DNA from: Jeotgalibacillus malaysiensis
GTDB lineage: Bacteria; Bacillota; Bacilli; Bacillales; Jeotgalibacillaceae
DNA: 64,000 nucleotides
Assembly (NCBI GenBank): GCA_000818095.1
Contig: CP009416.1
Coordinates: 110,001-174,000, forward strand
Reading direction: 5' to 3'
Shown here: one piece after another, positions 1 through 64,000 of the stretch
How the letters are laid out: each line of letters begins with the position of its first letter
Position numbering within the stretch: position 1 is the stretch's first letter
Translations under genes and position numbers: made by a program
The notes under the pieces: generated by a model
Database searches by the model: none
What the model saw: only the letters and a program-made list of their open reading frames with translations
Told to the model about the DNA's origin: nothing

Positions 1-900
<900 letters not shown>

Positions 901-971
901 ATTTAGGTTGATTCTCGGCAATCCCTTACTTTGATGAACGTATCCAGTTTTGAAGGTGCGAGCCTTTAAAT

Positions 972-1088
<117 letters not shown>

Positions 1089-1096
1089 ATACCAGA

Positions 1097-1125
1097 GTCT
1101 TCCCAAGCATGGGGAGGCTTTTTTT
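1097..1125 (+). terminator. Intrinsic terminator of the rRNA operon
   Basis: GTCTTCCC, six-base loop, GGGGAGGC, followed by seven T. The 8-bp stem includes two G-U pairs. It lies 9 nt after 5S rRNA. Confidence 0.85.
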
Positions 1126-1142
1126 GTGTGTTAAAAAGACAG

Positions 1143-1328
1143 GATCCCAAGTGCATCAAGGGCAAAAAGCTGGGATCCCAAGTGCATGGAGGGCAAAAGG
1201 ACAGGAACCTAAGGGCATCAAGAGCCAAAAGCCTGGAGTCCCAAGTGCATGAAGGGCTAACTAACAGAATCCCAAGAGCGTCAAAGGCCAAAACACAAAG
1301 TGCAGGCATGAGCGACAGAATTCCTTCA
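1143..1328. repeat. Tandem array with exact 31-bp period (5 units plus a partial one)
   Basis: Units begin at 1143, 1174, 1205, 1236 and 1267, each exactly 31 bp after the last, with a decayed sixth from 1298. The shared core is TCCCAAGTGCATCAAGGGC followed by an A-rich, variable tail. Units are diverged from each other, yet no unit has gained or lost a base. It is non-coding: 31 is not a multiple of three and no start site is seen. It fills the space between the rRNA terminator and the next array. Confidence 0.85.
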
Positions 1329-1339
1329 ACTCAAAAGTT

Positions 1340-1515
1340 ATTAGCTCAACCCTGTGATCGATCCCTTCAATATTTGATTTAATTACTTCAATCTAGACAT
1401 TAATCACTTCAATCGCCATAATTCCCCTCTAAATTCCTTCATTCCATAAACTATTTTCATCAAAAAATTCATGAATCTCATCAACCAAAGCCATATTTCC
1501 TTCATTTGCCCATCC
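1340..1515 (-). repeat. 21/30-bp phased array A (eight TGA-anchored sites)
   Basis: On the + strand TCA occurs with its T at 1346, 1367, 1388, 1409, 1439, 1460, 1481 and 1502: spacing 21-21-21-30-21-21-21. Read on the minus strand the better sites approach TTGAAGGAATT (for example the site at 1439). A further copy 20 bp upstream (1326) may be a decayed extra unit. No gene is present; the ctsR promoter begins about 60 bp after the last site. Confidence 0.85.
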
Positions 1516-1568
1516 TTGCTATGTCCTGCCATCAATTTCATCCCACTCATCTTCTCCATTCGCCTCAA

Positions 1569-1598
1569 TTGCACATAAACTAAACCATGGTGTATAAT
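1569..1598 (+). promoter_or_regulatory. Likely sigma-A promoter of ctsR operon
   Basis: TTGCAC at 1569, 18-bp spacer, perfect TATAAT at 1593-1598. The CtsR operator begins four bases after the -10 box, where bound repressor would block initiation. Confidence 0.7.
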
Positions 1599-1601
1599 CA
1601 T

Positions 1602-1618
1602 AGTCAAAGATAGTCAAA
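1602..1618 (+). promoter_or_regulatory. CtsR operator
   Basis: Direct repeat AGTCAAA-GAT-AGTCAAA, matching the published CtsR heptad repeat (A/G)GTCAAANAN(A/G)GTCAAA. Its place over the transcription start implies autoregulation of the ctsR-mcsA-mcsB-clpC operon, as known in Bacillus. Confidence 0.9.
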
Positions 1619-1641
1619 GTTAAGGTGAGGGAGGTGGGAAT

Positions 1642-2103
1642 GTGAAAAATATTTCTGATGTGATTGAAAACTATTTGAAAGAGGTTTTAGAGAAGAGCGG
1701 GAGTGAAATAGTGGAGATAAAGCGCAGCGAGATTGCTGAGCGTTTCCAGTGTGTGCCCTCTCAGATCAATTATGTGATGAAAACCCGTTTTACGATTGAA
1801 AGTGGCTACGTTGTGGAGAGTAAGCGTGGCGGCGGAGGGTATATACGTATTATAAAAGTAAAAAGTGATGATCATGCGCATTTAATTGATCAGATTCTAG
1901 ATATTCTTCAGCCGGTTGTTCCACAGGCTGCTGCTGAGAGTGTGGTATTCCGGTTGATTGATGAAGGTGTGATTTCCAAGCGGGAAGCGAAGCTGATGCT
2001 GAGTGCGATGGACCGTTCTACTTTGAATGTGCCTTTGCCTTTAAGGGATGAGGTAAGAGGACGGATTCTGACGGCGATGCTGACGGTTTTAAAATATCAA
2101 TAA
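1642..2103 (+). CDS. ctsR: CtsR, transcriptional repressor of class III heat-shock genes
   Basis: A 153-residue protein, the usual length. CtsR is a dimeric winged-helix repressor that binds the heptad repeat found just upstream and is removed on heat or protein stress through McsB and ClpC. The N-terminal DNA-binding part is visible: RSEIAERFQCVPSQINYVM is the helix-turn-helix and RGGGGYIRI is the glycine-rich wing (about residues 61-70). The C-terminal half is the dimerisation/McsB-contact domain. The GTG start is chosen because GGGAGGTGGG lies 4-13 bases before it. It is the first gene of a four-gene operon with mcsA 18 bases further on, and is predicted to repress itself. Confidence 0.97.
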   Translation: MKNISDVIENYLKEVLEKSGSEIVEIKRSEIAERFQCVPSQINYVMKTRFTIESGYVVESKRGGGGYIRIIKVKSDDHAHLIDQILDILQPVVPQAAAESVVFRLIDEGVISKREAKLMLSAMDRSTLNVPLPLRDEVRGRILTAMLTVLKYQ

Positions 2104-2121
2104 GGTCGCGGGGTGATGAAT

Positions 2122-2670
2122 ATGATGTGTGAGCAATGCCAGGAGCGGCCTGCTGCTGTTCATTTGAAAAATGTTGTGAACGGTAAGAAGTCGGAGATTC
2201 ATTTGTGTGAGGTGTGTGCCCAGGATAAGGGTGAGGCGTTCATGAATGATGATGGTGGATTTTCGTTTAATCATTTACTTGCAGGGCTGTTAAATGTGTC
2301 GCCTGTGATGAAGCAGAGTCAGCCTCAGCAGAACAGACGTCAGACGGTTGAGTGCAGTGGCTGTGAAATGACGTTTGACCAGTTTTTAAAGATTGGAAAG
2401 TTTGGCTGTCCGAAGTGTTATGAATCCTTCAGGGATCAGCTGCCGCCTATTTTAAAAAGACTGCATAGCGGTAATACTGTTCATCAGGGAAAGCTGCCTG
2501 AGCGACAGGGCGGTACCATTCATATGAAGCGGAAGGTAACGGAGCTTCGTTCAGATCTGAAAGCTTTAATTGAGCAGGAAGAGTTTGAACAGGCAGCAGA
2601 AATTCGTGATCAGATCCGCTCACTTGAAGCTGAGATTCGTGATGAAGGGGGCGGTGCTGATGAGTCTTGA
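2122..2670 (+). CDS. mcsA: McsA, zinc-binding activator of McsB
   Basis: About 182 residues. McsA carries zinc-binding Cys-x2-Cys pairs and activates the arginine kinase McsB; it also takes part in stress and metal tolerance. Visible are CEQC near the N-terminus, CEVC about 26 residues later, CSGC and CPKC in the middle, and a C-terminal UVR helix ([19 protein letters not shown]), the motif through which such proteins contact ClpC. Four possible starts lie at 2113 (GTG), 2116, 2122 and 2125; 2122 is preferred for its distance to GGGGTG and because homologues start directly before the first CxxC. It overlaps mcsB by 11 bases, suggesting translational coupling. Confidence 0.93.
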
Positions 2671-3739
2671 GAAGTTTTTGAGTCAGGCGGTCAGTTCCTG
2701 GATGAATGAGGATGGTCCTTCGTCAGAGATTGTACTGTCTACACGAATCAGGCTGGCACGAAATCATCATCAGTATGCATTTCCGACTGTATTTACCCAG
2801 GAGGAAGCTGAGCAGACGGCTGAAGCAGTTGGTGCAGCTGTGAAGCATACAGGGTATCCGCTTGAGGAGCTGAAGATGAAGGAGCTGCAGGGGCTTGAAA
2901 AAAGGGTGCTTGTAGAAAAGCATCTGATCAGTCCGAATCTGGCAGAGGATTCAGGCGCATCCTCTGTATGGCTTTCAGATAATGAGGATATCAGCTTGAT
3001 GGTTAATGAAGAGGATCATTTGCGTATCCAGTGTTTGTTTCCAGGCCTTCAACTGAAAGAGGCACTGCATAAAGCACTTGAGATAGATGATGCGATTGAA
3101 CAGCATTTTGATTATGCGTTTGACGAGAACTATGGGTATTTGACGACCTGCCCGACAAATGTTGGGACGGGATTGCGTGCATCTGTTATGATGCATTTAC
3201 CAGGATTAATGATGACGCACCAGATGAACCGGATTATTCCTGCGATTGGACAATTTGGTCTTGTAGCGAGAGGAATTTACGGTGAAGGTAGCGAAGCTTT
3301 AGGTAACATCTTTCAGATCTCCAACCAGACGACACTCGGGAAGTCAGAAGAAGATATTACTGAGGACCTGTTGCATGTGGTAGATCAGATTATTGCCCAG
3401 GAGAAGTCAGCCAGGGAAGCGCTCGTTAAATCATCAGGGATCCAGCTTGAAGACAGAGTGTTCCGCTCTTATGGGACGCTGCGTTACAGCCGTGTGATTG
3501 AGTCAAAGGAAGCGGCGAAGTGCCTGTCGGATGTACGTCTTGGCATTGATCTCGGATTTATTGAAAACGTGTCGAGAAGCATTTTAAATGAGCTGATGAT
3601 TTTAACGCAGCCGGGATTTTTACAGCAGTATGCAGGAGGTTTCCTGCGTCCTGTGGAAAGAGATATCAGACGGGCTTCGCTGATCCGCGAGCGTCTGGAG
3701 ATGGATGTAAGTAAAGATAAAGGAGGATCAGACATATGA
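2660..3739 (+). CDS. mcsB: McsB, protein arginine kinase
   Basis: 359 residues, normal for the family. McsB phosphorylates arginines on CtsR and on damaged proteins, marking them for ClpCP. It belongs to the phosphagen (guanidino) kinase fold. Family signatures seen are [11 protein letters not shown] (nucleotide phosphate contacts), [11 protein letters not shown] (catalytic glutamate region), [13 protein letters not shown] (the conserved Cys loop) and [12 protein letters not shown]. The long open frame starts earlier, but the ATG at 2660 before [14 protein letters not shown] agrees with homologues. Its stop overlaps the clpC start in ATGA. Confidence 0.96.
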
Positions 3740-6174
3740 TGTTTGGACGATTCACAGAGAGAGCACAAAAAGTATTAGCATTGGCACAGGAAGAGGCGAT
3801 CCGTCTTTCCCATTCAAATATCGGTACTGAGCATATCCTTCTTGGCCTTGTTCGTGAAGGAGAGGGCATTGCAGCGAAAGCTCTGCAGACGCTTAATTTG
3901 AGCACAACGAAAATTCAGGAAGAAGTTGAAGAGCTGATCGGTAAAGGGACAGAACAGTCACCGAGCGTTCACTATACACCGAGAGCAAAAAAAGTAATCG
4001 AACTTTCTATGGATGAGGCACGAAAGCTTGGCCATTCTTATGTAGGAACTGAACATATTCTACTTGGACTGATCCGTGAAGGTGAAGGCGTGGCAGCGCG
4101 TGTACTGAATAATTTAGGTGTCAGCCTGAATAAAGCGCGCCAGCAGGTACTCCAGCTTCTTGGCAGTAACGAGGCAGGCGGGCAGCAGGCTTCAAATGCA
4201 AGTGCGAATACACCAACACTTGATGGACTTGCGCGTGACCTGACGGTGATTGCACGTGAAGGCAGTCTTGATCCGGTAATCGGAAGAAGCAAGGAAATTC
4301 AGCGTGTGATTGAAGTGTTAAGCCGACGTACGAAGAATAACCCGGTACTGATCGGGGAGCCTGGTGTCGGTAAAACAGCGATTGCTGAAGGCCTTGCACA
4401 GCAGATTGTACAAAATGAAGTGCCTGAAATCCTGCGTGATAAGCGCGTGATGACACTTGATATGGGTACAGTTGTTGCAGGTACAAAATACCGTGGTGAG
4501 TTTGAAGACCGCCTGAAAAAGGTGATGGATGAAATTCGTCAGGCGGGTAACGTCATTCTGTTTATCGATGAGCTTCATACGCTGATCGGTGCAGGTGGAG
4601 CAGAGGGTGCGATTGATGCATCCAATATCCTGAAGCCGTCTCTTGCACGTGGCGAGCTGCAGTGTATCGGTGCGACAACACTTGATGAGTACCGTAAGTA
4701 TATTGAAAAAGATGCAGCGCTTGAGCGTCGTTTCCAGCCGATTCAGGTGGATGAGCCGACTGCTGAAGAGTCAGTGCTGATCTTAAAAGGACTGCGTGAC
4801 CGTTATGAAGCACACCACCGTGTATCGATTACGGATGCAGCGATTGAAGCAGCAGTGAAAATGTCAGACCGTTATATTTCTGACCGCTTCCTGCCGGATA
4901 AAGCGATTGATTTAATTGATGAAGCAGGCTCAAAAGTACGTCTGCGTTCATATACTACACCTCCGAATCTAAAAGAGCTTGAAGCTAAGCTTGAAGGCAT
5001 CCGTAAAGAAAAGGATGCAGCGGTTCAGAGTCAGGAGTTCGAAAAAGCAGCTTCTCTTCGTGATTCAGAGCAGAAGACAAAGGAAAAGCTTGAAGAAACG
5101 AAGAAGGAATGGAAAGAAAAGCAGGGTCAGGAAAACACTGAAGTGACAGTTGAGGATATTGCACACGTTGTGTCTACTTGGACGGGTGTACCGGTATCAC
5201 GTCTTGCAGAGACTGAAACACAAAAGCTTCTGCACCTTGAAGAATCTCTTCATGGCCGTGTGATTGGCCAGGAAGATGCAGTAACAGCGATTGCAAAAGC
5301 AGTCCGCCGTGCACGTGCAGGTCTGAAGGATCCGAAGCGCCCGATTGGTTCATTCATTTTCCTTGGACCTACGGGTGTCGGTAAAACAGAGCTTGCCCGC
5401 GCACTTGCTGAATCAATGTTTGGTGAAGAGGATGCGATGATTCGTATTGATATGTCAGAGTATATGGAAAAGCACTCGACTTCACGTCTTGTCGGTTCAC
5501 CTCCAGGCTATGTGGGATATGAAGAAGGCGGTCAGCTGACTGAAAAAGTCCGCCGTAAGCCGTACTCAGTCGTGCTGCTTGATGAAATTGAAAAAGCACA
5601 CCCTGATGTATTTAACATCCTGCTGCAGGTACTTGAAGATGGACGCCTGACAGACTCTAAGGGCCGTACAGTTGATTTCCGTAACGTTGTCCTGATCATG
5701 ACTTCTAACGTTGGTGCAAGCGCACTGAAGCAGAACCGTCATGTCGGGTTTGCTGTACAGGATTCCAACCAGGATTATAAGGATATGAAGGGCAAAGTGC
5801 TTGAAGAATTGAAGCGTGCGTTCCGTCCTGAATTCCTGAATAGAATTGATGAAACGATCGTCTTCCACTCGCTTGAGAAGGATCACTTAAAGCAGATCGT
5901 ATCACTGATGTCAGGCGAGCTTGAGAAGCGTCTGAAGGAAAAGGATATTGAGCTTGTGATCACTGAGGCAGCGAAAGAGAAGATTTCAGATGAAGGATTT
6001 GATCCGGAATATGGAGCGCGTCCGCTGCGTCGTGCAATCCAGAAGCATATTGAAGACCGCCTGTCTGAAGAGCTGTTAAAAGGAAATGTGCTTGAGGGCT
6101 ATAAGGTGGAAATCGATTATAAAGACGGAGAATTTACTGTAACGCGTAAAGAAGAAGCAGATGTAACGCAATAA
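3736..6174 (+). CDS. clpC: ClpC, ATP-dependent Clp protease ATP-binding subunit
   Basis: 812 residues. ClpC is a Hsp100 AAA+ unfoldase that feeds substrates, including arginine-phosphorylated ones, into ClpP. Domains in order: two N-terminal Clp repeats (about 1-145), first AAA+ module with Walker A GEPGVGKT (about 207-214) and LFIDELHT, a middle domain with a UVR-like segment (about 425-460), and a second AAA+ module with Walker A GPTGVGKT (about 545-552), then the D2-small domain. ATG ATG at the start overlaps the mcsB stop, with AAAGGAGG upstream. A terminator follows. Last gene under CtsR control. Confidence 0.98.
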
Positions 6175-6182
6175 TGTCAGAA

Positions 6183-6220
6183 GGTGCACGTGTGAATGGT
6201 AGTCACGTGCACCTTTTTTA
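6183..6220 (+). terminator. Intrinsic terminator after clpC
   Basis: GGTGCACGTG, 11-base loop, CACGTGCACC, then a T run. The perfect 10-bp stem lies before radA, so the ctsR operon may end here in part, with radA continuing by read-through or from an unseen promoter. Confidence 0.85.
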
Positions 6221-6235
6221 ACGGAGGGAAAAGGT

Positions 6236-7612
6236 TTGGCAAAAAAGAAATCCAAGTTTATGTGTAACTCATGCGGGTATGAATCTGCTAAATGGATGGG
6301 AAAATGCCCGGGCTGTGGTGAGTGGAACACAATGGTGGAGGATGTGACGATTACCGGTAAACAGCCGAGAAAATCGTTCACACATACGCCGGAGGGAAGC
6401 CAGTCTAAGGCAACGCCACTCATTAAAGTGGAAACCCGTGAAGAAACGCGCGTGACGACCAAGATGAAGGAGTTAAACCGCGTGCTGGGCGGTGGTGTGG
6501 TACCGGGTTCAATGGTCCTGATCGGCGGGGACCCCGGGATCGGTAAGTCTACGCTTTTACTTCAGGTGTCCTCACAGCTTGCAGAAGCGAAAAATAAAGT
6601 GCTGTATATCTCAGGTGAGGAATCGATCAAGCAGACAAAGCTTCGCGCTGACCGTTTGAGTGTCACAGCTGAAGAGCTGATGATTTATGCGGAAACGAAT
6701 CTCGAGTCGATCCACCACTCCATTGAGCAGGTATCCCCTGAAATTGTCATCATTGATTCAATTCAGACCATTTATCACCCGGAAGTCACATCAGCACCTG
6801 GAAGTGTGACGCAGGTACGTGAATGTACAGCTGAGCTGATGCGGATTGCCAAGACGAAAAACATAGCGATTTTCCTCGTTGGTCACGTTACGAAAGAAGG
6901 GTCAATTGCAGGCCCGAGAATTTTAGAGCATATGGTGGATACCGTTCTCTATTTTGAAGGGGAGCGTCATCACACGTACAGAATTCTGCGTGCTGTGAAA
7001 AACCGTTTTGGTTCAACAAATGAAATGGGTATTTTTGAAATGCGTGAAGAAGGCTTAAGAGAAGTCGCCAACCCGTCAGAGATCTTCCTTGAGGAACGCT
7101 CTCAAGGCGCAGCTGGATCAACCGTTGTAGCATCAATGGAAGGAACGCGGCCGATTCTTGTTGAAATTCAGGCGCTTGTAACACCGACAAGCTTTAACAA
7201 CCCGAGAAGAATGGCTACAGGGATTGATCAGAACCGCGTATCTCTTTTAATGGCAGTCCTTGAAAAGCGTGTCGGCCTGATGCTGCAGACACAGGATGCT
7301 TACCTGAAAGTAGCGGGTGGTGTGAAGCTTGATGAGCCGGCAGTCGATCTTGCTGTTCTTGTGAGTATTGCATCAAGCTACCGTGATGAGCCGCCAAAGC
7401 CGTTTGACTGTATGATCGGTGAGGTTGGGCTGACAGGTGAAGTGCGCCGCGTCTCGAGAATTGAGCAGCGCGTACAGGAAGCGGCAAAGCTTGGGTTTAA
7501 GCGCGTGATTATTCCTGAAAACAATATCGGGGGATGGACGTTCCCTGAAGGTATTGAAGTCATCGGCGTATCGAATGTAGCAGAAGCATTAAAGAAAACA
7601 CTGGAGGGATAA
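6236..7612 (+). CDS. radA: RadA, DNA repair/recombination ATPase (Sms)
   Basis: 458 residues. RadA is a RecA-like hexameric helicase that promotes branch migration during recombination and natural transformation. Visible parts: N-terminal C4 zinc finger (CNSCG ... CPGCGEW, residues 9-28), RecA-type Walker [11 protein letters not shown] near 97-106, Walker [10 protein letters not shown], the RadA-specific KNRFG motif near 255, and a C-terminal Lon-protease-like domain with [11 protein letters not shown]. The start is TTG at 6236, with GGAGGG 8 bases upstream; homologues start MAKKKSKF in the same way. disA follows three bases after the stop, and the pairing radA-disA is conserved. Confidence 0.97.
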
Positions 7613-7615
7613 ACC

Positions 7616-8680
7616 ATGGATAATCGGAGAAGAAAGCGCCCGTCCGCTGATATCATTCAGCTTGTGGCACCGGGAACACCTTTTAGAGAGGGTATTGATA
7701 ATGTTCTGCGTGCCGGGACAGGCGGTCTGATTGTAGTTGGCTGTAACGATAAAATGAAGCCGCTTGTAGACGGGGGCTTTCAGATCCATTGTCCATTTTC
7801 CCCGACATATCTGTATGAGCTTGCTAAGATGGACGGGGCAATTATCCTGAATGAACCCGGTAATAAGATTCTGATCGCCAACGCGCAGCTGAATCCGAGC
7901 CCGAAGATTCCTTCATCGGAAACAGGCATGCGTCACCGGACAGCGGAGCGGGTCGCAAGAGAGACAGATTCTCTTGTCATTGCGATTTCACAAAGGCGGA
8001 ATGTCATCACGCTTTACAAGGGGACTTACCGCTATGCGTTAAAAGAGATCGCCGTCATCCTTGCAAAAGCAAATCAGGCGCTTCAGACGCTTGAAAAATA
8101 CCGAACAGTGCTTGATCAGAGCCTGTCTCATTTAACACTGCTAGAGTATGAAGAGGCTGTAACATATAACGACGTCTTACAGGTCATTCACCGTTTTGAA
8201 ATGGTGATCAGGATTAAAAATGAGCTGCTGCTTTATTTAAATGAGCTCGGTTCTGAAGGCAGACTCGTGCGCCTGCAGCTGAACGAGCTGCTTGCTGATC
8301 TTGAAAAAGAGGCGGTCATGGTGATCCGGGATTATGCCTGTAATGATCATGCTGCAGCACAGGATATGTATGAAAACTTTGCTGAAGCAGTCACATCAGA
8401 AGTGATGGATGATGAGAAAATTATGAAATTGCTTGGTCACCCATCTTCCACTGAATATGAAAGCCAGGCGGAGCCTAGAGGGTACCGCGTGCTAAACAAA
8501 ATCCCTCGTCTGCCGCTTACAATCATTGAAAATATTATCGGTGATTTTGGCACGCTCGATAAGCTGAAGCAGGCAACTGTGGAAGAACTCGATGAAGTCG
8601 ATGGAATCGGCGGGATCCGTGCCAGAAAAATTAAAGAAGGACTGAAATCGGTCAGAGAGCAGTCTTTAGCAGACCACTAA
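7616..8680 (+). CDS. disA: DisA, DNA integrity scanning diadenylate cyclase
   Basis: 354 residues. DisA is an octamer that makes cyclic di-AMP from ATP, scans DNA, and pauses at branched structures to delay sporulation. The DAC domain shows the catalytic DGA (residues 73-75) and RHR (106-108) motifs; the middle is a helical spine; the C-terminus has a helix-hairpin-helix DNA-binding region (VEELDEVDGIGGIRARKI). GGAGGG overlapping the end of radA serves as ribosome binding site. Both catalytic motifs are intact, so it should be an active cyclase. Confidence 0.97.
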   Translation: MDNRRRKRPSADIIQLVAPGTPFREGIDNVLRAGTGGLIVVGCNDKMKPLVDGGFQIHCPFSPTYLYELAKMDGAIILNEPGNKILIANAQLNPSPKIPSSETGMRHRTAERVARETDSLVIAISQRRNVITLYKGTYRYALKEIAVILAKANQALQTLEKYRTVLDQSLSHLTLLEYEEAVTYNDVLQVIHRFEMVIRIKNELLLYLNELGSEGRLVRLQLNELLADLEKEAVMVIRDYACNDHAAAQDMYENFAEAVTSEVMDDEKIMKLLGHPSSTEYESQAEPRGYRVLNKIPRLPLTIIENIIGDFGTLDKLKQATVEELDEVDGIGGIRARKIKEGLKSVREQSLADH

Positions 8681-8691
8681 CAAAAAATGGT

Positions 8692-8720
8692 TTGTAAGCA
8701 TTTGCGTTGTATGATATGAT
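8692..8720 (+). promoter_or_regulatory. Likely sigma-A promoter of yacL-ispD-ispF
   Basis: TTGTAA, 17-bp spacer, TATGAT. It lies directly after the disA stop and about 90 bp before yacL, so yacL and the isp genes can be transcribed apart from radA-disA. Confidence 0.6.
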
Positions 8721-8813
8721 ATTTCGTTTTTGTTTAAATTGACTTGCTTAATATTCTCATGCTACTCTTTTCACAAGCTTGATAGAAAAATTTTCATCTG
8801 AGGAGGTGAAGGG

Positions 8814-9914
8814 ATGCTAAAACGAATTATTCAAATCTGTTTCCTGATCGTTGGCGGAACATTAGGCGTATTTTTATTACCTGAATTAGTCCTTATTCCT
8901 TTTAATCTTGATTATGCACTTTTAAACAACCCTTATGTAACCGCGATTTTAGGAGCTATCATTTTTTATGCTGTCACGTTCTGGGCCATTAAGTATGTCG
9001 TCAATTTTATCAAATGGGCAGAGGATTCCCTCATTAAAGCTCCGGTCACTGATATTTTATTTGGTGCACTCGGACTGATTATCGGTCTGATTACTGCTTT
9101 CCTTCTGGGGGTGGCAGTCAATGATATTGAGATTCCAATTATTAACACGGTTGTTCCGATTCTATTAACATTAATTCTTGGTTACCTTGGATTTCAGGTC
9201 GGTTTTACAAAAAGAGATGAACTTGTTCACCTTTTTTCGAGAAACAATTCAACGAAAAAGCTGGAGGAATCAGCAGCGCAGGAAGTCAGTGAGGTACCGG
9301 CTTCAAAGCGCCATAAGATCCTGGATACAAGCGTCATTATCGATGGCCGGATCGCTGATATTTGCCAGACAGGCTTTTTAGATGGAGAAATTGTCATTCC
9401 TCAATTCGTGCTTGGTGAACTGCAGCATATTGCTGATTCATCAGATGCACTGAAGCGTAACAGAGGACGCAGAGGGCTTGATATTTTAAAAAGGATTCAG
9501 CGTGATATTCCGATTCAAGTCACGATTTATGAGGGGGACTTCGAGGAAATTCAGGAAGTCGACAGCAAGCTCGTCAAACTTGCAAAAGTATTGAACGGAA
9601 TTGTTGTGACAAACGACTTTAACTTAAATAAAGTATGTGAGTTGCAGGATGTTCAAGTACTAAATATTAATGATTTAGCCAATGCTGTGAAGCCGGTCGT
9701 GCTTCCGGGTGAAGTGCTGAACGTACAGATGATTAAAGACGGGAAAGAGCAGAACCAGGGAATTGCGTATCTGGATGACGGTACGATGATCGTCGTTGAA
9801 GACGGTAAGAACTTTATCGGGAAGCAAATCGATGTCATCGTCACCAGTGTACTTCAGACATCTGCAGGCCGTATGATTTTTGCGAAGCCGAAATCCCATG
9901 AGAAAGCACTGTAA
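8814..9914 (+). CDS. yacL: YacL, membrane protein with PIN and TRAM domains
   Basis: 366 residues. Four hydrophobic segments lie in the first ~130 residues (for example [18 protein letters not shown] and [19 protein letters not shown]). They are followed by a PIN nuclease-like domain from about 168, with the acidic residues in [15 protein letters not shown] and [11 protein letters not shown], and a C-terminal TRAM RNA-binding domain. By architecture it is a membrane-anchored ribonuclease candidate; its substrate is not known to me. AGGAGGTGA precedes the ATG. It is followed by ispD at 12 bases. Confidence 0.9.
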
Positions 9915-9926
9915 AAGGAGTCTTAC

Positions 9927-10607
9927 ATGAATTACGAAGTAGTCATTCCGGCAGCGGGCCGGGGAAAGCGGATGGGAGCGGATCGCAACAAGCTCCTGCT
10001 TGAACTGAACGGGGTTCCGGTGATTATTCATACGCTGCGCATTTTTGAAGCAGATCCTTTATGCAGCGGTGTGATCCTTGTCATTCATCCGGATGACAAA
10101 AAGACACTCGGACAGCTTCTCAAGCGTTATAAGATCAGTAAAGTCTCACACATGGTTACTGGCGGTGAAGAGCGTCAGCATAGTGTATATGAGGGCTTGA
10201 AAGCAGCAAAGGCTGATATTATCATGGTCCATGACGGTGCGAGACCTTTTATTAAGCAGGAGGTTATTCACCGCCTCGCTGAAACAGCTGCATCAGACGG
10301 TGGTGCGATCGCCGCCGTTCCTGTAAAAGATACAATTAAAAAAGTCATCAACGGATGCGTAACAGAAACAGTTGAGCGGTCAAGCCTGTGGTCAGTCCAG
10401 ACCCCGCAGGCTTTTAAGCTTGATATCCTGATGAATGCTCATCAGCAGGCAGTCTGTAATGATTTTCTCGGTACAGATGAAGCATCACTCGTCGAAAAAA
10501 CCGGTGGAAAAGTAGCGGTCATTGAATCAGATTATGATAATATAAAGCTGACAACAAAAGAAGATCTCGTTTTTGCTGAAGCCATTTTAGCTAAAAGCGG
10601 TCAATAG
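9927..10607 (+). CDS. ispD: IspD, 2-C-methyl-D-erythritol 4-phosphate cytidylyltransferase
   Basis: 226 residues. It catalyses MEP + CTP to CDP-ME in the non-mevalonate isoprenoid pathway. The N-terminal nucleotide-binding loop AAGRGKRMGADRNK (8-21), the substrate motif DGARPF (about 102-107) and VQTPQAF are all present. AAAAGGAG stands 9 bases before the ATG. It is adjacent to ispF, the enzyme two steps later in the pathway. Confidence 0.97.
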   Translation: MNYEVVIPAAGRGKRMGADRNKLLLELNGVPVIIHTLRIFEADPLCSGVILVIHPDDKKTLGQLLKRYKISKVSHMVTGGEERQHSVYEGLKAAKADIIMVHDGARPFIKQEVIHRLAETAASDGGAIAAVPVKDTIKKVINGCVTETVERSSLWSVQTPQAFKLDILMNAHQQAVCNDFLGTDEASLVEKTGGKVAVIESDYDNIKLTTKEDLVFAEAILAKSGQ

Positions 10608-10622
10608 AGAGGGGAAACTGCC

Positions 10623-11099
10623 ATGTTTCGCATTGGACAGGGATATGATGTCCATCAGCTTGCAGAGAACCGTCCGCTCATTATCGGCGGAGTAACCATT
10701 CCTTATGAAAAAGGACTGCTCGGACATTCGGACGCAGATGTACTGCTTCACGTTGTCGCAGACGCAGCACTTGGTGCAATCGGTGAAGGTGATATCGGAC
10801 GACACTTCCCGGATACAGATCCGGAATTTAAAGATGCCGACTCAAAAAAACTGCTCCAGCACGTATGGGGCATTGTCAGAGAACACGGCTATCGATTAGG
10901 CAACATTGACTGTACAATTATTGCGCAAAAGCCAAAAATGGCACCTCATATCGGAGACATGCACACAGTCATTGCAGAACTGCTTGAAGCATCAGAAACC
11001 CAGGTCAACGTAAAAGCAACCACAACCGAAAAACTCGGCTTCGAAGGCCGCGAAGAAGGCATCGCCGCCCAGGCGGTTATCCTTTTACAGAAGACCTGA
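10623..11099 (+). CDS. ispF: IspF, 2-C-methyl-D-erythritol 2,4-cyclodiphosphate synthase
   Basis: 158 residues, the normal trimeric enzyme size. It cyclises CDP-ME 2-phosphate to MEcPP with loss of CMP. Metal-binding motif YDVHQL (Asp9, His11) and [12 protein letters not shown] are visible, as are the C-terminal [19 protein letters not shown] elements. No terminator is evident; the region to gltX holds a hairpin repeat. Confidence 0.97.
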
Positions 11100-11177
11100 T
11101 CAGTAGAACTTGCTAGAGTCGTTACGCATACGAAAATGGTATAGAACACGACTTTATAAAGCATACACTTTGTACAT

Positions 11178-11304
11178 GCACAGCGGTGATCGCAGTGGAA
11201 GGCGGGCGACTCCTGTGGCAGGAAGGGACAGGTGAGACAGAGCATGGCGCAGCCTGCTGGCTCACCGCCCGGCCACGGAAAGCGTCCGCCTGAAACGTAG
11301 ATCT
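11178..11304. repeat. Hairpin repeat, copy R1
   Basis: About 127 bp. It shares with R3 and R4 the blocks GGCGACTCC, GACAGGTGAGAC, GGCTCACCGCC and CGGAAAGCGTCCGCC in the same order. GGTGAG and CTCACC can pair internally; the outer arms pair less well than in R3. It fills most of the 245-bp ispF-gltX gap, where no gene is seen. Confidence 0.75.
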
Positions 11305-11344
11305 AACGCCAATCTATTAAGTAATCATTTCTAGGAGGATTTCT

Positions 11345-12802
11345 ATGTCTACAGACATTCGCGTGCGTTACGCACCAAGCCCGACAGGACACCTGCATAT
11401 CGGGAACGCAAGAGCAGCACTATTCAACTACCTATTCGCAAGAAGCCACAACGGCACATTCATCATCCGTGTGGAAGACACAGATACAAAGCGTAACATC
11501 GAAGGCGGAGAAGAATCTCAGCTTGAGTACCTGAAGTGGCTCGGCATTGACTGGGATGAAAGCATTGACGTCGGCGGAGACTACGGTCCATACCGCCAGT
11601 CAGAGCGTAATGACCTGTACAAAAAGCATTATGATGACTTACTTGAGCGCGGACTTGCTTATAAGTGCTATTGCACAGAAGAAGAGCTTGAGGCAGAGCG
11701 TGAAGGCCAGATCGCACGCAGTGAAATGCCGCGTTACAGCGGAAAGTGCCGCAACCTGACTGATGATGAGCGCGCTGCACTTGAAGCAGAAGGACGTAAG
11801 CCAAGCATCCGTTTTGCGGTACCTCAGGGTAAAACGTATACGTTCAACGATATCGTAAAAGACGATGTATCATTTGAAAGTGACGGCATTGGCGATTTCG
11901 TTATTGTGAAAAAAGACGGCATTCCAACGTATAACTTCGCAGTGGCAGTGGATGATCACTATATGAAAATCTCCCACGTCCTGCGCGGGGATGACCACAT
12001 TTCAAATACACCGAAACAGCTGATGATCTATGAAGCGTTTGGCTGGGAGATTCCGAAGTTTGGTCATACAACATTGATTGTCAATGAGGACCGTAAAAAG
12101 CTGAGTAAGCGTGACGGTTCAATCATTCAGTTTATCGAGCAGTATAAGGATCTTGGCTATCAGCCGGATGCATTATTTAACTTTATTGCACTGCTTGGCT
12201 GGTCTCCAAAAGGTGAAGATGAGTTATTTTCTAAAGAAGAGCTGATCGAGCGTTTTGACGTTGACCGTCTGTCGAAGTCACCGGCAGTATTTGACACGAA
12301 AAAGCTTGAGTGGATGAATAATCAGTATATGAAGAATCTTGACCTTGATGAAGTTGTTGCACTTTCGACACCTCACCTTGAAGAGGCGGGTAAGATCCCG
12401 AAAGACCGCACGCCTGAACAGGAAGAGTGGGTGCGTAAGCTTGTCGGACTTTATCAGGAGCAGATGAGCTATGGTGCTGAGATGGTGTCACTGTCAGAGC
12501 TGTTCTTTAAAGATGAGATTGCTTATGACGAGGAAGCGAGTGCAGTGCTTGCTGAAGAGCAGGTGCCTGAAGTAATGGCAGAGCTCAGCCGTCAGCTTGA
12601 AGCACTTGAAAACTTTGAAGCAGCAGAAATTAAAAAAGCAATTAAGGCTGTACAAAAGGAAACGGGACATAAAGGCAAAAAGTTATTTATGCCAATCCGT
12701 GTAGCAGCAACAGGCCAGACGCACGGACCGGACCTGCCGAGCGCGATTGAAGTGCTGGGTAAGGAAAAGGTACTTGCACGTTTGAGTAAGCTGACTGATT
12801 AA
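11345..12802 (+). CDS. gltX: Glutamyl-tRNA synthetase
   Basis: 485 residues. A class I synthetase charging tRNA-Glu, and in bacteria of this group probably also tRNA-Gln, which is later amidated by GatCAB. The HIGH signature is [12 protein letters not shown] near residues 17-28, and the KMSKS equivalent is KKLSKRDG near 250. CYCTEEEL with later cysteines marks the zinc-like insert. AGGAGG stands 6 bases before the ATG. It precedes the cysteine T-box, in the usual Bacillus order gltX-cysE-cysS. Confidence 0.98.
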
Positions 12803-12869
12803 CATTTTAAAAAGAATGGTATATAGTATGTCTATAGAAACTTTTAAAACAGCTGATTTGACGTTTGAT

Positions 12870-13110
12870 ATATAAAAGCTTTGAGAGGGAGAAGTAAGAA
12901 AAACAAAAGCTCAAAAAGAGAGAACCGCCATAGGCTGAAAGCGGTTTGGGCTGAATGTTTTCTGAAATGCACCCTTGAGCCTTTTGCTGAAAGTTGATGT
13001 AGGCAACAGCGGTTCAGGCCGTTATCCTGGTGAAGTTGGGGGCAGCAATGCCTCAAACAGAGTGGAACCGCGCAAAAAGCGTCTCTGTCATTTGACAGAG
13101 ACGCTTTTTC
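12870..13110 (+). promoter_or_regulatory. T-box riboswitch for cysE-cysS (cysteine)
   Basis: The T-box sequence AGAGTGGAACCGCG (13059-13072), which pairs with the uncharged tRNA acceptor end, is followed by a strong terminator: GCGTCTCTGTC, short loop, GACAGAGACGC and T5 (13079-13108). Upstream is a long Stem I region. A TGC at 12968-12970 in GAAATGCACC is in the right place for a cysteine specifier codon. Uncharged tRNA-Cys is expected to favour the antiterminator and switch on cysES. The 384-bp gltX-cysE gap is explained by this leader. Confidence 0.9.
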
Positions 13111-13186
13111 TATTTTAAAACAGTTAATTCTTATCGTATTAGTTGGAATTATACGAGAATCGGCTAAAATGAAAGGAGTGAATAAC

Positions 13187-13837
13187 ATGTTCAAGAGAAT
13201 TCGTGAAGATATAGATACGGTATTTGACCAGGACCCTGCAGCCCGCTCCGCTTTTGAAATCGTCTTAACGTATTCAGGGCTTCATGCGATCTGGGCTTAC
13301 CGGATTGCGCACTGGTTTTATAAGCGAAAAATGTTCTTTATTGCCCGGGCAATATCGCAAATAGCGAAAGTGCTGACAGGCATTGAAATTCACCCCGCAG
13401 CCAAGATCGGCCGACGGTTCTTCATTGATCACGGGATGGGTGTGGTCATTGGGGAGACGTGCGAAATCGGGAATAATGTGACGGTTTTTCAGGGCGTCAC
13501 TTTAGGTGGTACCGGTAAGGAAAAGGGTAAGCGCCATCCGACACTTGAAGATAACGTACTGATTGCAACAGGTGCAAAGGTACTTGGTTCGATTATCGTC
13601 GGGGAAAACTCAAAAGTCGGCGCAGGCTCTGTCGTATTAAAGGACGTACCTGCCAATTCGACTGTTGTCGGTATCCCCGGCAAGGTCGTCATCAGAGACG
13701 GCAAAAAAGTCCGCAGAGATCTCGATCATCAGGATATGCCTGATCCAATCTGGGAGCGGATCAGAACACTTGAAACAGAACTGGCTTTTGTCAAAGATCA
13801 GCTGAAGAAAGAACGTGAAAGGAGCTCACAGCCATGA
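13187..13837 (+). CDS. cysE: Serine O-acetyltransferase
   Basis: 216 residues. It acetylates serine to O-acetylserine, the first step of cysteine synthesis. An N-terminal helical domain (about 1-65) is followed by a left-handed beta-helix of hexapeptide repeats; catalytic-site motifs [16 protein letters not shown] and [19 protein letters not shown] are conserved. An ATG 18 bases upstream exists, but the ATG at 13187 has AAAGGAGTG at the right distance. Its stop overlaps the cysS start (ATGA), so the two are coupled under the T-box. Confidence 0.96.
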
Positions 13838-15231
13838 GCATTCAGATGTATAACACAGTAACGAGACAAAAAGAACCGTTTAAACCGCTTGAAGAAGGAA
13901 AGGTATCGATGTATGTATGCGGTCCGACGGTTTATAACTATATTCATATCGGGAACGCCCGCCCGCCAATCGTATTCGATACGGTGAGACGTCATTTGGA
14001 ATACAGAGGCTATGACGTGAATTACGTCTCTAACTTTACAGATGTGGACGACAAGTTAATCCGCGCAGCAAATGAGCTTGGTGAAGAAGTACCTGCAGTA
14101 GCAGAACGCTTTATTGATGCGTACTTCGAGGATGTTGGTGCACTTGGATGCGCACGCGGTACCGCTCATCCCCGCGTAACTGAAAATATTGATCTGATCA
14201 TTGAGTTTATTGAGTCACTTATTGAGAAGGACTTTGCTTATGAGTCTGGCGGAGACGTCTACTACCGCACAAGAAAATTCGATGGCTACGGTAAGCTTTC
14301 TCATCAGTCGATCGATGAACTGCGTATAGGCGCGAGAATCGAATCTGATGAGCGTAAAGAAGACGAACTGGATTTCGTTTTATGGAAAGCGGCGAAAGAA
14401 GGAGAAATCTCTTGGGAAAGCCCGTGGGGAGAAGGACGCCCCGGCTGGCATATTGAGTGCTCTGCAATGGCAAGAAAGTATCTCGGGGATACAATCGATA
14501 TCCACGCAGGCGGTCAGGACCTTGCTTTTCCTCACCATGAAAATGAAATTGCGCAGTCAGAAGCATTAACAGGTAAGCCTTTTGCGAACTATTGGCTGCA
14601 TAACGGGTACATTAATATTGATAATGAAAAAATGTCGAAGTCACTCGGTAACTTTGTGCTCGTGCATGACATTTTAAAAGAAGCAGATCCGCAGGTGCTG
14701 AGATTCTTCATGCTGTCGGTTCATTACCGTCACCCGATTAACTATAACCGTGAGCTGCTTGAAGCGGCAGGAGCGGGGCTGGACAGAATCCGCACTGCTT
14801 ACGAAAACCTGAAGCACCGCAGAAATTCAAGCTCAGGTTTAACTGACAATGATGCAGAATGGATCCAAAAAGCTGCTGCTAAAAAAGACGCATTCATTAA
14901 AGAAATGGATGACGACTTTAACACAGCGAATTCGATTTCAGTGCTATTTGACCTTTCAAGTGAAGCAAATCTGTACTTAAGAGAAAAGAATACGTCAGTT
15001 GAAGTGATCGATGCATTTACAGAGACACTGAAAGAACTGACAGGCGTACTTGGTCTTGAATTAAAAGAACAGGAAATGCTTGATGAGGAAATTGACGAAC
15101 TGATCAGAAAGCGTGAAGCGGCACGTAAAGATCGTGACTTTGCGACAGCAGACGCCATTCGTGACCAGTTAAAAGACATGAATATTATATTAGAGGATAC
15201 AAAGCAGGGTATCCGCTGGAGAAGAGGGTAA
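13834..15231 (+). CDS. cysS: Cysteinyl-tRNA synthetase
   Basis: 465 residues, a monomeric class I enzyme with zinc. Motifs: [16 protein letters not shown] (zinc ligand Cys and HIGH) at about 29-44, [20 protein letters not shown], and KMSKSLGN at about 267-274, then the DALR anticodon domain. Controlled by the cysteine T-box with cysE. The mrnC start lies one base after its stop. Confidence 0.98.
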
Positions 15232-15232
15232 T

Positions 15233-15655
15233 ATGGGTGCATCTTCTTCACTGGATCCAAAACAGCTGAATGCATTAGCGCTTGCCTACATGGGAGATGG
15301 TGTCTATGAGCAGTACGTCAGACACCACCTTCTCATGATCGGCACGATTCGTCCGCACGCACTTCAGCGGGAGGCAATCCGTTATGTATCAGCAAAAGCG
15401 CAGGCACAGGTGCTGCATAAAATGTTTGAGATGGAGCTGTTTTCCGAAGAGGAAATGGCAATTATCCGGCGCGGACGTAATGCCAAGTCCGGCAGTGTGC
15501 CAAAAAACACAGATGTAGCTACTTACCGCTACAGTACAGCGTTTGAAGCCTTGATCGGCTATTTATATTTAACAGACCGTAAAGAACGCATGGAAGAGAT
15601 TATCGTTAAAGCGATCACAATGATCGTGGAAGAGCAGAAAGGAGCGGGGCGATGA
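15233..15655 (+). CDS. mrnC: Mini-ribonuclease III
   Basis: 140 residues, RNase III catalytic domain without the double-stranded RNA-binding domain. In Bacillus it matures both ends of 23S rRNA. The signature [15 protein letters not shown] carries the catalytic aspartate, and [13 protein letters not shown]-like helix ([13 protein letters not shown]) supplies the second acidic site. Next to rlmB, which also acts on 23S rRNA; it overlaps rlmB by 4 bases. Confidence 0.95.
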
Positions 15656-16395
15656 GTGAAGAATTTATAGGCGGAAAAAATCCGGTGCTTGAAGCACTGA
15701 GAGCCGGAAGAGAAATTAATAAAATCTGGATCGGTGAAGGTTCACAAAAAGGACAGATGCAGCAGGTCATTCAGCTCGCAAAAGAAGCGAATGTACTCGT
15801 TCAGTTCGTGCCGAAAAAGAAAATTGACCAGCTGATGGATGGGCAGCACCAGGGAGTTGTTGCATCCATTGCAGCATATGAATACGCAGAAATGGATGAT
15901 GTGTTTGCGCTGGCTGAGAAAAAGGGTGAGGATCCGTTTATTCTGATCCTGGACGAGCTTGAAGACCCGCATAACCTTGGTTCTATTATGAGAACAGCAG
16001 ATGCAGTCGGCGTTCACGGTATCATTATTCCAAAACGCCGTGCAGTCGGGCTAACTGCAACCGTTGCGAAGGCTTCTACAGGAGCGATTGAGCACGTGCC
16101 GGTCGTTCGTGTAACCAATCTTTCGCGTACACTTGATGAGCTGAAGGATAAAGGGCTCTGGATTGCAGGAACAGATGCAAAAGGCAGTGAGGACTACCGC
16201 CGTTTTGATGGAACGATGCCTGTTGGTCTGATTATTGGCAGTGAAGGAAAAGGGATGAGCAGAATCCTGCGTGATAAATGTGATTTTCTGATCCACCTTC
16301 CGATGAGTGGACATGTTACATCACTAAACGCATCGGTTGCTGCAAGTATCTTAATGTATGAAATCTACCGTCGCCGTCATCCCCTGGAAGGATGA
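15652..16395 (+). CDS. rlmB: 23S rRNA (guanosine-2'-O-)methyltransferase, TrmH/SpoU family
   Basis: 247 residues. An N-terminal L30e-like substrate domain ([13 protein letters not shown]) is followed by a SPOUT knot methyltransferase domain with all three motifs: [29 protein letters not shown], and [18 protein letters not shown]. By family it methylates a guanosine of 23S rRNA (position 2251 in E. coli); the site here is inferred. The start overlaps mrnC in ATGA. Confidence 0.94.
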
Positions 16396-16401
16396 TCTGC
16401 G

Positions 16402-16914
16402 ATGAAAAATGTACTGCTCGTCGATGGCTATAACATTATAGGTGCCTGGCCTGAGCTGACTGAGTTAAAAAGCCATGACCTCGGCTCTGCACGGGACAGG
16501 CTGATTGAAATGATGGCAGAGTATCAGGGATATACCGGTTATCCTGTCATTATCGTCTTTGACGCGCAGTTTGTCGAAGGCATGTCTAAGAAAATGTACA
16601 ATTACCGCGTGGAAATCATTTTCACGCGGAAAAATGAAACAGCTGATGAGCGGATCGAGAAGCTTGCGATCGAATTGAATGATATTCAGACGCAGGTGAT
16701 CGTAGCGACAAGTGACTTTACGGAGCAATGGGCAATTTTCGGCCAGGGTGCACTCAGAAAGTCTGCCCGCGAACTTTTAATTGAAGTGAAACAGATTGAA
16801 AAGAAGATCTCCAAAAAGATCGAGAAAAACCAATCAGCTCGCCCTGTATCAAAGATTCCGATCAGCGAGGAAGTTGCCGAGATATTTGAAAAATGGAGAC
16901 GCGGCGATAAATGA
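16402..16914 (+). CDS. rae1: Rae1, ribosome-dependent mRNA endonuclease (NYN domain)
   Basis: 170 residues, the former YacP. The PIN-like NYN fold shows LLVDGYNIIGAW at the N-terminus and VIIVFDAQF, which supply acidic metal ligands, and a basic C-terminal tail. In B. subtilis the protein enters the ribosomal A site and cuts certain mRNAs; the same role is inferred from homology. Six bases after rlmB, so part of the same transcript. Confidence 0.92.
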   Translation: MKNVLLVDGYNIIGAWPELTELKSHDLGSARDRLIEMMAEYQGYTGYPVIIVFDAQFVEGMSKKMYNYRVEIIFTRKNETADERIEKLAIELNDIQTQVIVATSDFTEQWAIFGQGALRKSARELLIEVKQIEKKISKKIEKNQSARPVSKIPISEEVAEIFEKWRRGDK

Positions 16915-16918
16915 GCGG

Positions 16919-16948
16919 TTGACGCTTAAAAATTCTGTAAAGTATAAT
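16919..16948 (+). promoter_or_regulatory. Sigma-A promoter of sigH
   Basis: TTGACG, 18-bp spacer, perfect TATAAT, ending 39 bases before the sigH TTG. In Bacillus this gene has a sigma-A promoter repressed by AbrB; no defined AbrB motif can be named here. Confidence 0.8.
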
Positions 16949-16987
16949 AATTCTATCTATTTGTTTCACAGAGGCGGGGGGATCCTT

Positions 16988-17635
16988 TTGAACGCACACA
17001 CTCAGACAGCAGGAAACGTATTCAGTGGAATGGAAGACGATAAAATTATCGAACAGATTCACAGTGGAAATAGTGATGCATTAGATTTTCTGATCAATAA
17101 ATATCGCCATTTTGTCCGGGTGAAGGCCCGTTCTTATTTTCTGATTGGCGCTGACAAAGAGGATATTATACAGGAGGGAATGATCGGCCTTTATAAAGCG
17201 ATCCGCGATTATAAAGGTGAAAAACTTACTTCCTTCAAAGCATTTGCTGAACTGTGTATTACCCGTCAGATCATCACAGCGATCAAAACAGCAACCCGCC
17301 AAAAGCATATCCCGCTCAACTCCTACGTGTCACTTGATAAACCCATCTATGATGAGGAATCAGATCGGACGCTGATGGATGTGATCTCACCTGCAAAGCA
17401 GACCGACCCTGAAGCCCTGGTAATCCACCGGGAGGAATTCAGTAAAATTGAAGGGAAAGTCGCTGAGCTCCTGAGCGATCTGGAAAGACAAGTGCTGTCT
17501 TTATACCTGGATGGTCAGTCCTACCAGGAGATCTCAGAGGAGCTGGACCGTCATGTGAAATCAATTGATAACGCACTCCAGCGCGTGAAAAGAAAATTAG
17601 AGCGCTATCTGGAGGCCCGGGAATTGACTTTCTAG
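16988..17635 (+). CDS. sigH: RNA polymerase sigma-H factor
   Basis: 215 residues. Sigma-H drives transition-state, competence and early sporulation genes. Region 2 is conserved (LINKYRHFVRVKARSYF, DIIQEGMIGLYKAIRDY, SFKAFAELCITRQIITAI) and region 4 has the helix-turn-helix YQEISEELDRHVKSIDNAL. The frame is open for 64 codons upstream, but that stretch overlaps rae1; the TTG at 16988 has GGCGGGGGGA before it and gives the normal length. Presence of a full sigH supports a sporulating organism. Confidence 0.95.
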   Translation: MNAHTQTAGNVFSGMEDDKIIEQIHSGNSDALDFLINKYRHFVRVKARSYFLIGADKEDIIQEGMIGLYKAIRDYKGEKLTSFKAFAELCITRQIITAIKTATRQKHIPLNSYVSLDKPIYDEESDRTLMDVISPAKQTDPEALVIHREEFSKIEGKVAELLSDLERQVLSLYLDGQSYQEISEELDRHVKSIDNALQRVKRKLERYLEARELTF

Positions 17636-17648
17636 CCGGAATGTTATA

Positions 17649-17677
17649 TTGACATGGCTTCCATAGAGTGTTATTTT
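17649..17677 (+). promoter_or_regulatory. Likely sigma-A promoter of rpmG-secE
   Basis: Perfect TTGACA, 17-bp spacer, TATTTT, 36 bases before rpmG. Confidence 0.65.
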
Positions 17678-17712
17678 TTAAAGGATGCACATCCTGAAGA
17701 GGAATGAACATT

Positions 17713-17862
17713 ATGACTAAAAAGACAATCCTTGCCTGCACAGAATGCGGGTCCCGTAATTATACGGTTCCTTCTAATGGCAGCAGGCAGACCGATAGAT
17801 TAGAAGTTAAGAAATTTTGCCGCTACTGTAATGCTCATACTGTCCATAAGCAGACGGTATGA
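17713..17862 (+). CDS. rpmG: 50S ribosomal protein L33 (zinc form)
   Basis: 49 residues. It keeps both zinc pairs, CTEC (9-12) and CRYC (36-39), so it is the C+ form, which is normally used when zinc is sufficient. Located immediately before secE, matching rpmGB of B. subtilis. GAAGAGGAA stands before the ATG. Confidence 0.93.
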
Positions 17863-17919
17863 TGGCCTGCCCCCTGGCGCAGGCTGTTTGAAATAACACT
17901 GGTTGGAGGGTACGTCATC

Positions 17920-18099
17920 ATGAGTAAAATCAGCAACTTCTTTCGAAACGTTGCTTCCGAAATGCGTAAGGTCAGCTGGCCGAGACGTAAGGAATTGACA
18001 AAGTACACTGTTACAGTTTTAACAACAGTGATCTTTGTTGCAGTATTCTTTTTCGTCATCGACATGGGTATTGATGCGATCATTAACTGGATTTTATAA
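17920..18099 (+). CDS. secE: Preprotein translocase subunit SecE
   Basis: 59 residues with one transmembrane segment, the short Gram-positive form. The amphipathic part RNVASEMRKVSWPRRKEL (with the family motif VxWPxRxE) precedes the membrane helix TVIFVAVFFFVIDMGIDAII. It clamps SecY, encoded at 45474. TTGGAGGG stands 11 bases before the ATG. Confidence 0.96.
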   Translation: MSKISNFFRNVASEMRKVSWPRRKELTKYTVTVLTTVIFVAVFFFVIDMGIDAIINWIL

Positions 18100-18155
18100 T
18101 CCGCTTTCTTTTCGCACCTGAAGAGCATTTCGTGTACAATAGCAGGAGACATGTC

Positions 18156-18178
18156 AAAGCCCGTTTAACGGGTTTTTT
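18156..18178 (+). terminator. Intrinsic terminator between secE and nusG
   Basis: AAAGCCCGT, loop TTA, ACGGGTTTT with six T. It would separate secE from nusG transcription at least in part. Confidence 0.7.
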
Positions 18179-18267
18179 CATTGTTTAAAATGAATTTTGG
18201 AACTATGACTATGACGGACAGATAGATAAGTATGATGAACGCTTTGTTAAAGTTCATTGTTGTTTTT

Positions 18268-18345
18268 GCACAGCTGGTGATTGAAGTGGAAGGGAGCGGC
18301 TCACGCGTCCGACCGCGGAAAGCGCCCCCTTGAAACGGAAATCAA
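18268..18345. repeat. Hairpin repeat, shortened copy R2
   Basis: About 78 bp, keeping both ends of the R-type repeat (GCACAGCTGGTGATTGAAG at the left; CGGAAAGCGCCCCC and GAAATCAAC at the right), but missing about 50 bp of the middle including GACAGGTGAGAC. The arms still pair with a single mismatch. It lies 60 bp before nusG in an otherwise empty gap of 305 bp. Confidence 0.65.
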
Positions 18346-18404
18346 CAGTAAACTTTAGCAAAGCCTATGAAAAAGGCAGCTGCCTAAAAAGGAGGAATCT
18401 CTTC

Positions 18405-18941
18405 GTGGAAAAGAATTGGTATGTGGTTCACACGTATTCAGGCTATGAGAATAAAGTGAAAATGAACCTTGAAAAACGAGTAGAGACAATGGGGATGCAG
18501 GATAAGATCTTCCGCGTTGTCGTACCTGAAGAGGAAGAAACAGAAATCAAAGACGGTAAAGCAAAAACAGTAAAACGTAAAACGTTCCCTGGTTACGTGC
18601 TTGTAGAAATCGTGATGACAGATGACTCGTGGTACGTTGTGCGTAATACGCCGGGCGTAACAGGATTCGTCGGATCATCAGGCGGCGGCGCAAAGCCAAC
18701 ACCGCTTCTTCCTGAAGAAGTAACACAACTGCTTAAGCAAATGGGCATGCAGGAACGCACAGTAGACGTAGACTTCGAACTTGGCGAAAACGTTACAGTG
18801 AACGACGGGCCATTCGCTAACTTTGCAGGCGTCATCGAAGAAATCGACGCTGACAAAGGCAAAGTCAAAGTCCTCGTCAACATGTTCGGCCGCGAAACAC
18901 CAGTCGAACTCGAATTCACACAAATTACGAAGCTTGACTAA
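18405..18941 (+). CDS. nusG: Transcription termination/antitermination protein NusG
   Basis: 178 residues. The NGN domain (WYVVHTYSGYENKVK at the start, PGYVLVEI, VRNTPGVTGFVG) is followed by a KOW domain (GPFANFAGVIEEIDADKGKV). NusG binds RNA polymerase and in Bacillus stimulates pausing. The GTG start at 18405 has AAAGGAGGAA upstream; the longer frame from 18330 runs into the R2 repeat and is rejected. Separated from secE by a terminator and R2, and from rplK by R3. Confidence 0.96.
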   Translation: MEKNWYVVHTYSGYENKVKMNLEKRVETMGMQDKIFRVVVPEEEETEIKDGKAKTVKRKTFPGYVLVEIVMTDDSWYVVRNTPGVTGFVGSSGGGAKPTPLLPEEVTQLLKQMGMQERTVDVDFELGENVTVNDGPFANFAGVIEEIDADKGKVKVLVNMFGRETPVELEFTQITKLD

Positions 18942-19020
18942 GAAGTGTCTGAGCGGTTTTGATTTTGTTTGTTGAAAAGACATTTTATTAAGAGGTCTAA
19001 TAAAATCCATCTGTGTATTT

Positions 19021-19156
19021 GCACAGCTGATGGTTGTAGCGGAAGGGGGCGACTCCAGCAGGAGAAGTCGGACAGGTGAGACCCCGCAGTGCGAAGCGCG
19101 AGGAGGCTCACCGCCGACCCTGCGGAAAGCGTCCCCCTGGAGCTACAACCATCAGC
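19021..19156. repeat. Hairpin repeat, copy R3 (most complete arms)
   Basis: 136 bp. The outer arms GCTGATGGTTGTAGC and GCTACAACCATCAGC are perfect 15-bp inverted repeats; GGTGAG and CTCACC pair inside. The rest of the 446-bp nusG-rplK gap holds no gene; the stretch 19160-19380 is AT-rich and probably contains the rplK promoter, which I cannot place with confidence. Confidence 0.8.
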
Positions 19157-19387
19157 CGATTTCAAGATAGCCAAAATAAAAACCGCTTATTTCACCAATT
19201 TCCTTAAAATATAAAAAGAACGTCTTGAATTATGATTTGAAAGATGGTAACATCTTTTAAGTCAGTATGTCTCAATAGAGAGACTGAACTAACATTTTAT
19301 ATTCTTTATATAAAAGAATCAGTTTTGAGTGGGAGGGCAAAAACAAAAGCCCTATTACCACATCACGGACTTAAGGAGGTGTGTCTC

Positions 19388-19813
19388 GTGGCTAAAAAAG
19401 TTATTAAAATGGTAAAGCTTCAAATCCCTGCTGGGAAAGCGAATCCAGCTCCGCCGGTAGGTCCTGCACTAGGTCAGGCTGGTGTTAACATTATGGGATT
19501 CTGTAAAGAGTTTAACGCTCGTACAGCTGATCAGGCTGGTCTTATCATCCCTGTTGAAATCACGGTTTTTGAAGACCGTTCATTTACATTCGTTACTAAA
19601 ACTCCACCGGCTGCAGTTCTTCTGAAGAAAGCAGCAGGAATCGAGTCAGGTTCTGGTGAACCAAACCGCAACAAAGTAGCGGCTGTCAAGCGTGACAAGG
19701 TACGTGAAATCGCGGAAACAAAAATGCCTGACCTTAACGCAGCTGATGTTGAAGCAGCAATGCGTATGGTTGAAGGTACGGCTCGAAGCATGGGGATTAC
19801 GATTGAAGACTAA
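19388..19813 (+). CDS. rplK: 50S ribosomal protein L11
   Basis: 141 residues. L11 binds the GTPase-centre RNA of 23S rRNA and is needed for RelA activation. Typical sequence: [20 protein letters not shown] at the N-terminus and TARSMGI at the end. The GTG start is chosen with AAGGAGGTG 6 bases upstream; the longer frame from 19244 lacks a ribosome binding site. Confidence 0.97.
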
Positions 19814-19832
19814 TTGATGTTTTGTCTTGGAC

Positions 19833-19867
19833 AGGTTGCGAAGCTGAAGAACTTTCACTCGCAACCT
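19833..19867 (+). promoter_or_regulatory. Hairpin between rplK and rplA, possible L1 binding site
   Basis: AGGTTGCGA and TCGCAACCT form a 9-bp perfect stem around a purine-rich loop containing TGAAGAA. It lies about 50 bases before rplA. L1 is known to control its own operon in many bacteria by binding such a stem; the assignment here is inference from position and shape. Confidence 0.35.
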
Positions 19868-19916
19868 TTATTCGTGGGAGGTTATTCCGCTAAAACCACA
19901 TTAGGAGGAACTTATA

Positions 19917-20615
19917 ATGGCTAAAAAAGGTAAAAAGTATCAAGAAGCTGCAAAGCTTGTTGACCGTTCAGTAAACTACTCAGTAACTGAAGCAATCGAG
20001 CTTGCACAAAAGACAAGCACTGTAAAATTCGATGCAACTGTGGAAGCAGCATTCCGCCTTGGTATCGACACTCGTAAAAACGACCAGCAGATCCGTGGCG
20101 CAGTAGTGCTTCCAAACGGAACTGGTAAAACGCAAAGCGTTCTTGTTTTCGCTAAAGGCGAAAAAGCAAAAGAAGCTGAAGCGGCTGGCGCAGACTACGT
20201 TGGAGACAGCGACCTTGTTCAAAAGATTCAGGGCGGCTGGTTTGATTTTGACGTAATCGTTGCAACACCTGACATGATGGGTGAAGTTGGTAAGCTTGGA
20301 CGTGTCCTTGGACCAAAAGGCCTTATGCCAAACCCTAAAACAGGTACAGTTACATTTGACGTTGAAAAAGCTGTAAATGAAATCAAGGCTGGTAAAGTTG
20401 AATACCGCGCTGAAAAGTCTGGTATCATCCACGTGCCAATCGGTAAAGTTTCATTTGATCAGGAAAAGCTTGTTGAAAACTTCAACGCAATCTTTGATGT
20501 TGTCCAGAAGGCGAAGCCAGCTTCATCTAAGGGAACTTACATGAAGTCTGTAGCTGTAACAACTACAATGGGCCCTGGAATCAAAGTTGACCCATCTTCT
20601 GTAACAGTAAAATAA
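19917..20615 (+). CDS. rplA: 50S ribosomal protein L1
   Basis: 232 residues. L1 forms the L1 stalk that escorts tRNA out of the E site. Family motifs [33 protein letters not shown] and [10 protein letters not shown] are present. AGGAGG 5 bases before the ATG. Followed by a separate promoter for rplJL. Confidence 0.98.
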
Positions 20616-20628
20616 TTAACAAACCTTA

Positions 20629-20658
20629 TTGACACAATAGGAGAACATCTGCTATGAT
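20629..20658 (+). promoter_or_regulatory. Sigma-A promoter of rplJ-rplL
   Basis: Perfect TTGACA, 18-bp spacer, TATGAT, 13 bases after the rplA stop codon. Confidence 0.85.
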
Positions 20659-20689
20659 GTTCTCTGTTGTGAAATTATATATTCATTTG

Positions 20690-20815
20690 TACCGTAGACA
20701 GCAGGTGTCCTGAGTGACTTAATGTCCTGCCGAGGTCATGACGATTAAAAGAATTTTCTTTTACTTGAAATGATACGCCTCTATGTCTACTTTCCGGCAT
20801 AGAGGCTTTTTTATG
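20690..20815 (+). promoter_or_regulatory. L10 leader (ribosomal protein autoregulatory RNA)
   Basis: The conserved core CCGTAGACAGCAGGTG ... CCTGCCGAGGT and a downstream hairpin GCCTCTATG ... CATAGAGGC with a T6 run (20777-20812) match the known L10 leader of Bacillales. Excess L10(L12)4 complex binds the leader and favours termination before rplJ. In the sequence the terminator ends 55 bases before the rplJ start. Confidence 0.88.
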
Positions 20816-20866
20816 ATCGGAACGGTATAGATGACGCCTACAGCAAATACTACAGGAGGTGTTAGG

Positions 20867-21367
20867 ATGAGCAGTGTTATCGAGCAAAAGAAACAGCTAG
20901 TAACAGAAATCCAGGAAAAACTTCAATCAAGTGCATCATCAGTAATTGTTGATTACCGCGGACTATCTGTTGCAGAAGTAACTGAGCTTCGTAAACAGCT
21001 TCGTGAAGCAGGTGTTGAGTTCAAGGTTTACAAAAACTCAATGACTCGCCGTGCTGCAGAAGCTGCTGGTCTTGAAGGTCTTGATGAAAGCCTTACAGGT
21101 CCTAATGCAATCGCATTTTCTGCTGAAGATGTTGTTGCACCAGCGAAGATTCTTAACAACTTTGCGAAAGACCATGAAGCACTTGAACTTAAAGCAGGTG
21201 TGATCGAAGGATCTGTTGCTTCACTTGAACAAGTGAAAGCTCTTGCGGAACTTCCATCACGCGAAGGCCTACTTTCTATGCTTCTTAGCGTTCTTACTGC
21301 GCCAATGCGCGGATTCGCAGTTGCAACTCAAGCAGTTGCAGATCAAAAAGAAGAACAGGGTGCATAA
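20867..21367 (+). CDS. rplJ: 50S ribosomal protein L10
   Basis: 166 residues. L10 is the stalk base that carries L7/L12 dimers. The N-terminal rRNA-binding domain includes [18 protein letters not shown] and [10 protein letters not shown]; the C-terminal helix binds L12. ATG at 20867 has AGGAGGTG upstream; an in-frame ATG 36 bases before lacks one. Controlled by the L10 leader. Confidence 0.97.
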
Positions 21368-21434
21368 TTCCCTGTTAGCCGGATAGCAATATCCAAACCA
21401 AAAACTAAAACATTCCACAAGGAGGAACTATATC

Positions 21435-21797
21435 ATGACTAAAGAACAAATGATCGAAGCAATCAAAGAAATGACAGTTCTTGAACTGAACGACCTAGTA
21501 AAAGCAATCGAAGAAGAATTCGGCGTATCTGCTGCTGCTCCTGTAGCTGTAGCTGGTGGCGGAGCTGGAGAAGCTGCTGCTGAGAAAACTGAATTTGACG
21601 TTGTTCTTACTGAAGCTGGAGCTCAGAAGATCAAGGTTATCAAAGTGGTTCGTGAAATCACTGGTCTTGGCCTGAAAGAAGCTAAAGAAATGGTAGACAA
21701 CACGCCTAAAGCTGTTAAAGAAGGCGCTTCTAAAGAAGAAGCTGAAGAAATCAAAGCTAAGCTTGAAGAAGTTGGCGCTGGCGTAGAAGTTAAGTAA
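21435..21797 (+). CDS. rplL: 50S ribosomal protein L7/L12
   Basis: 120 residues. N-terminal dimer domain, an Ala/Gly-rich hinge ([17 protein letters not shown]) and the C-terminal factor-binding domain ([20 protein letters not shown]). It recruits translation GTPases. A terminator stands 16 bases after the stop. Confidence 0.98.
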
Positions 21798-21812
21798 TTT
21801 TGTCTTAAGAGA

Positions 21813-21843
21813 AAGTCCGCTTGAAATATAGCGGGCTTTTTTT
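21813..21843 (+). terminator. Intrinsic terminator after rplL
   Basis: AGTCCGCT, 8-base loop, AGCGGGCT, then a T run. The stem has one G-U pair. Confidence 0.8.
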
Positions 21844-21870
21844 ATCGAAAAGAAGGGTGGGGTGGTCGTT

Positions 21871-22473
21871 ATGTCGGATCATTATTACTCAAAGAATCCC
21901 GGAGTGGAAAGCAAGCCGAACTTTTGGAGCTTTACGCTTCGCGGACATAAGTTGAAATTTAAAACTGATCAGGGTGTATTCTCAAAAAATGAAGTAGATT
22001 TCGGTTCGAGGGTGCTAATTGAAGCGTTCGAAGAGCCAGATATCAGCGGTCCTGTGCTCGATGTCGGCTGCGGATACGGTCCGATCGGTCTGACACTTGC
22101 GAAGGAGATGCCTGAAAGACAGATTCAGATGGTCGATGTCAATGAGCGGGCGCTTGAATTAGCAAAAGAAAATGCGGAACAGAATCAGATCCGCAATATC
22201 TCAATTTATGAAAGTGATTGCCTTGATCAGGTTGAAGAGCAATCCTTTGCTGCGATTCTGACAAATCCGCCGATCCGCGCAGGGAAGCAGACAGTTCACC
22301 GGATTTTTGAACAAAGTGCTGAAAAACTGCCGCAGGGTGGCACGCTATGGGTAGTTATTCAGAAAAAGCAGGGAGCGCCATCTGCAAAAGCCAAACTCGA
22401 AGCGTTGTTTTCGACAGTTGAAGTTGCAGATAAGCAGAAGGGCTACTTTATCTTCAAAGCAAAAAAAGATTGA
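21871..22473 (+). CDS. rsmC: 16S rRNA guanine-N2 methyltransferase, RsmC-like (YbxB)
   Basis: 200 residues. SAM-binding motif I is VLDVGCGYGPIGL and the catalytic motif IV is NPPIRAGK, typical of RsmC/RsmD-type small-subunit rRNA methyltransferases. It is the C-terminal catalytic half only, as in other Bacillus YbxB proteins, compared with the two-domain E. coli RsmC. The site methylated (G1207 in E. coli) is inferred. ATG 21871 preferred over GTG 21862 because homologues begin MSDHYYS. The rpoB promoter overlaps its stop. Confidence 0.88.
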   Translation: MSDHYYSKNPGVESKPNFWSFTLRGHKLKFKTDQGVFSKNEVDFGSRVLIEAFEEPDISGPVLDVGCGYGPIGLTLAKEMPERQIQMVDVNERALELAKENAEQNQIRNISIYESDCLDQVEEQSFAAILTNPPIRAGKQTVHRIFEQSAEKLPQGGTLWVVIQKKQGAPSAKAKLEALFSTVEVADKQKGYFIFKAKKD

Positions 22474-22498
22474 CCGCCTATAGTGGTTGTGGTACTAT
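22470..22498 (+). promoter_or_regulatory. Sigma-A promoter of rpoB-rpoC
   Basis: TTGACC, exact 17-bp spacer, TACTAT. The -35 box overlaps the rsmC stop codon. The leader to rpoB is about 190 nt and holds a long hairpin at 22592-22625. Confidence 0.75.
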
Positions 22499-22591
22499 TA
22501 TAAGATGTAAAAATATTAATATCAGTAAGTATGTCCATTTTGTATGAATGGGCTGCCTTTTGGGTAAAATGGTTTAAATAAAGTTTCAAAG

Positions 22592-22625
22592 AATAGAAAA
22601 TGTGGAGATTTCCCGTTTTCTATTT
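22592..22625 (+). other. Leader hairpin upstream of rpoB
   Basis: AATAGAAAA and TTTTCTATT pair with further partial pairing inside (GGA with TCC). A T-rich stretch with T6 follows 12 bases later. It could pause or attenuate transcription, or be a processing site; no family assignment. Confidence 0.35.
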
Positions 22626-22695
22626 GTGTTATGTTCGTTTTTTCTATTTATAGGACTAACGGACGCTAAAATGCTTGATTTGAGGGGTGAATCAG

Positions 22696-25600
22696 TTGAC
22701 AGGTCAACTAGTTCAGTATGGACGACACCGCCAGCGCAGAAGCTATGCGCGTATTAGTGAGGTGCTGGATTTACCGAATCTGATAGAGATTCAGACAGCT
22801 TCTTACGATTGGTTTTTAGAAGAAGGATTACGTGAAATGTTCCGCGATATTTCGCCGATCGAAGATTTCACAGGAAACTTGTCACTTGAGTTTATCGATT
22901 ACAGCCTTGGTGAGCCAAAATATTCTGTTGACGAATCAAAAGAGCGTGACGTAACTTACTCTGCGCCGCTTCGTGTAAAGGTACGTCTATTGAATAAAGA
23001 AACTGGCGAAGTAAAAGACCAGGATGTGTTTATGGGAGACTTCCCGCTGATGACAGAGACAGGCACCTTCATTATTAATGGAGCAGAGCGTGTTATCGTT
23101 TCTCAGCTTGTTCGTTCTCCAAGCGTATATTTCCACGATAAGATGGACAAAAACGGAAAGCGTGGCTTTGGCGCAACGGTAATTCCAAACCGTGGTGCAT
23201 GGCTTGAGTATGAGACAGATGCAAAAGACGTAGTTCACGTCCGTATCGACCGTACACGTAAGCTTCCTGTAACTGTATTGCTGCGAGCACTTGGCTTTGG
23301 TTCTGATCAGGAGATTATCGACCTGATTGGTGATAACGAGTATATCCGCAATACTTTAGAAAAAGACAATACCGAAAGTGTTGAAAAAGCGCTTCTGGAA
23401 ATCTATGAGCGTCTGCGTCCTGGTGAACCACCGACTGTAGAAAATGCCAAGAGCCTTCTGGAATCACGCTTCTTTGACCCTAAGCGTTATGATCTGGCTA
23501 ATGTAGGCCGTTATAAAATGAATAAAAAGCTTCATATTAAGAATCGTCTTTTCGGACAGGTGCTTGCTGAGACGCTTGCAGACCCTGAAACTGGCGAGAT
23601 CTTAGCTGAAAAAGGAACAACACTTGACCGTCGTAACCTTGATAAGCTGATTCCTAACCTCGAAAGTGGCGTAGGCTTCATTACTTATAATCAGGTAGGC
23701 GGCGTTGTCGAAGAGGATCTAACACTTCAGACAATTAAAATTCAGGTGCCTAACTCAGAAGAAGGTCAGGAAATCAATGTAATCAGTAATGCTTATGTTG
23801 ATGACAGCGTGAAGAACATTACGATTGCAGATATCGTTTCTTCAATCAGTTATTTCTTCAACCTGCTGCATGGCGTAGGCTTAACGGATGATATTGATCA
23901 CCTTGGTAACCGTCGTCTGCGTTCAGTAGGGGAGCTTCTTCAGAACCAATTCCGTATTGGTCTTTCACGTATGGAGCGTGTGGTTCGTGAAAGGATGTCA
24001 ATTCAGGATACAAATACAATCACGCCTCAGCAGCTGATTAATATTCGTCCTGTTATTGCTTCTATTAAAGAGTTCTTTGGAAGCTCTCAGCTTTCACAGT
24101 TCATGGATCAGACAAACCCGCTTGCAGAATTGACGCACAAACGCCGTCTGTCTGCGCTTGGACCTGGTGGTTTAACACGTGAGCGTGCGGGCTTTGAAGT
24201 ACGTGACGTTCACTACTCTCACTATGGCCGTATGTGTCCGATCGAAACGCCTGAGGGTCCGAATATCGGGCTGATCAACTCACTGTCAAGCTTTGCGAAG
24301 GTTAACCGTTTCGGCTTTATCGAAACACCATACCGCCGCGTTGACCCTGAGACAGGCAGAGTAACAGAGCGCATTGATTATCTGACTGCTGATGAAGAGG
24401 ATAATTATGTTGTAGCACAGGCGAATGCGCGCCTTGGCGATGACGGCTCATTCCTTGATGAAGAAGTTGTTTCCCGTTTCCGCGGTGAAAACACTGTCTT
24501 CAAGCGTGACCGCATTGACTACATGGACGTATCACCTAAGCAGGTTGTATCTGCTGCGACAGCATGTATCCCGTTCCTTGAAAACGATGACTCGAACCGT
24601 GCGTTAATGGGAGCGAACATGCAGCGTCAGGCAGTTCCACTGATGAATCCGGAAGCACCTTTTGTAGGGACAGGAATGGAACACGTTTCTGCGAAGGATT
24701 CAGGGGCTGCTGTCATTAATAAATATGAAGGAATCGTCGAGCGCGTTCAGGCTAATCAGGTTTGGGTACGCCGCTTAGTAGATGTCGACGGCAACGAGAC
24801 AGAAGGCGATCTTGATAAATACAAGCTGCAGAAATTCATCCGTTCTAACCAGGGTACATGCTACAACCAGCGTCCAATCGTTGCTGTAGGTGACCGTGTT
24901 GAAAAAGGTGAAATTCTTGCGGACGGACCATCAATGGAAGCTGGAGAACTTGCGCTTGGACGTAACGTACTTGTCGGCTTCATGACATGGGACGGCTTTA
25001 ACTACGAGGATGCTGTCATCATGAGTGAGCGCCTTGTAAAAGACGATGTATATACATCGATTCATATTGAAGAGTATGAGTCAGAGTCACGTGATACAAA
25101 GCTTGGACCTGAAGAAATCACGCGTGATATTCCTAACGTAGGTGAGGATGCACTTCGCAACCTTGACGACCGCGGAATCATCCGTGTTGGTGCTGAAGTA
25201 AAAGACGGCGATATTCTTGTTGGTAAAGTAACGCCTAAGGGTGTAACAGAGCTGACTGCTGAAGAGCGTCTGCTTCATGCAATCTTCGGTGAAAAAGCAC
25301 GTGAAGTGCGTGATACGTCACTTCGTGTACCACACGGAGCAGGCGGAATCATCCTTGATGTGAAAATCTTTAACCGTGAAGATGGCGATGAGCTGCCTCC
25401 TGGTGTTAACCAGCTGGTACGCGTATATATCGTACAGAAGAGAAAGATCTCTGTAGGGGATAAAATGGCCGGACGTCACGGTAACAAAGGTGTTATTTCG
25501 CGTATTCTTCCAGAAGAAGATATGCCATACCTTCCAGACGGCACGCCGATTGACATCATGTTAAATCCACTTGGTGTACCATCTCGTATGAACATCGGTC

Positions 25601-26256
25601 AGGTTCTTGAGATGCACATGGGAATGGCTGCCCGTGCAATGGGTATCCATATCGCAACACCGGTATTTGACGGTGCCAATGAGGAAGATGTTTGGGAAAC
25701 AATTGAAGAAGCAGGTATGTCACGTGATGGTAAGACAGTTCTTTATGATGGAAGAACAGGCGATCCATTCGACAACCGTGTATCAGTAGGCGTCATGTAT
25801 ATGATTAAGCTTGCGCACATGGTTGATGACAAGCTTCACGCACGTTCAACTGGACCATACTCACTTGTTACGCAGCAGCCACTGGGCGGTAAAGCACAGT
25901 TTGGCGGACAGCGTTTTGGTGAGATGGAGGTTTGGGCACTTGAAGCATACGGTGCCGCTTATACACTTCAGGAAATTCTAACTGTCAAATCAGATGACGT
26001 TGTCGGACGTGTGAAAACGTACGAAGCGATCGTAAAAGGCGACAGCGTTCCGGAGCCGGGCGTTCCTGAATCATTTAAAGTATTAATCAAAGAACTTCAG
26101 AGTCTTGGTATGGATGTAAAAATGCTTTCTGCCAATGACGAAGAAATCGAAATGCGCGACCTTGATGACGATGACGACATCCATCAGGCTGATGCATTAA
26201 ACATTGCGCCGGAAACAGAGGCACCAGCTTCTGAAACAGTCGGCACGAAAGAATAG
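22696..26256 (+). CDS. rpoB: RNA polymerase beta subunit
   Basis: 1186 residues. Forms the catalytic centre with beta'. The rifampicin cluster is the susceptible form ([18 protein letters not shown] and [13 protein letters not shown]). Other landmarks: [21 protein letters not shown], and the C-terminal [20 protein letters not shown]. The frame is also open from GTG 22687, but the TTG at 22696 has GAGGGGTGA at the right distance and gives the family start MTGQLVQYG. The C-terminus is acidic (a run of Asp after EMRDL). 60 bases before rpoC. Confidence 0.98.
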
Positions 26257-26316
26257 TTGTGACACTGGGAATCAACAAAAGGGTGAAACCTTTAAACGAA
26301 AAGGGAGGTAGGCTCC

Positions 26317-29300
26317 TTGATAGATGTTAATAACTTTGAATATATGAAAATTGGTTTAGCCTCACCTGACAAGATCCGCTCTTGGTCATTTGGTGAAGTA
26401 AAGAAGCCTGAAACGATTAACTATCGTACACTGAAGCCTGAAAAAGACGGTCTTTTCTGCGAGCGCATCTTCGGCCCGCAGAAAGACTGGGAGTGTCACT
26501 GCGGTAAATATAAGCGCGTCCGTTATAAGGGCGTCGTTTGTGACCGTTGTGGTGTTGAAGTAACGCGTGCGAAAGTTCGTCGTGAGCGTATGGGTCACAT
26601 CGAGCTTGCAGCACCTGTATCTCACATCTGGTACTTCAAAGGCATCCCGAGCCGTATGGGACTTGTTCTTGACATGTCACCACGTGCGCTTGAAGAAGTA
26701 ATCTACTTTGCTTCATATGTAGTAACTGAAGCAGGAGACACTGCACTTGAAAAGAAACAGCTTCTTTCTGAGAAGGAGTACCGTGCATACCGTGAAAAGT
26801 ACAGCGGCAAATTCCAGGCTGCAATGGGAGCTGAAGCAATCCGCAAGCTTCTACAGGACATTGATCTTGATAAAGAAGCGGAAATGCTGAAAGAAGAATT
26901 GAAAACTGCTCAGGGCCAGCGTCGTACTCGTGCGATCAAGCGTCTTGAAGTAGTAGAATCATTCCGTAACTCAGGAAACCTTCCTGACTGGATGGTTCTT
27001 GATGTACTTCCTGTAATCCCGCCGGAACTGCGTCCGATGGTTCAGCTTGATGGTGGACGTTTCGCCACATCTGACCTGAACGACCTGTACCGTCGTGTGA
27101 TTAACCGTAACAACCGTCTGAAGCGCCTATTGGACCTTGGTGCACCAAGCATCATCGTTCAAAACGAAAAGCGTATGCTGCAGGAAGCTGTAGATGCACT
27201 GATCGATAACGGCCGTCGCGGTCGTCCGGTTACAGGACCGGGTAACCGTCCGCTAAAATCTCTTTCTCATATGCTGAAAGGGAAGCAGGGGCGTTTCCGT
27301 CAGAACCTTCTTGGTAAGCGTGTTGACTACTCAGGCCGTTCAGTTATCGTAGTTGGACCTAGCCTGAAAATGTATCAGTGCGGACTGCCAAAAGAAATGG
27401 CACTTGAACTATTCAAGCCTTTCGTCATGAAAGAGCTTGTTGAGCGCGGACTTGCGCATAATATTAAGAGTGCAAAGCGTAAGATTGAACGTGTCCATGA
27501 TGAAGTTTGGGACGTACTTGAAGATGTAATCAAGGAGCATCCGGTTCTTCTTAACCGTGCACCTACACTTCACCGTCTTGGTATCCAGGCATTCGAACCA
27601 ACATTGGTTGAAGGCCGTGCGATCCGTCTTCACCCGCTCGTATGTACAGCTTATAACGCTGACTTTGATGGTGACCAGATGGCGGTTCACGTACCACTAT
27701 CATCTGAAGCTCAGGCTGAAGCGCGTCTTCTTATGCTTGCTGCACAGAACATCCTTAATCCGAAGGACGGAAAGCCAGTTGTTACACCGTCTCAGGATAT
27801 GGTACTTGGTAACTACTACCTGACATTAGAGCGTAAAGACGCTGTAGGTGAAGGTTCAGTATTCCGTGATGCGGATGAAGTCCTTCTTGCATACCAGAAT
27901 GGTTATGTACACCTGCACACACGTATTGCGATCCATGCAGGTGCAGTAAATAAACCAACATTTACGGAAGAACAGAATAAGAAGCTTCTTCTGACAACTG
28001 TCGGAAAAGTAATCTTTAACGAAATTCTTCCTGAAGAGTTCCACTACATTAACGAGCCGACAATGGAGAACCTTGAGGTGAATACACCTGATAAGTACTT
28101 CGTTGATCCGACGACGAATGTAAAAGAACACTTCAAATCAGCTGATCTGGTAACGCCGTTTAAGAAAGGATTCCTTGGAAGCATCATTGCTGAAGTCTTC
28201 AAGCGATTCCACTTAACGGATACGTCTAAAATGCTTGATAGCATGAAGAATCTTGGATTTAAGCACTCAACACGTGCTGGTATCACAATTGGTATCGCTG
28301 ATATCGTGGTACTTCCTGAGAAGCAGGAAATCCTTGACGATGCACAGCTGAAAGTAGATAAAGTCCAGAAGCAGTTCCGACGTGGTCTGATTACAGAAGA
28401 GGAGCGCTATGAGCGTGTTATCTCAATCTGGTCAGCAGCGAAGGATGTTATTCAGGACAAGCTGATGCTTACACTCGACAGCCTGAATCCAATCTACATG
28501 ATGAGTGACTCAGGTGCCCGTGGTAACGCATCTAACTTTACGCAGCTTGCCGGAATGCGTGGTCTGATGGCCAACCCTGCTGGACGTATCATCGAGCTTC
28601 CGATCAAGTCAAGTTTCCGTGAAGGTCTGACAGTACTTGAGTACTTCATCTCTACACACGGTGCACGTAAAGGTCTTGCCGATACAGCACTGAAGACTGC
28701 CGATTCAGGTTACCTGACTCGCCGACTTGTAGACGTAGCACAGGATGTTATTGTCCGTGAAGAAGATTGCGGTACTGACCGTGGTCTGCGCGTAAGCTCA
28801 CTGAAAGATGGCACAGAAGTCATCGAAGCACTTGAAGAGCGTCTTGAAGGACGTTACTCTAACCAGACAGTCAAGCATCCTGAAACTGGGGAAGTCTTCG
28901 TAAGACGTAATGAACTGATTACAGAAGATATTGCCCGTCAGATTGTTGAAGCTGGTGTAGAAGAAGTATCAATCCGTTCTGCATTCACTTGTAACACGCG
29001 TCATGGCGTATGTGAGAAGTGTTATGGTAAGAACCTTGCGACTGGTGAAAAAGTTGAAGTCGGCGAAGCAGTCGGAATCATTGCAGCCCAGTCAATCGGT
29101 GAGCCGGGTACACAGCTTACAATGCGTACATTCCACACAGGTGGTGTAGCAGGAGACGATATCACACAGGGTCTTCCGCGTATCCAGGAAATCTTCGAAG
29201 CGCGTAACCCGAAAGGTCAGGCAACGATTTCTGAAATTGATGGTGTCGTAACCGAGATCACAGAAGGTAAAGACCGTCAGCAGGATATTACAGTAAAAGG

Positions 29301-29916
29301 TGAAGTAGAAACAAAGACTTATTCTGCTCCTTATACTGCACGTCTGAAAGTAGCAGTTGACGATGTCATCGAACGCGGTCAGGTTCTGACAGAAGGTTCA
29401 ATCGATCCGAAAGAACTGATCAAGATCCGTGACGTTGCTGCTGTTCAGGAATATCTATTAAAAGAAGTACAGAAAGTATACCGTATGCAGGGTGTTGAAA
29501 TCGGTGATAAGCACGTTGAAGTCATGGTTCGCCAGATGCTTCGTAAAGTACGTGTCATTGAATCCGGTGAAACAGAACTGCTGCCAGGTTCACTGCTTGA
29601 TGTACATCAGTTCATGGAAGCAAACGAACAGGTTCTGCTTGAAGGTAAGCAGCCGGCAACAGGCCGCCCGCTTATCCTGGGGATCACAAAAGCATCTCTT
29701 GAAACAGAATCATTCCTTTCAGCTGCATCATTCCAGGAGACAACTCGTGTCCTGACAGACGCAGCGATCAAAGGAAAGCGTGACGAGCTCCTTGGTCTGA
29801 AAGAAAATGTTATCATCGGTAAACTTGTTCCAGCCGGAACGGGTATGCAGCGCTATCGCCAGGCTGAGATCGAAAACGAAGACATTCCAGAGGAAGAAGC
29901 AGTTTCCGTGGAATAA
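26317..29916 (+). CDS. rpoC: RNA polymerase beta' subunit
   Basis: 1199 residues, identical in length to B. subtilis. Zinc-binding site ECHCGKYKR with VVCDRCGVE near 60-80; catalytic NADFDGDQM near 447-455; second zinc site CGTDRG / [12 protein letters not shown]; trigger loop region [19 protein letters not shown] start at 26317 with AGGGAGGT upstream. Followed by a strong terminator, so rpoBC ends here. Confidence 0.98.
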
Positions 29917-29935
29917 TTCACAGCCTGTGAAAGCA

Positions 29936-29970
29936 AAAAGGTGGCGCCCCTGTGTGGCGTCACCTTTTTT
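29936..29970 (+). terminator. Intrinsic terminator after rpoC
   Basis: GGTGGCGCC, 7-base loop, GGCGTCACC and T6. The stem of 9 bp has one G-U pair. Confidence 0.9.
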
Positions 29971-30049
29971 ATCTATTATGAATTCAATTGGGAAAAGAGA
30001 AGTTTGTCCTGGCAGGTAGGAAGTTATCTGCAGTGACCAGTATGGTGCA

Positions 30050-30225
30050 GCTTGCTTGAAGGAATAAAATGTTAAGCTGATGGAATGCTCTTCATTGTTG
30101 AAGGGATTCTAACTCCTTATGAAGGAATTAACAGGTGTTCAATAGACAATGAAGGAATCTTATACAAGATTGAATGAATTACTTGCAAATTGAAGCAATT
30201 CATTTCTATTCCGAAGCAAAAATCA
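30050..30225 (+). repeat. 21/30-bp phased array B (eight TGA-anchored sites)
   Basis: TGA (last one CGA) starts at 30057, 30078, 30099, 30120, 30150, 30171, 30191 and 30212: spacing 21-21-21-30-21-20-21. The site word is TTGAAGGAATT and is near perfect at 30120 and 30150. It starts about 85 bp after the rpoC terminator and ends about 120 bp before the rplGB promoter. The rest of the 503-bp gap shows nothing else. Confidence 0.85.
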
Positions 30226-30341
30226 CCGGATCTGATAGAAAACAATGGATCATCCGATTTGCTGGAATCGACTCCGGTTGCTGAAAAACAGCAGACGCTC
30301 ATGAATCTTGATAAAGACCCCGCAATTATTTACAAACGTTG

Positions 30342-30370
30342 TTGACAACCTATCATTGAGATGATAATAT
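30342..30370 (+). promoter_or_regulatory. Sigma-A promoter of rplGB and the str operon
   Basis: Perfect TTGACA, 17-bp spacer, TAATAT. About 50 bases before the rplGB start. Confidence 0.75.
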
Positions 30371-30419
30371 ATTCAAGGTTGCTACTAATTAACAACCTGT
30401 TACTTTGGAGGATATGATT

Positions 30420-30668
30420 ATGTCTTATGAAAAAGTATCACAGGCTAAACACATCGTTGTAGGATCCAAGCAAGTCGTAAAGGCACTCAAAGCAGGGTCA
30501 GTCAGAGAAGTCATCGTTGCTGACGATGTCGACTCTCATGTTGTTGACCGGGTGCTACTCACCGCTGAAGAGATGAACGTAAACGTAACCCATGTGGATT
30601 CAATGAAGAAGCTGGGCAAAGCGTGCGGGATCGAGGTTGGTGCTGCTGCGGTAGCCATTACTATGTAA
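30420..30668 (+). CDS. rplGB: L7Ae-family ribosomal/RNA-binding protein (YbxF, L7Ae-like)
   Basis: 82 residues. A single L7Ae/L30e domain; such proteins bind kink-turns, and B. subtilis YbxF does so in vitro. Conserved [17 protein letters not shown] and [21 protein letters not shown] are present. ATG 30420 is 8 bases from GGAGG; ATG 30414 is too near. First gene of the str cluster. Confidence 0.93.
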
Positions 30669-30769
30669 ACATGTTTTTGCAGCAGAAGTTGCAAAGACTT
30701 TGTTTTTACCCTAAAATGAACCACCTGGATGTGTGGGCTTAAAATATTGAAGAAGGGAGGACATAAAAC

Positions 30770-31189
30770 ATGCCTACTATTAACCAATTAGTGCGTAAGC
30801 CACGTCAATCAAAGAGCTCTAAGTCAGATTCACCGGCACTTAACAAAGGTTACAACAGCTTCAAGAAGAAAGCGACTAACCTTTCATCACCGCAAAAGCG
30901 TGGTGTTTGTACTCGTGTTGGTACAATGACACCGAAGAAGCCGAACTCGGCACTTCGTAAATACGCTCGTGTACGTCTTACTAACCAAATCGAGGTTACA
31001 GCATATATTCCTGGTATCGGGCACAACCTTCAAGAGCACAGTGTTGTTCTTATCCGTGGAGGACGTGTAAAGGATTTACCAGGGGTACGTTACCACATCG
31101 TACGTGGTGCGCTTGATACTGCTGGTGTAGATGGACGCCGTCAAGGACGTTCACTATACGGTACTAAGAGACCAAAACCACAAAAGTAA
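30770..31189 (+). CDS. rpsL: 30S ribosomal protein S12
   Basis: 139 residues. S12 monitors codon-anticodon pairing. The [17 protein letters not shown] segment has the wild-type lysine at the streptomycin-resistance position and the C-terminal [12 protein letters not shown] is intact. The gap before it contains a small CCAC/GTGG hairpin near 30721-30737, perhaps part of a leader. GGGAGG 9 bases before the ATG. Confidence 0.98.
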
Positions 31190-31236
31190 TCGATTCAATA
31201 TAAAGAAGTTATTTTCCTATGAAAGGAGGAAATCAC

Positions 31237-31707
31237 ATGCCTCGTAAAGGTGCAGTTGCAAAACGTGATGTTTTACCGGATCCGATTCATAACTCGAAGC
31301 TGGTAACTCGTCTTGTTAACAAAATCATGATTGACGGAAAGAAAGGTACAGCTCAGCGTATCCTTTATTCTGCTTTCGATATCGTTCAGGAACGTTCTGG
31401 GAAAGATGCTCTAGAAGTATTCGACCAGGCGCTTAAGAACATCATGCCAGTTCTTGAAGTACGTGCTCGTCGTGTCGGCGGAGCGAACTATCAGGTGCCG
31501 GTTGAGGTGCGTCCGGAACGTCGTACTACACTTGGACTTCGCTGGTTAGTTAACTATGCGCGTCTTCGTGGAGAAAAGACTATGGAAGAGCGTCTTGCTA
31601 ATGAAATTCTTGATGCAGCAAACAACACTGGCGCTTCAGTTAAGAAGCGTGAAGATATGCATAAAATGGCTGAAGCAAATAAAGCATTTGCTCACTACCG
31701 CTGGTAA
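31237..31707 (+). CDS. rpsG: 30S ribosomal protein S7
   Basis: 156 residues, the primary organiser of the 3' domain of 16S rRNA and the usual str-operon regulator. [16 protein letters not shown] at the start; ATG 31237 has AAAGGAGG before it, while the ATG 18 bases earlier overlaps the site. Confidence 0.98.
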
Positions 31708-31758
31708 GATTCAGCATTTTATCAACCAAATCTCATTTAGTAGGAAGGAGAAAGACCA

Positions 31759-33837
<2,079 letters not shown>

Positions 33838-33866
33838 TTGATTTCACCCTTACAATAAAGTATAAC
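33838..33866 (+). promoter_or_regulatory. Sigma-A promoter of tuf
   Basis: TTGATT, exact 17-bp spacer, TATAAC, beginning at the base after the fusA stop. Confidence 0.7.
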
Positions 33867-33880
33867 TACTTATGTAAGCT

Positions 33881-33918
33881 GTGGTGACTCCCGGGGCATT
33901 TGTCCCCTGGGGAGCCAC
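33881..33918 (+). other. GC-rich hairpin in the tuf leader
   Basis: GTGG, CTCC and GGGG on the left pair with CCCC, GGAG and CCAC on the right around a short loop ATTTGT. No T run follows, so it is not a standard terminator. It lies 52 bases before tuf and could stabilise the message or attenuate read-through from fusA. Confidence 0.5.
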
Positions 33919-33969
33919 ATTTAAAAATAAAACTAATTAACTTTAATTATTTTAAGGAGGAATTCCGTA

Positions 33970-35160
33970 ATGGCTAAGGAAAAATTCGACCGTTCGAAAA
34001 CCCATGCGAATATTGGAACAATCGGACACGTTGACCATGGTAAAACAACTCTAACTGCTGCAATCACAACTGTACTTCACAAGAAATATGGTCGTGGATC
34101 TGCAATGGCATACGATCAAATCGATGGTGCTCCAGAAGAGCGCGAGCGCGGAATCACAATCTCAACTGCACACGTTGAGTACGAAACTGACACTCGTCAC
34201 TATGCACACGTTGACTGCCCAGGACACGCTGACTATGTTAAGAACATGATCACTGGTGCTGCTCAAATGGACGGCGGTATTCTTGTAGTATCTGCTGCTG
34301 ATGGCCCAATGCCACAGACTCGTGAGCACATCCTTCTATCTCGTCAGGTAGGTGTACCTTACCTTGTTGTATTCATGAACAAGTGTGACATGGTAGACGA
34401 CGAAGAACTACTTGAACTAGTTGAAATGGAAATCCGTGACCTTCTTTCTGAGTACGATTTCCCTGGCGACGACATTCCAGTAATCAAAGGTTCTGCACTT
34501 AAAGCTCTTGAAGGAGAAGCTGAGTGGGAAGAGAAAATCTTCGAACTTATGGAAGCTGTAGATAGCTACATTCCAACTCCTGAGCGTGACACTGACAAGC
34601 CATTCATGATGCCAGTTGAGGACGTATTCTCAATCACTGGTCGTGGTACAGTTGCTACTGGACGTGTTGAGCGTGGACAAGTTAAAGTTGGTGACGAAGT
34701 AGAAATCATCGGTCTTTCTGAAGAGCCGAAGAAAACTACTGTAACTGGTGTTGAAATGTTCCGTAAGCTTCTTGACTATGCAGAAGCTGGCGACAACATT
34801 GGTGCACTTCTTCGTGGGGTTTCTCGCGACGACATCAACCGTGGACAGGTTCTTGCTAAGCCAGGAACAATCACTCCACACACAAACTTCAAAGCTGAAG
34901 TTTATGTTCTATCAAAAGAAGAAGGTGGACGTCACACTCCATTCTTCACTAACTACCGCCCACAGTTCTACTTCCGTACTACGGACGTAACTGGCGTATG
35001 TAACCTTCCTGAAGGAGTAGAAATGGTTATGCCTGGCGACAACATCGAAATGACTGTTGAGCTAATCTCTCCTATCGCAATCGAAGAAGGAACTAAGTTC
35101 TCTATTCGTGAAGGTGGACGTACAGTAGGCGCTGGCGTTGTAGCTTCTATCCAGAAGTAA
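33970..35160 (+). CDS. tuf: Elongation factor Tu
   Basis: 396 residues. Delivers aminoacyl-tRNA. GHVDHGKTT (about 18-26), DCPGH, NKCDM and the effector region RGITIS are all present, with domains II and III complete. AGGAGG 7 bases before the ATG. Strong terminator after it. Confidence 0.98.
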
Positions 35161-35180
35161 TTTCTGCTAACGTATACAGA

Positions 35181-35210
35181 TCCTGCATCCTTATGGGTGC
35201 AGGATTTTTT
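35181..35210 (+). terminator. Intrinsic terminator after tuf
   Basis: TCCTGCATCC, loop TTAT, GGGTGCAGGA and T6. The 10-bp stem has one G-U pair. Confidence 0.92.
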
Positions 35211-35284
35211 ATTTTGCTTAAGGAAGGATCTCTTGTTGGGCTGAATACTTTAACTGCGTGGGTGCTCAGGTCAACTTGCCGGGG

Positions 35285-35458
35285 GGTGACCGGAAAAGGG
35301 GGTGGATATGACCTTAAATTTCCCGGAGGTGACCCGGAAATTTGGGAATGTGACCCGAAAATCGCCAATCTGAAAAAACGTGATCCGAAAAATCCAGGAG
35401 GTGACCCGGAAATTTCAGAATGTGACCCAAAAATCTCCGGACGTGACCCGAATTCCCG
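35285..35458 (+). repeat. 21/30-bp phased array E (eight GTGACC-type sites)
   Basis: The T of TGA is at 35287, 35309, 35330, 35351, 35381, 35402, 35423 and 35444: spacing 22-21-21-30-21-21-21. The site word is GTGACCCGAAATTT, clearly different from array B but on the same grid. It lies between the tuf terminator and an unknown gene, and is followed by a C-rich stretch. An ORF read through it gives a GDPEI/CDPKI-like heptad repeat; that is a by-product of the 21-bp period. Confidence 0.88.
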
Positions 35459-35473
35459 CCAGCCCACCCACCC
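35455..35473 (-). other. G-quadruplex motif
   Basis: On the minus strand four GGG runs occur within 19 bases with loops of 1, 1 and 5 (GGGTGGGTGGG then GGG). This fits the usual G3N1-7 pattern. It directly follows array E and lies about 105 bp before the unknown gene. Confidence 0.6.
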
Positions 35474-35579
35474 ATGCTCTTTGATCAGCCACCCCAAACC
35501 CATCTTCCCCACACCCGCCAAATCCGCTACACTACTATAGTAGAAACACGACAATCCCGGACCAAAAGGAGCGCCCGCC

Positions 35580-36044
35580 ATGCAGCCAATCCATCTCTGG
35601 CTATCAGTCTATGACAGACAGACAAAGAAGCCGAAACGCAACATCCAGCCGATACTCCCAATTATTATTAATGCTTACCAGGCGTCACTTAACAATGCGC
35701 CCATCAATCAAAAAACAATCACCAGTCTCACCGAAAAATCCCACCTCCATGAGCAATACATCTCTCAACTTAAACAATGGGAGAGGGGAGGGTACTTCAC
35801 TATAGAAGAAAGACGATTCGGTCAAATGGTCTCAAGAATTTTTCACTTAGATCAAAAAGCTTCAGCTGCCTTCCAAAGCTTAAAAGAATACCAGGACCGG
35901 ATCGACCTGCACATACAGACAAATGAAGATCTGCACTATCAGACATTCTCTGCCTTACTTAACACCAGAGAACAGCGCGGACAGACAAATCATCCATGGG
36001 CAGAAGCTGCCTCACAACTCATCAGCAATATGAAAAACCAATGA
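35580..36044 (+). CDS. Hypothetical protein, unrecognised
   Basis: 154 residues, not recognised. AAAAGGAG lies 9 bases before the ATG, and the frame is clean, so it is likely translated. The protein has no signal peptide or membrane segment. It is rich in Gln, charged and helical; an N-terminal segment IHLWLSVYDRQTKKPKR precedes predicted helices, and the C-terminal half is likely all-helical (FHLDQKASAAFQSLKEYQDR). Codon use is more A/C-rich than the ribosomal neighbours. It is inserted between tuf and the S10 operon, a point where Bacillus species carry different unrelated genes, and is flanked by array E and the rpsJ promoter. Function unknown. Confidence 0.65.
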   Translation: MQPIHLWLSVYDRQTKKPKRNIQPILPIIINAYQASLNNAPINQKTITSLTEKSHLHEQYISQLKQWERGGYFTIEERRFGQMVSRIFHLDQKASAAFQSLKEYQDRIDLHIQTNEDLHYQTFSALLNTREQRGQTNHPWAEAASQLISNMKNQ

Positions 36045-36135
36045 ATTTTCTGCATATTTCTTTACCACTTGAAAGACAACTGGATCGGTCTTATAATAGA
36101 CAAAGTGTATTCGGAAAGTAATTTCGCAACAGGGG

Positions 36136-36164
36136 TTGCACAAATGAATTATTTTCTGTATAAT
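36136..36164 (+). promoter_or_regulatory. Sigma-A promoter of the S10-spc-alpha cluster
   Basis: TTGCAC, exact 17-bp spacer, perfect TATAAT, 133 bases before rpsJ. Confidence 0.85.
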
Positions 36165-36177
36165 ATCTAATGTTGGT

Positions 36178-36606
<429 letters not shown>

Positions 36607-36649
36607 TCAACAAAAAATAAATTACTAAACATTATAGGAGGTGTGACTA

Positions 36650-37279
36650 ATGACCAAAGGAATCTTAGGTAGAAAGATTGGAATGACTCAGGTTTTTGCT
36701 GAGAACGGCGATCTTATCCCAGTAACAGTAATCGAAGCTACTCCTAACGTAGTTCTTCAAAAGAAAGCTGTTGATACTGACGGATACGAATCAATCCAGA
36801 TCGGTTTCGAAGACAAGCGTGAAAAGCTTGCTAACAAACCATCTAAAGGACATGCCGCTAAAGCTGAAACGGCTCCTAAGCGCTTCGTCCGTGAAATCCG
36901 CGGTGTTGAGCTTGGCGAGTATGAGGTTGGTCAAGAAGTCAAGGTTGATATTTTCGCAGAAGGCGATGTAGTAGATGTAACAGGAGTATCGAAGGGTAAA
37001 GGTTTTCAGGGTGCAATCAAGCGTCACAACCAATCCCGCGGACCAATGACTCACGGTTCTCGTTACCACCGTCGTCCTGGTTCAATGGGTCCTGTTGATC
37101 CAAACCGCGTATTCAAAGGTAAATTACTACCTGGACGCATGGGCGGAGAAAAGATTACAGTTCAGAACCTTTCAATCGTTAAGGTTGATGCTGAGCGTAA
37201 CCTACTTCTTGTTAAAGGGAACGTTCCTGGCCCTAACAAGACACTAATCACAGTAAAAAGCGCGATTAAAGCGAAATAA
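36650..37279 (+). CDS. rplC: 50S ribosomal protein L3
   Basis: 209 residues. L3 nucleates 50S assembly and reaches to the peptidyl-transferase centre with the loop [12 protein letters not shown]. Start [16 protein letters not shown] is typical. AGGAGGTG 7 bases before ATG. Confidence 0.98.
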
Positions 37280-37309
37280 TAAACGTTAATCGGAAAGGAG
37301 GAAACAGGA

Positions 37310-37933
37310 ATGCCTAAAGTATCCGTATTTAAACAGGATGGTTCACAAGCTGGTGATATCGAGCTTAACGAATCCATCTTCGGCATTGAGCCAAACAACG
37401 CAGTGATGTTCGAAACTGTACTGATGCAGCGTGCTGCACAGCGTCAGGGAACTCACAAAGTAAAAAATCGTTCTGAAGTAGCAGGCGGCGGTCGTAAGCC
37501 ATGGCGTCAGAAGGGAACTGGACGTGCCCGTCAAGGTTCGATCCGTTCACCACAATGGCGTGGCGGTGGTACTGTATTCGGTCCAACACCTCGCAGCTAT
37601 AGCTATAAGCTTCCTAAAAAAGTTCGTCGTCTGGCGATCAAATCAGCTCTTTCAAGCAAAGTTGCTGAAGAAAACATCTTAGTTCTAGAGGCGCTTTCAT
37701 TCGAATCGCCAAAAACGAAGGAATTTGCTTCAGTATTAAGCAGCCTTTCACTAGACAAGAAGGTCCTAGTAGTGACTGAAGGTCTTGACGAAAACGTTGC
37801 TCTATCTGGACGTAACATTCCAGGCGTAACAGTTATTTCTGCTACTGGCGTCAACGTACTTGATGTACTTGGCCACGATAAAGTGGTTATGACGAAAGGT
37901 GCAGTTCAAAAAGTAGAGGAGGTGCTTGCATAA
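37310..37933 (+). CDS. rplD: 50S ribosomal protein L4
   Basis: 207 residues. Its extended loop ([19 protein letters not shown]) lines the exit tunnel, where macrolide mutations arise; it appears wild-type. Overlaps rplW by one base. Confidence 0.98.
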
Positions 37934-38217
37934 TGGATGCTCGCGATATTATTAAGCGCCCCGTAATTACTGAGCGTTCTTCAGACCTTATGGGTGAGAA
38001 GAAATACACGTTCGAAGTCGACACTCGTGCTAACAAAACACAAGTGAAAGACGCAGTCCAGGAAATCTTTGGTGTGGATGTTGAGAAAGTAAACATCATG
38101 AACTACAAAGGTAAATTCAAGCGCATGGGACGTTACACTGGTTATACTAACAAGCGTCGCAAAGCAATTGTAACTCTGACTGAAGATAGCAAAGAAATCG
38201 AATTTTTTGAGGTTTAA
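37933..38217 (+). CDS. rplW: 50S ribosomal protein L23
   Basis: 94 residues. L23 lies at the tunnel exit and is the docking site for trigger factor and [19 protein letters not shown] is the conserved start. The ATG shares its A with the rplD stop, with GAGGAGGTG as ribosome binding site inside rplD. Confidence 0.97.
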
Positions 38218-38230
38218 TATAAACCGATAA

Positions 38231-39082
<852 letters not shown>

Positions 39083-39091
39083 CGGGATTGA

Positions 39092-39421
<330 letters not shown>

Positions 39422-39440
39422 TTGAGAGGAGGCTATCCTA

Positions 39441-39782
39441 ATGCAAGCAAAAGCTGTTGCAAACACAGTTCGTATTGCTCCTCGTAAAGTACGCCTAGTA
39501 GCAGATTTAATCCGCGGTAAGCAGGTTGGCGAAGCGGTGGCTATCTTAAACCACACACCACGCGCTGCATCACCAGTAATCGAGAAAGTATTAAAATCTG
39601 CTGTAGCGAACGCTGAGCATAATTACGACATGGACATTAACAACCTTGTGATTTCTGAAGCATATGTTAACGAAGGACCAACACTTAAACGTTTCCGTCC
39701 TCGTGCACAAGGTCGTGCAAGTGCCATTAACAAACGTACAAGCCACATTACAATCGTGGTATCTGAAAAAAAGGAGGGATAA
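39441..39782 (+). CDS. rplV: 50S ribosomal protein L22
   Basis: 113 residues. Its hairpin ([20 protein letters not shown]) reaches into the exit tunnel. [17 protein letters not shown] is conserved. Three bases before rpsC. Confidence 0.98.
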
Positions 39783-39785
39783 CGC

Positions 39786-41075
<1,290 letters not shown>

Positions 41076-41082
41076 TAACTGA

Positions 41083-41361
<279 letters not shown>

Positions 41362-41381
41362 TATATTGTTCGGAAATGTAA

Positions 41382-41771
<390 letters not shown>

Positions 41772-41808
41772 TTGATAATCAACCACCGTATCAAGGAGGT
41801 GCGACAGG

Positions 41809-42120
41809 ATGCACGTTAAAAAAGGCGATAAAGTTATGGTTATTTCCGGTAAAGACAAGGGCAAGACAGGTACAATTCTTGCAACTTCTCCGAAAACTGA
41901 CCGCGTAACTGTTGAAGGTGTGAACATCGTCAAGAAACATTCAAAACCTTCACAGATGAATCCACAAGGTGGAATCTCTAACATGGAAGCAGCAATTCAC
42001 GTATCAAACGTGATGCTGATCGATCCGAAAACGAACGAACCAACACGCGTTGGTTACAAAGTTGAGGACGGCAAGAAAGTACGTATTGCTAAAAAATCAG
42101 GTGAATCTTTAGATAAATAG
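41809..42120 (+). CDS. rplX: 50S ribosomal protein L24
   Basis: 103 residues, an assembly initiator with a KOW motif ([17 protein letters not shown]). CAAGGAGGTG before the ATG. Confidence 0.98.
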
Positions 42121-42146
42121 TTAATGAAGAGGGGAGGTACTCAAGC

Positions 42147-42686
42147 ATGAACCGCCTAAAAGAAAAGTTCAATAATGACATTACACCTGCTCTAGTTAAG
42201 AAGTTCGATTACACTTCTGTAATGCAGGTGCCAAAAATCGAGAAAATCGTAATCAACATGGGTGTTGGTGAAGCAGTTCAAAACACTAAATCACTAGATA
42301 CAGCTGTAGAGGAGCTTACAACAATCACTGGTCAAAAGCCATTGATCACAAAAGCTAAGAAATCTATCGCAGGCTTCCGTCTTCGTGAAGGTATGCCAAT
42401 CGGTGCGAAAGTTACACTTCGCGGCGAGCGTATGTATGACTTCCTAGACAAGCTAATCTCTGTATCTCTACCACGTGTACGTGACTTCCGCGGAGTATCT
42501 AAAAAGTCTTTCGACGGTCGCGGTAACTACACTCTTGGTGTTAAAGAGCAGCTTATCTTCCCAGAGATCGATTATGACAAAGTGAACAAAGTACGTGGCA
42601 TGGACATCGTAATTGTAACGACAGCTAACTCAGACGAAGAGTCTCGTGAGCTTCTAACACAATTCGGTATGCCATTCCAAAAGTAA
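42147..42686 (+). CDS. rplE: 50S ribosomal protein L5
   Basis: 179 residues, binds 5S rRNA and P-site t[21 protein letters not shown] and the C-terminal [20 protein letters not shown] are conserved. GAGGGGAGGT upstream. Confidence 0.98.
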
Positions 42687-42695
42687 TCTCTATAA

Positions 42696-42896
<201 letters not shown>

Positions 42897-42926
42897 TACC
42901 CGATTTTGGGAAGGAGGTAAATTAAT

Positions 42927-43325
42927 ATGACAATGACAGATCCAATCGCAGATCTTCTGACTCGCATCCGTAATGCGAACCAGGTACGTCACGAGAAGCT
43001 AGAGGTTCCTGCTTCTAACATGAAAAAAGAAATTGCAGAAATCCTTAAGCGTGAAGGTTTCATCCGTGACGTTGAATATATCGAGGACAGCAAGCAGGGT
43101 ATCATTCGCATCTTCCTTAAGTATGGTGCAAATAATGAGCGTGTTATCACTGGCCTTAAGCGTATTTCAAAGCCAGGTCTTCGTGTCTACGCAAAAGCTG
43201 ATGAGCTTCCACGCGTACTGAACGGCCTTGGAATTGCAATCGTATCTACTTCAACTGGCGTTGTAACTGACAAAGAAGCTCGCGCTAAGCAAGTTGGCGG
43301 AGAAGTTCTAGCATACGTCTGGTAA
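42927..43325 (+). CDS. rpsH: 30S ribosomal protein S8
   Basis: 132 residues, central-domain 16S rRNA binder and spc-operon repressor in E. coli. [16 protein letters not shown] and [20 protein letters not shown] are conserved. Two ATGs six bases apart; the first matches the family length. Confidence 0.98.
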
Positions 43326-43356
43326 TACTTTTTAATCGAAAGAGAGGTGCAACAAA

Positions 43357-43893
43357 ATGTCTCGTGTAGGAAAAAAACCAATTGAGGTACCTTCAGATGT
43401 AACATTAACTTTTGATGGTTCACATGTTACTGCTAAAGGACCTAAAGGTGAACTTTCATTCACTTTTAACTCAGAAATGAAATTCGAGCAGGAAGGCAGC
43501 ACACTTACAGTTGTCCGTCCTTCTGACTCAAAAGAACACCGTACAATCCACGGTACTACTCGTGCGATCCTGAACAACATGATCGAGGGTGTATCTAAAG
43601 GTTTCGAACGTAGCCTTGAACTTATCGGGGTTGGATATCGTGCACAGAAACAAGGTAACAAGCTTGTTCTTAACGTAGGATACTCTCACCCAGTTGAGAT
43701 CACACCGGAAGAAGGAATCGAAATCGAAGTTCCTTCAAACACAAAGGTTACAATCAAAGGCGCAAGCAAAGAGCGCGTAGGCGCACTAGCTGCAAACATC
43801 CGTGACGTTCGTCCTCCAGAGCCTTACAAAGGTAAAGGAATCCGTTACGAAGGCGAATACGTTCGTCGTAAAGAAGGTAAAACAGGTAAATAA
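43357..43893 (+). CDS. rplF: 50S ribosomal protein L6
   Basis: 178 residues, two similar domains; near the sarcin-ricin loop. [15 protein letters not shown] and the C-terminal [16 protein letters not shown] are conserved. Confidence 0.98.
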
Positions 43894-43926
43894 TGCCGCT
43901 TAGGCGCATGAAAGGAGTGACCTTGA

Positions 43927-44283
43927 TTGATTACTAAAGTTGACAAGAATGCGGTACGTAAAAAACGTCATGCGCGTGTTCGTACAACGATCACGGGAAC
44001 TGAATCTCGTCCGCGTTTGAATGTTTACCGTTCAAACAAGCACATCTACGCTCAGCTTATCGATGATGCTAACGGCGTAACACTAGCTGCTGCATCTACG
44101 AAAGAGCTTGGTCTTGAAACTGGCGGAAACGTCGAGGCTGCACAAAAAGTTGGCGAAGCAATCGCTAAACGCGCAGCAGAAAAAGGAATGAAATCAGTCG
44201 TATTTGACCGTGGAGGATACCTTTACCACGGCCGCGTGAAAGCTCTTGCTGAAGCTGCACGTGAAAACGGACTTGAATTTTAA
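43927..44283 (+). CDS. rplR: 50S ribosomal protein L18
   Basis: 118 residues, binds 5S r[23 protein letters not shown] and [20 protein letters not shown] are conserved. The start is TTG at 43927, about 9 bases after AAAGGAGTGA, giving the family start MITK. Confidence 0.95.
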
Positions 44284-44306
44284 TAGAAAAAGGAGGGACA
44301 ATCCAG

Positions 44307-44807
44307 ATGCGTCGCATTGATCCAAACAAACTTGAACTTGAAGAACGCGTAGTTACGATTAACCGTGTCGCTAAGGTTGTTAAAGGTGGCCGCCGCTTCC
44401 GTTTCTCTGCTCTAGTAGTAGTAGGAGACAAGAATGGCCATGTAGGTTTCGGTACAGGTAAAGCCCAAGAGGTGCCTGATGCGATCCGTAAAGCAATCGA
44501 AGACGCGAAGAAAAATCTGATTGAAGTACCAATGGTTGAAGGAACTACTCCTCACATTGTTACAGGCCGCTTCGGTGCAGGCTCAATCTTCATCAAGCCA
44601 GCATCTCCTGGTACAGGAGTTATCGCTGGTGGACCAGTTCGTGCGGTACTTGAACTTGCAGGTGTCCACGACATTCTTTCAAAATCACTAGGTTCTAACA
44701 CACCAATCAACATGGTTCGTGCCACAATTGACGGCCTTAAGCAGCTTAAGCGTGCAGAAGACGTTGCTAAGCTACGTGGCAAGTCAGTGGAAGAACTGTT
44801 AGGATAA
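44307..44807 (+). CDS. rpsE: 30S ribosomal protein S5
   Basis: 166 residues, decoding fidelity and mRNA entry. N-terminal [18 protein letters not shown] (spectinomycin loop region, wild-type in appearance) and [18 protein letters not shown] are conserved. AAGGAGGG upstream. Confidence 0.98.
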
Positions 44808-44820
44808 GGAGGGATAAGTG

Positions 44821-45003
44821 ATGGCAAATAAACTAGCAATTACCCTCACTCGCAGCGTGATCGGACGCAGTAAAGATCAGCGTGCAACAGTTCAGGCTCT
44901 TGGTCTTCGTAAGACTAACCAGACTGTTGAACAGCAGGATAACGAAGCTATTCGCGGAATGATCAATAAAGTGTCTCACCTGGTATCAGTTAAAGAAATC
45001 TAA
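44821..45003 (+). CDS. rpmD: 50S ribosomal protein L30
   Basis: 60 residues. [20 protein letters not shown] is the conserved core. ATG at 44821 preferred to the GTG directly before it because of spacing to AAGGAGGG. Confidence 0.97.
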
Positions 45004-45033
45004 TTTCATGTTTATCAACAAGGAGGTGCCACT

Positions 45034-45474
45034 ATGAAACTTCATGAGTTAAAACCTGCAGAAGGATCCCGCAGAGAGCGCAATCGCGTTGGTCGCGGTA
45101 TCGGATCTGGTAATGGTAAAACTTCAGGTAAAGGTCACAAAGGTCAAAACGCACGTTCAGGCGGAGGCGTAAGACCAGGCTTTGAAGGTGGTCAGAACCC
45201 ATTAGCACGTCGTCTTCCAAAGCGTGGATTCACAAACATCCACCGCAAGGAATTTGCGATTGTTAATCTTGACACACTTAACCGTTTTGAAGAAGGTACG
45301 GAAGTAACACCGGAACTTCTAATCGAAACTGGAGTAGTAAGCAAAGAATTAGCAGGAATCAAGATCCTTGCTAAAGGTAACGTAGAGAAGAAGCTGACTG
45401 TTAAAGCTCACAAATTCTCTTCTGCTGCTAAAGAAGCAATTGAAGCTGCCGGCGGAACAACTGAGGTGGTTTAA
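45034..45474 (+). CDS. rplO: 50S ribosomal protein L15
   Basis: 146 residues. Glycine- and arginine-rich N-terminus ([20 protein letters not shown]) that threads into 23S rRNA. Shares its last base with the secY start. Confidence 0.98.
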
Positions 45475-46775
45475 TGTTTCGGACAATCTCCAATTTTATG
45501 CGCGTGGGTGATATAAGAAATAAAATTATTTTCACCCTTTTAATGTTGGTGGTCTTTAGGATCGGAACTTTCATTCCGGTTCCGGGTGTAGATGCACAAG
45601 TTCTTCAGGCACAGGATGAAATGGCCGGCCTGATCGGATTTATGAATACATTCGGTGGTGGAGCATTAATCAACTTCTCGATCCTGGCGATGGGCATCAT
45701 GCCGTACATCACGGCCTCCATCATTGTTCAGCTTTTGCAAATGGACGTTGTACCGAAATTTGCTGAGTGGTCCAAACAGGGAGATGTTGGACGTCGTAAG
45801 CTGGCTCAGTTTACACGTTACTTTACGATTGTCCTGGCATTTATCCAGGCAATCGGAATGTCTTATGGCTTTAATCGTATGTACGGTGGATCACTGATCC
45901 CTGACACATCGATTACTACGTACATGCTTATCGCAATCGTACTGACAGCCGGGACAGCCTTTTTAATGTGGTTAGGAGAGCAGATCACAGCAAACGGTGT
46001 TGGAAATGGTATTTCCATCATCATCTTTGCAGGTATCGTGGCCGCTATTCCTAATGGCGTTAATCAGTTATATGCACAACAGATTGAAGGTGCTGGAGAA
46101 CAGCTTTTCCTGAACATCGTCATTCTGGTATTACTGGCACTTGCAGTTGTAGCAATCACTGTTGGCGTTATCTTCGTTCAGCAGGCATTGCGTAAAATTC
46201 CTGTCCAGTATGCAAAGCGTGTAGGTGGCAAGAACGCTCCGGCAACGGGCGGACAGTCATCACACATTCCATTGAAAGTGAATGCTGCAGGGGTAATTCC
46301 GGTTATCTTCGCGATTTCCTTTATTATCACACCGCAGACACTCGTAACTTTCTTTGGTCAGAACAACATTACAACAACGATTCAGGAAGTGTTTGATTAC
46401 ACACAGCCAATCGGTATGACGATTTACGTTGCACTGATCGTTGCGTTCACGTATTTCTACGCATTCATTCAGGTGAATCCGGAGAATATGGCAGAAAACC
46501 TTAAAAAACAAGGTGGTTATATCCCAGGAATCCGACCTGGACAAGCGACTCAGGATTACCTGACGAGCGTTCTTTACCGTTTAACTTTCGTAGGAGCGAT
46601 TTTCCTTTCAGTAATTTCAATCCTGCCAATCTTCTTCATTAATCTTGCAGGCCTTCCACAGTCGGTTCAAATTGGCGGTACTAGCCTATTGATCGTTGTA
46701 GGGGTTGCGCTTGAGACAATGAAGCAGCTTGAAGCACAGCTGGTAAAACGGAACTATAAAGGGTTCATGAGATAA
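45474..46775 (+). CDS. secY: Preprotein translocase subunit SecY
   Basis: 433 residues with ten predicted membrane helices. The channel of the Sec translocon; works with SecE (17920) and SecA. Plug/TM2 region TFGGGALINFSILAMGIMPY, the loop GGYIPGIRPG and the C-terminal LVKRNYKGFM are typical. Coupled to rplO by ATG/TAA overlap. Confidence 0.98.
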   Translation: MFRTISNFMRVGDIRNKIIFTLLMLVVFRIGTFIPVPGVDAQVLQAQDEMAGLIGFMNTFGGGALINFSILAMGIMPYITASIIVQLLQMDVVPKFAEWSKQGDVGRRKLAQFTRYFTIVLAFIQAIGMSYGFNRMYGGSLIPDTSITTYMLIAIVLTAGTAFLMWLGEQITANGVGNGISIIIFAGIVAAIPNGVNQLYAQQIEGAGEQLFLNIVILVLLALAVVAITVGVIFVQQALRKIPVQYAKRVGGKNAPATGGQSSHIPLKVNAAGVIPVIFAISFIITPQTLVTFFGQNNITTTIQEVFDYTQPIGMTIYVALIVAFTYFYAFIQVNPENMAENLKKQGGYIPGIRPGQATQDYLTSVLYRLTFVGAIFLSVISILPIFFINLAGLPQSVQIGGTSLLIVVGVALETMKQLEAQLVKRNYKGFMR

Positions 46776-46819
46776 TCACATGGTTTTGGGGTGCGAGCCC
46801 TGAAGCCCATCGTAAATGA

Positions 46820-47481
<662 letters not shown>

Positions 47482-47482
<1 letters not shown>

Positions 47483-48228
47483 TGATCATTTGCAAGACTC
47501 CTCGCGAGATTGAGATCATGCGCGAAGCAGGCAAGATCGTTGCGTTAACCCATCAGGAGCTGCAAAAGCATATAGCGCCTGGAATCACAACGAAGGAACT
47601 TGATGAGATTGCTGACCGGTTCATCCGTCAGCATGACGCGGTTCCATCCTTCAAAGGATACAATGGTTTTAGCGGAAGCATTTGTGCCTCTGTGAATGAA
47701 GAACTCGTACACGGAATCCCGGGTAACCGGAAGCTTAAGGACGGCGACATTATCAGTATTGATATTGGCGCAAAGTACAAAGGCTATCACGGTGACTCAG
47801 CGTGGACTTATCCGGTAGGGGAGATTCCAGCAGAGACACAGAAGCTGCTCGAAGTCACGGGAGAGTCACTCTACCGTGGATTAGAAGAAGCAAAACCTGG
47901 TGTTCGTCTATCGAACATCTCTCATGCTGTTCAAACGTATGCTGAAGAAAACGGTTTTTCAATCGTACGGGAGTATGTGGGGCACGGTGTAGGGCAAGAC
48001 TTACATGAGGCACCGCAAATTCCTCATTTTGGTCCGCCTGATAAAGGACCTCGCCTGAAGCCCGGCATGGTACTAGCGGTTGAACCGATGGTGAATGCAG
48101 GAAGTCGCTACGTCAAGACACTTGCTGATAACTGGACAGTCGTAACAGTTGATGGTAAAATGTGTGCGCACTTTGAACACACGATTGCGATCACAGAAGA
48201 AGGTTACGAAATCCTGACAAGAACCTGA
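47482..48228 (+). CDS. map: Methionine aminopeptidase, type I
   Basis: 248 residues. Removes the initiator methionine. The five metal ligands are seen in [11 protein letters not shown] (Asp), HGDSAWTY (Asp), [12 protein letters not shown] (His), AVEPMV (Glu) and FEHTIAIT (Glu). Starts in the adk stop codon. Confidence 0.97.
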
Positions 48229-48244
48229 TTGAAGGTGATCCTTT

Positions 48245-48535
48245 TTGTTTGAATCCGATTCGCCCCCCGGGATAGGGCAAATTGTGCAGGTGAACAAGGG
48301 CCGCGATACTGGAGTATATGCGGTTGTCATTCATCGGTTAGATGAAAAGTTTGTTTTAATTGCGGACGGTGAAAACCGGAAGTTTGACCGGCCAAAAAAG
48401 AAAAACATCCATCATTTGACTTCATGCGACTATGTATCCCCTGAAGTTCAAAATAGTATATCCGAAACAGGGCGTGTGACAAACGGAAAGCTGCGTCATG
48501 CAGTACAGACATTTGTCAGCACTCTGCAAGATTGA
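48245..48535 (+). CDS. KOW-domain RNA-binding protein, function unknown
   Basis: 96 residues. The N-terminal half is a KOW/L14e-like fold: PGIGQIVQVNKGRDTGVYAVVI. Small KOW proteins of this type lie between map and infA in many Firmicutes. TTG start with GAAGGTGATC upstream. A ribosome-related role is inferred from position only. Confidence 0.82.
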   Translation: MFESDSPPGIGQIVQVNKGRDTGVYAVVIHRLDEKFVLIADGENRKFDRPKKKNIHHLTSCDYVSPEVQNSISETGRVTNGKLRHAVQTFVSTLQD

Positions 48536-48556
48536 TAAAGAAGGGAGATTTGTTCG

Positions 48557-48775
48557 ATGGCGAAAGACGATGTTATCGAAATTGAAGGCACCGTTGCTGA
48601 AACTTTGCCTAATGCAATGTTTAAGGTAGAATTAGAAAATGGTCACACTGTGCTTGCACACGTGTCAGGCAAAATTCGTATGCACTTCATTCGAATCCTG
48701 CCAGGCGACAGAGTTACTGTGGAGTTATCTCCATACGATCTGACTCGCGGCCGTATCACTTACCGTTACAAATAA
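48557..48775 (+). CDS. infA: Translation initiation factor IF-1
   Basis: 72 residues, an OB fold occupying the A site during initiation. [20 protein letters not shown] and [20 protein letters not shown] are conserved. GAAGGGAG upstream. Confidence 0.98.
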
Positions 48776-48798
48776 TCTTTTGCACTCCGAACCACTAA

Positions 48799-48927
<129 letters not shown>

Positions 48928-48950
48928 TAATGAAGGAGGTGCTCATGTAA

Positions 48951-49316
48951 ATGGCACGTATTGCTGGAGTAGATATCCCTCGCGATAAGCGCGTTGTGAT
49001 TTCTCTAACGTATATCTTTGGTATCGGTAAATCAACTGCAAGTCAAATCCTTAAAGATGCTGGTGTTTCTGAAGACACTCGCGTTCGTGATCTGACTGAA
49101 GATGAACTTAACAAAATCCGTGAAATCCTGGACAGCTACAAAGTGGAAGGTGACCTTCGTCGTGAAACGTCACTTAACATTAAGCGTCTAATGGAAATCG
49201 GTTCATACCGTGGTCTTCGCCACCGTCGTGGTCTTCCTGTAAGAGGACAGCACACGAAAAATAACGCACGTACTCGTAAAGGTCCTCGTAAGACTGTAGC
49301 GAACAAGAAAAAATAA
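48951..49316 (+). CDS. rpsM: 30S ribosomal protein S13
   Basis: 121 residues. Head protein and B1 bridge. [19 protein letters not shown] and [20 protein letters not shown] are conserved. Confidence 0.98.
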
Positions 49317-49324
49317 TTAGGTAA

Positions 49325-49732
<408 letters not shown>

Positions 49733-49893
49733 TTTTTCTGTATAAGATCGGCTGATTCTGGTCAATACCGGAAGAGGCGTTTCCTTCTCACAGAAAAGAT
49801 AGATCCAGTTGTAAAGCACAATGGGAACCGTAAACATGGGGAATTTCGGAATACATTCCGGGATTTCGACGTTTTGAAGGAGGGTAAATTTGA

Positions 49894-50838
49894 ATGATCG
49901 AAATTGAAAAGCCAAAAATTGAAACGGTTGAGATCAGCGATGATGCCAAGTACGGAAAATTCGTTGTAGAGCCACTTGAGCGTGGGTATGGTACAACATT
50001 GGGTAACTCCTTGCGTCGTATCCTATTATCTTCACTTCCTGGTGCAGCAGTAACTTCAATTCAGATTGATAGCGTACTGCACGAATTTTCAACGATCGAA
50101 GGCGTCGTAGAAGATGTCACAACAGTTGTAATGAATATTAAGAAACTGGCATTGAAGATCTATTCAGATGAAGAAAAGACATTGGAAATCGATGTTCAGG
50201 GTGATGGACAGGTAACTGCGGCCGATATTACTCATGATAGTGATGTAGAAATCCTTAACCCGGATCTATATATCGCAACAGTGGGCAAAAACGGTCACCT
50301 TCGCATGCGTTTAACTGCATCAAGAGGACGCGGTTATACACCAGCAGACCAGAACAAGCGTGAAGATTTACCAATTGGAGTGATTCCGGTTGATTCAATC
50401 TACACACCTGTTTCCCGTGTAAACTATCAGGTTGAAAACACTCGTGTTGGTCAGCTGACGAACTTCGATAAGCTTTCACTTGATGTTTGGACAGACGGAA
50501 GCATTGGCCCGAAAGAAGCTGTTGCTCTAGGTGCTAAGATTCTGACTGAACACCTTAATATTTTCGTTGGATTAACGAACGAAGCACAGAATGCAGAAAT
50601 CATGGTAGAAAAAGAAGAAGATCAGAAAGAGAAAGTATTGGAGATGACAATCGAAGAACTTGATCTATCTGTCCGTTCTTACAACTGCCTGAAGCGTGCA
50701 GGAATCAACACAGTCCAGGAACTGGCTAACAAGTCAGAAGAGGATATGATGAAAGTGCGTAACCTTGGACGTAAATCCCTTGAAGAAGTTAAGGCGAAAT
50801 TAGATGAACTTGGATTAGGCCTTCGCAAAGAAGACTAA
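49894..50838 (+). CDS. rpoA: RNA polymerase alpha subunit
   Basis: 314 residues. N-terminal assembly domain ([20 protein letters not shown]) and C-terminal DNA-binding domain ([22 protein letters not shown] and [13 protein letters not shown]) joined by an acidic linker. A 161-bp leader separates it from rpsK, larger than other gaps in the cluster. Confidence 0.98.
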
Positions 50839-50880
50839 TTGACCGATAGAACAGAATTTTAATAAAGGAGGGAACCCTTC

Positions 50881-51261
50881 ATGGCTTACAGAAAGTTAGG
50901 ACGTACAAGCTCTCAGCGTAAAGCACTTCTTCGTGACCTTACAACTGACCTTATCGTCAACGAACGTATTGAAACAACTGAAGCTCGCGCGAAAGAACTT
51001 CGCTCAACAGTAGAAAAAATGATCACTCTTGGTAAACGTGGTGACCTGCACGCACGTCGTCAGGCAGCTGCTTTCATCCGTCGCGATCAGGCAACTGTTA
51101 AGAACGAAGAAGGCGAAGAGTCTACAGTATATGCTCTTCAAAAACTTTTCAACGATGTAGCACCTCGTTACACTGAACGTCAAGGTGGATACACTCGTAT
51201 CATGAAAGTTGGTCCTCGTCGCGGAGACGGCGCACCAATGGTAATCATCGAATTAGTATAA
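50881..51261 (+). CDS. rplQ: 50S ribosomal protein L17
   Basis: 126 residues. [20 protein letters not shown] is the conserved start; it lies at the tunnel exit. Slightly longer than the 120 residues of B. subtilis owing to an acidic insertion (NEEGEEST). Last gene of the alpha cluster. Confidence 0.97.
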
Positions 51262-51276
51262 TTCAGATTACACACA

Positions 51277-51313
51277 GAGAGGGCGGAGCCTAACTGCTCT
51301 CGCCCTCTTTGTT
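51277..51313 (+). terminator. Terminator after rplQ
   Basis: AGAGGGCG and CGCCCTCT form an 8-bp perfect stem with internal GAG/CTC pairing in the loop, followed by TTTGTTT. Confidence 0.85.
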
Positions 51314-51335
51314 TAACGATTCATACGACACGCAA

Positions 51336-51473
51336 AAAGCAGAGCGCTACGATGGGCAGGTCCGCCTGTCCCGTCTAGCTCTAAGCACCTCATTCATCCA
51401 TCGTCACAATGGAGACGGAAATATATAAGCCACAAACTTGCGCATTTCCTTGAATGAGGTGCGCGCTTTTTTT
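51336..51473 (+). other. Nested inverted repeats with terminator-like end; possible small RNA
   Basis: Inner arms GCACCTCATTCA (51385-51396) and TGAATGAGGTGC (51451-51462) are a perfect 12-bp inverted repeat. Outer AAAAAGC and GCTTTTTTT pair around it, and GGGCAGG with CCTGTCC makes a third stem at about 51354-51371. The end, GC-rich stem plus T7, looks like a terminator. No clear promoter is seen, so a long double terminator or an RNA gene are both possible. Confidence 0.4.
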
Positions 51474-51624
51474 GTATTAAGCTATGTTAAACTCAGAGGG
51501 AGAGTTTGATGGAGTTTAGTATAAAAAGTTTGTCAGTGATAACAAACGAGAATTGGTATAAACAAATATATGACAATCTTAGGTGCTTTCTTTTATAAGG
51601 TCGGCTGCCTATTATGTAAAACTA

Positions 51625-51753
51625 AGCTGATGATTGGAGCGTAAGGCGGCGACTCCTGTGGCAGGAAGGGACAGGTGAGACAAGACATGGCGAAGCCTGC
51701 TGGCTCACCGCCCGGCCGCGGAATGCGTCCGCCTGAAGTGGAAATCATCAGCG
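51625..51753. repeat. Hairpin repeat, copy R4
   Basis: 129 bp with the same ordered blocks as R1 and R3. Outer arms GCTGATGATT and AATCATCAGC are perfect. Compared with R3 one arm base and its partner are both changed (G-C to A-T), which keeps the pairing. It lies about 50 bp before ecfA1; the remaining gap 51476-51620 is AT-rich and no gene is seen. Confidence 0.8.
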
Positions 51754-51804
51754 ATTCTTAAAGCAACCAGCAGAGCAGAGAATAGATGAAAGGAGTTCCG
51801 GATC

Positions 51805-52641
51805 ATGAGCAATATGATTTCACTCGAGAACATTACATTTAAATACCCCGGAACAGAAAAAGAAGTACTAAAAAATGTTTCCATCTCAATCAAAACAGGC
51901 GAATGGACAGCCATCGTCGGTCACAACGGTTCAGGTAAATCCACACTCGCCAAGCTGATGAACGGCCTCTACTTTCCTGAACAGGGATCAGTCACAATCG
52001 CCGGAATCGGATTAAACAAAGACACCGTCTGGGACACGCGCCGTCATATCGGAATGGTATTTCAGAATCCTGATAACCAGTTCGTCGGCACCACTGTTCA
52101 GGATGATGTCGCATTCGGTCTTGAAAACCACGGTATCCCTCAGGACATCATGGTTGACCGTGTCCAGACTGCACTCAAGCAGGTAAAGATGGATGACTTT
52201 CTTCAGCACGAGCCGCATCACCTCTCAGGTGGTCAGAAGCAGCGTGTTGCGATGGCAAGTGTGCTCGCGCTCAGACCGGATATCATTATTTTAGATGAAG
52301 CGACTTCTATGCTCGATCCAGCGGGCCGGGCAGAGGTCATAGAGCTTGTGAGAGAGCTTAAGAGACAAGAAGAGATGACGGTGTTGTCGATCACCCATGA
52401 CCTTGAAGAAGCTGCTAAGGCAGACCGCATCATTGTGATGAATCAGGGTGAAGTATATAGAGAAGGAACGCCGGAAGAAATTTTCGCGCTGGGTCAGGAG
52501 CTTGTAGACCTTGGGCTTGATCTGCCGTTTCCTTTGAAAATGGCGCACGTATTAAACGAAAGAGGTATTTCGCTCGAGCGAAAGCCTTTGACGGAAGAAG
52601 AGTTGGTGAATGAGTTATGGACATCATACTTGAACAAGTAG
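51805..52641 (+). CDS. ecfA1: ECF transporter ATPase EcfA1
   Basis: 278 residues. ABC ATPase of the energy-coupling factor module that powers vitamin and metal uptake by several substrate-binding S proteins. Walker [10 protein letters not shown], signature LSGGQKQRV, Walker [19 protein letters not shown] 10 bases before the ATG. Overlaps ecfA2 by 25 bases. Confidence 0.96.
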
Positions 52642-53477
52642 AGTACCGTTATGCAGCGAATTCTCCATTTGAGAAAAAAGCAGTGGAGGATGTCAGCTTT
52701 AAAATTCCTAAAGGTCAGTGTACAGCGATCATCGGACACACGGGTTCCGGGAAATCCACGCTTTTACTGCATCTGAATGCGCTCTTGAAGCCAACTTCAG
52801 GTACGGTTCAGATTGGAGAACGTACTGTAAAAGCCGGTCGTAAAGAAAAGGATCTCAAACCGATCCGCGAAAAAGTGGGCATTGTGTTTCAATTTCCTGA
52901 GCAGCAGTTATTTGAAGAAACAGTGATGAAGGATATCTGCTATGGCCCGATGAATTTTGGCGTATCAGAAGCAGAAGCAAAAAAACGCGCTGCCTTTTGG
53001 CTGAAGGAAGTCGGTATGCCTGAAGAGGTACTCGAAAAATCCCCGTTTGACCTGTCAGGCGGACAGATGAGAAGAGTAGCGATTGCAGGCGTGCTTGCGA
53101 TGGAGCCTGAAGTACTAATTTTAGATGAGCCAACTGCAGGGCTTGATCCGCGCGGCCGCCGTGAAATGATGGAGATGTTTTACCGTCTGCATCAAGAGCG
53201 CGGTATCACACTTGTGCTCGTCACGCACAGCATGGAAGACGCTGCACGCTACGCTGATAAAGTGGTTGTCATGCATAAAGGCAGAAAAGTACATGAAGCG
53301 CCGCCGCGTGATCTGTTCAGTGACTCAGCACGTCTGGCTGAATGGGGACTTGGTGTGCCTGAAGTTGTGAAATTCCAGCGAATGCTTGAAGCAAAAGCGG
53401 GCAAAGCTTTCCCAAAAGTATGCCTTACGATGGATGAACTCGCTGACATGCTGAAGCAGGGAGGCGATCCGTTATGA
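52617..53477 (+). CDS. ecfA2: ECF transporter ATPase EcfA2
   Basis: 286 residues, the partner ATPase. Walker [10 protein letters not shown], signature LSGGQMRRV, Walker [13 protein letters not shown]. The ATG lies inside the end of ecfA1 and the stop overlaps ecfT, so all three are coupled, as expected for a fixed-ratio complex. Confidence 0.96.
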
Positions 53478-54277
53478 TGGAAAAAATGATTTTTGGGCGC
53501 TATATTCCGGCCGATTCGATTGCACACAAAATGGATCCGCGTGCAAAACTGATTTTTGTATTTGCCTTTATAGCAATTATATTTATAGCGAATGACGTAT
53601 GGGGTTACGTTGTGGCTGCAGCATTCACCTACGTGAGCATCAAACTGTCAGGACTATCTCTCAGGTTTCTGATGAGCGGCTTGAAGCCTGTTATGATTCT
53701 GATTGCTTTTACATTCCTCTTACAGCTGTTTTTCGCGCGTGAAGGAAATATTGTATTTGAACTTGGCTTTATCAGGATTTATGAAGAGGGAATCAGGCAG
53801 GCATTCTTCATTTCGATGAGATTCACACTGCTTGTTTTTATGACATCCCTTTTAACACTGACGACAACACCAATTTCGATTACGGATGGACTCGAGAGTC
53901 TGCTGAATCCATTGAAAAAGATTAAATTCCCGGCCCACGAGCTGGCACTCATGATGTCGATTGCGCTGCGCTTTATTCCAACGCTGATGGATGAGACAGA
54001 CAAAATCATGAAAGCGCAGATGGCCCGCGGATCTGATATGTCGAGCGGCCCGCTGAAGGATCGTATTAAAGCAATTGTCCCGCTGATGATTCCACTGTTC
54101 GTTAACGCATTTAAACGTGCAGAGGATCTCGCAACAGCAATGGAAGTGCGCGGCTATCGCGGCGGTGAAGGCAGAACGAAGTATCGTCTCTTATTCTGGA
54201 AAGCGCGCGATACATTTGCACTGCTGTCACTTATCCTGCTCGCAGCAGCCCTTGCAGCATTCCGTTTTTGGATTTAA
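53474..54277 (+). CDS. ecfT: ECF transporter membrane component EcfT
   Basis: 267 residues with about five to six membrane segments (for example LIFVFAFIAIIFIANDVWGY). The coupling helices carry the characteristic Ala-Arg-Gly type motifs (QMARGSDM and MEVRGYRGG) that contact the two ATPases. No S component is next to it, so this is a shared (group II) module. Confidence 0.95.
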   Translation: MMEKMIFGRYIPADSIAHKMDPRAKLIFVFAFIAIIFIANDVWGYVVAAAFTYVSIKLSGLSLRFLMSGLKPVMILIAFTFLLQLFFAREGNIVFELGFIRIYEEGIRQAFFISMRFTLLVFMTSLLTLTTTPISITDGLESLLNPLKKIKFPAHELALMMSIALRFIPTLMDETDKIMKAQMARGSDMSSGPLKDRIKAIVPLMIPLFVNAFKRAEDLATAMEVRGYRGGEGRTKYRLLFWKARDTFALLSLILLAAALAAFRFWI

Positions 54278-54289
54278 GGAGTGAAATCA

Positions 54290-55024
54290 ATGCGAATTAA
54301 ATGTACCGTCTCATATGACGGCTCCCAGTTCTACGGCTATCAGGTGCAGCCGGGGCAGCGGACTGTCCAGGGAGAGATCGAACAGGCGCTTAGTGACGTG
54401 CATAAAGGGAAGTTCGTCCGAATCACAGCGAGCGGCCGGACAGATGCAGGCGTACACGCCATGGGACAGGTCTTTCATTTTGATACAGACCTACAAGTAC
54501 CCGCCGCTAAATGGCCAGTCATCCTGAATCAGAAAATTGGTGATGACGTCGCTGTATTAAGCGCTGAGGAAGCTTCTGAGACGTTTCATGCGCGCTTTGA
54601 TGTAAAAACGAAGGAATACCGTTATATCGTTAATACAAGCCCTGTAGCGCTGCCATTCAGACGCCACTACGCTGTACATTATCCGTACACAGTAGATATA
54701 GAAGCCATGCGTCAGGCTGCTGCTTACTTAGAAGGGGAGCATGACTTCACCAGCTTCTCATCTGCGAAAACAGAAGTCGTCGACCGCGTGCGGAATATTG
54801 AGTTTATTAAGATAGAAGCATTTGAAGGAGAATTGATTTTCCGCGTGAAAGGGAACGGCTTCCTTTATAATATGGTCCGGATTATCGCAGGTACGCTGCT
54901 TGAAGTAGGGAACGGGAAGTATCAGCCTGAGGATGTTTTGAAGATGCTTGAAGCAAAAGACCGCGGTGCGGCAGGCAAAACGGCGCCTGCGCATGGGTTA
55001 TATTTGTGGGAAGTGAATTACTGA
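54290..55024 (+). CDS. truA: tRNA pseudouridine(38-40) synthase TruA
   Basis: 244 residues. Catalytic aspartate in ASGRTDAGVHAMGQ; also KTKEYRY and FLYNMVRIIAGTLLEVG. ATG 54290 chosen over GTG 54281 because of AAGGAGTG spacing. No terminator is seen directly after it. Confidence 0.96.
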   Translation: MRIKCTVSYDGSQFYGYQVQPGQRTVQGEIEQALSDVHKGKFVRITASGRTDAGVHAMGQVFHFDTDLQVPAAKWPVILNQKIGDDVAVLSAEEASETFHARFDVKTKEYRYIVNTSPVALPFRRHYAVHYPYTVDIEAMRQAAAYLEGEHDFTSFSSAKTEVVDRVRNIEFIKIEAFEGELIFRVKGNGFLYNMVRIIAGTLLEVGNGKYQPEDVLKMLEAKDRGAAGKTAPAHGLYLWEVNY

Positions 55025-55063
55025 GGGTGAATAGAAGTGAGGCGGGGGTGAGAGTAGTTTTGG

Positions 55064-55230
55064 TTTCGGGTCACCTTCGCCGGATTTGCGGTCACATTGT
55101 TTGATTTTCGGGTCATGTTCCAGAAATTTCAGGTCACATAATCCGAAAAGTTAAAATGTCAGGTCATCTCCGCTGGATTTCGGGTCAGCTCTCAACAAAC
55201 TAAGGTCACCTCCCGAAATTTTACGATCAC
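55064..55230 (-). repeat. 21/30-bp phased array F (eight GGTCAC-type sites)
   Basis: The T of TCA is at 55071, 55092, 55113, 55134, 55164, 55185, 55206 and 55227: spacing exactly 21-21-21-30-21-21-21. On the minus strand the word is GTGACCCGAAATTT, the same as array E in the opposite orientation. It starts 40 bp after truA. From 55240 to 55430 I see no gene or other element. Confidence 0.9.
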
Positions 55231-55433
55231 ACCATGCAGCGCACTTCATCTCACCCAAAGTGCCTGTCAAAGCTAAACAAGCCCGTTCCGCACATCGCAC
55301 GAATCCTCCATTCACACGGCATTCAAAAGGAAATATATACGAAACTCAAGCTCAGATTGAAGGTGAAAATCACTAGTCATTTATAAAAAATAAAAAAAAT
55401 CACTAAAACAACTAATCCGGGTGTGACATCCCC

Positions 55434-55462
55434 TTGACAACGAGTGTCAAACATTATAAGAT
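55434..55462 (+). promoter_or_regulatory. Sigma-A promoter of rplM-rpsI
   Basis: Perfect TTGACA and TAAGAT at 17-bp spacing (TATAAG at 15 bp is an alternative). The L13 leader begins about 10 bases later. Confidence 0.75.
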
Positions 55463-55471
55463 AGCCTATGG

Positions 55472-55533
55472 TATGTATTTCACCCTCAAGTAAGAACCCG
55501 GACCTTACAATGAGTGAAGTGTTATAAATACAA
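55472..55533 (+). promoter_or_regulatory. L13 leader (ribosomal protein autoregulatory RNA)
   Basis: GTATTT pairs with AAATAC, CAC-CTC with GAG-TG, and TAAG with CTTA in nested order, agreeing with the L13 leader known before rplM in Bacillales. Control by L13 is from family knowledge. Confidence 0.7.
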
Positions 55534-55586
55534 CAAAACTAATGAAGTAATTCATAACGATATAATCTTATTTAGGAGGTAAACTC

Positions 55587-56024
55587 ATGCGTACAACATT
55601 TATGGCTAAAGGCCACGAAGTAGAACGCAAGTGGCTAGTTGTAGACGCTGAAGGTCAAACTCTTGGACGTCTTGCAAGCGAAGTAGCTGCGATTCTACGC
55701 GGTAAAAATAAACCGACATTCACACCTAACGTTGACACAGGTGATCACGTAATCATCATCAACGCTGACAAAATTCATCTTACAGGTAAGAAGCTGACTG
55801 ACAAGATCTACTACCGTCACAGCATGCACCCAGGTGGACTTAAGCAGCGTACAGCACTAGAAATGCGCACTAAGTACCCACGTCAAATGCTGGAGCTTGC
55901 AATTAAAGGTATGCTTCCAAAGAACTCTCTTGGACGCCAGATCTTCAAAAAGCTTCACGTATATGCAGGCGCTGAGCACCCGCACCAGGCTCAAAAACCA
56001 GAAGCGTACGAACTACGCGGTTAA
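55587..56024 (+). CDS. rplM: 50S ribosomal protein L13
   Basis: 145 residues, early assembly protein. [34 protein letters not shown]-like ([13 protein letters not shown]) and [18 protein letters not shown] are conserved. AGGAGGT before the ATG. Confidence 0.98.
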
Positions 56025-56050
56025 TCTAATTTAAAGAGGAGGTAACTATC

Positions 56051-56443
56051 TTGGCACAAGTTCAATATATCGGCACAGGCCGTCGTAAAAGCTCTACTGC
56101 TCGTGTACGTCTAGTACCAGGTAACGGCACAATCGTTATCAACGGACGCGACGTTGAAAACTATATCCCATTCGCAACTCTACGCGAAGTAATCAAGCAG
56201 CCACTTAACATTACTGAAACACTTGGAAGCTATGACATCCACGTAAATGTTAACGGTGGTGGTTACACTGGACAAGCTGGAGCAATCCGTCACGGAATCT
56301 CCCGCGCACTTCTTACTGTAGATCCAGAATACCGCGGCTCACTTAAGCGCGCAGGTCTTCTGACTCGTGATGCTCGTATGAAAGAGCGTAAGAAGCCAGG
56401 TCTTAAAGGCGCACGTAGAGCACCTCAGTTCTCAAAGCGTTAA
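56051..56443 (+). CDS. rpsI: 30S ribosomal protein S9
   Basis: 130 residues. The C-terminal tail ([14 protein letters not shown]) reaches P-site tRNA. TTG start with GAGGAGGT upstream. Coupled with rplM as in most bacteria. Confidence 0.97.
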
Positions 56444-56462
56444 TTTTCTTTTTCGCTTATAC

Positions 56463-56492
56463 AAACCCCCAGGCGATCGCCTGGGGGTTTTT
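56463..56492 (+). terminator. Intrinsic terminator after rpsI
   Basis: AAACCCCCAGGCG, short loop, CGCCTGGGGGTTTTT: a nearly perfect palindrome with a T tail. Confidence 0.95.
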
Positions 56493-56539
56493 CTGTATGC
56501 GTATTTAGATATAAAAGTCGGAGTGTGCGTTGAGAAATC

Positions 56540-56703
56540 TGATGATGGGATACTTCCCAATATTGAAGGAATTAGTTACTGATTTGAAGGAATAATTCCT
56601 CCGCCTGAAGTAAATATCATCTTATAAAGGTCACCAGAAGGAATCATTTCAGGATTGAGGCAATTGATCCTGAAATTGAGTAAATCAATTCACAGATCGG
56701 TTC
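56540..56703 (+). repeat. 21/30-bp phased array C, abutting the IS element
   Basis: Anchors at 56543, 56564, 56585, 56606, 56636 (AGA), 56656 and 56677: spacing 21-21-21-30-20-21. The word is TTGAAGGAATT as in array B. The expected eighth site at about 56698 is not recognisable and the IS begins about five bases later. Two more TTGAAGGAATT-type sites (58249, 58269) lie on the other side of the IS. Confidence 0.8.
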
Positions 56704-56892
56704 GGCCCCCTAATGTTGGACACGATTTGTTTTGTTGTTGAAAGAATTTTAGCACATTCCAAACTGATGATAAAACTTGGTACTAAGGCTTCAACGGCCT
56801 TGTCTTCGTACTTAGGTGATCAGAGAAGGTTTTTTAAGGCTGACCTCACAGTGATCAGCCATTATCATCGCTTGACCAGATACAATCATCTC

Positions 56893-57837
56893 CTAGAGAT
56901 TGATTGAGAAGGCAGTACAATTGTTTTTAACTGCTTCGAAGAATTTCTTCGGTGACAGATTGCCAAGGCTGCCGTGCGGTCTGCGTTCGTTGTAAAATTT
57001 CACATAGTCGTTGATATAGTATATCGCATGATCGAACGTCACCAGCTCAACCTCGTGACGAACTATACACTCACGTTGTAACTGGCTGTGATATGACTCG
57101 ATAAAGGCATTCAGGTTGGGAGATGCATTCGGTATACGCTCATGGTAAAGACCATGAAACGCGCAATATTTCGCAAAACTGTGACTGATAAACTGTGGTC
57201 CATTGTCTGTACGGATGATCAGTTTCTGCTCACCACTCCCTGGCTTCAGATGCACCTTGCGTCGTAAGATGGCTTTCATCACCGTCCGCATTACGTCTTC
57301 AGACCTGCAGGTCCTTCCGCAATAATACCCGACGATCTGTCGGTCGTAGACATCGATAACGTTACACGTCATCAGAAAGAACCCAGCTTCTTTTAAGGGG
57401 ACATATTTGATGTCCATCTGCCAAAGTTGGTTAACGGCTGTCACGCTCCGGTTTCTCGCGAGTTGGCGCTTAGGACGGTTGGTCTTACTTCGTTTTTTTA
57501 ATACGCCGAGCTCCTTACAAAGTCGATAGACTTTTTTGGCATTGATCACTAACTTCCTCTCTGTCCTCAAGAGGATACCCCACTTTCGATAGCCTAGACC
57601 TCCGATCAAATCGTCTTCGCTGAACTCACAGAGAAACTCTTTAATCTCTTCATCAGAGACTGGCGTGCCATCTAAAGTGTATGAGACCCCTGGAAAGGGT
57701 CGTCCTCTCTTCTTCATCTGGATGTTCCCTCCCATCATCAATTGATAGTAGTAGGTCGAGCGGCCAAGTCCGAGTATTGAAAGAACTCTCTTAGCCTGGA
57801 AGCCTTGGTCGATCCATTGTTTTGCGATCTCATGCAT
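56893..57837 (-). CDS. IS3-family transposase OrfB (DDE integrase domain)
   Basis: 314 residues from the internal ATG. HTH_21 region followed by an rve catalytic core: first Asp in QMDIKYVPL, second in RTDNGPQF, Glu in AFIESYHSQ, with 35 residues between the last two (DD35E). The intact triad and open frame suggest activity. In IS3 elements the active enzyme is the OrfAB fusion; upstream of the ATG the frame stays open to the slippery site, giving KKKTLLISEMHEI. Confidence 0.93.
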   Translation of the reverse strand: MHEIAKQWIDQGFQAKRVLSILGLGRSTYYYQLMMGGNIQMKKRGRPFPGVSYTLDGTPVSDEEIKEFLCEFSEDDLIGGLGYRKWGILLRTERKLVINAKKVYRLCKELGVLKKRSKTNRPKRQLARNRSVTAVNQLWQMDIKYVPLKEAGFFLMTCNVIDVYDRQIVGYYCGRTCRSEDVMRTVMKAILRRKVHLKPGSGEQKLIIRTDNGPQFISHSFAKYCAFHGLYHERIPNASPNLNAFIESYHSQLQRECIVRHEVELVTFDHAIYYINDYVKFYNERRPHGSLGNLSPKKFFEAVKNNCTAFSINL

Positions 57838-57845
57838 TTCTGATA

Positions 57846-58157
57846 TTAGTAAGGTCTTTTTTTTACAAGGTCTTTTAAGACCGCGATTTCCAACTCTTTC
57901 TCACCAAGCAGACGCATCGCTCGTTCGTACTGCTGCTTGTAATAGTCACCCGATTTTTCAAGAGGAAGAACTTCCCCTGATTCCACCTCCGCCTCCATCT
58001 CTTCTCGGACTTCATCTCCATACTCATTCATCCAAGCAGTCAAAGTACTACGATGAACGCCTGCTGTCTTGGCAGTTGTGACGATCTTGTTGGTCTCGAG
58101 TGCCATTCGGACATATTTCTTTTTGATCTCTTCAAAAGCCTGAACCTTCTTTCGCAT
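57846..58157 (-). CDS. IS3-family transposase OrfA
   Basis: 103 residues. N-terminal helix-turn-helix (KTAGVHRSTLTAWMNEYG) for inverted-repeat binding and a C-terminal leucine-zipper-like part (RLLGEKELEIAVLKDL). Near its end the codons GTA AAA AAA AGA contain the run A8G (plus-strand 57856-57864), suitable for -1 frameshifting into OrfB. GGAAAGGGGG stands before the start on the minus strand. Confidence 0.9.
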   Translation of the reverse strand: MRKKVQAFEEIKKKYVRMALETNKIVTTAKTAGVHRSTLTAWMNEYGDEVREEMEAEVESGEVLPLEKSGDYYKQQYERAMRLLGEKELEIAVLKDLVKKRPY

Positions 58158-58245
58158 AAAAGTGCCCCCTTTCCTGTGGAGTCGTTTGATATCAGTGTAA
58201 ATCCAACATCAATTCGTGTCCAAGGTATTAAGGGGGCTAGAAAGA

Positions 58246-58300
58246 GATTGATGGAATAATTCACGAAATGAAGGGAATCCACCCATCCACCCATCCACCC
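58246..58300. repeat. Array C remnant and 8-bp tandem repeat right of the IS
   Basis: Two sites GATTGATGGAATAA and AATGAAGGGAAT lie 20 bp apart (TGA at 58249 and 58269). They are followed by ATCCACCC three times in tandem (58277-58300), which on the minus strand gives three GGG runs separated by TGGAT. Confidence 0.65.
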
Positions 58301-58358
58301 ACCTGGACAGCTCGTAATCACTCTACCACCACCTCTAATCCACTCCCCATAAATAAAG

Positions 58359-58386
58359 TCTATCTTCTTAACTACTCGCATATACT
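58359..58386 (+). promoter_or_regulatory. Possible sigma-E promoter of cwlD
   Basis: GTCTAT, 14-bp spacer, CATATACT; the -10 agrees with the sigma-E pattern CATACAHT at 7 of 8 positions. cwlD is a mother-cell gene in B. subtilis. The -35 is weak. Confidence 0.4.
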
Positions 58387-58412
58387 CCTCTAGAAAATAA
58401 GGAGGACAGGAC

Positions 58413-59027
58413 ATGCTGAGGAAATCACTCATACTCGCGGCGATTGTGCTGCTAATCGGGATGGCTGCAGGTGCACTGTTGTACGCAGTGGAGGAGTGGA
58501 GTCTGCCGCTGACCGGTGAAGTCATTGTGCTTGACCCCGGCCACGGCGGTCTGGACGGCGGTGCAAATTATGAAACCATCCTGGAAAAGAACCTGACATT
58601 ATCAATTGCGAAAAAACTGCAGGCTTACCTTGAGGAGCAGGGGGCTATTGTGATTTTATCCAGAGAGACAGATAAAGATCTGGCCTCTGAAGGAACAAAA
58701 GGATTCAGGGACCGTAAAAGAGAGGACCTTAAAAATAGACTTGAGCTCATCAATAACAAAGATAACGACTTGTTCATCAGCATTCACCTGAACGCAATCC
58801 CTGAAGCAAGGTGGAAGGGACCCCAGACATTTTATACAACTTATAATGACCAAAATGAGCGGCTCGCAAGGTTTATTCAGCATGAGTTGAACAGACATAT
58901 TCCAGATAGCAAAAGAAAATCCAAGCCGATCGACGGCATTTATGTACTAAGTCATGCTGAGACGCCTGGTGTACTGGTGGAAGCAGGGTTTCTTTCCAAC
59001 CCTGAGGAGCGGTACTGGCTGCTCTAA
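58413..59027 (+). CDS. cwlD: CwlD, spore cortex N-acetylmuramoyl-L-alanine amidase, truncated by an in-frame stop
   Basis: 204 residues up to a TAA; the family is about 230-240. CwlD with PdaA makes muramic delta-lactam in spore cortex, needed for germination. An N-terminal signal anchor (LILAAIVLLIGMAAGALLYA) is followed by an Amidase_3 domain: zinc ligands in LDPGHGGLDGG (His), the Glu in ILEKN, and ISIHLNA (His), with the catalytic Glu in LVEAGFLSN. All are before the stop. After TAA at 59025-59027 the same frame continues for 27 codons with the normal family C-terminus (DDYQQQVAAAIYIGILRHY). So either a nonsense mutation, a sequencing error, or a read-through case; last helix lost. AAGGAGG before the ATG. 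Confidence 0.88.
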   Translation: MLRKSLILAAIVLLIGMAAGALLYAVEEWSLPLTGEVIVLDPGHGGLDGGANYETILEKNLTLSIAKKLQAYLEEQGAIVILSRETDKDLASEGTKGFRDRKREDLKNRLELINNKDNDLFISIHLNAIPEARWKGPQTFYTTYNDQNERLARFIQHELNRHIPDSKRKSKPIDGIYVLSHAETPGVLVEAGFLSNPEERYWLL

Positions 59028-59111
59028 GATGATTATCAGCAGCAGGTGGCAGCTGCCATTTATATCGGAATTCTGAGACATTATTCCAAAGAAGATGAGC
59101 CTCCTGAGTGA
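59028..59111 (+). pseudogene. cwlD: Orphaned C-terminal end of cwlD
   Basis: 27 in-frame codons and TGA (59109-59111) directly after the premature TAA. The translation QQQVAAAIYIGIL aligns with the last helix of complete CwlD proteins. No start codon or ribosome binding site of its own. Confidence 0.8.
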
Positions 59112-59129
59112 ACTTGAGCGTTTCACCTA

Positions 59130-59138
59130 TGTTATACT
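59130..59138 (+). promoter_or_regulatory. Extended -10 promoter of mrp/salA
   Basis: TGTTATACT, a TGn-extended -10 box, 39 bases before the TTG start; no good -35 is seen. Confidence 0.45.
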
Positions 59139-59176
59139 TGCATAGATGAAAACGAATTCAAAAGGAGTGTCTTGTT

Positions 59177-60235
59177 TTGGTAACTGAACAGCAGGTTAGA
59201 GAATTGCTCGGTTCTATGAATGATCCGATTTTACATACAACGCTTGCGGAAACTGAAGGTATCGTGGAAGTAAGCATTAAGGAAGAAAAGAATCACGTCA
59301 GCGTGAAAATTGCGCTTGCAAAAACAGGAACAGCTGAACAGATGCAGCTTCAAATGGCTGTTGTCGAAGCGCTTAAAGGTGCTGGTGCTGAGACAGTAGG
59401 GATCCGTTTTACAGAGCTTGAGCCTGAAAAGCTTGAGAAGTTCCGCGGCCAGCAGGGTGATGCAGTAGAAGATAATCTGCTTGCACCAGGCAATAAGGTT
59501 CAGTTCATTGCAATCGCCAGCGGTAAAGGCGGGGTAGGAAAATCAACGGTATCTGTAAACCTTGCAGTCGCACTTGCGCGTCAGGGGAAAAAGGTTGGAC
59601 TGATTGATGCAGATATCTACGGATTCAGTGTGCCTGATATGATGGGGATCAATAAACGTCCGGTCGTACGCGGCGAGCGTATTATTCCGGTTGACCGTAA
59701 AGGTGTCAAAGTCATTTCGATGGCCTTTTTCGTTGAAGACAATGCACCTGTTATCTGGAGAGGCCCAATGCTTGGTAAGATGCTGAACAGCTTCTTTACT
59801 GAAGTGGAGTGGGGCGAGCTTGACTACCTGCTGCTTGATCTGCCACCGGGTACGGGAGATGTAGCGCTTGATGTGCATGCGATGCTGCCATCAAGTAAGG
59901 AAATCATCGTCACAACGCCTCACCCGACAGCTGCATTCGTTGCAGCGCGTGCAGGGGCAATGGCGCTTCAGACTGAGCATTCGATTCTCGGCGTTGTAGA
60001 GAACATGTCTTACTATGAAAGCAAGAAGACAGGCGAACGTGAGTATGTATTTGGTACAGGCGGCGGAGAAAAGCTTGCAGAAGAGCTGCGCACAGAGCTT
60101 TTAGGTAAATTACCGCTTCAGCAGCCTGACTGGGATGAAGATGATTTCGCTCCATCTGTATACGCAGAAGATCATAAGCTTGGTAAGATTTATGATCAGA
60201 TTGCTGAAGAAGTGATTGATAAGACAACTGAATGA
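59177..60235 (+). CDS. salA: Mrp/NBP35-family ATP-binding protein (SalA type)
   Basis: 352 residues. N-terminal MIP18 (DUF59) domain of about 90 residues, then a deviant Walker A P-loop ASGKGGVGKST near 114-124 and LLLDLPPGTGD. The CxxC present after VENM in many iron-sulphur carriers is missing (here VENMSYYESKKTG), as I recall for B. subtilis SalA, a regulator of scoC. Iron-sulphur transfer or gene regulation are both possible. TTG start with AAAGGAGTG upstream. Order cwlD-salA is conserved in Bacillus. Confidence 0.92.
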   Translation: MVTEQQVRELLGSMNDPILHTTLAETEGIVEVSIKEEKNHVSVKIALAKTGTAEQMQLQMAVVEALKGAGAETVGIRFTELEPEKLEKFRGQQGDAVEDNLLAPGNKVQFIAIASGKGGVGKSTVSVNLAVALARQGKKVGLIDADIYGFSVPDMMGINKRPVVRGERIIPVDRKGVKVISMAFFVEDNAPVIWRGPMLGKMLNSFFTEVEWGELDYLLLDLPPGTGDVALDVHAMLPSSKEIIVTTPHPTAAFVAARAGAMALQTEHSILGVVENMSYYESKKTGEREYVFGTGGGEKLAEELRTELLGKLPLQQPDWDEDDFAPSVYAEDHKLGKIYDQIAEEVIDKTTE

Positions 60236-60243
60236 TTGATTTG

Positions 60244-60273
60244 AAACGACCTCATTTAATGGGGTCGTTTTTT
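60244..60273 (+). terminator. Intrinsic terminator after salA
   Basis: AAACGACCTC, 7-base loop, GGGGTCGTTT with T6; one G-U pair. Confidence 0.9.
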
Positions 60274-60299
60274 CATGGGAAAAATGTAGGAGGTCGCGC

Positions 60300-60472
60300 G
60301 TAATTGGCTCACAATTTAAAGGGATTGATTCACCGCTCTGATTAATCGATTCATCTCCCGGATTTATTGAACGAAAAGGTATTGAGTCAGCAATTTATGT
60401 ATCATCACCCTCGAAAATTGGTTCACCGCCGCACGTAATTGAATCACCTCACAGCATATTTGAACGCACGCC
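60300..60472 (-). repeat. 21/30-bp phased array D (eight-site grid)
   Basis: TCA with its T at 60309, 60330, 60351, 60402, 60423 and 60444; the grid places 60372 (CGA) and 60465 (CGC) hold decayed sites. Spacing 21-21-21-30-21-21-21. The word on the + strand is AATTGATTCACC, on the other strand TGAATCAATT. It starts 36 bp after the salA terminator. From 60480 to 60740 only a 22-codon ORF (60584-60652) is seen. Confidence 0.8.
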
Positions 60473-60740
60473 GCCACCAAGTCTCACCCCAAAACCATTT
60501 CAACCTCATATATATCACCTTCAAACCTCTCAAAATCAAGATTTTTTCCAAACCACTACCATGGAAAAAGGTGCTATGGTCGCATGTTTTGTAAAGAATG
60601 TAATAAAGAAGATGCGGATTTTGTCGAATCAATTCTAAGTTACTATATGTGAATTGAATACAGTGGTTCATTAGACCCCACAATATGTCGGACAACATGG
60701 ACTATCTTCTTTGCCTGTAATATTCAATTTCCTCCACGAT

Positions 60741-60769
60741 TTGACAGCATTCCGGAAATCCATTAAAAC
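60741..60769 (+). promoter_or_regulatory. Possible sigma-A promoter of the pilus locus
   Basis: Perfect TTGACA, 17-bp spacer, weak -10 TAAAAC, 125 bases before the first gene. Confidence 0.4.
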
Positions 60770-60893
60770 AGTTATAGCTATTTCAGCTCACTTTGCAAAA
60801 ATGTGATGAACGACACGAATGTCATATTAGGAAATATTTATATGATTCTATTCGACTATATTTAACAGGGCAGTGAAAGAGAGGCGGAAAGTC

Positions 60894-61646
60894 ATGATTG
60901 AATCGAAAAGAAGAGCGCTGATATTTTTCATTATTGCGGCATTATTTGCAGCAGCAGCGGGATATTTCACGCTTCAAAAGGTCAAAGAGTTAAACAATGA
61001 CCTTGGGACGATGGTGACTGTCTATGTGGCGGGGGCAGATATTGATGCCCGTGACGTGATTACGCCGGAAGCAGTGGCAGCTGAAAGCATCCCGCAGAAG
61101 TTTGTCACCGCCGAGCATATTCGTGATCCTGAGGAACTGATGAATAAAGTATCAGTTGTTCCTTTATCTGAAGGAGATGTGATTTCCAAAAATATGCTCA
61201 AGGAAGCATCGGCTGTCACAGAAGAGAACAATCGTCTGGTCACGATGATGTCTTCAGAGCGGGTGTCATTTGATGAACCACTTGAGCCGCTCGATCGCGT
61301 TGATATTGTAGTCTCGAACAGAACAGATGAAGGCAACAATACAGAGATCTTTATGAAGGATGTCAAAGTAGCGCGTGTGGCAAACAACGACGGCCAGTTT
61401 TCAGGCGTCCAGGTTGAGATTTCACTTGAAGAGACACCTGAATTAATTCATATGCAGAATTACGCGGACAGTGTGCGCGTCATTAAAGCGAATGTCGGTG
61501 TGGCAAGTCAGGAAGTAGCGGCTGCTGAAGAAGAGCCAGCAGAAGAGGCTGAAGCCGCAGAGAAAACTGCTGATGAAGAACAAGCCGAGCCTGAAGAAAA
61601 ACAAGAAAAGCCCGCTGATGAGAAAAAAGAAGAATCAGGTGAGTAA
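60894..61646 (+). CDS. CpaB/RcpC-like pilus assembly protein with SAF domain
   Basis: 250 residues. One N-terminal membrane helix (ALIFFIIAALFAAAAGYFTL) then a SAF/CpaB segment: VTVYVAGADIDARDVIT through VVPLSEGDVISKNML. The C-terminus (about 205-250) is very rich in Glu, Ala and Lys and likely disordered. CpaB proteins act in secretion of Flp pilin across the envelope; in a Gram-positive it must act at the membrane or cell wall. ATG 60894 is preferred to GTG 60873 since GAGGCGGAAA lies before it. First gene of a Tad-type locus. Confidence 0.82.
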   Translation: MIESKRRALIFFIIAALFAAAAGYFTLQKVKELNNDLGTMVTVYVAGADIDARDVITPEAVAAESIPQKFVTAEHIRDPEELMNKVSVVPLSEGDVISKNMLKEASAVTEENNRLVTMMSSERVSFDEPLEPLDRVDIVVSNRTDEGNNTEIFMKDVKVARVANNDGQFSGVQVEISLEETPELIHMQNYADSVRVIKANVGVASQEVAAAEEEPAEEAEAAEKTADEEQAEPEEKQEKPADEKKEESGE

Positions 61647-61690
61647 GCCTGGGTGATTAAACGCATGCGTCGAATAGAGGAGGCTATGCC

Positions 61691-62821
61691 ATGGAAGAGT
61701 TAGATGTATTAGTGATAGGAAGAGAAGGTACGCTGATGTCTACGATTCGCACGAGGCTGCCGGAAACATTGAAAACTGAAGCGCTCGATCCGTCTCACCT
61801 TAGATCAGAGCTTAAAAATAAACAGCCGAAAGTGATTTTACTGCTTCATGATGAAGGTGATATTGAACGCGTTGCGCTGATCCAGTCTGAACAGCTGCAT
61901 GCACCGGTCATCTTTATCCATGAATCTCATGACTTCCAGCTTTTCAGAGATCTCGTCAGAAGAGGGGTCACAGATTACCTTGTAATGCCTGAGGATCTTG
62001 AAGGGTTAGGCGACCGTGTAGAAACAATTGTATCGAGAGCCTCAGCTGAACAGCCGAAGGATCAGCTTTTCAAAAGAGGTAACGGAAAGGTGTTTACCTT
62101 TTACAGCGGCAAGGGTGGCAGCGGGAAGACATTTTTAAGTACCGCTTTCGCTCAGACACTGAAGTTCGAATCGACTGCTCAGGTCATTTATATCGATTTG
62201 AATCTCCAATACGGAGGCGGTGAAACCTTTCTCGGTATTGAACCGAACCGCACGATTATGGATCTGGAGCCGGTTATCGAAGAAATCAGTGAAAACCATT
62301 TAAAAAATGTCTCTGAAAAAGAACCGTTTTCCAAGCTGGATCTGTTAATCAGTCCAAGGGATGCAGAACTGGCTGAACGTCTCACAGAGGATTTTGTAAC
62401 CAAGGTACTTAGAGCCTGCCGCAGAACGTACGACTTTATCATTGTGGATCTCCCGTCCTCAATTGACGAGCGGACGTATGGCGCGCTGATTGAAGCAGAT
62501 AAAGTGTTTTATACAATCGCACTTGATACACCGTCGATACGCGTACTAAAGCACGTAGAGAGTCTCTTTCAGAAGCTTGGGATTCCGACAGAGGATCGGC
62601 TGGAGCTTGTATTAAATGAAGTCGGCAAAGAAAATGAGCTGTCTAAGAAAGACCTTGAACGTTTTGTCACCTATCCGCATGCAGCTGAGATCAGACGGGA
62701 TATGAAGGGTGTACAGGCTGGCATTAATAAAGGGCAGCCGATCCGTAAAGAACCAAAGGAAAAGAAACTAATACCGGCAGCAAAAGATATGCGCAAGTGG
62801 GTAAGATCGATGCTGAAGTAA
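61691..62821 (+). CDS. CpaE/TadZ-like ATPase
   Basis: 376 residues. N-terminal receiver-like domain (LDVLVIGREGTLMSTIRTRL, FIHESHDF) followed by a ParA/MinD ATPase with deviant Walker A SGKGGSGKT near 139-147 and IIVDLPSS. TadZ/CpaE proteins place Tad pilus systems in the cell. GAGGAGG before the ATG. Next to the secretion ATPase gene, 13 bases apart. Confidence 0.85.
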   Translation: MEELDVLVIGREGTLMSTIRTRLPETLKTEALDPSHLRSELKNKQPKVILLLHDEGDIERVALIQSEQLHAPVIFIHESHDFQLFRDLVRRGVTDYLVMPEDLEGLGDRVETIVSRASAEQPKDQLFKRGNGKVFTFYSGKGGSGKTFLSTAFAQTLKFESTAQVIYIDLNLQYGGGETFLGIEPNRTIMDLEPVIEEISENHLKNVSEKEPFSKLDLLISPRDAELAERLTEDFVTKVLRACRRTYDFIIVDLPSSIDERTYGALIEADKVFYTIALDTPSIRVLKHVESLFQKLGIPTEDRLELVLNEVGKENELSKKDLERFVTYPHAAEIRRDMKGVQAGINKGQPIRKEPKEKKLIPAAKDMRKWVRSMLK

Positions 62822-62834
62822 GGAGGGGAATGCC

Positions 62835-64000
62835 ATGTCACTGTTTCAACGTACTAAGCGCTCTCAGGCTGAACCGCAAAAACAAAGCGTCCAGTCGGTA
62901 ATGACGCCTTATCTGGAAGAATTGCTCGAGCACTATAAGACGCGCCTGCTGGCTGAGACGAACCTTGAGCAGCTGACAGCAGCCGATGAGCACGAACGGC
63001 GGGCGTCGATTGACCGTCTCGTGAATCAATTCATGCTTGAGGAAAAAGTAGTCATTCCACGCGGCGACCGTGAAGTGCTGATGTCACGCCTCATCGATGA
63101 GAGTGTGGGGTTTGGACCACTGGAGCAGCTATTGAAGGACCCAACCATCACCGAGATTCTCGTCAACGGTCCAAAAGAAATATTTATTGAGCGTAATGGG
63201 CAGCTGCAGGAATCAACCATTACCTTTAAGGATGATGATCATGTCCGTCATATCGTTGACCGCGTGATTGCACCGCTCGGCCGCCGGATCGATGAGAGTT
63301 CTCCGATGGTTGATGCCCGTCTTCCGGATGGCAGCCGTGTGAATGCCGTCATTCCGCCAGTCAGTCTGAACGGCACGCTGATTTCCATTCGTAAATTCAG
63401 ACAGGAGCCGATTGAAATGGATGATCTGCTTGAATTCGGCTCACTCGATGAACCGATGGCTGCATTTATCCAGGCGATTGTTGAAGCCAAGATGAATGTG
63501 CTCATCTCAGGAGGAACAGGGAGCGGGAAGACAACGCTTCTGAATGCAGCTGCAAAAGCAGTTCCGCCGGGAGAGCGGGTCATCACGATTGAAGACTCAG
63601 CTGAATTACGGCTCAACCGTGCAAGTGTTGTTGGTCTTGAAGCCCGTCCACCGAACGTTGAGGGCTCCGGTGAAGTGTCGATTCGGCAGCTCGTTAAAAA
63701 CGCACTCCGTATGCGGCCGGACAGGATCATCGTCGGTGAGGTGCGGGGTCCTGAAGCCTTTGACATGCTACAGGCAATGAACACCGGTCACGAAGGCTCA
63801 CTGACGACTGTTCACGCCAATACACCGAGTGACGCCATCAACCGTGTAGAAGGGATGGTCGTCATGGCAGGGATGGACCTGCCGACGCATATCATCCGTG
63901 AATACATTGTCGGCGCACTCGATATGATCGTGCAGGCAGAGCGTCTCGGAGACGGGAAACGTAAGATCGTCAACATATCTGAAGTATACGTAAATGATCA
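62835..64000 (+). CDS. TadA/CpaF-type secretion ATPase (partial, runs off the window)
   Basis: At least 388 residues; the frame is open at the window end. Type II/IV secretion hexameric ATPase: N-terminal domain with GFGPLEQLLKDPTITEILVN, Walker A GGTGSGKTT at 226-234, Asp box ITIEDSAEL, Walker B MRPDRIIVGEVRG and His box HEGSLTTVHANT. It powers Flp pilus assembly together with TadB/TadC, expected just beyond the window. AAGGAGGGG before the ATG. Confidence 0.93.
   Translation, partial: MSLFQRTKRSQAEPQKQSVQSVMTPYLEELLEHYKTRLLAETNLEQLTAADEHERRASIDRLVNQFMLEEKVVIPRGDREVLMSRLIDESVGFGPLEQLLKDPTITEILVNGPKEIFIERNGQLQESTITFKDDDHVRHIVDRVIAPLGRRIDESSPMVDARLPDGSRVNAVIPPVSLNGTLISIRKFRQEPIEMDDLLEFGSLDEPMAAFIQAIVEAKMNVLISGGTGSGKTTLLNAAAKAVPPGERVITIEDSAELRLNRASVVGLEARPPNVEGSGEVSIRQLVKNALRMRPDRIIVGEVRGPEAFDMLQAMNTGHEGSLTTVHANTPSDAINRVEGMVVMAGMDLPTHIIREYIVGALDMIVQAERLGDGKRKIVNISEVYVND

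What the first reader, a model, noticed from the sequence alone, without database searches (positions are those of the whole stretch)
1346..60467. Six intergenic arrays share one exact geometry: eight sites spaced 21-21-21-30-21-21-21
Measured directly: TGA/TCA anchors at 1346-1502, 30057-30212, 35287-35444, 55071-55227, 56543-56677 and 60309-60465 fall on the same grid, with four sites, a 30-bp step, then four sites. Deviations are at most 1 bp. The total anchor span is 155-157 bp in the complete arrays. 21 and 30 bp are close to two and three helical turns, so all sites face the same side of the DNA. Such constraint without conserved spacer sequence suggests binding by an ordered protein assembly or phased bending. 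I know no named repeat family with this layout.
Basis: partly seen in the sequence, partly recalled or inferred. Interest (0 to 1): 0.92.

Follow-up and report, generated by a model that had tools for sequence, protein, structure and literature searches.

The report
Eight-site phased arrays across a chromosome
Many spots between genes in a salt-tolerant marine bacterium carry the same ruler of eight short DNA words, spaced 21-21-21-30-21-21-21 bases, and related species can keep the ruler while changing the words, which suggests landing strips for an unknown, orderly DNA-binding assembly.

Summary
Six arrays lie on the reported grid; the genome holds 20 exact 8/8 grids, the reversed-pattern control none. 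The genome is Jeotgalibacillus malaysiensis D5T, judged by an exact megaplasmid length match. Eight of 12 congeners are rich in paired words 21 bp apart; 14 arrays fitted in three of them have central steps of 29-31 bp. Each site is a word of roughly 10-13 bp (TGACCYGAAATTT, TGAAGGAATT and others), all in one direction, with near-random spacers. At one orthologous spot three sister species keep position, orientation and 4+4 layout but use another word. No reading frame is consistently open; none of 23 classifiable arrays lies between divergent genes. The 33 matches of the main class avoid 1.02 Mb around the terminus (P=0.00035) and the megaplasmid. Best reading: a composite operator for a cooperatively assembling DNA-binding protein, perhaps organising or insulating the chromosome. 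Neither protein nor function was found. Against: some orthologous arrays have decayed, some folds of the main class are stable.

The parts
1336..1504 (-). Array 1, TGAAGGAAT-type words, between 5S rRNA (973-1088) and ctsR (from 1642)
   Evidence: 8/8 TGA, exact grid; rRNA by Rfam, CtsR by Pfam; near copy at C1:995528
30057..30224 (+). Array 2, TGAAGGAAT-type words, between ORF 26317-29916 (rpoC by position, not tested) and ribosomal protein S12 (30770)
   Evidence: 7/8 TGA, one step of 20; terminator-like stem at 29935-29969; S12 by Pfam
35287..35456 (+). Array 3, TGACC class, between EF-Tu (33970-35160) and ORF 35580-36044
   Evidence: 8/8 TGA, first step 22; terminator-like stem at 35178-35207; aligned ortholog in G008; EF-Tu by Pfam
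55061..55229 (-). Array 4, TGACC class, between TruA (54281-55024) and ORF 55587-56024 (L13 by recall)
   Evidence: 8/8 TGA, exact grid; TruA family by Pfam; among congeners only G005 has an array there, with another word
56543..56710 (+). Array 5, TGAAGGAAT-type words, 6 of 8 anchors, after ORF 56051-56443 (S9 by recall) and before an integrase-core ORF
   Evidence: 6/8 TGA, central step 29; exact pair of words at 56563-56593; terminator-like stem at 56463-56490
60299..60467 (-). Array 6, third word class (TGAWYCAATT-like), after ORF 59177-60235
   Evidence: 6/8 TGA; word-free grid score 185 of 308 with step 30; neighbour is a ParA/Mrp-type NTPase by Pfam

Best explanation
Each array is one composite DNA operator: eight sites of about 13 bp, all pointing the same way, two helical turns apart within two groups of four, with about three turns between the groups. 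A sequence-specific DNA-binding protein would fill the sites and assemble cooperatively (four plus four), so distances are held while spacer letters are free. The protein would read TGA plus an A/T-rich tail; its taste for the bases between drifts among species and the arrays follow. The filled arrays would be nucleoprotein nodes near the 3' ends of transcription units, away from the terminus and off the megaplasmid, most likely organising or insulating the chromosome. SHOWN: grid, words, free spacers, orthologous persistence in some pairs, a word change at one conserved spot, placement, scarcity around the terminus. INFERRED: the protein, its cooperativity, the direction of the word changes, and the chromosome-level function.
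For: 20 exact grids against 0 reversed. 22 arrays, 176 units: the five letters of TGACC are each 91-100% fixed, the middle of the unit is near random. Hit distances in G011 and G009 cluster on the 4+4 ladder; 14 arrays from G008, G009 and G011 fit central steps 29 (3), 30 (4), 31 (7) when 21-42 was allowed. Four orthologous pairs without a deletion in the array: words 70-88% identical, spacers 42-67%. In L048 against its G011 ortholog, 0 of 8 units read GTAA in G000 and 7 of 8 in G011. Same spot and orientation with another word in G011, G007, G008: best grid 21/29, scores 168, 180, 173, mononucleotide-shuffle maxima 122-125. Three window arrays are on each strand although most neighbouring genes are on plus. 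0 of 23 between divergent genes. Empty 1.02 Mb around the terminus, P=0.00035; no match of the class on C2.
Against: No protein found. Flanks (partly coding) were 69-86% identical in the four pairs, so words are not better kept than flanks, only better than spacers. Of 12 pairs run, six are decayed or gapped, one (L046-L246) has words 0.64 and spacers 0.60, and one was mis-anchored. At truA-rplM only G000 and G005 of 12 have an array. TGACC arrays fold as RNA somewhat better than shuffles on the word strand (8 folded, mean z about -2.0, four at -2.7 or below). The terminus stretches were chosen after the gap was seen.
Confidence: 0.55

Rival explanations
1. Selfish interspersed repeats (BIME- or MITE-like): arrays are spread and kept by a transposase-type protein that reads the words; species-specific words reflect coevolution with that protein.
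For: Many dispersed, mostly intergenic copies; lineage-specific presence; words differ among congeners. REPs and their RAYT transposases coevolve and inter-REP segments can be unrelated (passages of PMC2817692). L039 and L053 share 81% over array and 3' flank.
Against: Spacers are unrelated among most copies; some arrays sit at orthologous places in several species; the terminal inverted-repeat test was weak (P 0.028); no clean empty site was seen (by eye).
Confidence: 0.2
2. Transcription insulator or roadblock: arrays and their protein stop read-through beyond terminators. This is a narrower form of the best explanation.
For: 0 of 23 arrays between divergent genes; three window arrays start 53-88 bp after a strong terminator-like stem.
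Against: Both orientations occur; does not by itself explain scarcity around the terminus.
Confidence: 0.2
3. A structured or processed RNA is the functional product.
For: Eight TGACC arrays folded on the word strand: z -1.20, -2.97, -3.05, -2.74, -1.09, -3.99, -0.76, -0.38.
Against: Opposite strand of six: mean z about -1.1; two TGAAGG-class arrays: z -0.36, 1.28, 1.34, 1.50. No helix stands out by covariation in 36 arrays, classes mixed. No Rfam match at the arrays. Either orientation relative to genes.
Confidence: 0.07
4. Intrinsic DNA curvature from in-phase A/T tracts, without a dedicated protein.
For: Words carry an A/T-rich tail repeated every two turns.
Against: The non-A/T part (TGACC) is the most conserved part; curvature was not computed.
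Confidence: 0.06
5. The arrays are binding sites of the nucleoid occlusion protein Noc.
For: Noc sites are likewise absent from the terminus in B. subtilis (passages of PMC4331003). Noc palindromes within one mismatch are more numerous in the 8 array-rich species (12-23) than in the other 4 (7-9). One palindrome lies inside an array (C1:88023) and in its G008 ortholog.
Against: Noc is in 12 of 12 congeners, including the 4 not array-rich; the palindrome is present in all 12; the array words do not resemble it.
Confidence: 0.03

Closest known systems
REP/BIME extragenic repeats with RAYT transposases
   Same: Dispersed, extragenic, species-specific words, regularly spaced units, possible role in chromosome organisation (abstract start and passages of PMC2817692)
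   Different: BIME units are palindromes in alternating orientation; here sites are direct, fixed at 4+4 with a two-turn period
Noc-binding sites of Bacillus (and SlmA sites)
   Same: Dispersed over the chromosome, absent around the terminus (passages of PMC4331003)
   Different: A single 14-bp palindrome per site, same in all 12 congeners; not an eight-word array
ParR-parC plasmid centromeres and iteron-type direct repeats
   Same: Clusters of direct repeats with family-specific words read cooperatively; pSK41 ParR binds 20-bp repeats (passages of PMC9426499)
   Different: One locus per plasmid beside its par genes; here tens of chromosomal loci beside unrelated genes
Unnamed uniform 20-21-bp arrays in other Bacillales (seen here, G012, G058, G029, G038, G056)
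   Same: Two-turn period, mostly outside long open frames
   Different: No fixed 4+4 layout; unit number varies; in G012/G058 most of the unit is conserved

Membership tests
REP/BIME | Extragenic, many copies | tested here: met
   33 matches of one class in G000; 23 of 26 arrays placed between ORFs
REP/BIME | Palindromic units in alternating orientation | tested here: not met
   All eight units of an array point the same way and the 13-bp word is not a palindrome; only the short GGTGACC part is nearly self-complementary
REP/BIME | RAYT-type transposase in the genome | not tested
MITE or insertion sequence | Terminal inverted repeats and clean empty sites | tested here: inconclusive
   Flank pairing P 0.028, mostly composition; no clean empty site by eye at two spots
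Noc-binding sites | Palindrome ATTTCCCGGGAAAT (recalled) | tested here: not met
   Present in all 12 genomes independently of array richness; seen inside one listed array, C1:88023
Noc-binding sites | Scarce around the terminus | tested here: met
ParR-parC centromere | Direct repeats of about 10-20 bp | tested here: met
ParR-parC centromere | Single locus beside parM/parR | tested here: not met
   Tens of loci; nine window neighbours scanned: CtsR, S12, EF-Tu, TruA, integrase core, amidase, ParA/Mrp-type NTPase, SAF protein, one without family; no ParM or ParR
Structured RNA of Rfam | Match at gathering score | tested here: not met
   Only 23S and 5S rRNA, a T-box and an L10 leader in the window
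Composite protein-binding operator | Bound by a protein, cooperatively | not testable with these tools
   Needs pull-down or footprinting

The most novel reading that the evidence does not exclude
A chromosome-wide system of geometry-coded nucleoprotein nodes. Identity lies in a ruler of 4+4 sites (21-21-21-30+/-1-21-21-21), not in sequence. An unidentified DNA-binding factor and its tens of eight-site arrays change recognition word together between sister species. The nodes avoid the terminus and the megaplasmid and serve chromosome organisation, segregation or division timing. Related two-turn arrays with other words occur in other Bacillales families.
Probability: 0.35. Interest if true: 0.93.

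Novelty: categorically new. Interest (0 to 1): 0.85.

Why it matters
Dispersed repeats are normally recognised by shared sequence. Here spacing is what persists, which is a strong handle on a protein assembly that I found no description of. Within one genus there are species rich in arrays, species not clearly enriched, and decayed copies, so a search for the reader protein, and for how a factor and hundreds of its sites change specificity, becomes tractable.

Tried and rejected
Coding repeats (21 and 30 are multiples of 3): no frame is consistently open, best 9 of 36 arrays, and +/-1 shifts occur. Closing stem or terminal inverted repeats: own-pair mean 22.2 against 20.8 for mismatched pairs, P 0.028. 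Internal RNA helices: no clear one in 36 mixed arrays; fold z-scores are given under the RNA rival. Noc sites: rejected. Viral contigs: 42 stretches, 5 placements outside open frames of 100 codons, none array-like by eye. The B. subtilis 190-bp repeat and the B. cereus bcr1 repeat were recalled as leads; neither sequence was compared (searches are the searches). A C2 stretch had no match among plasmids.

Rows dropped or weak: L180-L183, L189-L191 and L196 were left out as other families or coding. One search ran 12 pairs: four usable (L045-L250; L036-L245, unit 1 split by a large gap; L032-L185; L048-L247, 7 inserted bases near the last unit); six decayed or gapped (L042-L254, L042-L259, L033-L260, L033-L266, L033-L267, L254-L259); L046-L246 with little word excess; L266-L267 mis-anchored on apparent coding DNA; 8 of 20 loci gave no array above threshold., 334-kb set: 17 non-coding rows, of which two (steps 27 and 22) were set aside as not array-like, and 5 coding-like rows, one of which (window array 35287, in a 153-codon open frame) I count as an array. 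One search used a provisional count of 18 arrays; one search replaces it with 13 or 16. One search scored 150 of 643 first-look candidates in G000, so its counts are lower bounds.
Full report
WHAT IS THERE. Three have 8 of 8 TGA, one has 7, two have 6. In 20 Markov resamples of the window, one strand, nothing reached 7 and four places reached 6. In the whole genome the exact 8-TGA grid occurs 20 times and 6 more times with one mismatch; the reversed pattern occurs 0 times at up to 3 mismatches. With the word left free, scanning C1 1-334000 over period 15-30 and step 15-45 peaks at 21/30: 19 clusters, about 5 of them runs of N, against 14 at 21/29, 12 at 21/21 and at most 9 at any other period.

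THE ORGANISM. C1 begins with a gene whose translation I recognise as DnaA (recalled), and its GC skew changes sign near 1.72 Mb. C2 is 603,070 bases, the stated length of megaplasmid pJeoMA of Jeotgalibacillus malaysiensis D5T (passage of PMC5027565). I take the genome to be that strain.

ANATOMY. In 22 TGACC-class arrays (176 units) the unit is TGACCYGAAATTTNNNGRANG; the five letters of TGACC are each 91-100% fixed, GAAATT is partly fixed, the middle of the unit is near random. Unit 4 is 30 bp long, with an A/T-rich stretch just before unit 5. Four exact arrays of the TGAAGGAAT class share a 3' flank; one of them, window 1346, lies beside a 5S rRNA gene. Array 60309 shows a third word. Within an array the eight sites point the same way. 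No frame is consistently open in 36 arrays, and no pairing helix stands out, though TGACC arrays fold somewhat better than shuffles on the word strand (mean z about -2.0 of 8).

ACROSS SPECIES. Twelve genomes of the genus were searched with the pair RRTGANNGAWWWA at 21 bp, up to 2 mismatches. Hits/reversed control: G005 212/4, G008 120/2, G000 78/5, G004 73/1, G011 68/2, G007 60/2, G009 56/1, G006 26/0; not clearly enriched: G001 15/3, G002 12/5, G010 11/3, G003 9/7. In the two genomes whose full lists I tabulated, most distances between hits fall on the 4+4 ladder, with a central step near 29 in G011 and near 31 in G009. Fitting the step freely from 21 to 42 in 20 loci of G008, G009 and G011 gave 14 arrays: 29 (3), 30 (4), 31 (7); 8 loci gave none. 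A sequence-only model of the TGACC class found 33 matches in G000, 16 in G008, 12 in G011, 11 in G006, 7 in G007 and 0 in the other seven (lower bounds, weak matches included).

ORTHOLOGY. Of 12 pairs run, four are intact enough to compare. None of the four has a deletion in the array; words are 70-88% identical, spacers 42-67%, flanks (partly coding) 69-86%. So words are kept better than spacers but not better than flanks. In one pair, 0 of 8 units read GTAA in G000 and 7 of 8 in G011 (L048, L192/L247). The other eight pairs are decayed, gapped, mis-anchored or without clear word excess. After the gene of L038:771-1397, G000 has a TGACC array; G011, G007 and G008 have, at the same spot and in the same orientation, an array with the word AAAGGTGATAGATAAAA whose best grid is 21/29 (scores 168, 180, 173; mononucleotide shuffles scored at 21/30 reached 122-125); G006 has none, and the other seven have a different gene there. 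At the second spot examined, G000 has a TGACC array, G011 a few units of another word, G008 two units, and no array was seen in the others (by eye). Between EF-Tu and the S10 gene, G000 and G008 share an aligned array, and G005 has what look like three tandem arrays of TGATCGATA words. Between truA and ORF 55587 only G000 and G005 of 12 have an array. Arrays come and go; while intact they keep the ruler.

PLACEMENT. Of 26 arrays, 23 could be classified with a simple ORF caller: 14 between tandem genes, 9 between convergent genes, 0 between divergent genes; under an assumed 20% divergent share the chance is 0.006. Three window arrays start 53-88 bp after a strong terminator-like stem. The 33 matches leave 1.243-2.268 Mb of C1 empty (P=0.00035 for a gap that large), around the skew change, and none is on C2. 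A word-free scan found 13 arrays of the 4+4 form and 3 uniform 21-bp arrays in the first 334 kb, against 1 in 460 kb around the terminus. Per intergenic region of 250 bp or more this is 13 or 16 of 76 against 1 of 65, P 0.0016 or 0.0004. The terminus stretches were picked after the gap had been seen.

BEYOND THE GENUS. In 20 genomes of other Bacillales families (about 291 kb) the only 4-unit arrays above threshold outside open frames of 100 codons had periods 20 (two) and 21 (one), in G056 and G029. Among 28 short loci beside the same gene, G038 has one array of period 21 and one of 20. G012 and G058 have 21-bp arrays with a conserved unit. Two-turn word arrays may be a wider Bacillales habit, of which 4+4 is one form.

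HOW IT LIKELY WORKS. Constant distances, free spacers, a two-turn period, one-way sites and either orientation relative to genes point to double-stranded DNA read by an assembling protein. The word change at conserved geometry suggests that the assembly fixes spacing while base preference drifts. Scarcity around the terminus and on the megaplasmid points to chromosome organisation or cell-cycle use, in the manner of Noc sites, absent from the terminus in B. subtilis (passages of PMC4331003). But Noc and its palindrome occur in all 12 congeners, array-rich or not, although palindromes are more numerous in the array-rich ones (12-23 against 7-9). The protein was not found; the function is an inference.

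NOVELTY. Ten literature searches and Rfam gave no such element. Nearest analogues are REP/BIMEs (abstract start and passages of PMC2817692) and ParR centromeres (passages of PMC9426499); each fails a tested defining feature. Most subscription papers are not in the library, so an earlier description cannot be excluded.

Noticed in passing
G000:C1:33945, 92045, 201036 (L224, L227, L230); L286 (G004), L283 (G009): Uniform 21-bp arrays of about six or more words of the TTCNNNGAA type, without the long central step.
   Followed up: partly
Upstream of L033, L039, L044, L051, L053, L054, L056 (about -210 to -40; in L039 two copies): A separate repeat of roughly 100-170 bp lies just upstream of several TGACC arrays.
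   Followed up: no
G000:C1:88023-88036 and G008:C9:44727-44740: An exact Noc palindrome sits inside an array in both orthologs.
   Followed up: no
12 congeners: Noc palindromes within one mismatch number 12-23 in the array-rich species and 7-9 in the others.
   Followed up: no
window 56893-57837 (minus), with 57846-58157: Integrase-core ORF with HTH_21, IS3-like by recall, next to array 5.
   Followed up: no
window 35580-36041 (plus): 154-aa ORF without a Pfam match between array 3 and the S10 gene; similar DNA in G008.
   Followed up: no
L219 (G005), EF-Tu to S10 spacer: What look like three tandem TGATCGATA arrays, similar to each other, suggesting local duplication.
   Followed up: no
L199 (G008), spacer upstream of the L13 gene: A different inserted sequence of about 120 bp or more lies where G000 has array 4.
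   Followed up: no
L310 (G038), L312 and L330 (G056), L315 and L331 (G029): 20- and 21-bp arrays with other words (TAATCTT, ATAAGTGCG, GTGGATT, AAGCGACC) in other Bacillales families.
   Followed up: partly
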